Source: Aphelocoma coerulescens
Taxonomy: Eukaryota > Chordata > Aves > Passeriformes > Corvidae
Direction of reading: 5' to 3'
Length of the DNA stretch: 64,000 bases
Assembly: GCF_041296385.1 (NCBI RefSeq)
Contig: NW_027184085.1
Location: forward strand, 10,225,301 to 10,289,300
Part shown: in pieces, positions 1 through 64,000 of the stretch
Layout: each line of letters begins with the position of its first letter
Numbering within the stretch: position 1 is the first letter of the stretch
Position numbers and translations under genes: made by a program
The notes under the pieces: model-generated
Database searches by the model: none
What the model was told of the DNA's origin: nothing
What the model saw: the letters and a program-made list of their open reading frames with translations, nothing else

Positions 1-94
1 TTTCTGTGCTTGCACCGCTCACAATCAGACGGGTGTGCACTGAGGCAGCTGGCGTGGCTGAGACCTCAATTCTGCCCTGGGAGCATAGGCAAAT

Positions 95-197
95 ATGGCT
101 CTGCAATGGATGTTTCTCCTGCTCCTCACACCTCTGCAGGCTGCACAAAATAATGGTAAACCGTATCCCAGAAATCGTGGAAAACCCCAGGAAAGAG
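95..197 (+). CDS. Gene A exon 1: signal peptide
   Basis: The ATG at 95 has a good context (A at -3, G at +4). It opens a hydrophobic leader (MALQWMFLLLLTPLQAA) followed by a short basic stretch, and the exon ends at a GTAAGA donor in phase 1, the phase all the CCP exons need. The 35 bases before the ATG resemble those before the start codons of B1 and B2 (a shared 'ctgcc(c/t)gggga'-like stretch), which supports this as the paralogous first exon. The next exon is 7.4 kb away, so this link is the least certain join in the gene. Confidence 0.7.
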
Positions 198-3100
198 GTA
201 AGAAGTGCTCCCTCCTCTGCCCGCAAGACAAGGTTTTACTGTGCTCCTGCCACAGAGCTGTGGGGCGCCTTCATGGCTTGCAGGATACAGCATCTGTATC
301 AGAGAGGTCTGATGTCCACACTGGGGCCCCAGTCCACCAGCTGGGTTGTGGTTACGAGGAGCTCTGTTTGGGGATGGAGGGAAGCAAAGCTTGGGGTGCT
401 GGGAAAGTCTCTGCAGAGTCTGTAGTGTTCCTCCATGGAGATGGAAATACAAGATGTCCATCTGTCCTTGCACAGTGTGAGGGTGCCTAGTCCTCACCAC
501 AGAGGAGATGGGCGCTAGTGCCCAAAAGAGACCTGGGGAGCCATGAGCTGAGCCACTGCGTGCCCAGGAGAGCCTGGGGGCAGGAGTTATAATATTCTGG
601 GATTGCACTTTAATGGGCTTCCTTGGCACTGGAAGGGTCAGGGTATCCCCAGGGTTCCTCTGGGCTCTTCCTACATTGGCTGCACACTTTGATGCCAGCA
701 GAGTCAGTGGGAATTTGCAGGCTCACTGACTGCACTGTGTTATCTGCCCTCCCAGGAGGCTGCACTGTCCGGCAGTTGAGCTGTGGGTCCAGGGACTGTG
801 ACCTTGCATTAGTCTGTATCTGTCTGAATTGGAGTATTTCTCTAAACTAATTTTCTTGGAGCTAGATGATAAAAATCATTAAACTAGCATCTAATCATGT
901 CATCCTGGTCCACTGCAGTGTTGTGTCTGGGTGGATGCAGGCTAGAGAAAACAGCTGATCTAGTGGCTGTGACAGAGTACAGGGAGTGGGATCAGAAACT
1001 TTAATTGCTGATGTGAAGTGGCATTAGGGTCTGTACTGTGTGAGAGGCGTCACGGGAGCCCATTTCCAGGGAAAATGTGACCGTGTGGTTGCAGACAGTG
1101 GAAGCACAGCACACTGTCACGCAAAAAACAAGGGCTAAAACGGCAACAGAGGATATTCTCCTGCCCAGAGCATCTTCCTGCTCCCCAGATCCCTGATGAA
1201 GCTGTTCTCCCAGGCCCACATGTGCAACCATGTCACGTTGTGTGGCTTTCCTGTTTGTTTTCAAGGTGCACACTAAGACCAGGATCTGTCTGTGTTGTGT
1301 ACAGTGGGATGCAACAGGGGCCTGTAGGCCTGCAGACCCTTGTCACACTCTGCAGATCTCAATCACCCAGCCATCCCCAGAGGAGTCTGAGGCTGCCTGT
1401 GGCAGAGAGGATATTGCTGAGTTTGCACCTTGGTGTTTGTGAAAAGAGGAACCAAGACAAAAACATGTGGTGGCTGCGCCCAGCAGCGTGAGCAGCCCTG
1501 CCTGCATCCTCAGCACGTGTGCTCATCCCATCCTGGCACCATGCTGATGTCCCACCTGATGGATCAGGGTCCTTCTCTTGCAGAAGAGCAGGGCAAGAAA
1601 GATGGCTGGAGTGAGGCAGGAGGGTCCCTCCCATCCCTGCTAGGGTGGAATGGGCTGACAGTGGCAGTGGGGCAGGGTAAAGCTGTAGGACAGAGAGAGG
1701 GAACAATAGGGTGGGACCCCTGATTATATCCCATGTCCCTGGCAGATACAGGGTACAACCCATTGTGCATGGTGCCACAGAGAACAGTGCAGAGAAGAGC
1801 AGCCCAGCCACAGGCACAGGATGTGGTTGTTACGTGCGGTTGGCATGGCTGCTCTGCTCACCCCGTCACGGGGACACTGTACACCGAGCAGGGTGCATTG
1901 TGTCATTATCCTATTGTCACCTTATTGCCTTGCTGTGCTGCTCCTCTCACAGGGTGTTTTTCCTCCCTGAAATGCCGTACCTGCACAAAACTCTCCTCCC
2001 TTTACAGTCCCAGTGCACCTGAAGGCAGGTGGAGAAGCTTCTAGGGCATGTTTTCTGTGCAAATGCACGGTCTGTAATCCAAGCTGGCCCTGACCCCTTT
2101 TTCATCAGCCTTGCTTGACACTGTGTAGTGATCTAGTGGCAGCTGACAAGAAGTTCTAAGGAGGAGCACAGCTGCCGTGACTGGGGGGTGGGAGGGTGGT
2201 AGTTAAAACTAAGCCACACCCAATCTGAAAGTTTTTGTGGCAGTCAAATTCCAAACTGTGCCTGAGCAGATCCTGTGGGGAACATGAATGCTAAGAGGTA
2301 CTGCACAAGAGTGCCTTAGGCTTGACACCCTAGGGGTGGTGAACTGTGTGCTCCACCACGCTTCCACTTCCCATCATCAGAGCACAGATTCAGGAAACAT
2401 GGATTTTGCCTCCCATTCTTAGACATCTCTCAGATGTCTTTAGCATCTGGTGGACTGCTACAGGTTAGCCTGCCTCTGTTTCTCAGCTCCTCCCACAATG
2501 CCTTATTCAGTGACCTGCTTTGCCACCCCCTTTCCCTGCCATGACTCCCAGGCAGAGCATCCCCAAGGTCTCTCTGAGGCTCCTTTTCCATCACTCTTGA
2601 AGACCAACTCAGCAGCTTTGGTTGCTAGTGAGTACAGGGATGCTCTCAGACCCATGTTTGTGTTCTCAGTACCCTGCAATAAACTCTCCACTGACAGAAA
2701 GAGTGACTGCTTTTCTTAGCTCCTCTCAGCAAGCACAGGGCATCAAACACAGCAAGACTGCAGCGCACTTTGCTGTCACCTCTCTCAGCTGCTGAGCTGC
2801 CCTGCCAAAAGGGTTGAACTTTGCCTACTGCTTCTTAGGTTTCACCTTGTCCTTTATTCTTTGTGTGTGAGATAATATAATGTAAGAAAGGACACCTTCT
2901 GCTGGTAAGCAAAGGGCTGAACCCAGGAGCCTGACCTGAATTATCAGCATAGCTATTTCTCTTTTCTCCTGATCCTCCCCTTCTGGCCCATGCTGGGGCT
3001 TTGTTTAGCCTGCCAGGCTCAGAACTCCTTGCAGCAGGGGCAGGAAGTCCAGATATTTCTGTAAAAGGCTTTCTATATTCATAGGTAATAAACAATATGA

Positions 3101-6100
3101 GCAAGGAGGGTATTCATTCAATAACATCAACCAGGAAAAATACCAAAACAGTAAATATCTGCCTTTTGGAGGCAAATAGACCAACCTTTTGTCACCACTC
3201 CTGTCTTGGGCATTCAGCATTTCCCATTTCACAGTGAGCACACATTGCACGTTACAAAAGGTGCCTATTTGGTCACATCTACACCATATTTTCCTTGCTG
3301 AAATTTCACTTGACTCAGCCTCCTTCCTCTAGCTGGGGCAGAGAGCCTGTGGGCGGCTCTCTGCATACCACTGTGCAGAGTGGTATAAAAAACAGTGTCT
3401 GAGGACTGTTCCGTTACTCTCCCAGTTGCTGTTAATCCCTACAAGGCTGAGTGTTTCTTTCCCATTGCTGTCTGAGCACTCTCCGTTCTCCATCCGTGCA
3501 CCGGCTCCCCACATACATCCCGCTGCTTTGTACAAGTGGTGAGCTCCATCTCTCCAGTGGAGGTCCCTTAACAGCTTCCCATGGATATCTCCAAAGCACT
3601 CAGTCACCCTGGGTTAGAGCACAGGCTCCTTTCCTTCAAGGTGCCCTTTCCCCGTGGCAATTCTTATGGAAAGGAGTGTAAGGAGGGTGAGGACAGAGGT
3701 GTCCCTCCCGGCCTGTGCATCTTGACTGCACCCAGCAGTCATGGATTAGTTTCTTCCAATGAGCCTCAAGTGCTAGTCACATGCCTGATAGGCTTGGACT
3801 TACTGGAGATGTGAGGCCAAGTTGGATTGTAATCAGCAATGTTCTTGAGGTAAATCAGGCATGGACTGAAAGTGTCTTCTCTTCCCCATTCTGCAGGGAA
3901 GCAGAGCTTTCTAGGCTTTACCCTCAAACAATCACCAGAAACGCCACCAGGAGGGACTCTGAGCAGCTGTAGATGCCTGGATGCAGATGGTGTCAGTGCT
4001 ATGACAGGGGGTTCAGCTCCCCTGCAGCCGCAGGAATGTGGGCAGGAGGGAAGCCCTGGAGGAGCTGTGATGTTTGGGCACTGCTGGCAGGGTGCTCTGT
4101 GTGCAGGAGGTAAATAGGCTTTGGCAGTCCCTCAGGCTTCCCTGCTGGGGTACACTACCCCTCTGCAAGGCAAGCAAGCTTGTTTTGTCATGCCCATCCC
4201 TCTGTCAGACTGGGTTAATTCCTAGAGTGGTTTCTGATGCTGGTGCATTCCCCTGTAGTGGTACTCTCCAGTCACTGGCTTCTTTGAGTATGGGAATGAG
4301 CTGTGGGTTCTGCCTGCCTTTTCTATCTCTCCCACCCACCCCTTGGGCTCTGCTCAGCACAGTCCATACCCAGCTTGGGTCTGGGTGCTGTATCAGCCTC
4401 TGTCTGCCCCATACCTGAGCACAACAGGGGCACACCTGGCAGGTCAAAGGGCACAGGGGAGCCCATGGGGAATTTAAAAAGTCGGGCCAGATTATCACCT
4501 CCATTCTCAAATTCAGAGAGATGCTCTAAGACCCATGTTTGTGTTCTCAGTGGCTTGCAGTGCAACTCTCCAATGCAACTGGAAAAACAGTGGTTTTCTC
4601 TGTGGAAACAGTGGTTGCTTTTCTTAGCTCCTCTCAGCAAGCACATGGCACCAAACACAGCTCAGGGAGCTTGGGAAGGAAACAATGAGTCGCAGAGGAC
4701 AGGAATGCCCCTGGTGCTTGCAAGGGGCCCTGTAGGCAGAGGAAGAGCAAGGAGGGAGCAAGAAGGTTTGCCTGCAGGACTGCTCTCCCGTGTAGTCTTT
4801 GTGTCCGAAGGGCAGATGTGGCCACTGACACACTGCTGGCACACGTGTCGTCTTTGCAGAAGCGCGCTCCACGTGTCTACCCTTGCCTGAGGCTGCACTG
4901 GAAACCACGCTGCATCCCATCAGAATCCCACCATTCCAGCTCAGAAGACACTGACAGGAATACTGAGGAAACCCTGGAGCAAGTCTGCACCTCTGTGGAG
5001 GCCTTCTCACCTGAAACAAAGACAACAGAGAAGAGGCTGATGTTCCTGGCAAAGGATTAAGTCTGATAAGTAGCCAGGTCTAAGAAGAATGATTCACTGG
5101 AGTCCTGGTGAAGGTGGATAGGCTAGTCAGAAAAGTGTGGCTGTTATGCCAGCTCAATTAATGCAATCCCTTTATACCTGCTTCCAGCCCAGGAGTCTTA
5201 CACAGCACCTATTTTCTTGTGCCCATAACCAAGGGAAAGTAACCCAAGTTGCAGGGGGCAAAAGCAGGGACTGCCAGAATGAAGACCAGCCTGTGGTAGG
5301 AAAACACCAGGTTTGAGACCATCTGAGGTACCTGAAGGTGGGACCTGATGAGATGCGTATGTGAGATCTGATGAGATGCATGTGTGGGTCCTGAGGGTGG
5401 GGGAAGAGGCAAAGACACTATCCACCATATTTGAGAAGCTGTAGCAGGGAACTTCCAGTAAAGGTCCCACTGACTGTAAAAGGAGAAGCACAACCCCCTT
5501 TTTAAAAAAGGGAAATGAGGGAGACCCAGGGAACTACAGGCCAGTCAGTCTCCCTTTGGTGCCTGACAAGATCATGGAGCAGTTCCTGCTGGAAACTTTT
5601 CTAAGGCACATGGAAATGATTGGTGATGACTTCACAAAGAGCAAATCATATCTGAGAAATTTGTTGGTCTTCTATGGTGGAGTGACAGCATTGGTGGAAA
5701 AGGGAGGAGTGACTGATCCACCTGGACCTGTGCAAGGCATTTGACACGGTCCTGCATGACATCCTTGTCTCCAAACTGTGAAGGTGTGGGTTTGATGGAT
5801 GAACCATGACGTGGGGGAGGAGTTAGCTGGATGGTCACACTCAAAGTGTTGCAGTCAGTATATTGATGTCCACTGGCACAGGTTGCCCAGAGAAGCTGGG
5901 GATGCCCCATCCCTGGAAGCGTTCAAGGCCAGACTGGATAGGGCTTTGGACAACCTGGTGTAGTGGAAAGTGTCCCTGTGCATGGCAGGGGGGCTGGAAC
6001 TAAATGATCTTCCTTGGGAACCTTCCAGCCTAAGCCATTCTATGCTTTTATGAAAGACTGAATAAGTCCTAAGTGCCTGTAAACGATAATTAGCATAATG

Positions 6101-9100
6101 CTAAGTATGCCTAATTTCCGTTGTGCCGAAGTTGCACTTTTTAGTAAAAGAAAAAAATTTAAACTTTAAACAAAGACTAGCTCTCATTTGTGCTACAGTA
6201 AGTCTGCACTGTACTGCACCTCTAAAGCAGCAACTATGAGATGTAGCTTTTTCAAACACAGAGTTACCCCTGGCCTTTCCAAGGAAGCACGGTAAGTCTA
6301 GAGAGGTTCATTCACAGTTGTTCTAGCAGTAAGAGCTTTGCTGTATGAAAAGACTCAGGGAGAGCTGGAAGCAAGGCAAAGCTCTGCTGTGCAGCTGCAA
6401 TCACCCTTGCCAGCAGAGCATCCGTGTTTGTGCAAAGACGCTGCCCCAGATACCTCGTGAAATCTGCATCTGTGCCAGCAGAGTACCTGCAGAGGAGAGT
6501 TTCTCTTTTCCTCCTGGTTTCCTGCCTGGCAGGTTGCCGTGAGTGGTGCTGCCAGTGGGGTTTGTGTGCTGTGGGGACTCTCACAGCTACCAGGCAGTGT
6601 GGAACAGTTACAAAAGGAAAAACGATGAGGACCCCTTGCACTGAAGTCAAGAGTGGGGCAATATGGGAGAGGCCAGCCATGCTTGTGAGCACTCACAGCC
6701 CCCTCAGTTCCTAAGGCTGCCTCCACTGGCGAGTTTCCATCCCCTCAAATTGCTTCTTGTTTCAGGCCAGGCCCCATACGACTCTTTTCAAGCAACAATT
6801 GTTCACATTTCTGTGGTGACTCTAGGATTTGTATGATGGACGAACACTCACAGAGAGTTATATTTCTTATTATGTGAAAAGTGGGATCTAATCAGACAGT
6901 AGAGACCCAAATTAGGGCAATACAGAGAGCCAGCAGCACTCCTGTCTAGAAGTTAATGAAAATTAATATGAAGATTTACTTCAATCAATTGCCCAATCTA
7001 CATGCTGCAAACCACAACCAAATGTGCAGCCGTTGAAATACCTACGTGCAGTCCCTGTCGAGCCCCTTCTGCCAGCTCAGATGAGGGGCTGTGGCTCGTC
7101 TTGGGTGAGGATGGGAGGGATATGGGACAGGTGGCAGCTGCTCCTAGGAGCCAGCAGATATTTTGTGAGAGGGACGAAGAAGAGGAAGTAACAAGTGAAA
7201 CATCCAGACCAAAAGCAAAGTGGCAACTTGAGTGGGATTTTGCTGCAAACAAGTGTGCACGTGGGTGTGAGCAGATCGTGTCCAGCATGAATGACAGGAA
7301 TGCAGATGAGTAGTGCAGCAGAGGGTCTGGTGCACTCCCACAGCATCTGTGTTTGTGGGAAAGAGCAGCATCCCCCAGGCTGCTGGATCCCTCTGGCTGG
7401 GGTGTCTCTACAGCAGAGGGTGGCCAGCCGGGCCTGTGGATAACCCTCCTGCACTGCCCCTGAGGGTGTGAGGAGGGTAAAGCACCTGGGGGCTGGGGCT
7501 CATCCTGGGAGATGCTGTCTCTGCCACCCCTCTGAAGAGAGGGAGAGAGACTGGCACCCCTCTGGATGGAACACCCTCACCCTGAAGACGCTGCCGGAGC
7601 CCAGTGACCCTCAGGCTCTCCCTCCTGGCCTTTGCACACAGGAAGATGTTCAGCTCCCTCTGGCTGGGACCCCAAATTGCAGTTTAAACCGAGGAGGAGC
7701 AGCTATGCCTTGAACGAAGTGGTGCAGCTCAGCTGTGCTGGGGAATCTGTGCTATCCATCCCATGGATCCAATGCATTCTGTGGAATGACACTGCCACCT
7801 GCAAATGTAAGCACAGGCCTGCACCACCCTGACCCAGGGTCCTGAGCTGGTGACAGACCCTCCGTAACCTGGTCATGCATGTGACAGTGCAGGAATGGCA
7901 GGCCTGGATGCCTTGGCTTTCCCCCATGTCCTGGCAGTGATGATGCTCTTTTTGTCTCAGCACCTTGCTGTGGGCACCTGCCAGGGTCTGTGCTCCTGGA
8001 AGGGGTTCAAAGGCAGGAACAAGGGGCCTGCACTGGGGCCTGGCGCACGCCGCTGTGACTGGGAAAGGAACAGCGCTGCGCCTCCCTGAGAGTCTGCCGT
8101 AGGTCTGGAAACCTCTGGGGTTCCAACCTACAGTTAAAGATCCTCAGAAGGGGCTGTCAGGCCACCATGCACATGCTCACTATCCCCAGAGCGATGCTGA
8201 GCAGGATCACAAGCGACTGAATCACCAGCGTACTGACTGAAGGCAAAGAGATCGAAAGAAGTCTTCTGTATGGGTTATGAAGATGTTCCAGGGACAAAAG
8301 ATGTTAAGGGAGGGTCCAAGGGTTTTATAGGGATACAGCCCACCAATCAGGTTTGGGCAAAGGGGAGGTGAGAGTACAAACTGGCTAATCGGGGAAGGCG
8401 GGAGGGAGCAGGGAGAGAGGGACCAATGGGATATCGAAGGGTGAAGAACTTTCTAGGACATATACATATTCAACAGGGTGATACAAGGACATATACATAA
8501 AATGAGGCAGGGAAACGATAATTGACAGTTTACATAACAGGACAAGGGACTGTGGATGCTCATTATCACCTTGTGAGAGGGTTTAGACTTCCGAGACAGC
8601 CCACCAGGAATTCAGGGCTGCATTCTGTCCCTGCGGCTTACTTGCCACTTGAGAGGCAGCGGCAACCACTGCCACAGGGGCCTACTGTATGTCCTGTGCC
8701 TTCAGACAATGACTGGGCATATGGCCAAGGTGGTGAGAGGGGAAGGAACTCTTTGCAAAGGCTGGAGAGGAATTCAGTCCTTGCTCAGCCTTATCCAAAT
8801 GGAGCCTGAGTGGGGAAGCCTACAAGTCTGTAGTAGGCATGGATGGAACTGCTCATGGATGGTGCCTGCTGCCACCAATAACTCTGTTCTAGGCTGCAAG
8901 AGAGGGATTTGGAGTTGAATGTGGTAACCAAAGGAGATGGACCCTGTCAAAACCACATCAAGAGATATCCCAGCAGACCTCCTCCCATCCTGCTTACATG
9001 TGCTCCTCCTCCTCTTCTCTATGCAGAGATATGCCAGCAGCCCCACTGGGACTCACAGCTCCAGTTTAGCCCAGACCAGAGTTTTTACTGGGTCGGTGAA

Positions 9101-12100
9101 GAGGTGACAGTGAGCTGCTTTATGAACAACACTCCTTCCCTGTATGTGATCAGATGTGCAAACAAGATTTTTCCAAGTTGGAAGGATGTTTGGGAGGTGA
9201 AGATTTTGGGATCATGGCAGAGGTTGGCAGAGGACCTGACCTGCACTACAGGTATGTTGGGGACCAGTAGGTCTCCCCTGCTACGTGCACTTCTCACTGC
9301 GGATGGGACCTGAACATGCCGCTGTATCTGTGAGACACCTTGGGCACAGCTCAGAGTCAGGTCCCAGCTGGGAGCAGTCTCCACAATGGAGAGGGTTAGA
9401 AGCCTTCAGTGTGGGACAGGTTTTCTCTGTCCCTGCATCTCCTCCCAATCTGTTCCTGACCTATATGTCATGGGAAAGTTGGAGTGGGACAGATCCTGCC
9501 CCGCAGTTCACCTCTCTCCCAGTGGCCTGTATCACCTCCTTGCCCAGGCACGTGCTCTTTTTCTGCTCTTGGGGGCCCTTGGGTTTCCTCATGGTGTTGA
9601 ATACTGACATTAACCACAGTCAGTCATGGAAAAGCCTTGGTCCCTCTCCTGCCTGAGCACTGCCTGTCTGAGAAGGACTCTCACATTTTCTCCCGGACAG
9701 AAAAATGCTCAAAACCTCAGGGGAATGAAAGACTTCAGTTTTCAGAAGATGAAAGTGAATACCCACAGAAGAGAGAACTGACACTGACCTGTCCTGAAGG
9801 TTTTGAGCTTTCCTTCCCTGAGGTCAAATGTACAAAGGAACTTCAGGTAATGAGTGATGGAAGAACAGTCTATGGAGATGTCTGGTGGGGCAGGAATGGC
9901 ACAGGTGCCTGGACACGCATTGAGGAGGATGTGCTGTGTATGGGTAAGTGAGGCTGCAGCAGCTCTCCTTTGTCTCCCCTCTACCTTCACCCGCCTTGGG
10001 GCTGTGGTGCCTGTGAAAACCGCTGAAGAGGACAACCCAGCCAGGAGACAACAGCTGGGAAAGCTGAAAGCTCCTGCAGTGGCTCTTGAGCAGGCCAAGT
10101 CTGGGGCTCCCAGCTGGGTGCCCGGGCCTGGAGCAGGATCCAAGGCTGCCACCAGGTGCCCATGAAGGTTCCATTACCTTTACTGTGCCCCCAGGTGCCA
10201 CCCTCAAGTACAAAGGTCTGCTTGTTCCCCTGCTGGCCCACGGATAAGGGACCTGGGGGACATCTCCTGCACTTGCAGGAGCTGGAGCAGAGGGGAATGA
10301 AGGGAGCCCTGATGGAGCAGGGCTGACTCAGCCCTTGGCATTGGGACAGGAGGCTGTATGGGAAGGTTCTGGAGGAGGAGCAATGCCATCCATCAGGGGA
10401 TGGGGATGCAGAGCTGTCCCATGCAGGAACAGAACTGTGCTCGCTGTGGGCCTGGCAGTGCTCAGGAGAGATGGGCAGGGAGAGACAACATGGGAACATC
10501 CCTGCTTTGGGCTGTGGTAGGTGGATAGAACTAACGACAGACAGAAGTGGATGGATAGGGGAAGGTTCATAGATGAGTGATCCTTCACAATTTCCATGCA
10601 CAAAGAAAGCCCCTCCCCAACAAATTTTGCCTGCAGGTCACATCCCAGCAGATGGATGTGTCACCTTCCCTCCCCCTTTGTTGGCTGAAGGAGTTGCTGG
10701 GGATTTGTCTCCCACCACCCACCCATACCCCATCTCATCACCTCCAGCCCAAATAATACCCACTTTCACCTCTGCCAGAAATGTGCCAAAGGCCCCCGTG
10801 GGACTCCACACTCCAGCTGGCACCAGACAAGAAGCATTACGGGAAGGATGAGAAAGTGATGCTGAGTTGTCCTGAAGGTTTCCAGCCATCCTTCCCTGAA
10901 ATCAAATGTCAATTCCAGCACTACGAATATGACCAACCTGTATACACACCCTCTTGGCTTGGAAGAGACTCCAGTGATTCCTGGGTCCCCATTCAGTCCC
11001 ATGTGGAGTGCATCGGTAAGGGAGGGATCAGAAGCAGGCTAGTCCCTTGCAGTGGGAGATCCTGTGAACGTGTCTGAGGGGGGATAGCATGGGAAGGTCA
11101 GGGTTTTTCCTTGGGCCCAATGTTGTGAGGCTGGTGGCTGTGAAAGCACCTCCTGCTTCCAGGAAGAAATTCACCCAAAGATTCACATGCCGTTTCCTAG
11201 TGCACCTTGATCCCAAACTCCTCCTGATCGCCTTCAAGGGATCTGCAGTGACCACCTCCAGTCTCTCACTTTCCATCCAAGCAGGCTGGCGGTGGCAGGG
11301 GGACAATGCTGCTGATTGTGGTGCTCAGCTGGGCATCTCTGGTCTCCTGCCATCAGGGCTGTTTGAGAGCAAAGCCTGAGCACAAGTGGCTTGTCACCAG
11401 CATTTCCCTTTGTGGCTGTTCAGAGGTTGATCCGAACCTTGTGAGATCCCTTGCCTGCCCCTTTGGGAGAAGGAAGATTGTATTTTAAGCCCTTTCAGGC
11501 CTCACAAAGCTTTTTGCAGAAGCTTGAACAGGCAAGAGCTCCTTCCAGGAGCCAGTGTTCTTGTCTGTAACAATCACAGCCACAAAGCCTCCCCCTGCAG
11601 CACTGGACAAACTGCTGGGACCAGCTGTGCCTACTCAGCCTGGAGGATGGTGGATTTGGTGAGAAGGAAGGGTTGTGTCAGGAGAAAGGGGCAGGGGCAT
11701 TGGTAAAGCAGGAGATGTGAATGGAGAAGGCACTGCTCACCCCCCTGTCCCACTACCCAGCGGTGTGGGGCAGGAGGAGAGCGGCCAAGGGACTGAGTGA
11801 GAACAGGGAGCCCAGAAGTGTCACAGGGGCATGGCTGATCCCTGTGGGAGGGATGAGCCATGGCTGAAGGGACATGCATCCCAGCAGGAGGGGTGGTGCC
11901 ACGGCCCAGCAAGTGCCAGCTGAGCTGCGCTGGGCAACAGGCCTGAATGAGAGGTTGGAGGGTGTCTCCTGGTGCAGAGGTGATTGTCCTGGGCATCTCC
12001 CTGCTGTGGGCTGTGGAGAAGGGAATATGGTGCCCTGGACACAAGGGTGAATGGGGAAGGTTCATAGATGAGTGATCCTTCACAATTTCCATGCACAAAG

Positions 12101-15100
12101 AAAGCCCCTCCCCAACAAATCTTGCCTGCAGGTCACATCCCAGCAGATGGATGTGTCACCTTCCCTCCCCCTTTGTTGGCTGGAGGAGTTGCTGGGGATT
12201 TGTCTCCCACCACCCACCCATACCCCATCTCATCACCTCCAGCCCAAATAATACCCACTTTCACCTCTGCCAGAAATGTGCCAAAGGCCCCCGTGGGACT
12301 CCACACTCCAGCTGGCACCAGACAAGAAGCATTACGGGAAGGATGAGAAAGTGATGCTGAGTTGTCCTGAAGGTTTCCAGCCATCCTTCCCTGAAATCAA
12401 ATGCCAATTCCAGCACTACGAATATGACCAACCTGTATACACACCCTCTTGGCTTGGAAGAGACTCCAGCGATTCCTGGGTCCCCATTCAGTCCCATGTG
12501 GAGTGCATCGGTAAGGGAGGGATCAGAAGCAGGCTAGTCCCTTGCAGTGGGAGATCCTGTGAACATGTCTGAGGGGGGATAGCATGGGAAGGTCAGGGTT
12601 TTTCCTTGGGCCCAATGTTGTGAGGCTGGTGGCTGTGAAAGCACCTCCTGCTTCCAGGAAGAAATTCACCCAAAGATTCACATGCCGTTTCCTAGTGCAC
12701 CTTGATCCCAAACTCCTCCTGATCGCCTTCAAGGGATCTGCAGTGACCACCTCCAGTCTCTCACTTTCCATCCAAGCAGGCTGGTGGTGGCAGGGGGACA
12801 ATGCTGCTGATTGTGGTGCTCAGCTGGGCATCTCTGGTCTCCTGCCATCAGGGCTGTTTGAGAGCAAAGCCTGAGCACAAGTGGCTTGTCACCAGCATTT
12901 CCCTTTGTGGCTGTTCAGAGGTTGATCCGAACCTTGTGAGATCCCTTGCCTGCCCCTTTGGGAGAAGGAAGATTGTATTTTAAGCCCTTTCAGGCCTCAC
13001 AAAGCTTCTTGCAGAAGCTTGAACAGGCAAGAGCTCCTTCCAGGAGCCAGTGTTCTTGTCTGTAACAATCACAGCCACAAAGCCTCCCCCTGCAGCACTG
13101 GACAAACTGCTGGGACCAGCTGTGCCTACTCAGCCTGGAGGATGGTGGATTTGGTGAGAAGGAAGGGTTGTGTCAGGAGAAAGGGGCAGGGGCATTGGTA
13201 AAGCAGGAGATGTGAATGGAGAAGGCACTGCTCACCCCCCTGTCCCACTACCCAGCAGTGTGGGGCAGGAGGAGAGCGGCCAAGGGACTGAGTGAGAACA
13301 GGGAGCCCAGAAGTGTCACAGGGGCATGGCTGATCCCTGTGGGAGGGATGAGCCATGGCTGAAGGGACATGCATCCCAGCAGGAGGGGTGGTGCCACGGC
13401 CCAGCAAGTGCCAGCTGAGCTGCGCTGGGCAACAGGCCTGAATGAGAGGTTGGAGGGTGTCTCCTGGTGCAGAGGTGATTGTCCTGGGCATCTCCCTGCT
13501 GTGGGCTGTGGAGAAGGGAATATGGTGCCCTGGACACAAGGGTGAATGGGGAAGGTTCATAGATGAGTGATCCTTCACAATTTCCATGCACAAAGAAAGC
13601 CCCTCCCCAACAAATCTTGCCTGCAGGTCACATCCCAGCAGATGGATGTGTCACCTTCCCTCCCCCTTTGTTGGCTGGAGGAGTTGCTGGGGATTTGTCT
13701 CCCACCACCCACCCATACCCCATCTCATCACCTCCAGCCCAAATAACACCCACTTTCACCTCTGCCAGAAACGTGCCAAAGGCCCCTGTGGGACTCCAGA
13801 CTCCAGCTGGCACCAGACAAGAAGAATTTCAAGAATAACGAAGAAGTGATGCTGAGTTGTCCTGAAGGTTTCCAGCCATCCTTCACCCGTGTCAGATGTT
13901 CAAGCAAAGTCCGGTCTTCCACTCGTGGGAAACCTGTGTACAGAGAATTCTGGACTGGAAGAGACTCCAGTGGTGCCTGGGCCCGCATTCGGTCCAGCGT
14001 GGAGTGCAGTGGTAAGGAATGGATCAGGAGCCCTCTTGGCTGCCTTGCTCTGCCCTCCCTGAACAGGGAAAGCAGGCTGGGGGGCACAGGAGATTTCTGG
14101 CTCCGTGCTGCCTGGGGAAATGGCAAGTGCTGCTGAAGGCAGTGTCAAGTCCAGCCTGTGGATCACCACTGAGGTTGTCAGTGATAAGGGTCTCCCTGAG
14201 GGCTTCTGGCAAATTGCTGTGCACAGAGGAGAAGAGCATGGGAGAGGGATGTGTGGTGGGGTTTGTGGCCAGCACGCAGCATCACAGTTTGAGCAGGATC
14301 AGAGTGCTTTGCTGCCTGTGTCCTCTCAGACGGTGCAGCTGTGAGCACCACAGCTTGCTGCATGTGGGCTGGGCCCCCTCCAGGCTCTGTGGAATGGTGG
14401 GTGCAGGCTTGGCCCCCTCTTCTCACAGCTTAGGGCATTCATGTTCCCTCCAAGGGAGAGCAGAGCTGTACCTGCTGGACCGTAGAGATTCTGGGACACA
14501 CAGACACCTCAGTTTTGAATCGATGGGGAAAATTGCTTGAGCAGCAGTAGTCCCCTCGCTCACCCACATTCATTCCTGTCCAACTCCTCCTGCTCCCCTT
14601 TGAGAGAGCTGCAGTGACCACCTTCAGTCTCTCCCTTTCCCTCTCACCGGGCTGGGTGATGAGCAAGGTTGTCTGACTGCAGCATCCTTGCATGGCTGGG
14701 AGTGGAAGGGAAGAGCGTGACCTTCTGGCAATCTTTCCTTCACAGAAGTCCTCCAGGTTGTCCCCGGGACCTTTGAGATTTCCAGCACCAGCATCAAACT
14801 GAACTGGACCTGCAGGTTCCCTGATGCCTGCCAGGGCATGAGGGCCGTGTGCCGGCGGGCAGCGCCTTCCTCTCCTCCCTGTGAGGCTGAGGAGATGAAT
14901 GGAGAGCAGATGTTACATGGCCAGGCAGGAACATTCACCTGCTCTCCTTTGCAGCCCTTCACTGAGTATAGTGTCACCATCAGCCTGCCCCCCAATGCAA
15001 CCCTTTTCTCATGGTTGTTCACGACAGAGGAAACAGGTATGTGAACAGAAATATCAGAGACAAAGAACAGTCCCGAGCTGTGTCACAGGTGGATAGATGT

Positions 15101-18100
15101 TCTCCTCACCTGTCAGCTCATGCAGAGCATCTCTGCTCCCTGCAGTGATATGCCTGGGATCAGGGCTGCTCAGATCCTGGGCAGCTCTGGGGAAGGGGCT
15201 GTGAGAGCCCTGAGCAGGGCACGTCCCATTCTCATTGTCCCACGCCACACCCCACTGTTGTGCTTCCCCCTGCTGCAGCACGTGCAGCCTTTGCAGGGAA
15301 CAAACCCTTCTTGGGAGTCCCTTTGCAGCCTGTCCCATGGCCAGGAGCTGCCTGCACCCTCCTCTGGCCTCAGCTCCTGCTCATGGCCCTGTGTGTGACC
15401 CCACTGTCTGTGCTTCCAGTGCCGGACAAACCGGAGGAGCTGCGGCTGGATCCCGACAGGGGCTCTCTCACGTGGAAGGCGCTGCCCTCCTGCAAAGGGG
15501 AGATCATCGGATACCAGGTACCAAGGGACCAGGGCAAACCTTCAGCTCCGGGCCTGGAGCTGTGTGCAGGCAGACTGGGAAGTGTGGGAAAGGGACGGCT
15601 GGGATGAGCCACAGTTCCCAGCCTGTGAATATCTGGCTTTGATGAGCACAAACATTTTCTATTTCATTCTTGACATGTGTCATGCTGTGGAGATGCCCAG
15701 AGAGGTGGTGAGTTCTTCAGGTCCTCTAGGCTTAATCCCTGTTTCTGCTCTGCTTTGGGCTTGGCAAACATCTGAAGATTGGTCTGCAAGACATGGTGAT
15801 GTGTCTTCTGGGGTGGCATCCCTGGGTTTCCTGTGTCTCTTGCATACTTGTTTCTGGTTCCTGCCACAGAAAAGCCTGTGGTTTGAGTAATTCTCTGAAA
15901 GTCCCTCTTGAAAGTCTCTCCTCCAGAGAGCTGCACTGTTCTGTGGACTTTTCCTCAATGCATGGCTAGAAGCATCTCCTCTGTCTCTGGATTTGGGGCA
16001 TGTTCCACAGCACAGCTCTCCTCTCTAGCAGTGGGAAGGATGTGTGTGCTGGTGAGATAGTCCTCAGAGTGCTCTAGGCCCTCTCTGACAGAGGACAGAG
16101 GTCTCCACGGTGTGACAGGGATGTTGCATGCTGTTTCTTAGCTCTTTCCTGTAGAAACTGCCAGACAAGCTCTTGACAACACTTTGTGAGCCTGTTCAGC
16201 TCACCTGCTCCCAGACACCAATCTTTCTGTCCACTTTCAGTTGTCTTCTCTTTTGCATAAGCCCAGAACATATTTCTGTAAAGGCATCAAGTGAGAATGG
16301 CCAGGGATCTCATGACGTATTCAGATGATGCATGGGCAAATGGGGATCCTTCATCTGTATTACTTATGGAAACTTTAGTGCTTCTCCTTTTCTCTTAGAG
16401 AAAGCCTTCAGAGTCCAACCTTACACAAGGGAAAAGAGAAGCTCAGATTCCTCTTGTGGAGGATGTCACCACAGTGCCTCTCGTGTTGCAATGCATCTGG
16501 GATGACCTTTCCTCGGGTTCAGTACATGTATCTACAGCCCTTCAAACGAACAGCATCCCTCTTCCCTTCACAGGGGCTCAGCCCTGTGCTCACAGAGGCT
16601 GCTGCTCGCACATCCCGAGTGTTGGCTCCAAATTCCTCCTCTCCTCTTCTCTGCTCTGAGGTCCCCGCATGGGGCTGAGGCTCCTGCCCGTTCCTCTCCG
16701 GAGCCTTCCCCACCGGGCCAGGCACAGGGAAGGGCAGGCTGGCAGGGCCGTTGCCAGCTGCAGGCAGCTTCCCAGCGGGCAGGTGGGAGCTGCTGCATTC
16801 CAGCTGTGTCTCCTGCCCGCAGCTGAACATCACGGCCAGGAACGCCGGGGACAGCGGCGTGCTGGAGATGGAGCGGCTGCGGCTCAATGGCTCCGTCACC
16901 GAGCACCGGCTGCCGGAGCACAGCCCTGGCCGCAGCTACGCGGTGATGATCCGGGGGCTGACGGCTGCTGGAGCCGGGGCTGCGCTGACGAGGGAGTTTC
17001 ACACCGGCAGCTCGGGTAAGCTTTGCTGTGTCGCTGTCCCAGGAGCCCGGGCACGGAGGAGCCGCGCTCGGCAGAGCTGCGTTGCCCGAGGCTGCCCCTG
17101 CTCCTCGCACAGCCCTGCCCGCGCTCATTCCGCGGCTGTTCCCCTCCAGACACCCCGCACCCCCAGGGCATCGGCTGCCGCAGCGTCCGCGACATCGCCC
17201 CATCCCAAGGGACGGCCGTGCTCCCCCTGCGCCCCATCGCCCGTCCCTCCGAGGCAGCCAGGTGAGCGCAGCCCCCGCAGCTCTGCAGCCCCGGGATGGC
17301 TCTCGCCACGCCAGCGCTGGCCTGCAGACGCCTCCTTCCCACTGTCCCCGCTGTCCCCCACGTCCCACCGACTTTGGGCCCTGCAGGGAGCACCAGCTGA
17401 TCGTGGCCACGACGCACGACGGCTCGGTGATGGAGAGCATCTGCGCGGGGCAGCCACAGCTCTTCAATGGCAGCGTCTACCTGGCCGCTCTTCTCAACCT
17501 CACCGCCCCCACGGACTTCGTGCTGGGCGACGGCAGCCGCGGGCAGGGCCACCACAACGCTGCCCTCCGCCCGGGCTGCGACTACACGGCCCTCCTGCGC
17601 CTCGTCCGCCTCTCGCCGCAGGTACCCATCGCGGGGCTCCTGCTCCCTGGGGATGCTGCCGGCCGGGGCTGGGCCCCTCGCTGGCTCTGGGCTGCCTGTG
17701 AGGGCACACTCCTCTCCCATGCCTGGGCAGGATGGTGTCCCTGGGCTCCTGGGCCACAGCCGGGTCACTCGGTGGCCCTGGGTGGGGACCTGTGCTGCCA
17801 GGTAGGCTAGTGCTGCACGAGTGGGCTGAGCTCTCCCTCCTGTCTCCTCCAACAGGCAGAGAAGTTCACCTGTGTCTGCTACAGCTTCTCTGTTGGTAAG
17901 TGTCTCCTTGCTGATGGTGCCCAAGCCTCTCTCCTGCATCTTCCCTTTTGCCAGCCTGGCAGCTTCCCTGGAAAGGAGCTGGCACAGGGTAGATGTGGTG
18001 GCATACTGCTGTACTTTGGTCTTCATAGAAGTTCTCTAGATCTTGAGGCTATCTGTGGTAGATAGGCTTCAGACATCCTCAGGACACCTGGGTAGGTGTG

Positions 18101-21100
18101 GCTCCAGTGGCCGCTGGACATTGCACATCATCCCTGCTATCATCACATATTTAGTCCTACTCCCAGTGGTCCCCTCGTGATGTGCAACCCCTAAATGCAG
18201 ATACCTCACCAGACTCTGGCAGTGCTTCGGGCCGTCAGGGACACAGGATCCACAATAGATGGTATCACACCAAGCAAGCACCTGCTCCTTCTGCCCCAAC
18301 TTAGCTTTTCTCTAAAGCAAAGCCTGGAGTGGAAGACAAGAGAAGTTGCTTTACACTCCATGTCTCTATGGGATCTCCCAATGCTTGGTTCAGGCTGTGC
18401 AGGAGCCTGAGCCTGGGTTGTGCTGCTTGCAGGGCAGGAGCCATCATCTCTGCTGGACAGGAAGCCAGTGGTTGTGGCAGTAGCACTGGCTGTTGGATGC
18501 CTGGCACTGGGGATTTTGCTGCTCTTTGTGCTCTTCAGGTCAGTATGTGCCTCACCTCTCCTGCCCTCTGTGAGGCATTCATCAGCTTGCAATGGCAGAG
18601 AGAATCCCAGTGGAGCCTGAGATGAGGCAGGGTGGGAGGCAGGGTGGCTAGATGGGCAACAGGCTCTCCTCTGTCTCTCTGTTCTGCTGGTCTGTGGACC
18701 CGACTTGCTGTTTTTCAGGCTGAAGCACAACAGATCAAAAGCATCAGAGAACAACAGCACTATACCCCTGAGAGGATGTCAAAAAGGTGAAGTATGAGCA
18801 AGGGCCCTGTGTGCCTTGTCTAGACAGGCTGTCTGTTAAAAGCACAGGCAGGATGGTTGCTGGTTCCATAAGGTCCTTGCAGGAACAAGGTGATCAGAGC
18901 TGCCTGGCACAGGGAAAGGGACACCTCCCAGGACAAGGGACCAGTGTGGGGAGGGACAATCTAAGGTTTGGAGAAGTCCTGGCTGCTGCAATGCCATCTC
19001 AGTCCCCACTGCAGAGTTCCAGGGCTGGCCAGTTTAGCATCAGTTGGGTGCTGAAGTCCTGTCCTTGTGGTCTCTGCAGATGTATGCAAGCCAAACACAC
19101 AGATCCTGGTGGAAGAACTGCTGGAGGCTCTGAAGATGTTTAAGAGGGAAGAAATAGAGGCAGAGCAGACAGATGATGAATCAGTTGACAGGCATGGTGC
19201 TGGGCTTCTTAGAGAATATCAGGTCTGGTTTAGCTTTGCTTTCCCACCTGGCAGCACTGCTTACCTCTTCCCTGGATGTGTGATGCAGTTGGCCTTGGCC
19301 AGCCCCAGAATACATTCCAATGCAGAGTGGGCTTGTTTTCTTCCTCCACAGCAATTGTCCTCCACTTTGTTGCACCCCTGCAATGCTGGGAAGGAGCTAT
19401 GTAATCAAAACAAGAACCGCTACAAGAGCATTATCCCATGTAAGCAGAGCTCTTCAGGGGTTGGCTCAGGCTCTTGGAGCTGGTTGGGATAGCACAGGAT
19501 GCTGGGTTGGTGTGGTGCTCCTCCGACACTTCAGAAATACTGAGCTACTCATCTCATCCTCTGTGGCCCCTGAAACCCAGAGGGATTTCTGGCCCCATTG
19601 TTCTATATCCCATTGGAGGATCCATGTTCTGCCCTTCAAATCCTCCTGCAAACTTAATCAAACATCACTATATTCCTGTTCTTGATGCTAGTCATTGCTG
19701 AGCACTGCCATGTTCCATCTCGAGGCAGGTATTTGTGGGAAAGTGGAAGGAGTGACCCAATTTCTTTCAAACTTTAAAGCTCCTCTGGGCTTCACATGGT
19801 GTGTACATTTGGCCATTTCATAATCTTGCCTAAAACCCCATTGTACTTCCTGCTGTGCCATGTCACCCTTTGTCTCCTCAGCTGTTCTTTAACCCTGAAC
19901 ATGTCCTGAGGGCTGGGGTGCTGCTGAGGAGACAACAGACAGTCACAGACTTTAATAAATTATGCCTTCCCCCTTAATCAGTCTCTTTGTTGCTGCCCTA
20001 AAGCACCGGCCCACCTCCCTTCTCTTTCAGACGATCACTGCCGTGTGGTGCTGCAGCCCTCTGACACTGGGAATGGCTACATCAATGCCAGCTATGTGGA
20101 TGTAGGTAGCGAGGAATTATTACCCTGGGAAGGGTAGAAAAGGTGCCTGGCTGTGCTGGGTGAGGACAGTCCTGCTCACATGGGGGCAGGGGGGGGAGGG
20201 GGGCTGAGGTCTGGCTCTTCTTGCCCTCAAGGGATGTTCCCTGAATCCCCTCAGAGCTGCCTGGAGTAGCCTGGGTTTGTGTGCAGTTCTCGTCTCTAAC
20301 AAAAAGAGACACGTGTGAGGGGACAGGAGCTGAGATGCAGCCCCTGGGTACCCACTGTCTGTGCTGGCCAGGAGAGGTGCTGTGGGACACACTGTGCTGA
20401 GGGTTATGGGCTTTGATGCCTGTGGGGATGTATGGATCCTTTATTTAATTCCCTGTTAAACATTTAACCCATGTGATCTGAGCTGTTTGAATCTCTCCCC
20501 TGCAGAGCTACCGAAGTCCACGTTTCTTCATTGCAGCTCAAGGTAGGTGCTCCCAAACCTCAATCCTCAGGAGATGCCAGTCACTGCCCTGAGAATTCTG
20601 GGGAATGGGGAGCTGGGATAGCAGCCAAGGAGCTGTGAATGGCTCACTCCAAGTCCCTGTGTCTCATGGGTCTCTGTCCTGAGCAGTGGTTACAGCTGCT
20701 TCAGGGCATGGAAGGTCTCAGTGGTAGCTTGACAGCAGCTGGAGCTGGTGTCTGCGCTGCCCAGTCTGAGGACGTGGTCCTTCCACCCACAAGCCTACTT
20801 TGTTCCCTTTGGCAGCTGGCCAAAGGGAACAAACATGACGGGGACACCCCTGCAAATGCCTGGCATGTCTGCACCCAGTGCACTCAGATACAACCTCTTC
20901 TCAACAGTGCAAAGCCTGGATGGGCTTGTCTGCTCTGTGCAGCATGCAATGAGGAGGTCCCTGCAGAGCTGCAAAAATGCTCTTTGGGAAATAGGACCCT
21001 AAATATGGGAGCAGCTCATAGTCATCTCAAGGGTCTGCATGTGGGAGCCCCTAAAGCAGCAGTGGATCCCTGACATGTCCTGGGCTCATCTTCTCTCCCT

Positions 21101-24100
21101 CCTCCTTGTCCTAATTTCTAACATGGTGATGGAGCCGATGTGGGCAGCACCCCTGTCAGGTGCTGACATCCCCTGGCTGTGCCTCTGTCCCTGGGTAGAG
21201 GAAAGCCTGGGAATGTCCAAATTGTGTGCGGGAGCACACCCCCATGGCTTGGACACTGGCACAGGGCTTTCCTCTTCCTTCCCAAGGCCCCTTGGCTGGG
21301 ACAGTGGTGGATTTCTGGCAGATGGTCTGGCAGGAGAAGACCTCAGTCATTGTGATGCTGACGGGCTTAGTGGAGCAGAACAAGGTAGAGAAAACCTCTC
21401 AGCCCATGCTCAGCCTGGGCATTGCCAGAGCCCAGGCTTCCACACATGCTGTGCTCCCAGTGCAGCCATCAGTGAGGGCAGGGAGCAGCTCTGCACCCCT
21501 GCAGTCCTCCCCTTGTGAGTTTGCCTGTGCCCAGATGTCTCACTGCTGTTGACAGATCAAGTGTGAGCAGTATTGGCCAGAGCAGGAGCAGGTCTACGGC
21601 GACTTCACTGTGACACTCAACAACACCTGGACCACCACAGGCCTTATCAAACGCATCTTCTGCCTGCAAAAGGTAAGCCTGGTATCGAGCTGAGGTGGGA
21701 ATGCAGGATGCATTTGGGTTCCAGCAGCTGGTGGGAGCTGTCAGCCACAAATCCTCTGGGGATCTCTGCCTGGTGTCCAGCACGAGAAGGTCTGGTGTTA
21801 GCACATTGCTATCACTGGAATCCCTACCAGGGCATCAGTCCCAGGTTTCTGTGCCAGGCAAAGGCAGTCAGTCAGCTCCAGTGGTCACCCCAGAAGATGA
21901 GTCTGGACTGACAATGTGCATGGGAATGTTGTGGATTCTTGAGGGCTTGGGTGAGGAGATTGCACAGGGTATAAAAGCAGTTAAAGGGTATAAAATTGAA
22001 TATCTGCACATCCAGGGTGATGGGACAGGTGCCCACCTGTCACCTGAATCAATCTGCAGAAGGTCCACACTGAAGCTCCTTGGTCACTTACAGTCCTAAA
22101 CCTGGACAGATAGTTTATGGTTTCAGATAACCTGCATAGGGTCGTTTCTCAAGGTGGGTGCTCCTGCTGAAGTTACACTTCAGATAAAGAGCAGAAACTG
22201 AAGGAGCTGCAAGGAGGAAAAACAGGTACAATATAAAGAAATTGCAGTTATGCATATTCCTGTCCTTTCTTGTCTTGCCCAGAGCAAGATGTAGCTGAAA
22301 CGTAAAGCTCCAAGAGCACCTGATGGTAAAGATGTAGCATTAGTTCTTGCCAAGTCAATGTGATGTTTAGGGAAAAACATATAATGGGCTGGTAACAAAA
22401 GTGACTACATTCACATTAGTGTAGAAACAGCCTTAGGGTATATATTTTCTGGGTAAGTCAGGGCTTTTTGATGACTGTAGAAATACCCTAAGCTGTGATT
22501 TTTATAATTTTCCTCTGGAGCACAAGCTGCTTTTTCTGCTTTGTGTTCACTGTTTACAGCACAGTGAAGCAGAGGACAAAATTAATTGTGTGTCTGTGTG
22601 ATGGATGAATCTGCCCTTTACTGTCTGAGGAGCTTACACTGTGGGTGCTGGAGGGAGCACTCTGTGGCGGTGCCCCTCTGAAGTGGTATTCTCACTGCTC
22701 CCTCCTTGCTGGCATGCAGTCACTTCACACAAGTCTCCTGGTTGCTTCCAGCTCCCCATTGCCAGCCACGTCTCCCTCTTTGCAGGCAGGCTGTGCTCTC
22801 CCAAGAGCGGTGGAGCAGTTTCACTACCTGCTGTGGCCAGACCACGGAGTGCCCAGAAACCCTTCCCAGCTCCTGTGCTTGGCGGAGGTGGTGAACAAGA
22901 GGGTGTTGGAAGCGCCTGCTGGACCCGTGTTGGTGCACTGCAGGTACCAGGCTGGGCGTGTTTGGGTGCTGGGGCATTGCCAGCAGGGGCAGCACTGACC
23001 CAGTTTTCCGTGTCCTCAGTGCAGGGATCGGGCGCACAGGTACCTTCATCGCCCTGGACTTCCTCTTGAAGATGGGGAAGGCTGAGGGGAAGGTGGATGT
23101 GTTTCACTGCGTGCAGCAGCTGCGGGAGCAGCGGGTCAGCATGGTGCAGACCAAGGTGAGGAGACGTACTTGCTCCCTGCACACCTCGGGCTGCAGGTCC
23201 AATTCCCACCTGTGGGAGTCGGCACAGGCGGGCGGCCAGAACAACCACAAAGCCATGGCTGGAATGCCAAGGGTAAATTTATGTCATTACCTCCCTAGCT
23301 GGAGGATCCCAAAGCAACACCCAGGAGGTGACACACGAGTAGGAGCACCAGCACTATCAGGCTCAGTCAATCTTAGGGGACGGCAGGGCTGCTGTTTGTA
23401 CCCATTTATCAAGGGCACGTGTAGTTTACCAGCTGTGCTGTGATCTCTTCTGTGTTTTTAATCTCTGGTCTTAGATTTCTCCCAAAACAGTGAGCTCAAG
23501 CTTGTCTGTGAGAATGGCTTCCAAGTTTCTGTAAACACCTACATTATCTCTACACAGATTCTACTCCTCAATGCAGACAGATGATAAACAGCAGCGTGCT
23601 GTGTGTAGGATTTCTCACACTGTCGTTTTCCAGACCTTGACATTCCCAGCTGTACAGCCACTTGAGCAAATCCACCATGCTCCTTGCCATTCTTCTGCTT
23701 TCAACTCTTTGCTCTCAACACCACCCTTCCCAGGGATGTGGCATGCAAAGCCAAATTAGCTGTGCTGTTTATGATCTAGCCACAGGGACTCAGGCTGCCA
23801 GGTGGTGGATACTGCAGGATCCTTTTTCAATACTGTGTCCAAACCTAGTTGGGTTCTGTGTTGCCCTGAGACTCTCTGAGGTATCAGCAGCATTTGTATG
23901 CATCGGTCACCCTGATAATAGAAGGGCTGTCTTGTAGGCAAGGATCATGAATGAGAGTCCACCTCTCCCTCAGGCTTTTAGGATGTCTGCCCTCCTGGCA
24001 TCTCTTGGGCAGCAGCGTCCTGGCCTAGGGACTATGTTCCTGGGATCTGCTTAGTGCAGGGTTCCTTTGGAGAAAACTAGGTTGAGCTGGACCAACCATC

Positions 24101-27100
24101 TGCTTGTAGGAGGTCCACTTAGTCCACAGGTTTCCTGAGCTGCCTTCCCCAGAACAGGGGTCTGATTTGAGAGGGAGCATTAAACCTCAGGAAGATGATC
24201 TTGTCTGGGTTGCTGGAGTTGCTGGCTGCATCCCAAAGCAGGGCTGCCTGCAATGAGAAGCGTCTGGCCTCAGGGATCTGCAGCAGGAAGGTGAAGGATG
24301 AACCTGGCTCACTTCTGGCACAGTTTGATGACAGCTGGTGGTCTGGAGCTCCAGGGCTCTTCCTGGACTGGCTCCAGACTGCGCAGCTGACCTGTATCCT
24401 CATGCAGGAGCAATACAGCTTCCTTTACGAGGCGCTGCTTGAAGGCTTGCTCTGTGGCAACACCGGGGTCCCAGTGGAGAGCATCTCCACCCTTGTCCAC
24501 TCCCTTCAAGAAGATGAGACCTCAGGCCACAACAGTGTCCTAGAGAAGGAGTTCAAGGTACCACCAGGATATGGTGCACTGGGGCTGTGAGGGCTCATCT
24601 GTGATGCCAACACCATCACTGCTCCCCTCCCCAGTAGTGGGAGGGAGACAGACAATCCTTTCTCTGGGGTGGCTCAATAAGGTGAAGGCAGGACTGACAG
24701 GCAGGACTGACTTTGGTGAATCACCTCTACAGGCCCTGCAGAGCTTTTCCGAGTTGTTCCAGCTCCTGCCGTGCAGAGAAGCAGAGAAACCCAGAAACCA
24801 ACCCAAGAACCGCAAGCCAGGGATCCTGCCAGGTAACTGGCAGGGCTGGGCAGCCCCTTGCTCTAAAACCCAGTGTCTGATAGCAGCAGGGGAAAACAAT
24901 GCTTTCCTGCTGCTTCCCTCCCCGGCCCATGGCACTCACAGGTTCTGCTCGAGGTCCAGTCATTGTTTTCTGGTTAGTAGATAATAAGTACTGATTCCTT
25001 CTGAGCCTGTTGGAAGTACATGGGGTACACCTGGGATAAAGATGTCCCTGGTCTAAACTTTCCCAGGGGAGAAGCTCAGATGAGGCACATCAGGGAGCAG
25101 TGAGGAGAGTGGATCTGCTGTGCAGTGCCCATGAGGTTTTGGATATCCCACATCAGCGTGCCCTGAGCTGTTGCAGCCATGGGTGTGGTGGTGCCTGTCC
25201 ATTCAAGCCTCTCCAGCCCAAGCTGCAGGGAGCTATGTTGACCATATCTGTTGCAGGGAAAGCCCACTGCCCCTCTGTAGGGAGAGAATGACCCATTTCT
25301 TCCCTCTCTCTGCTCCTTGCCTCTGCAGCGGATTCCTGCCGGCCCATCCTGATGTCTTCGGTGAACGCAGACGGCTCGCCAGCTTACATCAACGCCGTGT
25401 TTGCCAGCGTAAGGCTCCGGCCCCCGCCAGAGTGGGAGCTGCTCAGGGCCCTCCCGCGCACCTCTGCTCAAGGCCCGGGGAGAGCATCCCAGCCAGGGCT
25501 GAGGTGCCCCAGCCCTCGGGCTCCTGCACAGTGACTGCTGGCCCTGCTGCCAGGAGATGGCCCCCGCGATCGCGATCGGCGGAGCCCTGCCCGCGCAGGC
25601 AGCGCAGCAGCCTGTGCTGGCCACAGCCTGCTGGGAGCTGAGCCCGGGTGTCATGAGCTGAGGGGACAGCGGGGCTCAAACCAGAGCTGCCCTGAGGAGG
25701 GCTGGGGTGGCATGTGTCTTCTCCATCTCCGCAGGGAGGCAGGGAGCCGTTCCTGCTGTGGGAAGGGCACTCGGGGAGTGGATCGTGGAACTCTCCCTCC
25801 ACATGCATCACGGTGTGTTTTGCAGACGTACACCGAGGAGGAGAGAATCATCATCACCCAGCTGCCTTTCCCCACCACGGTGGTGGATTTCTGGGCTCTG
25901 GTTTGGGATTACACCTGCACATCGGTGGTTGTGCTGAATGAACTGCAGGAGCTGGACAAGGTCAGCAGCCCAAACACAGCTCAGCCCTCTCCTGGTTCCC
26001 TGTGGGGCCGAGCAGTGTGATTTCTGCCTTTGACCCTGCATGGCTCTTACCATGAGAGCCCTGCTTGCACCAGGACCTACTGCAGCCTTGTGGGCCTCCA
26101 CCTGGGAGAGCCCTGAGGGCAGCCCCAGCACCACGGTGCCACAGCAGTGGGCTGTCCCCCAACCTCACTGCAAGTGAGCATCCCTCAGGTTTTGTTTACC
26201 CCTGCCCCAGTGTCCTCTCTGCTGGAGTGTTATCTTCTGGCTGCAGTTGGTGGGTTGGTGCCCAGCAAGTGTCTGGCAGAGACATGTGTACATGGCTTAT
26301 GGGCAAGGGGCTGGTGTGAGCCCACCCATGCGAGGGGCTGAGCTCTGCCCTGCGTGCAGCCTGGGGCCGTGTGTGAACATGCACCTTTCCCCCTCCCCCA
26401 GACATACGTGCAGTTCTGGCCCACCCAGGGCGAAGATGACTATGGCCGTTTCCATGTCCAGCTGATCTCAGAGGAGCCTGGGGCTGGCTTCACAACCTGG
26501 ACACTTGTCCTCAGCAACAGGCAGCAGGTGGGCTCTTTGCTCAGAGATGGCAAACTCCTTTGAGAAGAACCTTTGCAAGAGCTGGGAGGACCAGCTGTCG
26601 ACAGGCTTTAATTTGGGGTCAAAGTCACAGCTAGAGATGGCAGAGGGATCTGGTGGAGTCCTGGAAGGGCACTGGCCAGAGCAGGGTCTTTTTCCTTGGG
26701 AGAGAGGTTACTCACAAGGAAGTGAGGCTGCAGGCAGAGATACAGCTCAGAGGTATCTTTGTGTGCCTTTCCAACTAGAGGACTGCAGCTGTGGATGGAG
26801 TTTGTGCATATTGGTGGTGCATGGAAGGGGACAACTACTGCAGGCAGCTGGGCATGGGACTGGTGTCAGTCTGAGCTGCACCTGGTGCTCAGCTCTTCTC
26901 TTATGCTCTGTCCATCTGCCAGTCTCAGAGCACTCAGTGGAGGAGGGCAAAGTCTGGAGTGGCATCTCCTGTTGTGAAGCTGTTCCCTTTTTCCAGTGTG
27001 TTCCATTTTCCAGCATGGCTGAGCCAGGACTCGCATGCACTGTCCCTCCCCTTCCCTCCATGAAGCCAATAGGTCTCTGCTCTGCCCAGCCCACTGTCTT

Positions 27101-28256
27101 TCTTCCCCACTAGCCCAAGAAAGCTGCAGTGGAAATCCAGTTACACCAGCTGACAGACTGGCCCATGCAGCAGCATCTTCCCCCGCACCCTGACACCATC
27201 ATCAGCTTGCTAGGGAAGGTGGAGACACACCATCGGCAGAGCCAGGATGGACATATCCTTGTCACCTGCTGGTGAGTGATGTCTCTTGGAGGAGCAACCA
27301 TGGCACAGAGCTGAACACAGCCCAGTCTGTGTCAGTGAACTTGCTCACAGCTCCATCTTGGGTGGATGTATGGATATGGGGTCAGCTATGTTCAGGGAGG
27401 AAGGCTTCCCTGTAGAGGCTAGCTGGGTGTGGGATCTGTGGGCAAGATCATCCTGAGAGTGTGGGTGTCTAGGGGGACACCTCTGAGGCCCTGCCCTGCC
27501 ACCTGATCCCAGAGCACAGCTCTCCCCTTGCCCTCCTCCTCAGGGATGGAGCCAGCCGGAGTGGGATCTTCTGTGCTGCTAGTTTCCTGTGTGAACAGAT
27601 CCAGAGTGAGGGGATGGTGGATGTATCCCAGGCTGTGAGGATGCTGAAGAGGCGGCGGAGACAGTTCATTAAAGATGTGGTAAGTGCTGACTTCCAACCC
27701 AGAGGGATAGCAGCACCAAAACGAGCCATATCCTGGATTGCTACAGCAGCTGCCCTGCCCCTCTGTGCTCAGATCATCCTGAGGCCAGCAGGGGTGCATG
27801 AGATCTTTGAAAACCCTGTTGTCTGCTTCTGGGATGTACCCACTCACTCAGCAGCAGGTTCTGCAGAACTGAATGGGCACCAAAGCATCCTGCATGATGA
27901 GTGGCCCCTTTCTGGTCCACCTGGCTGCTCAACACTTTATGCCACGGAGGCTGTCTCTCCTCCCAAAACCAGCTGGCTCCAGTGCTGGGGTAGTCCAGCC
28001 CTCCAGCTCCTGGAGCACATGCCTGTGATTCCTCAGCAGGGGAAGGGGGACTCCAGCTGAGAGGAGGAGGGTGGACTGTACCTGTATTTGGCATGCTCAG
28101 GAAGCTGTTGGAGACCAGTGCCGACATGCCACTGCAGGTGTTGGTCCACCAGAGTCTCATGCACATCCTTTTTTTCCACAGGAACAGTATGGGCTCTGCT
28201 ATGAACTAGCCCTCAGTTACCTGAATTCCTTTGAAACCTACGGGAATTTCAAGTAG
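95..28256 (+). CDS. Gene A: CCP/FN3 receptor-type protein tyrosine phosphatase (31 exons)
   Basis: Complete spliced gene for a type I membrane protein tyrosine phosphatase of 1,467 residues. Exons: 95-197, 7642-7806, 9027-9251, 9701-9943, 10779-11015, 12274-12510, 13769-14011, 14746-15036, 15420-15517, 16823-17015, 17150-17261, 17387-17621, 17856-17895, 18433-18538, 18719-18786, 19080-19222, 19352-19439, 20031-20101, 20506-20542, 21287-21384, 21556-21672, 22786-22943, 23020-23155, 24408-24557, 24733-24832, 25329-25408, 25826-25960, 26402-26527, 27114-27271, 27544-27679, 28182-28256. All introns are GT/AG, phases match and the total is 4,404 nt. Order: signal peptide, CCP x6 (about 35-484), FN3 x2 (485-678), membrane-proximal module (679-807), TM (about 817-842), D1 (about 866-1198), D2 (about 1199-1467). 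D1 has KNRY, WPD and the HCSAGIGRTG loop (Cys about 1102, Arg about 1108), so it should be active; D2 is degenerate. The linker resembles the PTPRK/M/T/U group, but CCPs replace their MAM/Ig modules. I do not know an established symbol. Confidence 0.88.
2638..4660. repeat. Diverged direct repeat pair in intron 1 (2638-2752 and 4519-4660)
   Basis: Both copies begin 'gatgctct(c/a)agacccatgtttgtgttctcag' and end 'cttttcttagctcctctcagcaagcaca', with a variable middle; the second copy carries an extra ~25 bases. They lie about 1.9 kb apart in the same orientation. They could be an old segmental duplication or two copies of an unnamed interspersed repeat. Confidence 0.6.
4858..5060 (+). other. Unassigned open stretch, possible terminal exon
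   Basis: The sequence 'cgtctttgcag' at 4849-4859 is a fair splice acceptor. It is followed by about 66 open codons rich in Ser, Glu and Thr, ending at the TAA at 5058-5060. I recognise no family and found no partner exon. It sits inside the proposed intron 1 of gene A and may be chance. Confidence 0.2.
5500..6052 (+). mobile_element. CR1 LINE fragment
   Basis: The segment 'gggaactacaggccagtcagtctccc...aagatcatggagcag' is typical CR1 reverse-transcriptase region sequence. 'tgatccacctggacctgtgcaaggcatttgacac' follows, then a jump to the 3' end ('ggttgcccagagaagctggggatgcc ... ccattctatgcttttatg'). It is 5'-truncated, internally deleted and full of stops. Confidence 0.9.
7642..7806 (+). CDS. 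Gene A exon 2: CCP-like module 1
   Basis: A 55-codon phase 1-1 exon. The four cysteines sit in RCSAP, LSC, IQC and TCK, with a Trp before the last one, a short sushi/CCP pattern. It is nearly identical to B1 exon 46090-46272 except that six codons between Cys3 and the Trp are missing. Acceptor 'tttgcacacag', donor GTAAGC. Confidence 0.82.
8001..8761 (-). mobile_element. Inserted element with LTR-like promoter sequence (intron 2)
   Basis: The paralogous B1 intron runs straight from the sequence matching 7990-8000 to that matching 8762 onward, so about 760 bp is inserted in gene A. The pentamer CTGGA at 7996-8000 recurs at 8762-8766, as a target-site duplication would. The minus strand carries a CCAAT-like box ('gattggtgg') and, further down, 'ctataaaacccttgg', as in a retroviral LTR promoter. 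The ends are not a clean TG...CA, so the LTR boundaries and class are uncertain. Confidence 0.5.
9027..9251 (+). CDS. Gene A exon 3: CCP-like module 2
   Basis: 75 codons, phase 1-1. The cysteines are at ICQQ, VSC, IRC and LTC, with 'HWDSQLQ' after the first and 'GSW' before the last, the family's usual layout. Acceptor 'ctctatgcag', donor GTATGT. It is the most diverged of the A modules. Confidence 0.82.
9701..9943 (+). CDS. Gene A exon 4: CCP-like module 3
   Basis: 81 codons, phase 1-1. It opens with KCSKPQ and carries the family core CPEGFELSFPEVKC, then NGTGAW and LC as the last cysteine. Its start resembles the last CCP of B1 (KCRKPQ). One N-glycosylation sequon (NGT) is visible. Confidence 0.85.
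10779..11015 (+). CDS. Gene A exon 5: CCP-like module 4
   Basis: 79 codons, phase 1-1: MCQRPPWDS, LSCPEGFQPSFPEIKC, then a Trp and VEC. The protein is identical to exon 6; this is the first copy of the 1,495-bp duplicated unit. Confidence 0.87.
12274..12510 (+). CDS. Gene A exon 6: CCP-like module 5 (duplicate of module 4)
   Basis: Encodes the same 79 residues as exon 5; only two synonymous bases differ (the Cys codon of IKC and a Ser codon). Splice sites are intact. It could vary in copy number between individuals, or be an assembly artefact if the units were not resolved. Confidence 0.85.
13769..14011 (+). CDS. Gene A exon 7: CCP-like module 6 (shared with B2)
   Basis: 81 codons, phase 1-1: TCQRPLWDS, LSCPEGFQPSFTRVRC, GAW, VEC. 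It is the outermost coding exon within the inverted repeat and is the counterpart of B2 exon 34823-35065. The two differ at six bases, five of which change the amino acid. Confidence 0.87.
14746..15036 (+). CDS. Gene A exon 8: cysteine-containing FN3 module 1
   Basis: 97 codons, phase 1-1. FN3-like core: IKLNWTC near the start, and FTCSPLQPFTEYSVTISL as the typical 'L-x-P-x-T-x-Y' strand. Extra cysteines (DACQ, AVC, PPC) suggest disulphides, as in the CD45 ectodomain. Protein identical to the B2 copy, and close to the B1 exon 42381-42671. Confidence 0.85.
15420..17015 (+). CDS. Gene A exons 9-10: FN3 module 2 (two exons)
   Basis: Exon 9 (15420-15517) gives VPDKPEELRLDP...CKGEIIGYQ; exon 10 (16823-17015) continues LNITARN...GRSYAVMIRGLTAAGAG. 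The module is split by a phase-0 intron, as in many receptor phosphatase FN3 domains. The sequence is of the FN3 type seen near the membrane in the PTPRK/M/T/U group. The long GC-rich reading frames on both strands here (up to 376 codons) are shadows. Confidence 0.87.
17150..17895 (+). CDS. Gene A exons 11-13: membrane-proximal extracellular module
   Basis: Exons 17150-17261, 17387-17621 and 17856-17895 encode about 129 residues ending in EKFTCVCYSFSVG. The run YLAALLNLTAPTDFVLGDGS...GCDYTALLRLV parallels the membrane-proximal segment of PTPRK/M/T/U (their 'YYFAAELPPGNL..FTVGDN..GY' region). This is the best clue to the gene's ancestry. B2 keeps it; B1 lacks it. Confidence 0.82.
18433..18786 (+). 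CDS. Gene A exons 14-15: transmembrane helix and juxtamembrane
   Basis: Exon 14 (18433-18538) gives an uncharged helix from KPVVVAVALAVGCLALG through to VLFR, then exon 15 (18719-18786) a basic stop-transfer (RLKHNRSK) and a short Ser/Asn-rich juxtamembrane stretch. These exons lie outside the inverted repeat and are unrelated to the B1/B2 transmembrane exons. Confidence 0.87.
19080..24557 (+). CDS. Gene A exons 16-24: D1 phosphatase domain (predicted active)
   Basis: Exons 16-17 give the N-terminal helical 'wedge' (QILVEELLEALKMFKREE). The substrate loop is KNRYKSIIPYD, followed by YINASYV and FIAAQGPL. VDFWQMVW and CEQYWP come next, then LLWPDHGVP with the catalytic WPD loop, VLVHCSAGIGRTGT with the nucleophilic Cys (about 1102) and Arg (about 1108), and the Q-loop MVQTKEQY. 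All catalytic elements of a classical PTP are present, so dephosphorylation of phosphotyrosine proteins at the inner membrane face is expected. Exon boundaries follow the conserved PTP pattern, including the intron splitting the Ser codon after the catalytic Cys. Confidence 0.9.
24733..28256 (+). CDS. Gene A exons 25-31: D2 domain, degenerate phosphatase
   Basis: D2 keeps the fold markers (YINAVF, VDFWALVW, VQFWP, EQYGLCYE) but the KNRY loop reads KNRK, WPD reads WPM, and the signature is TCWDGASRSG instead of HCSxGxGRTG. The Cys and Arg remain, but without the WPD acid it is probably a pseudophosphatase, as in CD45 D2, with a regulatory or docking role. The C-terminus (YLNSFETYGNFK) recalls the PTPRA/PTPRE end. 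Stop TAG at 28254-28256. Confidence 0.88.
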
Positions 28257-29060
28257 GGGCATGACCACAGCCCATCTCTGGATGGGACTTTGATTCCCTG
28301 GACAACTCTTCATCAGTAACAGTGGAAGCAAGAGGAAACAAAAGGGATGTGCATGACCCCAAGATGCTTCACTCCCCTGAAAAACCACCCCAAGGGTCCT
28401 CCGTTCTTGGAGAGGACAGTCTGGACTGTCTTGAAATTGTGGCCAGGCTTTGAAATGGGAACCTGACCCTTTGCCCAGCACTTGTGCAGGAACTTATCTG
28501 GAATCACATCCTGAGTATGCAGAGCAGAGCAGAGGCACTGGGGCTTGACCTATCCTTCCTTGCCAAGGATGTCGAGCACAGCTGTCTCATCCAGGTTCCA
28601 TTGTCCCCTCAGGTAGCCCCAAAGAAAGTGGGGTAGCACCAACACCCACATTATGTTTGGTCAGGGAAGTATCAAACTGCTGCAAGATCTATGGTGCTGA
28701 GGAGCACAGGATATCTGTCCTACTTTGGGAGAAGCATGAAGCCCAAAGTCAACAAGAACCAACAGTGGGACAACCCATGGTTCTGCAGGGCTAAACTGGT
28801 GCTTCAAACCCCACACAACCTCTTCTGGGAGCTCCATCTTCCAGGTGCTTCTCCAAGTGCCACTGCCCTACCACCTCCAGAGAGGCTCTATCATCAGCCT
28901 GTCTGGCTGCACCATGGCAATCCCAGGTTATAGTGGCTCAACTTGAATATCCTGGATGTGCTTCAAGCAGTACTACAGAGACAGGAGACCTCAGAACCAG
29001 GAGTGACCCCATGGCTGTCTGTCCTGTGTCTTACCAATAAAGGCCATGGTGGTGGTGACC
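28257..29060 (+). other. Gene A 3' UTR and poly(A) signal
   Basis: No reading frame of interest follows the TAG. The first canonical AATAAA is at 29036-29041, followed by a GT-rich stretch ('ggtggtggtgacctctg'), the usual downstream element. B2's poly(A) signal lies on the other strand about 390 bases further on. Confidence 0.65.
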
Positions 29061-29409
29061 TCTGCTTTTCGCTTTTCTTCCAGGTTTGACCCAGCACAGG
29101 GGCCACAAAGGAGCTGAAAGCACAGAGATCCCACAGCTCTGGCCACAGCATGGGCACAGAATACACTCTTGGCCAAAATGCATGCTGAGGGACATCACCC
29201 TTGGTGGATTCCCACCACAAGTCTGCTCCGAACTCACATGAGAACTGTCCAGCTCAGCTCAGGAGGTCAGAAAGGCTGTCAGGCACCACTAGGGCAATAT
29301 GGGGTCACAGCAGCCCTGCTCGTGGCCCCCCTCAACAAGGCACAGCAAGGCGACATGACCCCACAGGGTCAATGAGGGGACCAGGCAGGAGCTGAGTGGG
29401 ACAGGCAGC

Positions 29410-30431
29410 CCCTCCAAACCATAAGCCTTTATTTGTTGTGCAGACAAAACAGGCAGAGTCACAAAGCAGTCCAGCCAGGCCTTGGCTGAATATCAGCAGA
29501 GAGGGCAGAAGGGTTGGAAACCCAGAGCACAGCAGGAGAATGCCATCAGCCTGAGCCTGTGTGGGTCTGAGATTGGGAAATCTGGCATACAAGTCCTGCT
29601 TCCAGGAAAGCAAAAATAGAAGCAAAGCTTGAAAAAAAGGACTACAGAAGGCCAAATTCAAAGGCCTTACAAAAGCAGTAAGCAAAAGCTGGGAGGTGAA
29701 GGGGCTGAGGATTGAAAATATTCAACCCTTCTTGACCTCCTGTTTTTCTCTTGCCCTGCTGAATTGGATAAATTGCGTGGGACCCCCATGCTGGTAGTCA
29801 CAGAAGAGCCAGGGGACATGGCAGCCATCAGCACTGGGCTGGGTTATCCTTCCCATTTTCTCCATTTCCTCACTGCTCTGGATGTCCCCACAGTCCTGGC
29901 TGGGGCTGAAGTGACTGATCTCCAGCCTAGCCACCTTTACCTATGGCGAAAAAGGGCACCCAGTGTCAGAGACAGGCTGGAGTCCAGGGCAGTGCCTGCC
30001 ACAGCCCAACACTTTCATCTCAGCTGTGCCCAGCCACAGGACCCCAGAGGTGCTTGTCAGTGCCGAGGCGAGAGCAGCAGCACCTCAGCCTGACCCTCCT
30101 GAGACCCGTCCCTGCAGATCCCTGGTAGGGATGACGCACACACAAGTCCCTCAAAGACCTGAGCCTTTGGGATGCTTGTCTTTGCTCGCCCCTACTCCAA
30201 GCTGGGAGCACTGCCTGGAACCAGACTCTGCTGCCATGTGGGGCTCAGTGGGCAGAGCCATCCTGACCATCCTCAGCTAAGGCAAATGGGGAGATGTGTC
30301 AGTGCAGTGTATGAGCTGCTGCTTCTGGCGCTCAGGTCCTCCTGGGAGATTGCTGCTCTCTTCCCAGCTGTCCCACAGCCCTATAGTCCCCTCCGTGATG
30401 GTTGTCTGCAGAATTGCATTTTCCTACCTTT
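29410..30431 (-). other. B2 3' UTR and tail-exon remnant
   Basis: The minus strand has AATAAA at 29433-29428, the likely poly(A) signal. At about 29935 the minus strand carries 'ag|gtaaaggtggctagg', the counterpart of B1's last coding exon start, but it meets TAG within four codons. I find no counterpart of B1's middle tail exon. The donor after B2's early stop survives, so these exons could still be spliced as untranslated sequence. Confidence 0.55.
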
Positions 30432-30659
30432 TTAGTTATCCTCCTTAGTTTTGTTGGGCAAATACTTCCTTTTCCTGGAAAGGCAAAGGGGAGTCCTGGG
30501 TAAGAGACTGGCATTGTGTATGTCCCTGCAGAACCTGTCCGATTCCTACTCACCTGGAGAGCACAAGCCACAGGATGACTGCAGCCACAAGGAGGACTGC
30601 CAAAAGCACGACCAGTCCAATCACAATCCCGTGCCACGAGCCTGCAGTCTGCTCTGCAA
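30432..30659 (-). CDS. B2 exons 9-10: transmembrane helix and truncated tail
   Basis: Exon 9 (30659-30554) gives a long aliphatic helix (GIVIGLVVLLAVLLVAAVILW), related to B1's, not A's. Exon 10 (30474-30432) gives KRKYLPNKTKEDN and TAA. Aligned with B1, the stop falls exactly on B1's Tyr codon (TAC to TAA); the splice donor beyond it (GTAGGA) is still present. Confidence 0.87.
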
Positions 30660-33600
30660 CTAACACAGAGCCAGGAGTGAGTGCCACAGCCTGGCCTCCT
30701 GCTGGCAATGGCCCCAAGAATGGCAAAGGGTATGTGCAAGTGTGTAGGCCTGTGTCCTGGCTGAGGCTTCTTCTGGGAGAGAGGATCACCCCATGTGTGG
30801 GAATCTTGCTCTGTTCCACGTGAGCCCCAGAAGCTCCTGCCCTGTGCCAGCTCCTTTCCAGGGAAGCTGCCAGGCTGGCAAAAGGGAAGATGCAGGAGAG
30901 AGGCTTGGGCACCATCAGCAAGGAGACACTTACCAACAGAGAAGCTGTAGCAGACACAGGTGAACTTCTCTGCCTGTTGGAGGAGACAGGAGGGAGAGCT
31001 CAGCCCACTCGTGCAGCACTAGCCTACCTGGCAGCACAGGTCCCCACCCAGGGCCACCGAGTGACCCGGCTGTGGCCCAGGAGCCCAAGGACACCATCCT
31101 GCCCAGGCATGGGAGAGGAGTGTGCCCTCACAGGCAGCCCAGAGCCAGCGAGGGGCCCAGCCCCGGCCGGCAGCATCCCCAGGGAGCAGGAGCCCCGCGA
31201 TGGGTACCTGCGGCGAGAGGCGGACGAGGCGCAGGAGGGCCGTGTAGTCGCAGCCCGGGCGGAGGGCAGCGTTGTGGTGGCCCTGCCCGCGGCTGCCGTC
31301 GCCCAGCACGAAGTCCGTGGGGGCGGTGAGGTTGAGAAGAGCGGCCAGGTAGACGCTGCCATTGAAGAGCTGTGGCTGCCCCGCGCAGATGCTCTCCATC
31401 ACCGAGCCGTCGTGCGTCGTGGCCACGATCAGCTGGTGCTCCCTGCAGGGCCCAAAGTCGGTGGGACGTGGGGGACAGCGGGGACAGTGGGAAGGAGGCG
31501 TCTGCAGGCCAGCGCTGGCGTGGCGAGAGCCATCCCGGGGCTGCAGAGCTGCGGGGGCTGCGCTCACCTGGCTGCCTCGGAGGGACGGGCGATGGGGCGC
31601 AGGGGGAGCACGGCCGTCCCTTGGGATGGGGCGATGTCGCGGACGCTGCGGCAGCCGATGCCCTGGGGGTGCGGGGTGTCTGGAGGGGAACAGCCGCGGA
31701 ATGAGCGCGGGCAGGGCTGTGCGAGGAGCAGGGGCAGCCTCGGGCAACGCAGCTCTGCCGAGCGCGGCTCCTCCGTGCCCGGGCTCCTGGGACAGCGACA
31801 CAGCAAAGCTTACCCGAGCTGCCGGTGTGAAACTCCCTCGTCAGCGCAGCCCCGGCTCCAGCAGCCGTCAGCCCCCGGATCATCACCGCGTAGCTGCGGC
31901 CAGGGCTGTGCTCCGGCAGCCGGTGCTCGGTGACGGAGCCATTGAGCCGCAGCCGCTCCATCTCCAGCACGCCGCTGTCCCCGGCGTTCCTGGCCGTGAT
32001 GTTCAGCTGCGGGCAGGAGACACAGCTGGAATGCAGCAGCTCCCACCTGCCCGCTGGGAAGCTGCCTGCAGCTGGCAACGGCCCTGCCAGCCTGCCCTTC
32101 CCTGTGCCTGGCCCGGTGGGGAAGGCTCCGGAGAGGAACGGGCAGGAGCCTCAGCCCCATGCGGGGACCTCAGAGCAGAGAAGAGGAGAGGAGGAATTTG
32201 GAGCCAACACTCGGGATGTGCGAGCAGCAGCCTCTGTGAGCACAGGGCTGAGCCCCTGTGAAGGGAAGAGGGATGCTGTTCGTTTGAAGGGCTGTAGATA
32301 CATGTACTGAGCCCGAGGAAAGGTCATCCTAGATGCATTGCAACACGAGAGGCACTGTGGTGACATCCTCCACAAGAGGAATCTGAGCTTCTCTTTTCCC
32401 TTGTGTAAGGTTGGACTCTGAAGGCTTTCTCTAAGAGAAAAGGAGAAGCACTAAAGTTTCCATAAGTAATACATATGAAGGATCCCCATTTGCCCATGCA
32501 TCATCTGAATACGTCATGAGATCCCTGGCCATTCTCACTTGATGCCTTTACAGAAATATGTTCTGGGCTTATGCAAAAGAGAAGACAACTGAAAGTGGAC
32601 AGAAAGATTGGTGTCTGGGAGCAGGTGAGCTGAACAGGCTCACAAAGTGTTGTCAAGAGCTTGTCTGGCAGTTTCTACAGGAAAGAGCTAAGAAAGAGCA
32701 TGCAACATCCCTGTCACACCGTGGAGACCTCTGTCCTCTGTCAGAGAGGGCCTAGAGCACTCTGAGGACTATCTCACCAGCACACACATCCTTTCCACTG
32801 CTAGAGAGCAGAGCTGTGCTGTGCTGTGGAACATGCCCCAAATCCAGAGACAGAGGAGATGCTTCTAGCCATGCATTGAGGAAAAGTCCACAGAATAGTG
32901 CAGCTCTCTGGAGGAGAGACTTTCAAGAGGGACTTTCAGAGAATTACTCAAACCACAGGCTTTTCTGTGGCAGGAACCAGAAACAAGTATGCAAGAGACA
33001 CAGGAAACCCAGGGATGCCACCCCAGAAGACACATCACCATGTCTTGCAGACCAATCTTCAGATGTTTGCCAAGCCCAAAGCAGAGCAGAAACAGGGATT
33101 AAGCCTAGAGGACCTGAAGAACTCACCACCTCTCTGGGCATCTCCACAGCATGACACATGTCAAGAATGAAATAGAAAATGTTTGTGCTCATCAAAGCCA
33201 GATATTCACAGGCTGGGAACTGTGGCTCATCCCAGCCGTCCCTTTCCCACACTTCCCAGTCTGCCTGCACACAGCTCCAGGCCCGGAGCTGAAGGTTTGC
33301 CCTGGTCCCTTGGTACCTGGTATCCGATGATCTCCCCTTTGCAGGAGGGCAGCGCCTTCCACGTGAGAGAGCCCCTGTCGGGATCCAGCCGCAGCTCCTC
33401 TGGTTTGTCCGGCACTGGAAGCACAGACAGTGGGGTCACACACAGGGCCATGAGCAGGAGCTGAGGCCAGAGGAGGGTGCAGGCAGCTCCTGGCCATGGG
33501 ACAGGCTGCAAAGGGACTCCCAAGAAGGGTTTGTTCCCTGCAAAGGCTGCACGTGCTGCAGCAGGGGGAAGCACAACAGTGGGGTGTGGCGTGGGACAAT

Positions 33601-36600
33601 GAGAATGGGATGTGCCCTGCTCAGGGCTCTCACAGCCCCTTCCCCAGAGCTGCCCAGGATCCGAGCAGCCCTGATCCCAGGCATATCACTGCAGGGAGCA
33701 GAGATGCTCTGCATGAGCTGACAGGTGAGGAGAACATCTATCCACCTGTGACACAGCTCGGGACTGTTCTTTGTCTCTGATATTTCTGTTCACATACCTG
33801 TTTCCTCTGTCGTGAACAACCATGAGAAAAGGGTTGCATTGGGGGGCAGGCTGATGGTGACACTATACTCAGTGAAGGGCTGCAAAGGAGAGCAGGTGAA
33901 TGTTCCTGCCTGGCCATGTAACATCTGCTCTCCATTCATCTCCTCAGCCTCACAGGGAGGAGAGGAAGGCGCTGCCCGCCGGCACACGGCCCTCATGCCC
34001 TGGCAGGCATCAGGGAACCTGCAGGTCCAGTTCAGTTTGATGCTGGTGCTGGAAATCTCAAAGGTCCCGGGGACAACCTGGAGGACTTCTGTGAAGGAAA
34101 GATTGCCAGAAGGTCACGCTCTTCCCTTCCACTCCCAGCCATGCAAGGATGCTGCAGTCAGACAACCTTGCTCATCACCCAGCCCGGTGGGAGGGAAAGG
34201 GAGAGACTGAAGGTGGTCACTGCAGCTCTCTCAAAGGGGAGCAGGAGGAGTTGGACAGGAATGAATGTGGGTGAGCGAGGGGACTACTGCTGCTCAAGCA
34301 ATTTTCCCCATCGATTCAAAACTGAGGTGTCTGTGTGTCCCAGAATCTCTATGGTCCAGCAGGTACAGCTCTGCTCTCCCTTGGAGGGAACATGAATGCC
34401 CTAAGCTGTGAGAAGAGGGGGCCAAGCCTGCACCCACCATTCCACAGAGCCTGGAGGGGGCCCAGCCCACATGCAGCAAGCTGTGGTGCTCACAGCTGCA
34501 CCGTCTGAGAGGACACAGGCAGCAAAGCACTCTGATCCTGCTCAAACTGTGATGCGGCGTGCTGGCCACAAACCCCACCACACATCCCTCTCCCATGCTC
34601 TTCTCCTCTGTGCACAGCAATTTGCCAGAAGCCCTCAGGGAGACCCTTATCACTGACAACCTCAGTGGTGATCCACAGGCTGGACTTGACACTGCCTTCA
34701 GCAGCACTTGCCATTTCCCCAGGCAGCACGGAGCCAGAAATCTCCTGTGCCCCCCAGCCTGCTTTCCCTGTTCAGGGAGGGCAGAGCAAGGCAGCCAAGA
34801 GGGCTCCTGATCCATTCCTTACCACTGCACTCCACGCTGGACCGAATGCGGGCCCAGGCACCACTGGAGTCTCTTCCAGTCCAGACTTCTCTGTACACAG
34901 GTTTCCCACGAGTGAAAGACTGGACTTTGCTTGAACATTTGACACGGGTGAAGGATGGCTGGAAACCTTCAGGACAACTCAGCATCACTTCTTCATTATT
35001 CTTGTAATTCTTCTTGTCTGGTGCCAGCTGGAGTCTGGAGTCCCACAGGGGCCTTTGGCACGTTTCTGGCAGAGGTGAAAGTGGGTGTTATTTGGGCTGG
35101 AGGTGATGAGATGGGGTATGGGTGGGTGGTGGGAGACAAATCCCCAGCAACTCCTCCAGCCAACAAAGGGGGAGGGAAGGTGACACATCCATCTGCTGGG
35201 ATGTGACCTGCAGGCAAGATTTGTTGGGGAGGGGCTTTCTTTGTGCATGGAAATTGTGAAGGATCACTCATCTATGAACCTTCCCCATTCACCCTTGTGT
35301 CCAGGGCACCATATTCCCTTCTCCACAGCCCACAGCAGGGAGATGCCCAGGACAATCACCCCTGCACCAGGAGACACCCTCCAACCTCTCATTCAGGCCT
35401 GTTGCCCAGCGCAGCTCAGCTGGCACTTGCTGGGCCATGGCACCACCCCTCCTGCTGGGATGCATGTCCCTTCAGCCATGGCTCATCCCTCCCACAGGGA
35501 TCAGCCATGCCCCTGTGACACTTCTGGGCTCCCTGTTCTCACTCAGTCCCTTGGCCACTCTCCTCCTGCCCCACACTGCTGGGTAGTGGGACAGGGGGGT
35601 GAGCAGTGCCTTCTCCATTCACATCTCCTGCTTTACCAATGCCCCTGCCCCTTTCTCCTGACACAACCCTTCCTTCTCACCAAATCCACCATCCTCCAGG
35701 CTGAGTAGGCACAGCTGGTCCCAGCAGTTTGTCCAGTGCTGCAGGGGGAGGCTTTGTGGCTGTGATTGTTACAGACAAGAACACTGGCTCCTGGAAGGAG
35801 CTCTTGCCTGTTCAAGCTTCTGCAAGAAGCTTTGTGAGGCCTGAAAGGGCTTAAAATACAATCTTCCTTCTCCCAAAGGGGCAGGCAAGGGATCTCACAA
35901 GGTTCGGATCAACCTCTGAACAGCCACAAAGGGAAATGCTGGTGACAAGCCACTTGTGCTCAGGCTTTGCTCTCAAACAGCCCTGATGGCAGGAGACCAG
36001 AGATGCCCAGCTGAGCACCACAGCCAGCAGCTTTGTCCCATGGCACACCACCATGACCCACCTCATGCTCAGGTACCCTGCCACTGATCCTGCCCCGGCC
36101 CATCTGCCTGGCAAAGTAGCAGCAAATTCCCTCTTGCACTGCTCTCGGCAGGCACAATGTCCCTCAGGCACTCCTGGGGATAGGATGTGTACTGAAAGCG
36201 ACACCTCTTCTCCCTGAAGACCCTTCCCCTGATTCACATTGTGTGAACTGATGCCCAATTCATGCCCATTGTCTCCAGGGAATGATGGGCAAACTGGTTT
36301 TCTGAAGGGTGTGACCCATCACCACACATGCAGCCCAGTCCTGTCTGTCCCACAGAGCCCCAGTGTACACTGCATTGTAGCTCCTGTCCCTGGGGCCAAG
36401 ACAGTGGGTGCCCCAGCTGACACAGCCCTCAGGAGTCCATCTGGGCTCCAGCCCATGGCTGCAGGCAGTGAAGATGAATATTCAACTTACAGGAGGAAAG
36501 GCAGCAAAATCTTCCAAGAGGAAGAACCACTTCTTACCTGTTCCCTGAGGCACTACCTGGATGTTGAAAAGTTCTTCCTGGCCATGTGCTGACAGCAGAG

Positions 36601-36646
36601 ATGCAAGGGCCAGGAGAAACCTCAAAGCCAGCGACTGCTGGGACAT
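30432..36646 (-). CDS. Gene B2: short-tailed CCP/FN3 receptor sharing gene A's ectodomain
   Basis: Complete 489-residue type I membrane protein. Exons, in coding order: 36646-36538, 35065-34823, 34088-33798, 33414-33317, 32006-31814, 31679-31568, 31442-31208, 30973-30934, 30659-30554, 30474-30432; 1,470 nt, phases all close. Order: signal peptide (1-36), one CCP (37-117), FN3 x2, membrane-proximal module to about 440, TM (about 447-475), tail RKRKYLPNKTKEDN then stop. The ectodomain exons lie in the right arm of the inverted repeat and match gene A at every residue except five in the CCP. There is no phosphatase domain and no Tyr motif other than one in KYLP. The role is inferred: decoy, or ligand-sharing partner of A. 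Confidence 0.88.
30934..32006 (-). CDS. B2 exons 5-8: FN3 module 2 (second half) and membrane-proximal module
   Basis: Exons 32006-31814, 31679-31568, 31442-31208 and 30973-30934 mirror gene A exons 10-13 with identical predicted residues and intact splice sites. They carry the membrane-proximal module of the PTPRK/M/T/U type, which is odd in a protein with no phosphatase and suggests that B2's ectodomain came from a phosphatase gene. Confidence 0.85.
33317..34088 (-). CDS. B2 exons 3-4: FN3 module 1 and first half of FN3 module 2
   Basis: Exons 34088-33798 and 33414-33317 are the mirror of gene A exons 8-9. The protein is identical, while the intron between them differs from gene A's at scattered bases. 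Confidence 0.85.
34823..35065 (-). CDS. B2 exon 2: single CCP module
   Basis: 81 codons, phase 1-1, counterpart of gene A's CCP6. It differs by F/Y, R/K, R/Q, S/F and F/V plus one synonymous base. This is the only CCP in B2; the 1.47-kb intron upstream shows no other CCP exon. Confidence 0.85.
36538..36646 (-). CDS. B2 exon 1: signal peptide
   Basis: ATG at 36646; leader MSQQSLALRFLLALASLLSA, cleavage probably near AHG-QEE, ending in phase 1 at GTAAGA. The 5' flank is paralogous to B1's. Confidence 0.82.
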
Positions 36647-36781
36647 CCTAGCGTGAAGTCCCCAGGCAGGACTGAAATCTCAGCCCTGCTCGCTGCCTCT
36701 GAGCCCAGGCATCCGTATCTGACTGCAAGGCTTGCAACCGCAGGAAGGAAACAGACGCATCTCCTCATGAGATACAGGAGG

Positions 36782-36791
36782 CTTCCTCTTT
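36782..36791 (-). promoter_or_regulatory. PU.1/Ets-like site upstream of B2
   Basis: Minus-strand AAAGAGGAAG, 136-145 bases before the B2 ATG. B1 has the same ten bases at almost the same distance. AAAGAGGAAG is close to the classical PU.1 (SPI1) consensus, which would point to myeloid or B-cell expression. No TATA box is evident. Confidence 0.45.
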
Positions 36792-37514
36792 GGGCAGGGA
36801 GCCTCCCATCACTGCCAGCACTTCTGCCTTTTGATATCTTTTTGCCCCAGGAGCATCCAGGCTGTGGGACTCAACAGAAGGAACCTTGTCACTAAGATCC
36901 CAGAGTTTCCTCCCAAAACCCTTCTAGTTACCAGGGCATTCAAGAAGAATTACTCCTGTTTCTGAGGTAATATCCAAGTGCTTCCTGACACTGCGTGGGT
37001 TTTAGAGTGGTGATGAGTCACTTCCCCTCAATGATCACAGGAGATGGAGGACCTTTGAGAAAGCACATAAAGAGCTGGTCAGAAGCACAGATAGGAATGG
37101 GGACATGAACTGCAAGGGGTACTTCAATGCCTGAAACACTCTGCAGTCCTCCTGAAAGAAACACTCAACCCACACCCTCTCTCATCCTTCCCCGCTTCTC
37201 TGTCCTCAGCTGCCTCCTCCTCCTGCTCCCTCTGAGCCTCGCAGCACTCTCATCTGTCCCCAAGTGTGCAGACCACACTGCCCTACAGTGCCAGCTGTGT
37301 GCTTGAGAAAACACTCACAGTACTAAACCATGCCCCTTGTTCATCAGCAGCCACTGCTTTTCTCTTCCTCCAGAACCTCCCATCCACTTTGGATGTCTCG
37401 GATTCCAGAAGGCCAGGTGATCAGACATGGGGGGGCTGCAGAGGAACAGAGACCATACTTGTCCCTCAGCTCTGCCTGTGGCACACGCACAGGACACATT
37501 CCTGCCCAGGGTGA

Positions 37515-37690
37515 AGGGCGGTCTGCTTATGGCTCCCCTCAACAAGGTGCAGTTAGCTCAGCACCCACAGGGAACAGCACCTTACAAGGGCAATGAGGTG
37601 ACTAGGCAGGAGCTGGGGGACAGCAGGTAGCCCCCTCCAAACCACAAGCCTTTACTGGCTGTCTGGACAGAGCTGGTGGAGTCATGAGGC
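37515..37690 (-). pseudogene. Orphan 3' end of a lost family member
   Basis: Shares 'gctcccctcaacaaggtgcag' and 'ccctccaaaccacaagccttta' with the 3' UTR of B2 (29320-29435) in the same orientation and order. The poly(A) signal is altered (minus strand AGTAAA instead of AATAAA). No matching coding exons are nearby, so it looks like the leftover of a deleted copy; a simple UTR duplication is also possible. Confidence 0.5.
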
Positions 37691-38199
37691 TGACAGCCCA
37701 GGGTATGACTGGCTACGGGGATATGGCGTGGGAAGCAGGGCAGTTGTGGAGGTGGCAACTCTTCTCCCCTATCCCAAGCTTGCTCATTCCTCTTTCTCAA
37801 CCAGCGGCAGCCACACAGGGTTGAGTTCCTCTTCCCCTCTCTGCCCAGTACCCACAAAGAGCAGCTCCATCAGGCACACATATCATACCAGCAACAGTCC
37901 TCAGGAAGGAGATATTTTGGTCCCAGGGGCCAGTTGCAGGTACTGAGGTAATGGGCAGACAGCTCATACGAAAACTGTCAAAACATGTCTTCACTAGCAC
38001 ATGCAAGTCATGTCAGGCTGAAAAAAAAGCTGGAGAAGGGAGAGGTCAATTGCTCTATCTTCTGGCAGCATACTCTTCAACAAGGAGAGCCTGCAGGCTG
38101 CCCCTCAGCCTCCAGGCTGCACTGGGTATTGGCAGGTTTGACAGGGGAGAGAGATAACACTGAAGCAAAAAGCCATGACATCTCTGTGTTCAGGGCTGT

Positions 38200-38710
38200 T
38201 GTACTAGTTTGAAAAAAAAACAGTGGGAGGCACCAAGTCAGAATAACAATTTAATAGGGTAATTTAAAAAAAGGCAGAAAACACTGGCTCAAACTGACAG
38301 AGTCAGGATACAACCTGACACCCTGTTAGTCAGGGTTGCAGTAGCAGTCCGATAAGATGGTGGCTGCAGTCCTCCTGAAGTGGTGGATGTGGTTCTGTTG
38401 AAGCAGTGATCCTGTAGAAGGGTCTGCTCTTCCTTGGAAGGTCCAGTGGTGGCTGTGTAGCTCCTGTCCTCTGGGAATCCAGTGGAAAAGGTGTCTGTGG
38501 TGTTCGGAATCTCAGATTATATCCAGGATGGAATGCTTGGTTCCTCCTTCTGCGTGGAGCATCTCACAATGGGATGATGAGTCATGAGGCAAGGCATTGA
38601 TGGGCTCATTAACAAAAAGATAGTCCAGAGGGAGGAGGAAAGGAAACACTGCCCCATCTAGTTTCAACAGCTCATGAGGACGGTAAAAGAATACACTGCA
38701 ACCCAGGACA
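38200..38710 (-). mobile_element. Solo LTR of an endogenous retrovirus (ERVL-like)
   Basis: A 511-bp block starting TGTACTAG and ending CAGGACA (TG...CA ends), flanked by the 5-base direct repeat GCTGT at 38195-38199 and 38711-38715. The minus strand has ATTAAA near its 3' end, so that is the probable sense strand. No internal retroviral genes remain. A 5-bp duplication fits ERVL-type integration. Confidence 0.8.
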
Positions 38711-39746
38711 GCTGTAAAAAGCACAACCAGAACCAGCTTGTCATACCTGAGTCCAGGGAACTCAGGAGAACCTGAGCACCCAAGGGCAGGAGAAGGAGAT
38801 GGAAACATTGCAGGCAACAAACAGAGGAAAGAGAGGTTGATTGCCCCCTTGTCCAGCAGTCCATTCCTCACCAAAGACAGCCTTGGGACTGTGCCTCAGC
38901 ATCCAGACTGGGCACTGGTATCCCACAGGGAGGGAGACAGCGGCTGTTGGAGGTGATGCTGGGACAGCAGCAGCAGCCAAGGGCCAGCAGATCCCAAAGG
39001 CTGCAGGACACAGATGTCCCAAGAGGTCCAGTGCCAACTGCACATCACAAAACGGGAGATGAGCACCAACACCCACAGAGGGGGACACAGACCAACACAG
39101 AGGCCCAGCTATGCATAGTGGAGATGGTGTTACCTATAGGATGGGGAGGAGGGAAAGCAGTGACCCAAAGCATTGCATTAGGAGCATGCAGCACCTTAGG
39201 TGTGCTTCCTTGGAGCTGCCAGGAGCTGGAAAAGCCTACTCCAAGCCCCTCCATGAAGATTCATGGGGTCAAGTCTTTCACGCACAAAACAAGGAGGACC
39301 CATGATGAGGTGGGAACTGTTGTGGGCCAGGCAGCCCCTGCAAACCAGAACAGCATAATGGCCAGGGTAGCACAGCTGGGCCAGCCTCAAGCAGAGGACA
39401 GGGTCTAGGTGGATACAGGACACAGGGTGGAAAGAGGAATTGTGAGCTCCTTCAGTCTCAGGGGACATTTGCAGGCACCAAGATGCTGGTGAGATGGCTA
39501 TGCCAGAGCACTGGGCAACTACCAGAATACATCCTTGCTGCCACAAGAAGGTCATCCCATTACTTGAGCTGCTCCTGTGCTGTGACAGAGGATTCTGGAG
39601 CTTGATGAAGGAGAAAATTTGAGGGGAAGCAATAAACCACGAGAACCACGAGATTGTCCTGCTTCCAGTGGTGGAGGGCCAAGCCTCAAGAAGGGAAGTG
39701 CCATCACCACTGAGCCTCAGATGTCCGTTCCAGCTGCTCTTCTTCC

Positions 39747-40481
39747 TCACTGCTCTGACTCTCCTGAGAACACCAGAACAGGCAGGGGCTTGCGAAATGC
39801 CTCTCCAGCCTGGCCATATTTACCTGAGGAGATCAAAAGAACCTGGGGCAGAGGCTGCTGCATGCCCTTGGCAGCACGAGGAGCTCAGACACACCATCAC
39901 AGCTGCCTGTTCCCACTCTCTCTGTGACATGTGGGGTCACAGGCAGGACAACCCATTTCCTACCTGCATCTTTCTCTGCCAGAAAAGTCTTCATCACACA
40001 GTAATTATCCTCACGTGCATTCTCATAGGGCTGGAGCTCTGGGGGGGACAAGAGGACAGAAACAGCCTGAGGGACCCCAGGGCTGTGGGAGAAGGAGCAG
40101 GGCAGCCCCAGGCAGGATGCAGATCATCCTGGGATGCACACCATCAGCACAGCAGGGCTGGGAAGAGCTGCTGCCTACCCCAGAGAGGGTGAGAAGGAAG
40201 AGCAGTTCCCAACCCTCACTGGCACCTCGGAGAGACCCCAGCCAGAAGCTGCTGGAAGAGGCCACTGAGCAGGGTCTCAGCTGGGAATAGATGTGGGACA
40301 CACTGCTCTGACAGATCAGCCAAAGCCAGCTGGGCTGCCTGCAGGCACCTCAGAATGGCAACGGGCCCTCCTGAAATACACTTGCTCCCCTCCCAGCTCT
40401 AGCCCTGCAGTCCCCTCTGTGCTGGGGACCCTACCTGTGTAATGATCCTCCTCGACTTTGCTGGGCAAGGCCTTCTTTTTT
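39747..40481 (-). CDS. B1 exons 9-11: cytoplasmic tail with spaced tyrosines
   Basis: Exon 9 (40481-40435) gives KKKALPSKVEEDHYT; exon 10 (40038-39964) gives ELQPYENAREDNYCVM and on to KDA; exon 11 (39823-39747) gives a 24-residue end and TGA. Exon 11 starts unusually with GTAAA right after the acceptor, but B2 keeps the same boundary. The order YTEL-x2-YENA-x4-YCVM resembles SH2-binding clusters; spacing does not fit a strict ITAM. Confidence 0.72.
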
Positions 40482-43400
40482 CTGGGAAGGCAAAGGGCAG
40501 TCCTGAGTGAGTGAGAGTGGGCCAGACCCTGCTGAACCCAGCAGCAGTGTGTGGCATGGAGGTTTCTGCACACCCTCCCTCTGCCCTGGCAGGCATTGCC
40601 CACCCACACCTCAGGGGACATCAGCGGTGGCTGCAACAGCAACAAGGGGAGAGGGTCTCTTAGCACACAGGGCCCCTGTCCCAGCCCTGAGCCCCAGGGC
40701 TTAGAGCCCCAGCCAGAAGCCCTAGAAGCAAATTGTGGTAGGACCAGCCAGCTGCATCCTCTGCACCCAGAGAAGGGTGGGAGCAGCTGGGGAGCCCTCT
40801 CCATTCCCACTCACCCCACGGCACAGCACGGCCTGAGGCAAAGCTGAGACTGCTAATCTCCTGCCACTCACCTGGACAGCATGAACCAGAGGATCCCTGC
40901 AGACAAGGGGATCAACACCACCACCACCACCACTACTGTGACTGCTGAGCCAGGCCAAGGGCCCAGAGGCTGCCCTGCAACTAAAACACAGAGAGGAGTG
41001 GGTGCCACAGCCAAGGCCATGTCCCAGCAGTGGCCCCAGCCTTGGTGCTGGGTGTCTCCATATGTGTAGCCATGCACATCCAGGCCCTGCTGCCCTGGCT
41101 GCTGCAGGGACAGCCAGTGAGACAGCATCTTCCCCTGCCTGCACATCTGCTTGGGTAGGGCAGAGGGAGGCTCTGGAGCACAGGGCCTTGTCCCATGTTC
41201 CCAGCTGGAGGGTCTGGCAGCCTGCTCAGCCATCCTGCACACAGCAGGAGGACACAGACCCAGGCTCAGCAGCCCTAGGGCTCTCTGACCTTGAGCCAAA
41301 TGCACTCAAATGCAGGGATGGGTGTCACCTTCTTCAGTGGAAGAGGGGGCAGGTCTGCTATCAAAGGCACACACAGTGGCTGAAGCAGCACAGCTCCTCT
41401 GGGGACCTGGCAATGCAAGCCCTCGAGGCAGGACTCAGCCAGCCCCATCCCCATTGCTGAGACAGGTGCCCACACTTCTGCCCCTGTTTGAGCTGGGACA
41501 GGGTGGTTGCACACACAGGAAGCTGCTCCAGGCTCAGCACTCACCCCTAAGAAGCCACCCCCACCAGACCCAGGGCAGAACAACCATTACCCAGGACGTA
41601 GGTTTGGAATTCCAGCTGTGATGCAGCCCCAGCCCCAGCTGCTGTGAGGCCCTGCACTGTCACCAGGTATTTGCTGCCAGCTGTCTGACGAGGTGGCACG
41701 TACTCGGAGACAGACTGGTTCACCAACACCTGACTGAATTCGAGGAAGCTGCCATCCTCTGCTCTCATGGTGGTGATGTTCAGCTGGAGGAAGGACAGGG
41801 AGCTGCTAGACAGTAGCACCAACATCCTGCTTCTGCACTGGGCAGCTCTGTGAAGAGGGGCTGTGACTGCTGGCTGGGGACAGGAGGGGACCGGGCCCTA
41901 CCAGGAACACCAGCAGTGTACAGCCTGTGGGCCCCAGCCAAGGAGGGCTCACACCTCTCCTCAGGGTGCCTGCACAGAGCTCCAGGCAGGGAGATGCCTG
42001 GAAAGGTGAGGGCATTCCATGGACCCCTGGTACCTGGTATCCGATGATCTCCCCTTTGCAGGAGGGCAGCGCCTTCCATCTGAGGGACCCTGTGCTGGGA
42101 TCCAGCCGCAGCTCCTCCGGTTTGTCTGGCACTGGAAGCACAGGAGAACAGGATCATGCATGGATAGCAAGTATTTGTCCCCCACAAAGGCTGCTGTCCC
42201 CCACAGCAGCAATGGTGTGGTGAGGAGGGGGAAAGTGAAGTGTGCAGGCCCCTGCACAGCCCCTTCCCCAGATCCCCACAGGCAGCAAGCAGCTCTGATC
42301 CCAGGAACATCACAGAAGGGAGCAGATGTCCTGGCTGAGCTTCAGGGTGAAGAGCATCTTGACATTTCATGTAAACATACCCATTTCCTTTGTCCTGAGG
42401 AGCCGTGTGTACAGGATTGTGCTAGGCAGCAGGGAGATTGTGACACTGTAGACAGTGAAGGGCTGCAGAGGGGAGCAGGTGAAAGTTCCCTCCTGGCCTT
42501 GTAACATCTCCTCTCCCTTCACCTCCTCACCCTCACAGTTTGAGGAGGAACGCTGCTCCAGCCGGCACCTGGCCCGAATATGCTGGCACATGTCAGGGAG
42601 CATGCAGGTCCAGTTCAGTTTGATGCTGGTGCTGGAAATCTTCAGGGTCTCAGGGACAACCTGGAGGACATCTGTGAAGGGAGCATTCCGAGAGGATCAC
42701 TCCCTCCCTTCCCCTCCAAGCCTTGACACCAAACTCCATCAACCTCACCATTCCCTCACTAGCCTGTCCCCAGCACAGAGCAGACAAGGACGTTCTGCCT
42801 TCTCCCAGACTACACATGCCAGAGTTGCCAACAGCACAGACACAAACCTCGGATGCATCCAGAATTTTCTCTGGATTTCTCTGCCATGCCCTGACCACCC
42901 CAAGCACAGGGCACTGATGCTGTGGCACACATGCAGAACTGCTCTCCAAGCCTGGGGAGCACACACTGAGAGCACTGGGAGGGTGTCTGGCTTGCTAACT
43001 TACCCACACAGGTCAAGTTCTCCTCCATAGTGTGCCAGTTGTCTGTGCCATTCCTCACTATCCACCCACTACGAGGAATCATGGAACGTTCCTTTGGCTT
43101 CAACGTCACGCATTTGATCTCCATGGGTGGAGGCCAGTGCCCCTCAGGGCACCTCATCTTCACCACTTCATTTGGGTTGAAGGTCCCCTGTTCTTGGTCA
43201 AAGATAAACTTGGGGTCCCACTGGGGCTTCCGGCATTTCTCTGCACCAACAAGATGGGAAGGTATTAGCTGGGCAGAGCATGGCTCCACAGGGCATGCCA
43301 GGGGATGGAGCAGGGCATCCCCTTCCCTGGCCCATCAGGGCAAGGGATGGAGCTCCAGGACACTGCACAGAGCAGCCCTTCCACATCAATTCTTGGCAAG

Positions 43401-46400
43401 AGGATGAGGACATGGACTTCAAACTTCTTCCCCCAGACCTCCTGGGAAAGGCCAGAAGGAGCTGGAGTCAGGGACTGAGGGGAACCCATGAAGGGTTTGT
43501 ACTGTGCACAAAGCCTGCCCAGAGACTCTGGTGCCCTGTTTGTCCCTCAGGCAGGACAACAACACCCTGACTCCTCCTGAGAAGGCATAAAGCCTGAGCC
43601 CCAAAGCTGGCTCCACAGTGACAGCATGCAGCAGGGACAGGGAGGGGAGACTGGCACATGAGGAGGGGTCAGGCCTTTACCCTTCTTGTGTGGGCTGAGG
43701 GTGAAGGATCTGGAGCACAAGTCTGATAAGGAACAGCTGAGGGAGCTGGAGAAAAGGCGGCTCAGGCAGATCCTATTGCTGGAAGTGAAGGTTGGTCTCT
43801 TCTCCCAGGTAACAAGTGATAGGAGAAGAGGAAACCATTTCAGGTTGTGTCAGGGTGGTTTAGATTGGATATTAGAAAAAAATCCATTAGTGAAAGGATT
43901 CCCAAGCACTGGAACAGGCTGCCAGGGAAGTGGTGGAGTCACCATCCCTGGAGGTATTAAAAAGACACGTAGATGTGGCACTTAGAGATGACATGGTAGA
44001 GTTTGTTGATGGTTGGACTTGATGATCTTAGAGGTGTTTTCTAACCTAAACAATTCTATGATTTTGTGACACAGGGAGCAGAGTTCTGCGATCCCCGAGA
44101 CCCTGGCACAAGGCTTCTTGTCACCTGTGCCATAAACACCTGTCAGACCTACAACACTGTAGCCCTGACTTCTCTGCACATGTTCTTACCAGAAGCCCTT
44201 AGGGAGACCTGTGTCTCCCACATACCTCCCAGCTCTCTGTGAATGCAGCCTGGAGCCTTGCATGGACCCTGACCTCTTGTGCCATGGGCAGCATTGGTTA
44301 CAGCCAAAATGGCTACTTTGGTATCAAGCTAGGGACCTTTGTACCAAAACTTTCTCCTGCTAGGACCTTCAGGGACTAAAGCTGGCATCAGCCTTCTCCC
44401 CACCAGGGCATCCCTGGAACCCCAGGGCAGGCACAGGGCAGACTCAGGAGCTGCCTCGACACTGCCTTCAGCAGCATTTGCAATTTTCCCAGGCAGCACA
44501 GAGCCAGAAACCTCCTGTGCCCCCACAGCCTGCCTTCCCTGCTCAGGAAGGGTAGAATAGGGCAGTTAGGAAAGCTCCTGAGGCCTCCTTGCCAAGGCAT
44601 TGTGCCCTGAACTTGGGCTGAATGTCTGATCCAACTGCCTCTGCTGTCCCTTTCATTCCAAGCTTCTCTGTATACAGGTTTTCCATCGATAACAGACAGA
44701 ACGTTTCCTGTATGTTTGATGTGGCTGAAGGGTGGCTGGAAACCCCTGGGACAGCTCAGCATCACTTCTTTATTCTTCTCATAACTCTCCTGGTCTGGTG
44801 CCAGCTGGAGTCTTTGGCTCCAGTGGGGTTTTTGGCATGTTTCTGGCAGAGGTGAAAGTGGAGGTTAGTTGGGCTGGGAGGTTTCAAGGAGGAGCAGGGT
44901 ATGTGGCAGGGTGTCAGCAATCCCAAGCAGTCCCTCTAGCCCCAGAAGGGAGAGGGAAGGTGACACATCCATCTGCTAGATGGGACTCCTTGGCAAGGCT
45001 GGTTGGGATGGGGCTTTCCTTGTGGGTGAGTGTCCGCTGGGGCTGGGGCCTGTCCAGGCTGGTGGTGGACAAGGTTGTGCCAGAATTCAGTAGAGGAATG
45101 GTCTCAGGTATCAAAAGCGCTGAGATCCAAGTGGTGCTGAGATCCGAGTGGCCCTGACATGACATCAGAATTGCATCCCTGGCCACAGTGATGGTGGAAG
45201 CTCAGAGATGGATGAACGGGGCAGAATTTGACCACAGAGCTCAGTAGGAAGCACTTCCTGACACCTGCTTACCAAGGCACACTATGTTCCCCTGAAGCTG
45301 AATCCACACGTCACTGCTCTTTCTCCCCAGCCACAAATCTCCCTTTAGAGATCCAGAATAATTCAATAGCTGAACCCTGTTTGCACATTTGACATGGGTG
45401 AAAGATGGCTGGAAACCATTGTTGCAGCTCAGAGTCACTTCTTCATTCTCTGTGTAACTGTCACGGGCTGGTGTCAGCTGGAGCCTGGGGTCCCACCAAG
45501 CAGGCCTTTGGCATGTTTCTGTCAGAGGCAAAACTGGGTGAGGAGAACTTCTGAGAGGTTATGAGAGGAGGGTTGGGACAGGTCTCTCATGAGACCTGTT
45601 CACCCCAACAGATATGAGTGTCATATGCCCAGGCACTGTCCAAGGGCACAGGGCTCCTCATCACTCCATCTCCAGGACTCACAAGCCTCCCGTGGATTCC
45701 ACCCCCTCCATGGCGTGTTTGAGCCCCCATTTCCTTGTCTCCCTCATGCACAGGTGAGCCATGCAGCAGCAACAGCCTCCCACACCAGAGACAACCCAAA
45801 CCCTAGAGAAGCTTTCCAGGCAAACAAGCAGAACCCCTGCAGCTATTCCTACTCAAAGCTGAGGCAGGAGATGCTGGCTGGGAAGGATTCCTCTCCCCAG
45901 GAGCACAGACCCTGGCAGGTGCCCACAGCAAGGTGCTGAGACAAAAAGAGCATCATCACTGCCAGGACATGGGGGAAAGCCAAGGCATCCAGGCCTGCCA
46001 TTCCTGCACTGTCACGTGCATGACCAGGTCACGGAGGGTCTGTCACCAGCTCAGGACCCTGGGTCAGGGTGGTGCAGGCCTGTGCTTACCTTTGCAGGTG
46101 GCAGTGTCATTCCACAGAATCCGGGTCCCTCTGGAAATGCATTGGATCCGTGGGACGGATGGCACAGATTCCCCAGCACAGCTGAGCTGCACCACTTCGT
46201 TCAAGGCATAGCTGCTCCTCCTCGGTTTAAACTGCAATTTGGGGTCCCAGCCAGAGGGAGCTGAACATCTTCCTGTGTGCAAAGGCCAGGAGGGAGAGCC
46301 TGAGGGTCACTGGGCTCTGGCAGCATCTTCGGGGTGAGGGTGTTCCATCCAGAGGGGTGCCAGTCTCTCTCCCTCTCTTCGGAGGGGTGGCAGAGACAGC

Positions 46401-48771
46401 ACCTCCCAGGATGAGCCCCAGCCCCCAGGTGCTTTACCCTCCTCACACCCTCAGGGGCAGTGCAGGAGGGTTATCCACAGGCCCTGCTGGCCACCCTCTG
46501 CTGTAGAGACACCCCAGCCAGAGGGATCCAGCAGCCTGGGGGATGCTGCTCTTTCCCACAAACACAGATGCTGTGGGAGTGCACCAGACCCAGGGAGTCT
46601 CTGCTGCTATTCCAGACTCCACAGCTAGGTCCCATGAAGTGACTGCCAGCAGCAGTGGTGAATAACAGGAGCAAAGTTGCAGGTAACAAGAGAAAGAACA
46701 AAACAATTCTGCAGTGGAGCATTAACTACAGTAATGACACCGACTGAAAATGAATTGACTAAGTCCCTGAAAGGGGAAAAAAAAATAACACCCTTCTCAT
46801 CCAGGATGTTTACCTGTGACCTAATAAACACTCAGTTTTGATAAGTTTTGTTACATTATTCATCACCCTAGTGATGAATCCTTGCTCTTAATAGTAGTAA
46901 AAAATGCACGTTCTCTGTTCATTCGCCTCCTTCTCTCAAAAAGACCACCATTCACCTAGCGTGTACCATAATTTCTTGGAACACTGTGCTTTTACAGTGA
47001 AGAGGGGAAAGGATGAGTCATAGTAACGCATGCAAGCAGTGACTTCAGTAAGATATACTAATAGCCAAAGATTGTGTCTGTGTAACTATACCTGCTTTTG
47101 TCTGCCTCGGTGTGCTGGCTGCATGGATTTGCGACCTAGCACACCTTTCTGTACAGAACTGTAAATAAATCAAATACTTTGACTCTGTGTGTTAATCAGC
47201 TTTTTCCACACTGGGTGAAAGAAGGTTTCAACTTGAGTCTGCCCCTCAGACCACCTACATTCACACCAGTGGCCACAAAGTTCACACCCTGCCCAAGTGC
47301 TCAGCCTAGCCTCTGCACTTCACCCAAAATGAGTCTGCCTTGTCATGCCTGGCAGACATGTCACCTAGACTTGCTCACTCAGTACAAAATAAGTCCATGA
47401 GGAGGCACTGGGCGTGGAGGTGGCCTTCCCTGAATGAGGATGAAACACCTCTCTTCAGCTGCAGCTGCCCACTTCCTGCCAGCCAGCACTCACCACTTCC
47501 CTTGTCTGGTAGCAGGTTTCCATGCCATCATCTCAACCCTCTTCCCAGCTCTCCACCCCAAAGGACAGTTGTCACCAGCCCCATCATTTAGACCACATGG
47601 TGCAGACATGAAACTTCTTCCCCCTCAGCTGTGTCTCTCCCAGTGCCTTCAGAGCACACACTTCACTGTGACAGACAAACTATCCGACAGACATGAAACC
47701 CTTGACTTGTTCCCAGCCTCGTTAGGCACCCCCCTCACACACCTTCCCCCCTCCTGCCATTACACACCCTGAAGTAACACACACCCTGCCCAAGGGTTAA
47801 CATCCAGGATTCTTTTGGGTCAGTCCCAGTCATGAGTACAGACTAGGAGAGAAGAGGCTCCATCCTGCCCGGGATAGCTGAGAGCTGCCCATTGCTGGAA
47901 GGGCAGCATCCCTTCAGCCACCAGTGATGGGCAGCATGACTCATGACCCATCTGATGATTTGGCTAGCCACTTCTGGTCCCATTTCCCTACAGAGGGAAT
48001 GACTCACAGCTCCTAGTCCCCTAGTCGTGCTCTGCCCCATGGGGACTTCAACACAGCACACAATCACCATAGGAAAGCCCACATTTTTGTAGGAAGAGCC
48101 CAGCAGAGACCCAGGAGCTGCCCCTAACCCTCCTGGTATGGAGAAAGAACAGAACGAGCCTTTTGATATGAGCAATCACACTAATCTACAGTTCCCTCAA
48201 CCCCAGGGACTATGGGAGAGAGCAGGCATCCCAGCTAACAGAGCTCACAGCTCCCCACCTCTTTGATGAGCACAATTATCACCTTCCCCTGTGACAGGGG
48301 TGCTGCTTGGACTGCCCAGAAAGGCTGTCACTGCTCTGATTACCCCGGATTCATCTGTCTGCTGCATAACAAGAGCCAGCCACCTCCTGCTCCCAGTGAC
48401 ACTACCCACTTCTTAGAAGGACGCTGCAACTCTCATGCTCATGGAACTTTCCCAGCACGCCAAGGCTTGCTGCCCTCCATTCCAGATAGAGCTTTGCCCC
48501 ACCACAACCTGAAGGATGCCTGAGTGTCCCAGGCTGATGCAGACACCAGCTTCAGCCCTCCCATAGCCTCAGCTATAGGCTGAGCAGGGTAGGGCCATGT
48601 AGCAAAGAGAGGAGGCAGCAAAACCATTTTTGTAAGAGAGAGGCACAATCTGCCCTTACCTGCTTCAGTATGTACCCACGGAGTCATAGGACTGTGGTGC
48701 ATCTGTTCCCGTGCAAGCAGCAGAGGAGCAAGGACCAGGAGGAATGTCTGAGCCAGCGCTGGCAGGGCCAT
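39747..48771 (-). CDS. Gene B1: CCP/FN3 receptor with tyrosine-motif tail
   Basis: Complete 555-residue type I membrane protein. Exons, in coding order: 48771-48660, 46272-46090, 45518-45273, 43240-43004, 42671-42381, 42131-42034, 41783-41591, 40980-40872, 40481-40435, 40038-39964, 39823-39747; 1,668 nt, phases all close. Order: signal peptide exon (1-37), CCP x3 (38-259), FN3 x2 (260-453), TM (about 465-489), tail of about 65 residues. It has no membrane-proximal module and no phosphatase. The tail holds Y504 (YTEL), Y510 (YENA) and Y518 (YCVM), possible SH2 docking sites. A fourth CCP exon at 44842 is decayed and left out of this model. Function inferred: signalling receptor of the same family as A and B2. 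Confidence 0.85.
40872..40980 (-). CDS. B1 exon 8: transmembrane helix with a polyvaline run
   Basis: After VAGQPLGPWPG comes SAVTVVVVVVVLIPLSAGILWFMLSR. Seven consecutive valines are encoded by a (GTG)n microsatellite (plus-strand CAC repeats at about 40917-40935), so helix length could vary between alleles. Confidence 0.82.
41591..42671 (-). CDS. B1 exons 5-7: two FN3 modules
   Basis: Exons 42671-42381, 42131-42034 and 41783-41591. Module 1 keeps IKLNWTC, EGTFTCSPLQPFTVYSVTIS and extra cysteines; module 2 keeps VPDKPEELRLDP and CKGEIIGYQ almost unchanged from A. The following exon is the TM exon: the A/B2 linker exons are absent. Confidence 0.85.
43004..43240 (-). CDS. B1 exon 4: CCP module
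   Basis: 79 codons, phase 1-1: KCRKPQWD, MRCPEGHWPP, EIKC, NGTDNW, LTC. Acceptor 'ttggtgcag', donor GTAAGT. The start (KCxKPQ) parallels gene A's CCP3. Confidence 0.83.
43685..44075 (+). mobile_element. CR1 LINE 3' fragment in a B1 intron
   Basis: 'gaacagctgagggagctggag' followed by 'gaacaggctgccagggaagtggtggagtcacc' and 'gatcttagaggtgttttctaacctaaacaattctatgattttgtga': the standard CR1 3' end, antisense to B1, between the decayed CCP exon and the next good CCP exon. Confidence 0.88.
44600..44842 (-). pseudogene. Decayed CCP exon in B1
   Basis: The reading frame (TCQKPHWSQRLQLAPDQ...) stays open and similar to A's CCP6, but Cys3 has become His (IKH), the last Cys has become Gly (VQG), and the GT donor is gone. 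Flanking intron sequence is still paralogous to that after gene A's CCP6. Skipping it leaves the B1 frame intact. Confidence 0.75.
45273..45518 (-). CDS. B1 exon 3: CCP module
   Basis: 82 codons, phase 1-1: TCQRPAWWDPRLQL, TLSCNNGFQPSFTHVKC, VW, IVC. Acceptor 'cctctgacag', donor GTAAGC. All four cysteines are present. Confidence 0.84.
46090..46272 (-). CDS. B1 exon 2: CCP-like module 1
   Basis: 61 codons, phase 1-1; the same module as gene A exon 2, with six extra codons (ISRGTR) after Cys3. Acceptor 'tttgcacacag' and donor GTAAGC match the A copy. Confidence 0.83.
46830..47190 (+). mobile_element. Possible LTR-like segment in B1 intron 1
   Basis: A stretch absent from the paralogous gene A intron, ending '...ctgtacagaactgtaaataaatcaaatactttgactctgtgtg', with AATAAA and a TG-rich tail like the R region of an LTR. 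Borders and target duplication were not found. The rest of this 2.4-kb intron shows nothing I recognise. Confidence 0.25.
48660..48771 (-). CDS. B1 exon 1: signal peptide
   Basis: ATG at 48771; leader MALPALAQTFLLVLAPLLLA then a short stretch ending HTEAG in phase 1 at GTAAGG. The flank before the ATG matches B2's ('tcctgcc(c/t)ggggacttca'). Confidence 0.82.
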
Positions 48772-48902
48772 GCTGGCATGAAGTCCCCGGGCAGGACTCA
48801 GTGTGAGCCGCTCAGGAAAGGTGTCTGTGCAACGCCACGCAGGAGAGGAGCTCACACAGAAATGAGACAGCCCTGCAGAGGAATCACATGTGGAACAAGA
48901 AG

Positions 48903-48912
48903 CTTCCTCTTT
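48903..48912 (-). promoter_or_regulatory. PU.1/Ets-like site upstream of B1
   Basis: Minus-strand AAAGAGGAAG, 132-141 bases before the B1 ATG, matching the B2 site in sequence and spacing. The surrounding bases ('ccaaagaggaagc') are also shared. Confidence 0.45.
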
Positions 48913-49189
48913 GGTAAGAGAGCATCCCACCAGGCTCAGTGCTGATTCTCACACATCTTCCCATGGACAGTGGCTACAGGCTCCATGCAGTCTCCCAGGT
49001 GTCTTGGTCCAGCCTTTTCCCTGGCTACCTCAGGCTCCCATAGCCCTGCTCCCACAAACACCTCCAAAACCTTCTCATATCTGTCTCTCTCCTCTCTCCT
49101 TCCAGGTCCAGTGGATGATGTTGAGGAACACGCCCCTGATTAATGTGACTAAGGTCACCCTAGACTGCTCTTATAATGCATCACTTTTG

Positions 49190-49350
49190 CCTTAAAATCG
49201 TGGAATTTTTTACGTTGGAAAACACTTCTAAGATCATCAAGTTCAACCACTAAGCCAGCACAATAAGCCCACCACTAAAACATGTCCCTAAGAACCACAT
49301 CTACGTATCTTTTAAATACTTCCAAAACTCTCTCTTCTTATTACCTTGAA
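49190..49350 (-). mobile_element. CR1 LINE 3' fragment
   Basis: The plus strand reads 'aaaatcgtggaattttttacgttggaaaacacttctaagatcatcaagttcaacc', the reverse complement of a CR1 3' end, followed by a diverged upstream part. Confidence 0.8.
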
Positions 49351-52300
49351 CTGATCCAGCTGCAACATTCTTGCTGTTGACTCCCACCAGTAGAGTTTCC
49401 AGGTCAGACAAGCTCCTGAATCTGGAAGTGTTCTCTTTTCCTTTCTTCTCCAAACCTTTCCTGCTCTGAACTGCTCTTTCTCAGTGCCTTGTAGAATGGG
49501 AAGCCCTCAGCCTGGACAGTGTGGACAGTATGGGGCTAAGAGGGTCTTCCTGGAGCTAGATGGAGGTGTCTTGTTCCTGTTACTGTTGAGATCAGGTAGG
49601 GTCTTTGGCCATGGGAGAGAATTCTCTAAGTGCTCTCCATTTGGGGCATGCTCACACTCCCCCAGTCTCCTGTCCCTGTTCACTACCAAGCTCTTCTCTG
49701 AGCCCCTCTTCAGCTCACACACTGCTGCACAACTTCAAGCTTACATCAGTCCTGACTCCCTGTGCTGTGGCAGCTCTCCTGGGCCATTCCTCTTTCAGCT
49801 CTGTGCTTTACACAGTATCTCTCTCTCTGTGTTTTCCTGGACAGACAAGCAAAATTGCCTTATGGTCCAATGTTACCATGTTCTGGCAATGGGTGCTGTC
49901 ACCAGGGTGTTTTTCACCACCCAGTCGGGACTCATTGGCCCAGAGTTCCCTGACAGATCCTTTCCTGGGAACCACCATCCTCAGGACAGTGCTTGGTGTA
50001 TCTATCTGTATTATCCCAATAAACTACCAACAGTGAGGGCTTTCTGTAAACTAGATGTGTCCTGAGGTCCATTTGGGAACATCAGTACTTCAAGTCCAGC
50101 TGTGTCACATGCAGCTGTTGTGAGGTTAATGGGTGAAGTCTTCTAGAAAGCTTTCATCAAGAGGAGCAGCAGCACTAAGTCATGTCCTCCTTGTTTCCTT
50201 GGTGGATCCCTGTCCTTTGGGAACCAGGTTTTTCTCGTCCCCGTGCAGTCAACAAAGGTGCAAGCACCCAGGAGAATGGCCACAACCAGCACTCACTGGG
50301 TAATGTCCTGATAAAATCCCAGAGCTAGACACAGACATTCTCACTGACTCTCTCTGGCATGTTAAAGAAGCGAAACCAATGGAATTAAACAAAAAAATTA
50401 ACACGTGGTACAACAGGCTTCCTATTGCAGCTGATGCAATTACTTCTTTTCCCCTGTCCTGAAGCACACTGAGGCCTGGCAATCTGTGTTTGGCCTCTCC
50501 CTCCTTAGAAACTTATCACTGTTTTGAGATTTGATGTTGTCTTGGTGTATAGCATCCACCAGAAAAACGCTGAAGAAATACTGAAAGCCGGGACACAGCC
50601 ATATGCATTGAATTCAGTATCATTGCAAATGTGATTGATTCCATGCAATTGTTTCCTGAAGGTCCATTTGGTCATCAAAGAACTACCAGGACTTAGACTT
50701 TTGGACTGAAGAGAGAAAAACCCAAACCACCTGAAATTTGCAATCAGATTTACTTCTCATAGAGAAGAACATTGAGTGCTCAAAACCACCCATAAAACCG
50801 CAAGGAAAAGGAGAAGTATCCGTGGCTTTTGAGAATCAGGCTTTGTGGAACACAGTCACCATGTTCCTCTATAGTAAAGTCTGTTACTGTGTCAGAACTC
50901 GCAAAGAACAGAAGTATATTAGGGTCTTATCCTCCTCCCTACCTCCTACCTGTCCCCAAGGGAGCCCACTGTGGGTTTTACCTATGGTGGTGGTGTCAGA
51001 TGATGGTCAGGTGATGGTGGTGGGCTACAGCCAGGCTGGGATGTCATCCCAAAGGTGCTGGGTCAGGCTCAGGCCTGAGAAGGGTAACCCAGTCAGATCC
51101 AGCCCTGGGAAAGCCAGGAAGTGGTCTGTTCCCCGCACAGCACAAGCACATGACCCTGTGTGATCTGGGGGTCTTGGTTCTCATGTGCTGCTGATCCCTC
51201 TCCAGGATGCAGAGTCTGCCTCAGTCAGGGCTTCACCCTGTGCTGCCAGAACCTAGAGCCTCTTCTGACAGGGAGAACTGGAAAAAGCCCACAGGATCCC
51301 AGCCAGAACCCAGTCTCAAACCCTGCTGTGGGCTCTTCCTCACCCCTCCACTGACTTTCCCAATCCATCCAGACCCTAACTTCCTTCCACACAGGGATCT
51401 TGCCATGCCATCAACAGGACAACGGCCCATACTCCATGCCACCCTGAAATTAGGAACTCTCCAACCTCTTTCCCAAAATGAGGATAGAACACAGACATCT
51501 CAAACCTCTACAGCTCATCTACAAACCTCTGGGCAGGAGGATAAGGGGAGCCCCAGTAGTGCTGGGTTGCAGAGGGATCAGCCCTGATCATGATGACAGG
51601 TGACAGCGTGGTCATGATCAGTTATCATGGTCTGCCTTGGGCCCAGTAAAATATCTGGGAGCTCTGCAGAGAGCTTTGTTCACCTGAGAGAGGAGTGGCA
51701 CCGGGGCACCTTTGCTGTCACCCAGTTGGTGACAGAGGCAGGGACAGGGACTCCCTCTTGTGTAACTGGTCACCCAAGGCTACCAAGCCTAGCACAAGGC
51801 TACCATCTCTGCTCCTATGGGGGCTTAAGGAGCTGCCAGGCCTGATTCAAGGCACATGTGCTGAGAGCAGAGCTGTGACAGGGGAGAGCCCAGCATGTTG
51901 CAGGGTTCCCAGGAGGGCACTCCTGGGTGCTGGGCAGAACAGAGGTAGGCCCTGGGGGCTGGATAATCCCTTTGCTATGTCTGCTACATCACCTCTTCCC
52001 AGGGGATGGAGCAGGACCTGCTGACTGTGCTCCACAGATGTGGAGCATCTCCCCACCTTTCTGAGTCCACTTGCACATGCCTTGTCCCCAGAAGCACACA
52101 CCCAAGCCAGGCAAGACTGCCCTGGCACTGCCACCGTGATGCAGGTCCCTCTGTAAATCTGTCAGCCCACCACCCCCTGCCCAGGTCACCTAGGCCCTCC
52201 TGGCCTGGGGCTTGCAGCCCACACCAACCCCAAATACACCCCAACTCCCCTTCATGCTCAGACTGCCAACGTCTCCTGTTTGGCTGCGCATTTGCTGACT

Positions 52301-55300
52301 GCCCAGAAAGGTATTTTTAGCACAAAAAATTGGACATAAGCAGTTCGCAGCTGGGAGCAGGGTGGAGTAAGGCTGGGTGGAGGGGGATGCTGCATTTTGG
52401 TTTGAGGAAGATGTGCTCAGAAATGGGGTTTCCAGCTCTGGCATCCAAGCAGTTCCACATCTGACCCAGGCAGTCTTGTTTCCATCCCCCTCATCTTCAG
52501 CACATTCCACCCTGGTTCTTGGGCAGGCTAAGCCCAGGAGGTGGGAATTTTAAGATTTGGGGCAGTATCTCAGGGTCAGAATAGCTTCCCCCCAAACCCT
52601 GCTGCCTGAAGACTCTCTGCACAAATATCAGAGCTCCTGATCTGCTCTTTCTGTCCTCATGCTTTATACCCACTTCCCACCATCTGCTCTCCATTGTGCC
52701 AGCAGTGTGTCCCACTGCCTGAGCAACTCTCTCTCTCCTTGACAAACCCTTCAGCCTGCACCTCCTTCACTGCTCAAGCCTCTCTGCATTGTTCCCATTT
52801 AAATGTTACCCCTCACTCCATCTGCTGACCCCAGTTAGCTCTCTTTCATAGAAAACCAATGGAGTGTTTGGTGGAGCCTGGAGTCTCTCCTCCTATCCCA
52901 TTAAGCAAAAGGCTTGGACTTCCCCTGTACAGTTCTCAGCCTGTACAGCTTCCAGAGAAAAGCAAGTCCTGAGAAACCATATATGCCACTCAGGGTACCT
53001 GGGAAGAGAGAAGTGCTCAAAATATACCGACCCCAAAAGGAACCAGATGAAAAGGGAAGAAAAACAGTGGTTTCTCCAGTAAAATGAAGGAGGGTATAAG
53101 GTAGCCCAGCTGGTGATGCTATCTGGTATTTTGGTCTTTACAGTCCCATCATCCTGCCTGCTGCTGCACCAATAATGCATTGGAGAGGCATCACTGATGC
53201 CAGTGGGACCTCGAGCTGACACAGCTCCTACCTGACCTATCCTGGGATACCTGTCCATGTCCTGGCTTTGCAGGTGCCATCAGTAGAATGCTATGCCTCC
53301 CCAAAGCAGCTTCCTTCACATATGGGATACTGGAAAGCCGAGGTCTTGGCTGGGCCCCTGCTCACCCCTTTCCTCAGTGTGTGGCCCTGCAGAACTCCCA
53401 GGAGCCTGCTGTCTTCCCCAGCACTCAGCCCCTGACCGAAGCTTGTCGTGGAATGATCCTACTCCTCACAGAGGCTGGGCAGGTGGGGGAGAAGGAGAGA
53501 AGAGGGCACAGTGTCCTGGTAAGTCAGTGTGAGTGGTGTGGATGGCACAGTGCCCAGAGCTCAGAGAGCAGCTGCCCTTTGTTGTATAAATATGTGCATA
53601 AAGTCACATGAGTTCCAGCCCAAGATCAGTCCAAGGACAAGATCTCAAGCAGACCTACAGCAGCATCACAGCAGACCTGGGGGAAAAGGGAAGGTCCTGT
53701 CTCATGCCACAACCTCCCATGGGGAGCCCTATGCCCCTTCACCCAGCAGAAACGTGGATAATACTTTTTATGATCCCTCTTTGTGAGAATCCAGGCTACA
53801 GGGCATCCACAGAGATGCTCATGAATGACCCATAAGGAAGGGCCTGCCATGCATCGTGGTGTGACTTACATCCCAGGCGCTGGGCTGGTGGTGACACACT
53901 TGGCTCACCCACAGCCTGCAGCACTGGGTGTCTCTTGGCTGTAATTACCCCCCAGAGACCAGTCAGTCCAGGGCTGGTGCAACCAGCCACTGTAGAACAA
54001 GGGCTCTGCAGGGTGGGGTGACCAGCCACCCATGACACAGGTGGACAGAAATGAGGTCACGGTAATCAAAGGTATTAATGGAACTGTGCTCCAGCATGCA
54101 GGACACAGCAGGATCAAAGCCCTGTGCCATTTGTCTCAGCTCTGCCTTGTGCTGGACCCAGCATACATCCCACCTGCCATTTGTCCTGGCTCAAGTATCC
54201 TTTGCTTGTCCTGCTGCTGGCCTGGGACCATTAGCCTCACGTTTGACACTAAGAGAGCCAAGTGGGACCCAAACTCTTTCCCCTTTTTTGACCCCCTGTG
54301 GAGTACTGTTGCTTACAGTACTGTGTCTGTGGGTAGCCCTGTGCTCTTGCTGTCCTGCTGTTGAGATGTCCCCACTTAGAATAACACACACCCCATTCCC
54401 TTGCCTTTGTCTTCACAGAAAATCCTGGTACACCTTTTTTGTGCCAGATCCATCTGTGTATGCTGTGATGTGGGTTTTTTATTCCAGGCCCCATGGAGTG
54501 TGCTGATGCACTTCCTCAGCAGTCGGGTTCCTGGACTGATGGCAGAAGACAGGACACAAGGAAGGATGGCAGAGCTGCTCACAGAGCTCACTAAACATAA
54601 TGAGATTTTCAACAGCTGGGGGAAGCAATAAAGAGCTGTGATTGAATTGGCTGCAAGCGGCAGCTTCCACGACAAACACAGCACAGCTGCCTTCCCTCCC
54701 CACGCTGGGAGGCCATGCTCCATCCTGTGCTGCCTCAGCCTGCCTTGCTTGGAAAGGGCACAAGGACATGGGAAAGGGCTAGGAAGTGCCTGCAGTCACA
54801 GGGACCTCCCAATTCCCTAGTGCACAGAGAACTGATGTTTTGCTTTCCAGCTCCTCCAACACCTGGACACAGCATCACTGCCTACACATGGCTGTGGCAA
54901 TGGTGACCTCCAGGTGAAGGGCTCCCATGGGCACCCAGAGTACAGCACTATCACACTGCTCCCCTGTGCCCTGGCACAGAGAGGGGAAGCCAAAGGGGAA
55001 GGCAACAGACATGGGAGGACAGGCACACAGTTAAATTCTCTGCCTGGAGGTGGCTGTGTCCATGTTTTCTCTTGTGAATAATCTGAGCAACGACCTCCCT
55101 TTAACCTGCCCTATTTAGCCCAGGCCACAGCTGTGCCAGGAAACAAAACTGCATGGTGTAGATGATTACAGGACCATGGGCAGACCAAGGAGTTACTCAG
55201 AGAGGTGTAGCCTGAGTGACCACTGGCTCAAGGGTGGGGAGCTCCTTGTAGCACCCACCTCGTGCTCAGGCTTCTGGGAGAATAAGCAGAGCTCCACCAT

Positions 55301-56929
55301 CTCTACCTGGGTTCAGGAGAGTAAAAAGGACTGGGAGCATTTCTCTCACCCATGCCAATGGGGCTGGGGTGGGATGTGTCCTTCCCAAACAGAAGCTCAG
55401 CGCTCCAAGGGGAATGGTTCTCCAGCATTGCTTTCCCCCAGAAGGTTTTCTTTTTGTCAGTTCTGGTATGGTTTATGATGTTGTATCCCATATCGCTGCC
55501 CTATGCCCAGAAATTAATTTTGTGCCTTTTTATTCCCTTAAACTGAGCCTGAGAGGGAAGAGAGAAAAGTGTACTTTTTCAAAGCAGTTTGCAGTTTGTT
55601 TTCATGTTCCAAGGACACAGAGATAAACCTGTCTGGATTCAGCTGTGGCAGGAGAGCGAGAGTGGGGAAAGCACCCTGTTTGCTTTTGGCCAGTTTTTCA
55701 GCTCCTTTCTTCTGGCTTGTTAGTGCAGGGTCTCTGGGGTGAACTGTACCTGTGGGTGTGTTCTGTAGGGTCTCTGGCAGGCACAGTCCTGAGTTATGCA
55801 TGCCCTCACCAGCCTTTCCCTACACATTGCTGGGCTGCTTCGGAGTTCCTCTCTGCAGTAACATCAAGCCATACAGATGAAAGGGCAGTGATGAACCATG
55901 GGTGAAGGCTCTGGCTGCCCTTGACATCGCAGCTTAACTGCAACTGGCAACTCAGTGTCACACAGATGCCCCCTCACTCTCCCTCTGCCACAGTGGGGAG
56001 GAGATTCAGGGGGGAAAAAATAAAATTTGTGGGTTGAGAGAAGAGCAGTTTAAATATTTAAACAATACTATTACTACTGTTGTGTTAATATTAATAATAA
56101 TTAATAGATTAAAAATTATAATTGTAATTAAAAGGAGAAGGATAAAACTTGAATTAATTAAATGAGGCACAACACATTTGCTCACCACCCCCTTACTGGT
56201 GCCCAGCAGTTATCAGCAACTCCTGGGCATGATGTTCTATGGCATGGATAATCCTTTGGCCAGTTTGGGTCAGCTCTCCTGGGCAGACGGGGGGAAACGT
56301 GCTGCTCACGGGCAGACCATGGGAAACCAAACAGTGCTCAAGTAAGGGTAAGCACTGCTGAGCAACAACTGAAACCATCAGCGTGTTATCAACATGTTTC
56401 TCATCCTGAATCCAAATCACAGCACTGAAACAGCTACTAGGGAGAAAATGAACTCTATCCCAGACGAAACCAGGACACTTGCTCTCATGCAGCTGGTGCT
56501 GTGGGTCACAGGCACCACCTAGTCTGAAGTTAGTCTGCTCTGGTACGGCCCCGCTTGTCCCATCACCACAGCCAGACCAGGTTTTTGGCATCTGTGCTCC
56601 TGGCTCACATCTGGCAGAACCACAAGCCTTTCAGGTGTGCTGCAATGTCCCTGGGGAGTTGTTACTAATAGCTTGGCAAGGTGCAGGAGATCAAGAAAGG
56701 CTCACACAGCCTCCTGAGATGAGCATGGAGCTGCTCAGAGCCACATTTTCTAGGTCCAGGTCAAGAGGACGAAGCAAAGCCCTGTTATCTGCTGGGCAGT
56801 GTTGAAGGATGGGAGCATGGCCAGGTATCGTGTGATAAGGTGTTCAGGCTGGTTCAGGAGCAGGGTGATGCTGGAGATGTCAGCATTGTCCCCACCTGAC
56901 ATGAAGTGACCAGCTGCTGGTGATCTGTG
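49351..56929. other. Intergenic region, no supported gene
   Basis: Open frames here (up to about 193 codons at 49484-50065) show no family match, no codon pattern and no matching splice structure. One stretch at 54489-54631 resembles a terminal exon. About 56040-56165 is a strongly AT-rich patch. I see nothing else. Confidence 0.5.
54489..54631 (+). other. Possible isolated terminal exon
   Basis: A pyrimidine-rich acceptor ('ttttttattccag') is followed by 47 open codons with a plausible helical character (MAELLTELTKHNEIFNSWG) and a TAA that overlaps an AATAAA at 54626-54631. No upstream partner exon or family match was found. Confidence 0.2.
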
Positions 56930-57441
56930 AAGGTCCCTGTAGTTCTTAATCACTGCAAGAATGTGGACATGGAACTGTTGGAGCAAGTCAAGAGAAGGGC
57001 TATGAATCTTATAAGAGGACTAGAGCATCTCTCCTATGAAGACAGGCTGAGAAAGTTGGGAATGTTCAACCCTCAGGAGAAGGTTGTGTGGACCCCTCAT
57101 AGCAACCTTCCAGTATCTTAAAGGGGGCCTACAAGGAAACTAGAGATGGACTTCATCAGGAACTGTGAAGTGATAGGACAATGGGGAGTGGTTTCAAACT
57201 CAAAAAGACTAATTTTAGATTCGATATTAGGAAAAAATTTTTCCCTGTGAGGGGGGTGAGGCACTGGAACAGGTTGCCCAGAGTTGTGGATATTCCAACC
57301 CTGGCAGTGCTCAAGCCAGGTTGGATGGGGCTTTGAGCAACCTGGTTCAGTGCAAGGTGTTCCTGCCCATGGCAGAGGGGATTTGAACAAGATGATCTTT
57401 AAGGTCTTTTCCAACACAAACCATTCTATGATTCTGTGTAG
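56930..57441 (+). mobile_element. CR1 LINE 3' fragment
   Basis: 'tggagcaagtcaagagaagggctatgaatcttataagaggactagagcatctctcctatgaagacaggctgagaaagttggg' and '...ccattctatgattctgtg' form a fairly complete CR1 3' segment, about 510 bp. Confidence 0.92.
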
Positions 57442-60400
57442 TTGTGCTCACGTGGCTGCATGTCACATCACCCTGGGTTACACGTGGTGCAGGCACAGCC
57501 AGAGCTGCCTGTCCCTCCTTTTCAGAGGTGGTGGCTGGCTTTCTTTCATCAGTGTTCTCAATGTTTTCAATTTCACTGCCCCCATGGGGCTTCCAGCAGG
57601 CACACACTCAGCTGGGTTCAGGCCTCAGTGCCCTCCCTGGGCACAGGCACTGAGGTTTGCTTAAGGAGAAGCAGAGCAGAGAGCTGAAATCACTGCCCAG
57701 CACTGAGACAGGGATGGATATAGATGCTGTCTCCATGGATGTCACAGCACTGGCACCCAGGCATGAGAACCATCGACAAGCGATAACAGGAGGCAGCAAG
57801 CAAATGCTGCCAGGTGCTGTGCTGACTATGCTCGAAGAATATTAATGACACAATAAATATTTGCAGCCCTCATGCTGCACACAACCCTGCAATGGCTTTG
57901 CAGCTGGAGTGACAGGGAGAGAATGGGGGCACAGCAATGTGCCTGCACAGCAGGGACCTTGCCAGTCCCTGCTGGCAGCTGGACAAGGGCTGCTGCAGCC
58001 TGCAGCCATGGTGCTGGGTGTGGAACATGCATGGCCCTGCCGGGCTCAGCAGCACACAGTGCACTGGGAAATGTAGTCTGGCTGCATCACCTGGACTGGG
58101 TGCTGCTGGACATCACCAGGCTGGGGCTGAGACCTTCTCCCATATACCCTGGGCTCCTTGATCTGACCAGGTCTCCTAGCACTGTGTAACGGCCCCTGCT
58201 GTGCCCTCATCTCTCATTTCCTACAGGGCAGAAGCATGAGATGTTTTTCAGGGAACAGTCCTCTCATAAGCAGGGAGCTGGGGAACATACAGGACATGGG
58301 GGTGAGGTGTAGAGATCTGCAGGGTGATGTGTGGTAATGTGAGAAAAGGGCAGAGATTTTCTGGCACAGAAGGAAAGAGGATAGCTGGGACCAAGAGCCT
58401 CCACATTTTGGAGACAAAGCAGAAAGGGAGAAATGACCAAAGGGAGTCATTTGAGTCAGCCAGTGCTCTTTGCCCTGCTCACCCCTGTGTCTGCACAGCC
58501 CCTCCAGGCTGGAAAACCCTTGTGCACGTTACCCTTATGCCTGCTCTGGCAGCACACCCCTGGCAGCAGCAGCTGTTGATTTTCCGGAGTACTGGCAGAG
58601 AAGGAGCCTCAGGTATGGATGGGCTCTTGCACATGGGTGCAGAGGAGGGGACTGTACAAGATCTGGCTCTGGGGTTCCGAGCAGGGCGAGGCTCATCCCA
58701 ATCAGAGCAGTCCTGCAAGGACCCCAGTGCCACAGGTGCTGTTGTGGAATAGAGGTGGAAGTGCAGAAAGGATCGGGTTTTCTGTGTGGAGAGCCCCGGC
58801 ATCCCCCACTGCCCTGCACACAGCCTGGCCACCCCACACCTGTAGAGCACCCTGATCCTTACGAGACAACCCTGCACTTCTCCAGCTCCAGCCTCCCTAG
58901 GCTGTTTGAAAGCTCCCACCCCTGCTCTGCCTGGGTGATGCACCATTCCCAGCAGGCAGGGTGAAGATGTTTATTAATCCCTGAGCCTTCTCCCTGTGAG
59001 AGAAGAAGGGTGTAGAGCCCAGAAAGAGAAGGGCAAAGAGGACAAAGCCCCCCTCCTCTCTCCCCTGCAGATCCACGTGAGCAGAGTACAGCCAGGGAGA
59101 CCTCCTTTCTGCTTTTCCTCCCCAGGGATTGAGGAGCTTAATTCAGGGTTTGCTGCAGGCTCAGCCCAGCCTCACTTTGCACCCAGCTGCTCAGAGTGTA
59201 CTTGCCTGCACCATGGGAAGGATTTGGGGCACTGGAGACTTTTAGCCATGTCTCAGCTCAGCCCTGCTGTGTCAGGCAGGAGTAGAGCGTGATGGAAATA
59301 GCACAGTAGAGTTAGCAGTGCTGATGAGAGAAGGGACTGCAAATCCTGCAGCAGCAATTTCCACAGTCAGAGCCATCTCCAGGGCTTTAATTTATCCATT
59401 ACAACTTAATTGGATGTAAACCCAGTCACTTGTGAGCAGCAGGAGCTCTGATCAGGCAGTGGTCCTGAGTTTCTGTCTCCAAGATGCCTCACCAGGACTC
59501 CCCATCTCTGTTGCGGTGCCTTGACCATCAGGAATCTGCTGCACTCAAGTGGAAGAAAGAGGCTGTCCTTCTTGCCCCAACTGAGCTGGCTGTGCTGCTC
59601 TGAGCATTGTCCCACACCACCCAGGAGATTCTCACTGGGCTGTGGGTGCAGCAGTGTGCTCACGTTTCAGGCACCAGGGCTGAGCCCAGGTAGGCACCCA
59701 CTGCCACCCATCCGAGCAGCTGCAGCTGGACGCCAGCGTGGGAGGGCACAGCCTACAGCCTCCTGTCCCCACAGGCAGATGCTGGTCTCTCCTCTCATCC
59801 ATGGAGCTGCTCCTGTCATTTTGTCGGGCTGTTGTCAGCAGGACATATGTGTGAGGCTGAGGAAAACTAAGAATGTGGCCTGTTGCACAGCACTCTACCC
59901 CATGGCTACAGAGGCCTCCCCAGCACATGCCATCCAGCACCCTGGCAGGCTGGAGTGGCACTGGTGAGGAAAAGGATGGCTCAGACCCCATGGGAGAGGG
60001 ACTGGAAGAGCCCTGTCCCCAGGTTCTGGCTCCCTACATGTAGGAAACCTGCCCTGCACAAACCCACTCCCTCTGCAGGCCTGGAAGAGCAGGAATACCA
60101 TGAATTCCTAGGGGGAGGGCAGGGCACTGTTCCCACTATAAATAAGAGGCTCTGTTCCCTGCTCTAGCCCACAGGGTTATTCTCTCTCCTGGGACAAGGA
60201 GGAAAACCCAGAGCTCATGGTCCATGGTGTTTATGCTGTGCTTGGTGGCACCTGGAGCTGAGCACTGGCCAAAAAATCCCGTATCAGGAGATACTCTATG
60301 TGGCTGCTTTTCCCAGCAGGAAAAACAGCTAGAGTGGTGCAGGGCATGTGCAGCCAGTCCTACCACACAGGGAAACAGCTGGAGCAAAGCTGTTTGAGGG

Positions 60401-60940
60401 GAGCTGCAGAGGCAGCACCCAGAGAGGCGGCTGGGGCAGGGCTGGGCCAGCATAGGTAGGTGGATGCCAAGGAGAGTGTCAGCAAAATGTGTGGGACTGA
60501 GCAAGGGCAGATCCAGCTGCAGAAAGTCCCTGGGCAGGAAGGACAGGACAGATCAGCCTCAGAGCAGGCAAAAGGCCTGAGGTGGGGGAGCAGGAAGCAG
60601 GAGGAAAACAGGGAGAAGTGGAAGAGCTCAGGAAAACAAGGAACGCGAAAGGGTGCAACAGGCAGCAGCAGGCATGCTGTCACTGAGAGGCTGCACTTCC
60701 CTGCTCCTCAGGAGGGCAGATCGCACTGCCTCGAGACACCACCCAGGCTGGGGTGGGCACACGGGGAGAATCAGAGCCCCTGTGTAGAGATCCAAGCCTA
60801 TACCAATGGGGCTCATCCTGCCAGCAGCTGCTTGTATGGGAGAACTGTCCCACGACACTGTATAGGGTGGGGCTGGATATATGGGGAGATCGGATCAGAC
60901 CTCCACGCCTTTTGTCCATCCATCAGGGACTGGGCGCTAC
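57442..60940. other. Intergenic region, no supported gene
   Basis: GC rises toward the CpG island. The open frames on both strands look like chance, including the 286-codon frame from 60460, which runs on into the GC-rich region. No RNA gene, repeat family or splice pattern was recognised. Confidence 0.5.
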
Positions 60941-60944
60941 GAGG

Positions 60945-61100
60945 ACAAAGAGAGTCCCGTAGCTACACGGAGAATCCGGGCAGGGCCCAGGGGAGAAAGG
61001 AAGTCCCGCACCTACAGTGCGCATCCAGGTGGGACCCAGGGGAGGAAGACTCCCATGCCTGTATGGCGCATCCAGGGGTCGGGGACAGTCAAAGCCCCGT
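60945..61100 (+). repeat. Short degenerate tandem repeat (about 48-bp unit)
   Basis: Three imperfect units: 'agtcccgtagctacacggagaatccgggcagggcccaggggag', 'agtcccgcacctacagtgcgcatccaggtgggacccaggggag' and 'ctcccatgcctgtatggcgcatccagggg'. It abuts the CpG island. Confidence 0.6.
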
Positions 61101-61129
61101 GTCCGTACACGTAAAGCCGTGCCCCGGGA

Positions 61130-62200
61130 TCTCAGGGCCTCACAGCCCACCCTGGCGCGTAGGGAGACGCCCTCTCGGCACCCACCGGAGGCCGGTGCCG
61201 GTGGTCGCGGACATCAGGGCGTGCGGGACCCCGCGGTGCCCGCCGGGGCAGGGCGGTGTCGGGGGTGGGGGGTGCTCCTGCTGGGCTCGGCGGCGACGGC
61301 GGCGGGTCCCAAGGAGTTAAGGGCTGTCCCCGCCCCGGCCCCGCCCCGCCGGTGCCAGCGCTCGGGGCGGCGGAGGCGCAGCGCCGGGCCGCGGCGGGGG
61401 TCGGGAGGGCGCCGGCGCCGGGCCATGAGCGCGGAGCGCCCCGGAGCGCCGCCCGCCCCGCGCCGCCGCCGCCGCCGCCGCCGCCGCTGCTAGCATCGCC
61501 CCGGGCGCCGGGAAAGCGGCGGCGCCCCGGCCGCGCGGCTGCCCCGGCGGGGATGTGAATGGCACTGGGGGCGCTCGGCGGGACCGACATGGAGTGGGAG
61601 AAGCTGCCGCGGCGGCCCGGGGAGGGCGAGGGGGAGGCGGCGGGGCCGTGGCCGGGCTGCGGGCGGCTGCGGCCCTCCTCGTACCGGGCGCTGCGCAGCG
61701 CCGTCTCCACCCTGGCGCGCATCGACGACTTTTACTGCGAGAAGATCGGGGCCGGCTTCTTCTCCGAGGTCTTCAAGGTGTGCGGGGCGGGAGCGGGGAT
61801 GGCGGTCCGCGAGGCATCCCGCCGGGATCGGGCATCCCCCGGGACCGCGGCAACAACGGAGCCCCGGCCGCACCCTCGACTCGGGACTGTGGTCCCCACC
61901 TCCAGCCCCGGCAGCCGGGCGAGCCGGGGGGTGCTCGAGGCGGTGCCGTGCGGCGGGGACATGGGGACCCCGCCGCCCGCCCCGTCCCGGTCGGGGCGTT
62001 GTGCCTCCATCGCCCCGAGCAGGGGGAGGGGAGCGCCGGCTCTGTTTACAGCCGGGGAGGCTGAGCGCTCCGAGCGCTGCGCCGTGGGTTGCGCGGGGGG
62101 TCGGGTGGCGGGCAGCCCAGCCCCGGGGACCCCTGTCGAAAGGCTGGAGACCCGAACCCGCCCAGGGTGTGCCTGTGGCAGGGAATCCAGGCAGCGTTCC
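61130..62200 (+). promoter_or_regulatory. CpG island promoter of the TESK-family gene
   Basis: About 1 kb of very GC- and CpG-rich sequence with GC boxes ('ccccgccccggccccgccccgcc' at about 61328) and no TATA box. A (CCG)n run at 61462-61487 lies in the presumed 5' UTR about 75 bases before the first ATG. Confidence 0.8.
61559..61777 (+). CDS. TESK1: First coding exon of a testis-specific-kinase family gene (partial)
   Basis: 73 codons in phase 0 ending at a GTGTGC donor. The last ~35 residues ([21 protein letters not shown] then [14 protein letters not shown]) match the N-terminus of the TESK dual-specificity kinases just before and through the glycine loop ([11 protein letters not shown]). 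Wording closest to TESK1; TESK2 is the alternative. TESK kinases phosphorylate cofilin and act on actin. The start could also be the second ATG at 61589. The remaining exons are beyond the window; the 2.2 kb of intron seen here (61778-64000) shows no second exon. Confidence 0.82.
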
Positions 62201-64000
62201 TAGCCACTCCAAGGTGATGTCCGGCGTTGCCGGGCCTGCTGGGCAGGTGATGTGCAGGATTCCCCACGGGAGCCCCACGAAGGTGTCTGGCTGTGGGACA
62301 GGGGTGTGATGCCGTAGAACGGCACGGAGCTGGGACCCCAGAGCTGTCTTTGTCCTCCGTCCTCTCTGGGGCTGTCAGGGTGGGGATGCCTGTGTGTGGT
62401 CCGTGCCTAGGATAGGGGTGTGTGAGTGCTGGTGGGGAGCTCAGGGTCTCCAACAGTGAGGCAGGGGTGCGTGGTGACAGTATCCTGCCAGCCCAGTGCG
62501 CTGCTGCTGGGGACGAAGGGCTGTGCCTCGGTGTCACCACCACCCCTCCCGGCAGAGAGGAGGTGTGTGCATGTGTTGTTTTGTGCCTCAGCATCACTGA
62601 AGGTGCCATAAGCCACTGGGCGAGGACTGTCCCTAAGTGGTGATCGATCTAGTGGCTTCATATCCCTCAAAGAGCAGCTTAGGGCTGGGCACAACCCCCA
62701 CTGCCTGCCACCACAGTCACTGGGGTCACAGGCAGCGCAACTGGGCATCCACATCCTGGCAGTACCCTGGGGACCCTCTCCAGCCCTGACACCATTCCCC
62801 ACTCAGCAGGGAGACCCCCCAAGACCCATCTCCTCTTCAGCCACAAAAGAGGGGCATGTGAAGGTGTGCAGCAGGGTCCCTCTCTTCCGTGTTCCCTCCT
62901 GGAGCTCCCAGTGGAGCCATGACCTCCCTGCTGGCTGGGTTCCTGCTATTGATCTCTGGCTTGGAGCGCACAGCAGCACCTTGGAGCAGAGGGAGGCATT
63001 TAATAAAGTCAGGCGTGGATATGGCTCTTTAATAATGGATGCTTCCGTGTCTCAGCAAGGCCACAGTCTCTTCTTGCCTCACTGTTTGTTTTGCCAGTCT
63101 CTGCGGGAGCCACAAAATGCTCCTTCTCCCACACGTTATGTTCTTGTGGGGCTGCTGGCATGTAGGATTTGGGAGACTGACAAAGGTTGAGGGGTGGGAT
63201 GGGGATCAGGAGTCGACATGCGTGCATGGTGGCAAGGAAGCAGGGACGGGAGAGGGCCAGATGGGGCTTTGTGCTCGTGCAGTGGGTTGAGTCCAAGAGC
63301 TCAGCAGGATGGTGGGGTAAGCCTGGGATCTGAGCTGGGGTTTGGCTGCCTGAGCTTGCGAGGACAGAGCTTGGCAGGGCAGCCCAGGACCCATTTTCCT
63401 CCCACCTCCCTTGTTTCTTCTATAGCTTTCCAAGGCTTGTGGGCACTTGAATCTGCCTCCTCTGTGTGGCTGCCGAGTTGTATGTCATTCCAGCCTTGGT
63501 GGGTGTGGGGGATAGGGAGGGGACCTGGATATCTCTGCCCCTGCACAGGTAGCTCAGTCCTGGTGTGCACCCGAGCCAGGGCCAGGCAGGGTGCTGGCTT
63601 CTCAACAATGAAGCCAAAGGGCTCAGAGTGTCCGAGCCCTGGTGTCCCAAGCTAGCCACTCCAATCCTGCTCCAGCCGAGCACCTCTCTCAGAAGGGCGG
63701 TCCAGAGCAAACAGGAGACATCAGTGACAAGAAGCTGCTCTTTTTCATGGCGCTTGTTCATAGCTGATCCCCCACTGTGCTGCAGAGCAGGGCTGTTTTC
63801 CCTCTGGAGCAGCTGGTTCTCATTGCCTTTCCCTGTGCAATTTCAGAGGCACTAGCCCCCCCGTTTTCTCAGATACACAGACATTGCAGGAAGCCACCTC
63901 TCTATTTCCAATTGACTGAGCAGATTGAGCCAGGTCTGTTTGTGCCAGGCATTTTCTCCAGCCCTTAAAGCACTGTTGCATGTCTTCCCCAAATCCCGCT
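61778..64000 (+). other. Start of TESK-family intron 1
   Basis: GC-rich at first, becoming ordinary after about 62.3 kb. No splice-flanked kinase exon and no repeat I can name. Confidence 0.6.

Follow-up and report, generated by a model that had tools for sequence, protein, structure and literature searches.

A Z-Linked Trio of Bird Receptor Genes: a Receptor Tyrosine Phosphatase, Its Phosphatase-Less Twin and an ITAM-Like Relative, with a Proposed Interplay

Three Receptor Genes in One Z-Linked Cluster

The 64,000-nucleotide stretch of scrub-jay (Aphelocoma coerulescens) DNA analyzed here (the window) belongs to the Z chromosome and carries three complete, spliceable genes, with GT-AG at every modelled intron (Table 1). 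Gene A, on the forward strand, encodes a receptor tyrosine phosphatase (RPTP); B2 and B1, on the reverse strand, encode a phosphatase-less twin of A and a relative with an ITAM-like tail, respectively. Judged from their sequences, A and B2 evolve in concert through gene conversion in birds as far apart as ostrich and jay, and the trio is best read as a set that resembles paired receptors and has its phosphatase built in. We lean, if only slightly, towards this picture as a whole, including the interplay proposed below. Its novel elements, as far as sequence comparison can tell, are the concerted evolution of A and B2 in 17 of the 17 species compared, the ITAM-like tail of B1 and a CCP which mostly escapes homogenization. 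The evolutionary device itself (conversion in inverted paired clusters) is already known, as the available parts of the literature attest.

The chromosomal assignment agrees with the contig's content, as three DM-domain genes located within 0.1 Mb on it fit the DMRT cluster of the bird Z. The left neighbor is the end of an SH3-domain gene (about 1800-1979), presumably RUSC1/2-like, and the right one is a kinase gene whose likely first exon, inside the window at 61559 (+), resembles TESK1, as we presume. A and B2 are convergent; B1 shares the strand of B2 and lies upstream of it. All 22 listed genomic matches to the A ectodomain fall within the window, as expected of a small gene cluster on a single chromosome. 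Two cruder scans of the window added little: Pfam applied to one raw frame of the forward strand returned 0 families, and a loose CCP pattern search was uninformative. An earlier note made from the sequence alone had described three intact genes, of which A ended in tandem phosphatase domains, B2 in a 13-residue tail and B1 in a tail with a tyrosine motif; the gene models bear this out, with refinements given below.

Table 1. Genes and features of the trio, by position in the window (MP, membrane-proximal domain; TM, transmembrane).
Feature	Position	Strand	Description or basis
Gene A	95..28256	+	30 exons, 1412 aa; signal peptide, 5 CCP, 2 FN3, MP, TM, PTP D1 + D2; exons, GT-AG, frame; Pfam; relatives
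A exon 1, with signal peptide	95..197	+	agrees with Cyanocitta model P0001
Dead CCP exon of A	7642..7806	+	TAG at junction if included; skipping preserves frame
A coding CCP exons, first three	9027-9251, 9701-9943, 10779-11015	+	Sushi in Pfam
A coding CCP exons, last two	12274-12510, 13769-14011	+	Sushi in Pfam
Inverted-repeat arm in A	12782..17992	+	last CCP, FN3s, MP, introns; stops before TM exon
A FN3 exons	14746-15036, 15420-15517, 16823-17015	+	fn3 in Pfam
A MP exons	17150-17261, 17387-17621, 17856-17895	+	gene model
A TM exon	18433..18538	+	gene model
A phosphatase domain D1	19352..24557	+	HCSAGIGRTG, WPDHG; intact
A phosphatase domain D2, degenerate	24733..28256	+	VTCWDGASRSG; ends NFK-stop
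Gene B2	30432..36646	-	10 exons, 489 aa; signal peptide, 1 CCP, 2 FN3, MP, TM, 13-residue tail KRKYLPNKTKEDN; 100% match to P0234
Inverted-repeat arm in B2	30837..36053	-	99.3% identical to A arm
Gene B1	39747..48771	-	11 exons, 553 aa; signal peptide, 3 CCP, 2 FN3, TM, tyrosine tail; gene model + database relatives
B1 cytoplasmic exons	40481-40435, 40038-39964, 39823-39747	-	with EEDHYTELQPYENAREDNYCVM, ITAM-like
Decayed CCP exon of B1, excluded from model	44600..44842	-	gene-model analysis

Gene A, a Receptor Tyrosine Phosphatase with CCP Domains

The A model aligns without a gap to a database model from Cyanocitta cristata (P0001), at 96.2% identity. Pfam, run on a slightly earlier A model, recovers two Y_phosphatase stretches (5.3e-139), fn3 (2.4e-7) and Sushi (6.7e-6), and A displays the defining features of an RPTP: a single TM, PTP domains and a D1 with HCX5R. 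Its CCP exons and its first FN3 exon are phase 1-1 modules. Six coding CCPs were ruled out: the first CCP-like exon creates a stop codon at the junction and is thus unusable, leaving five; it is missing from the Cyanocitta model and present in a Prinia model (P0045). A version of A lacking exon 17150-17261 was also discarded, as it relied on a wrong splice site. The signature HCSAG[IVA]GRTG is found in 105 of 107 listed relatives chosen by their D1 signature, so that one phosphatase domain of A (D1) is probably active and A should dephosphorylate its neighbors, as RPTPs do.

Database names of A-type proteins (RPTP kappa-, T-, U-, F-like and others) point to several RPTPs, among them the R2B group (PTPRK, PTPRM, PTPRT and PTPRU). 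Among single-D1 PDB structures, the D1 of A is indeed nearest to PTPRT and PTPRK (272 and 270 bits, versus 232 for PTPRE), and an Fn3_PTPRU domain occurs in the turtle, salamander and sturgeon relatives of A, although it is not listed in the domain scans of jay A or B2. R2B RPTPs, however, carry N-terminal MAM and Ig domains, and A has CCPs in place of MAM. Pfam scans detected no MAM domain in jay A or in the turtle, salamander and sturgeon relatives, which rules out that A is a true PTPRK, PTPRT or PTPRU; an Ig_3 match in the turtle relative is sub-threshold (17.2, for a cut-off of 30). CD45 (PTPRC) resembles A in its FN3 ectodomain, its active D1 (probably active in A), its degenerate D2 and its NQNKNRY motif, and is one of many FN3 proteins in the Foldseek list described below, but it differs in that A has CCPs, and the phosphatase region of A matches the tandem structures of PTPRS, PTPRE, PTPRF and PTPRA (424-456 bits) better than that of CD45 (382 bits). 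Searching PDB with the MP domain yielded no match.

Gene B2 and the Inverted Repeat

Gene B2 is identical to its Aphelocoma coerulescens database model (P0234). Its predicted structure is of moderate quality (AlphaFold pLDDT 66.9, pTM 0.42) and a Foldseek search with it retrieves mostly FN3 proteins, with query TM-scores of 0.16-0.27 in the 50 rows listed, a list which says no more of the model than that it has an FN3 fold. The short tail of B2 aligns with the beginning of the B1 tail and ends just ahead of the first tyrosine of B1; no known motif was seen in it by inspection. B2 is best regarded as the phosphatase-less twin of A, with which it shares the FN3-MP stalk, while its TM is different and its short stump is conserved.

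In the jay, the two genes share an inverted repeat, whose arms differ at 36 positions (7 exonic and 29 intronic, the latter in 3999 bases). The CCP exon (243 bases) shows 6 differences, 5 of them residue-changing, and the FN3 and MP exons (969 bases) a single, silent one. At the protein level, five residues distinguish A from B2 between the last CCP of A and the membrane, and all five lie in that CCP; the earlier note had counted these five differences correctly, but its "CCP6" is the fifth coding CCP of A. Compared with introns, FN3 and MP exons differ less (Fisher p 0.020) and the CCP exon differs more (Fisher p 0.013), in tests which were picked post hoc after the tract had been viewed and which involve few changes.

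Concerted Evolution of A and B2 across Birds

Relatives were collected through three protein searches, with A, B1 and B2 as queries, from each of which the best 120 hits were kept (326 listed proteins together). The A search gave 1971 hits, the best 120 of which include A-type proteins from birds, turtles, lizards, amphibians and a sturgeon, and no mammal among the named ones. All named proteins in the B1 and B2 listings are from birds, in which both types are widespread (ostrich, emu, rhea, kiwi, tinamou, chicken and ducks, among others). Most are called "uncharacterized"; the chicken B2 record is named "sushi domain containing 1 precursor", without an isoform tag, which suggests that it derives from a cDNA.

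From the 326 listed proteins and the window's three models we hand-picked rows for trees (58 for FN3 and 45 for MP), aiming at species with more than one gene and leaving out many listed proteins. In the 17 hand-picked species with both genes, A and B2 of the same species are 0.88-1.00 identical over FN3 and 0.95-1.00 over MP, the part kept most equal between them. Between species, by comparison, A-A identity averages 0.71 for both parts (ranges 0.60-0.98 for FN3 and 0.57-0.99 for MP), the highest values coming from close relatives. On the 45-row tree, A and B2 labels require 21 changes; forcing all B2 rows into one clade lowers lnL by 2650 and is rejected by the AU test (p 1.55e-54), on a quick tree under LG+G4 with three sets of identical rows left free. 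The pattern is reversed for TM and tail, which are 0.63 identical between B2 of different species and 0.68 between A of different species, versus 0.34 between A and B2 within species. As B2 ends are thus orthologous, a fresh duplication in each lineage cannot explain these observations, while gene conversion does.

The distal CCP behaves differently from the stalk. Among 13 species in which it could be read (5 more being unreadable by the pattern used), the B2 CCP and the best-matching CCP of the A from the same species are 0.52-0.75 identical in nine and 0.90-1.00 in four, values that are lower bounds as A database models may lack CCP exons. With no homogenization of this CCP in nine species, the stalk is generally all that A and B2 have in common.

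The 99.3% identity of the jay arms, together with the fact that the A-B2 pairs of three species (Apteryx, Vidua and jay) are identical over the kept shared columns, might suggest an artefact: B2 would be an inverted copy made by the assembly, the outcome that the earlier note itself had named as fatal to its reading, or A and B2 would be isoforms of one mis-annotated gene. Jay B2, however, has its own opposite-strand exons with unique ends, A and B2 FN3s differ by up to 12% in other birds (Gavia, 0.88), B1 is again found next to B2 in four of the 75 B1-type models described below, and B2-type proteins are known from many birds, as expected of an old gene. An assembly-made copy is therefore ruled out, and we regard an artefact of either kind as extremely improbable.

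Neutral conversion deserves more credit. An inverted repeat on the Z may convert passively, the tract merely stopping where homology stops, in which case A and B2 need neither a shared ligand nor contact. Introns lie inside the tract and are near-identical too (29 differences in 3999 bases), so that homogenization alone is no proof of selection for sharing, and conversion in inverted clusters is on record for CEACAM, Siglec and LILR genes in the available parts of PMC2832619. Nevertheless, the arrangement and the separate tails persist from ostrich to jay, homogenization is seen in 17/17 species, and FN3 and MP exons diverge less, and the CCP exon more, than introns. We thus consider a purely passive process an improbable account.

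Gene B1 and Its ITAM-Like Tail

Jay B1 is 98.2% identical to a Corvus database model (P0121). No MP domain was found when looked for in B1, its CCPs are distinct from those of A, and its FN3s are 64% identical to A's. The earlier claim of one ectodomain with three cytoplasmic outputs consequently survives for the near-identical A and B2, and is ruled out for the three genes together. Within 10 species, B1 and A FN3s are 0.59-0.85 identical, and B1 forms a separate branch, except in Phaenicophaeus, in which B1 groups with the A and B2 rows of the cuckoos. ELQPYEN is carried by nine of the 13 B1 rows; of the others, three have variant tails (Accipiter, Apteryx and Phaenicophaeus) and one (Tyto) has its tail exon in another reading frame. 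These comparisons indicate that the B1 ectodomain has diverged from that of A and B2.

The tail of B1 combines an acidic run, YTEL, YEN and YC[VM][IVM] at ITAM-like distances (D/ExxYxxL-x8 or x10-Yxx[IVM], plus YEN). In many birds it reads EEDHYTELQPYENLDNYCVI, with ITAM-like spacing and without an ITIM. The available part of PMC7026191 gives the ITAM consensus as D/ExxYxxI/L-x6-8-YxxI/L. With a spacing of 10 and a final M, the jay tail fails this strict form and fits only a relaxed one (x6-12 spacing, last residue L, I, V or M); the working ITAM-like motif of CEACAM3 also ends in methionine, according to the same part of PMC7026191. ELQPYEN occurs in 75 of the 326 listed proteins, with Y[TI]EL across it in 67; 34 of the 75 match the strict ITAM and 68 the relaxed one. 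No ITIM occurs in the tested stretch of any of the 75, which rules out an ITIM in B1 tails. YEN is present in 75/75, being built into the search key, and some B1-type proteins with variant tails escape this key. Four of the 75 models (crane, antbird, bamboo partridge and scaled quail) extend into B2-type exons, so that the B1-B2 adjacency, which the earlier note had proposed to look for in other birds, recurs elsewhere.

The B2 tail can be followed in the same way in 88 listed proteins with an MP signature and neither a PTP signature nor ELQPYEN. It extends exactly 13 residues past TM in 53 models and is six residues longer in three, the remaining 32 ending otherwise (12 at or before TM, the rest cut short or running into other sequence).

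Proposed Working of the Trio

Recurrent gene conversion between the inverted copies keeps the convergent A and B2 alike over the stalk, while their TM and cytoplasmic exons stay beyond the conversion tract. Under the interplay that we favor, B2 would hold A's ligand or pair in cis with A, and might thereby set the amount of phosphatase arriving at the contact site. The conserved ITAM-like tail of B1 (YTEL..YEN..YCVI) would send phosphotyrosine signals, and A would erase them when A and B1 are brought together. The sequences themselves establish the gene structures, their conservation, the concerted evolution and the motifs present; A's catalysis, a shared ligand or heterodimer and the direction of signalling are our inference, as is the immune setting, which no feature of the sequence demonstrates.

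B2 could in principle bind A itself, capture the ligand of A or serve as an anchor for something. Its short tail, devoid of known motifs, together with A-B2 homogenization in 17/17 species, fits a decoy or a cis partner of A. The shared part is best preserved in MP, which favors a cis contact of A with B2, and the divergence of the CCP makes the distal tip a poor candidate for a general shared site. The idea that B1 binds the same ligand as A is weaker, given that its FN3s are only 59-85% identical to A's and form their own branch, that it has no MP and that its CCPs differ.

Alternatively, the trio may be an adhesion set rather than an immune one, A being a contact sensor like other FN3-bearing RPTPs, B2 a cis dominant-negative and the B1 tail a Grb2-type docking site. 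The nearness of D1 to PTPRT and PTPRK, the Fn3_PTPRU domain of the turtle relative, the equalization of MP and the YEN of all 75 B1-type tails (notwithstanding the key used to find them) are in line with such a role. The missing MAM domain and the ITAM-like acidic-YTEL-x8-YCVI pattern are not, and CCPs are common in immune receptors. An adhesion set therefore seems to us unlikely, if less so than passive conversion.

Comparison with Known Paired Receptors

The closest parallel to the trio is the CEACAM1/CEACAM3-type set of mammals, in which, according to the available parts of PMC2832619 and PMC7026191, ectodomains are kept similar by gene conversion in inverted clusters, one partner has an ITAM-like tail and decoy forms exist; gene conversion and inverted clusters are likewise described for Siglec and LILR pairs (PMC2832619). 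The trio differs from what these sources describe in that the would-be inhibitory partner carries its own phosphatase and no ITIM, CCP and FN3 replace Ig, the homogenized twin is the tailless B2 instead of the ITAM-like member, and the A-B2 pair is homogenized in every bird compared.

KIR, LILR, SIRP and CD94/NKG2 also consist of clustered genes with conserved ectodomains and differing cytoplasmic parts, and LILRA3 is without a transmembrane region, as stated in the available part of the review PMC3533184. According to the same text, inhibition by these receptors relies on ITIMs, and activation on an ITAM adaptor together with a charged TM residue. Neither feature is seen in the bird trio; no Lys, Arg, Asp or Glu was noticed by eye in the hydrophobic TM stretches of B1 and B2 of the jay. 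Conserved extracellular domains, part of the definition of paired receptors in that review, are found for A and B2, while B1 and A reach only 0.59-0.85; cytoplasmic ends, by sequence, are a phosphatase (A), an ITAM-like tail (B1) and a stump (B2).

No RPTP is named among paired receptors in the available part of PMC3533184. In a literature search covering few subscription journals, and some sources only in part, we came across neither an account of this locus nor any report of an RPTP whose genome also encodes a tailless twin, and no paired system with an RPTP partner, in agreement with the earlier note, which knew of none. The trio may thus be the first paired-receptor system with an RPTP as its inhibitory arm, B2, held similar to A over the stalk by gene conversion throughout the radiation of living birds, pairing with or shielding A, and B1 supplying the signal that is erased, a proposal which we put forward tentatively and with some doubt.

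The significance of the trio lies in this possibility and in its breadth. Known paired receptors borrow phosphatases via ITIMs; the trio would instead have one of its own, beside a phosphatase-less twin whose likeness is maintained in every lineage compared. The question of how an RPTP is controlled from outside becomes testable via the stalk common to A and B2, in a gene trio that is widespread in birds under misleading database names (RPTP kappa-like, PTPRU, "sushi domain containing 1" or uncharacterized).

Duplication within A and a probable recent exchange with B1

The receptor tyrosine phosphatase gene A and gene B1 match over a 695-base stretch, on opposite strands, that contains the dead CCP exon on the A side and the live first CCP exon on the B1 side. 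As this stretch is 95.7% identical while the remaining A-B1 matches reach only 70-83%, sequence identity suggests that here the two genes have recently traded sequence in an event of its own. Gene A also carries a tandem duplication, and its coding CCPs 3 and 4 have the same protein sequence. A reverse-transcriptase-like relic, similar to a CR1 LINE, lies on the same strand.

Features in the window and example matches in the jay genome (G000)
Feature	Position	Strand	Identity
Reverse-transcriptase-like relic	5445-6047	+	
Piece similar to this relic	57262-57433	+	75%
A/B1 stretch, A side	7323-7999	+	
A/B1 stretch, B1 side	45897-46591	-	
Tandem 1.5-kb duplication in A	10558-12530 and 12053-14031	+	96.5%
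PTP-exon matches (contig:position)	C1:12815, C2:7224, C10:10148, C39:11620		

Related sequences elsewhere

In the database the Gallus gallus relative of B2 (protein P0291) goes by the name "sushi domain containing 1 precursor". Human SUSD1 has EGF and Sushi domains; as Pfam lists fn3 alone for the chicken protein, the two are probably not the same.

One PTP catalytic exon (137-residue frame), which we take to be PTPN1/PTPN2-like, has about 40 near-identical matches over jay contigs among the matches listed, 18 of them (counted by eye) <70 kb from a contig start. Loci L006 and L008 have 1.7 kb in common (98% identity). The dispersed matches look like a subtelomeric repeat with a captured phosphatase exon.
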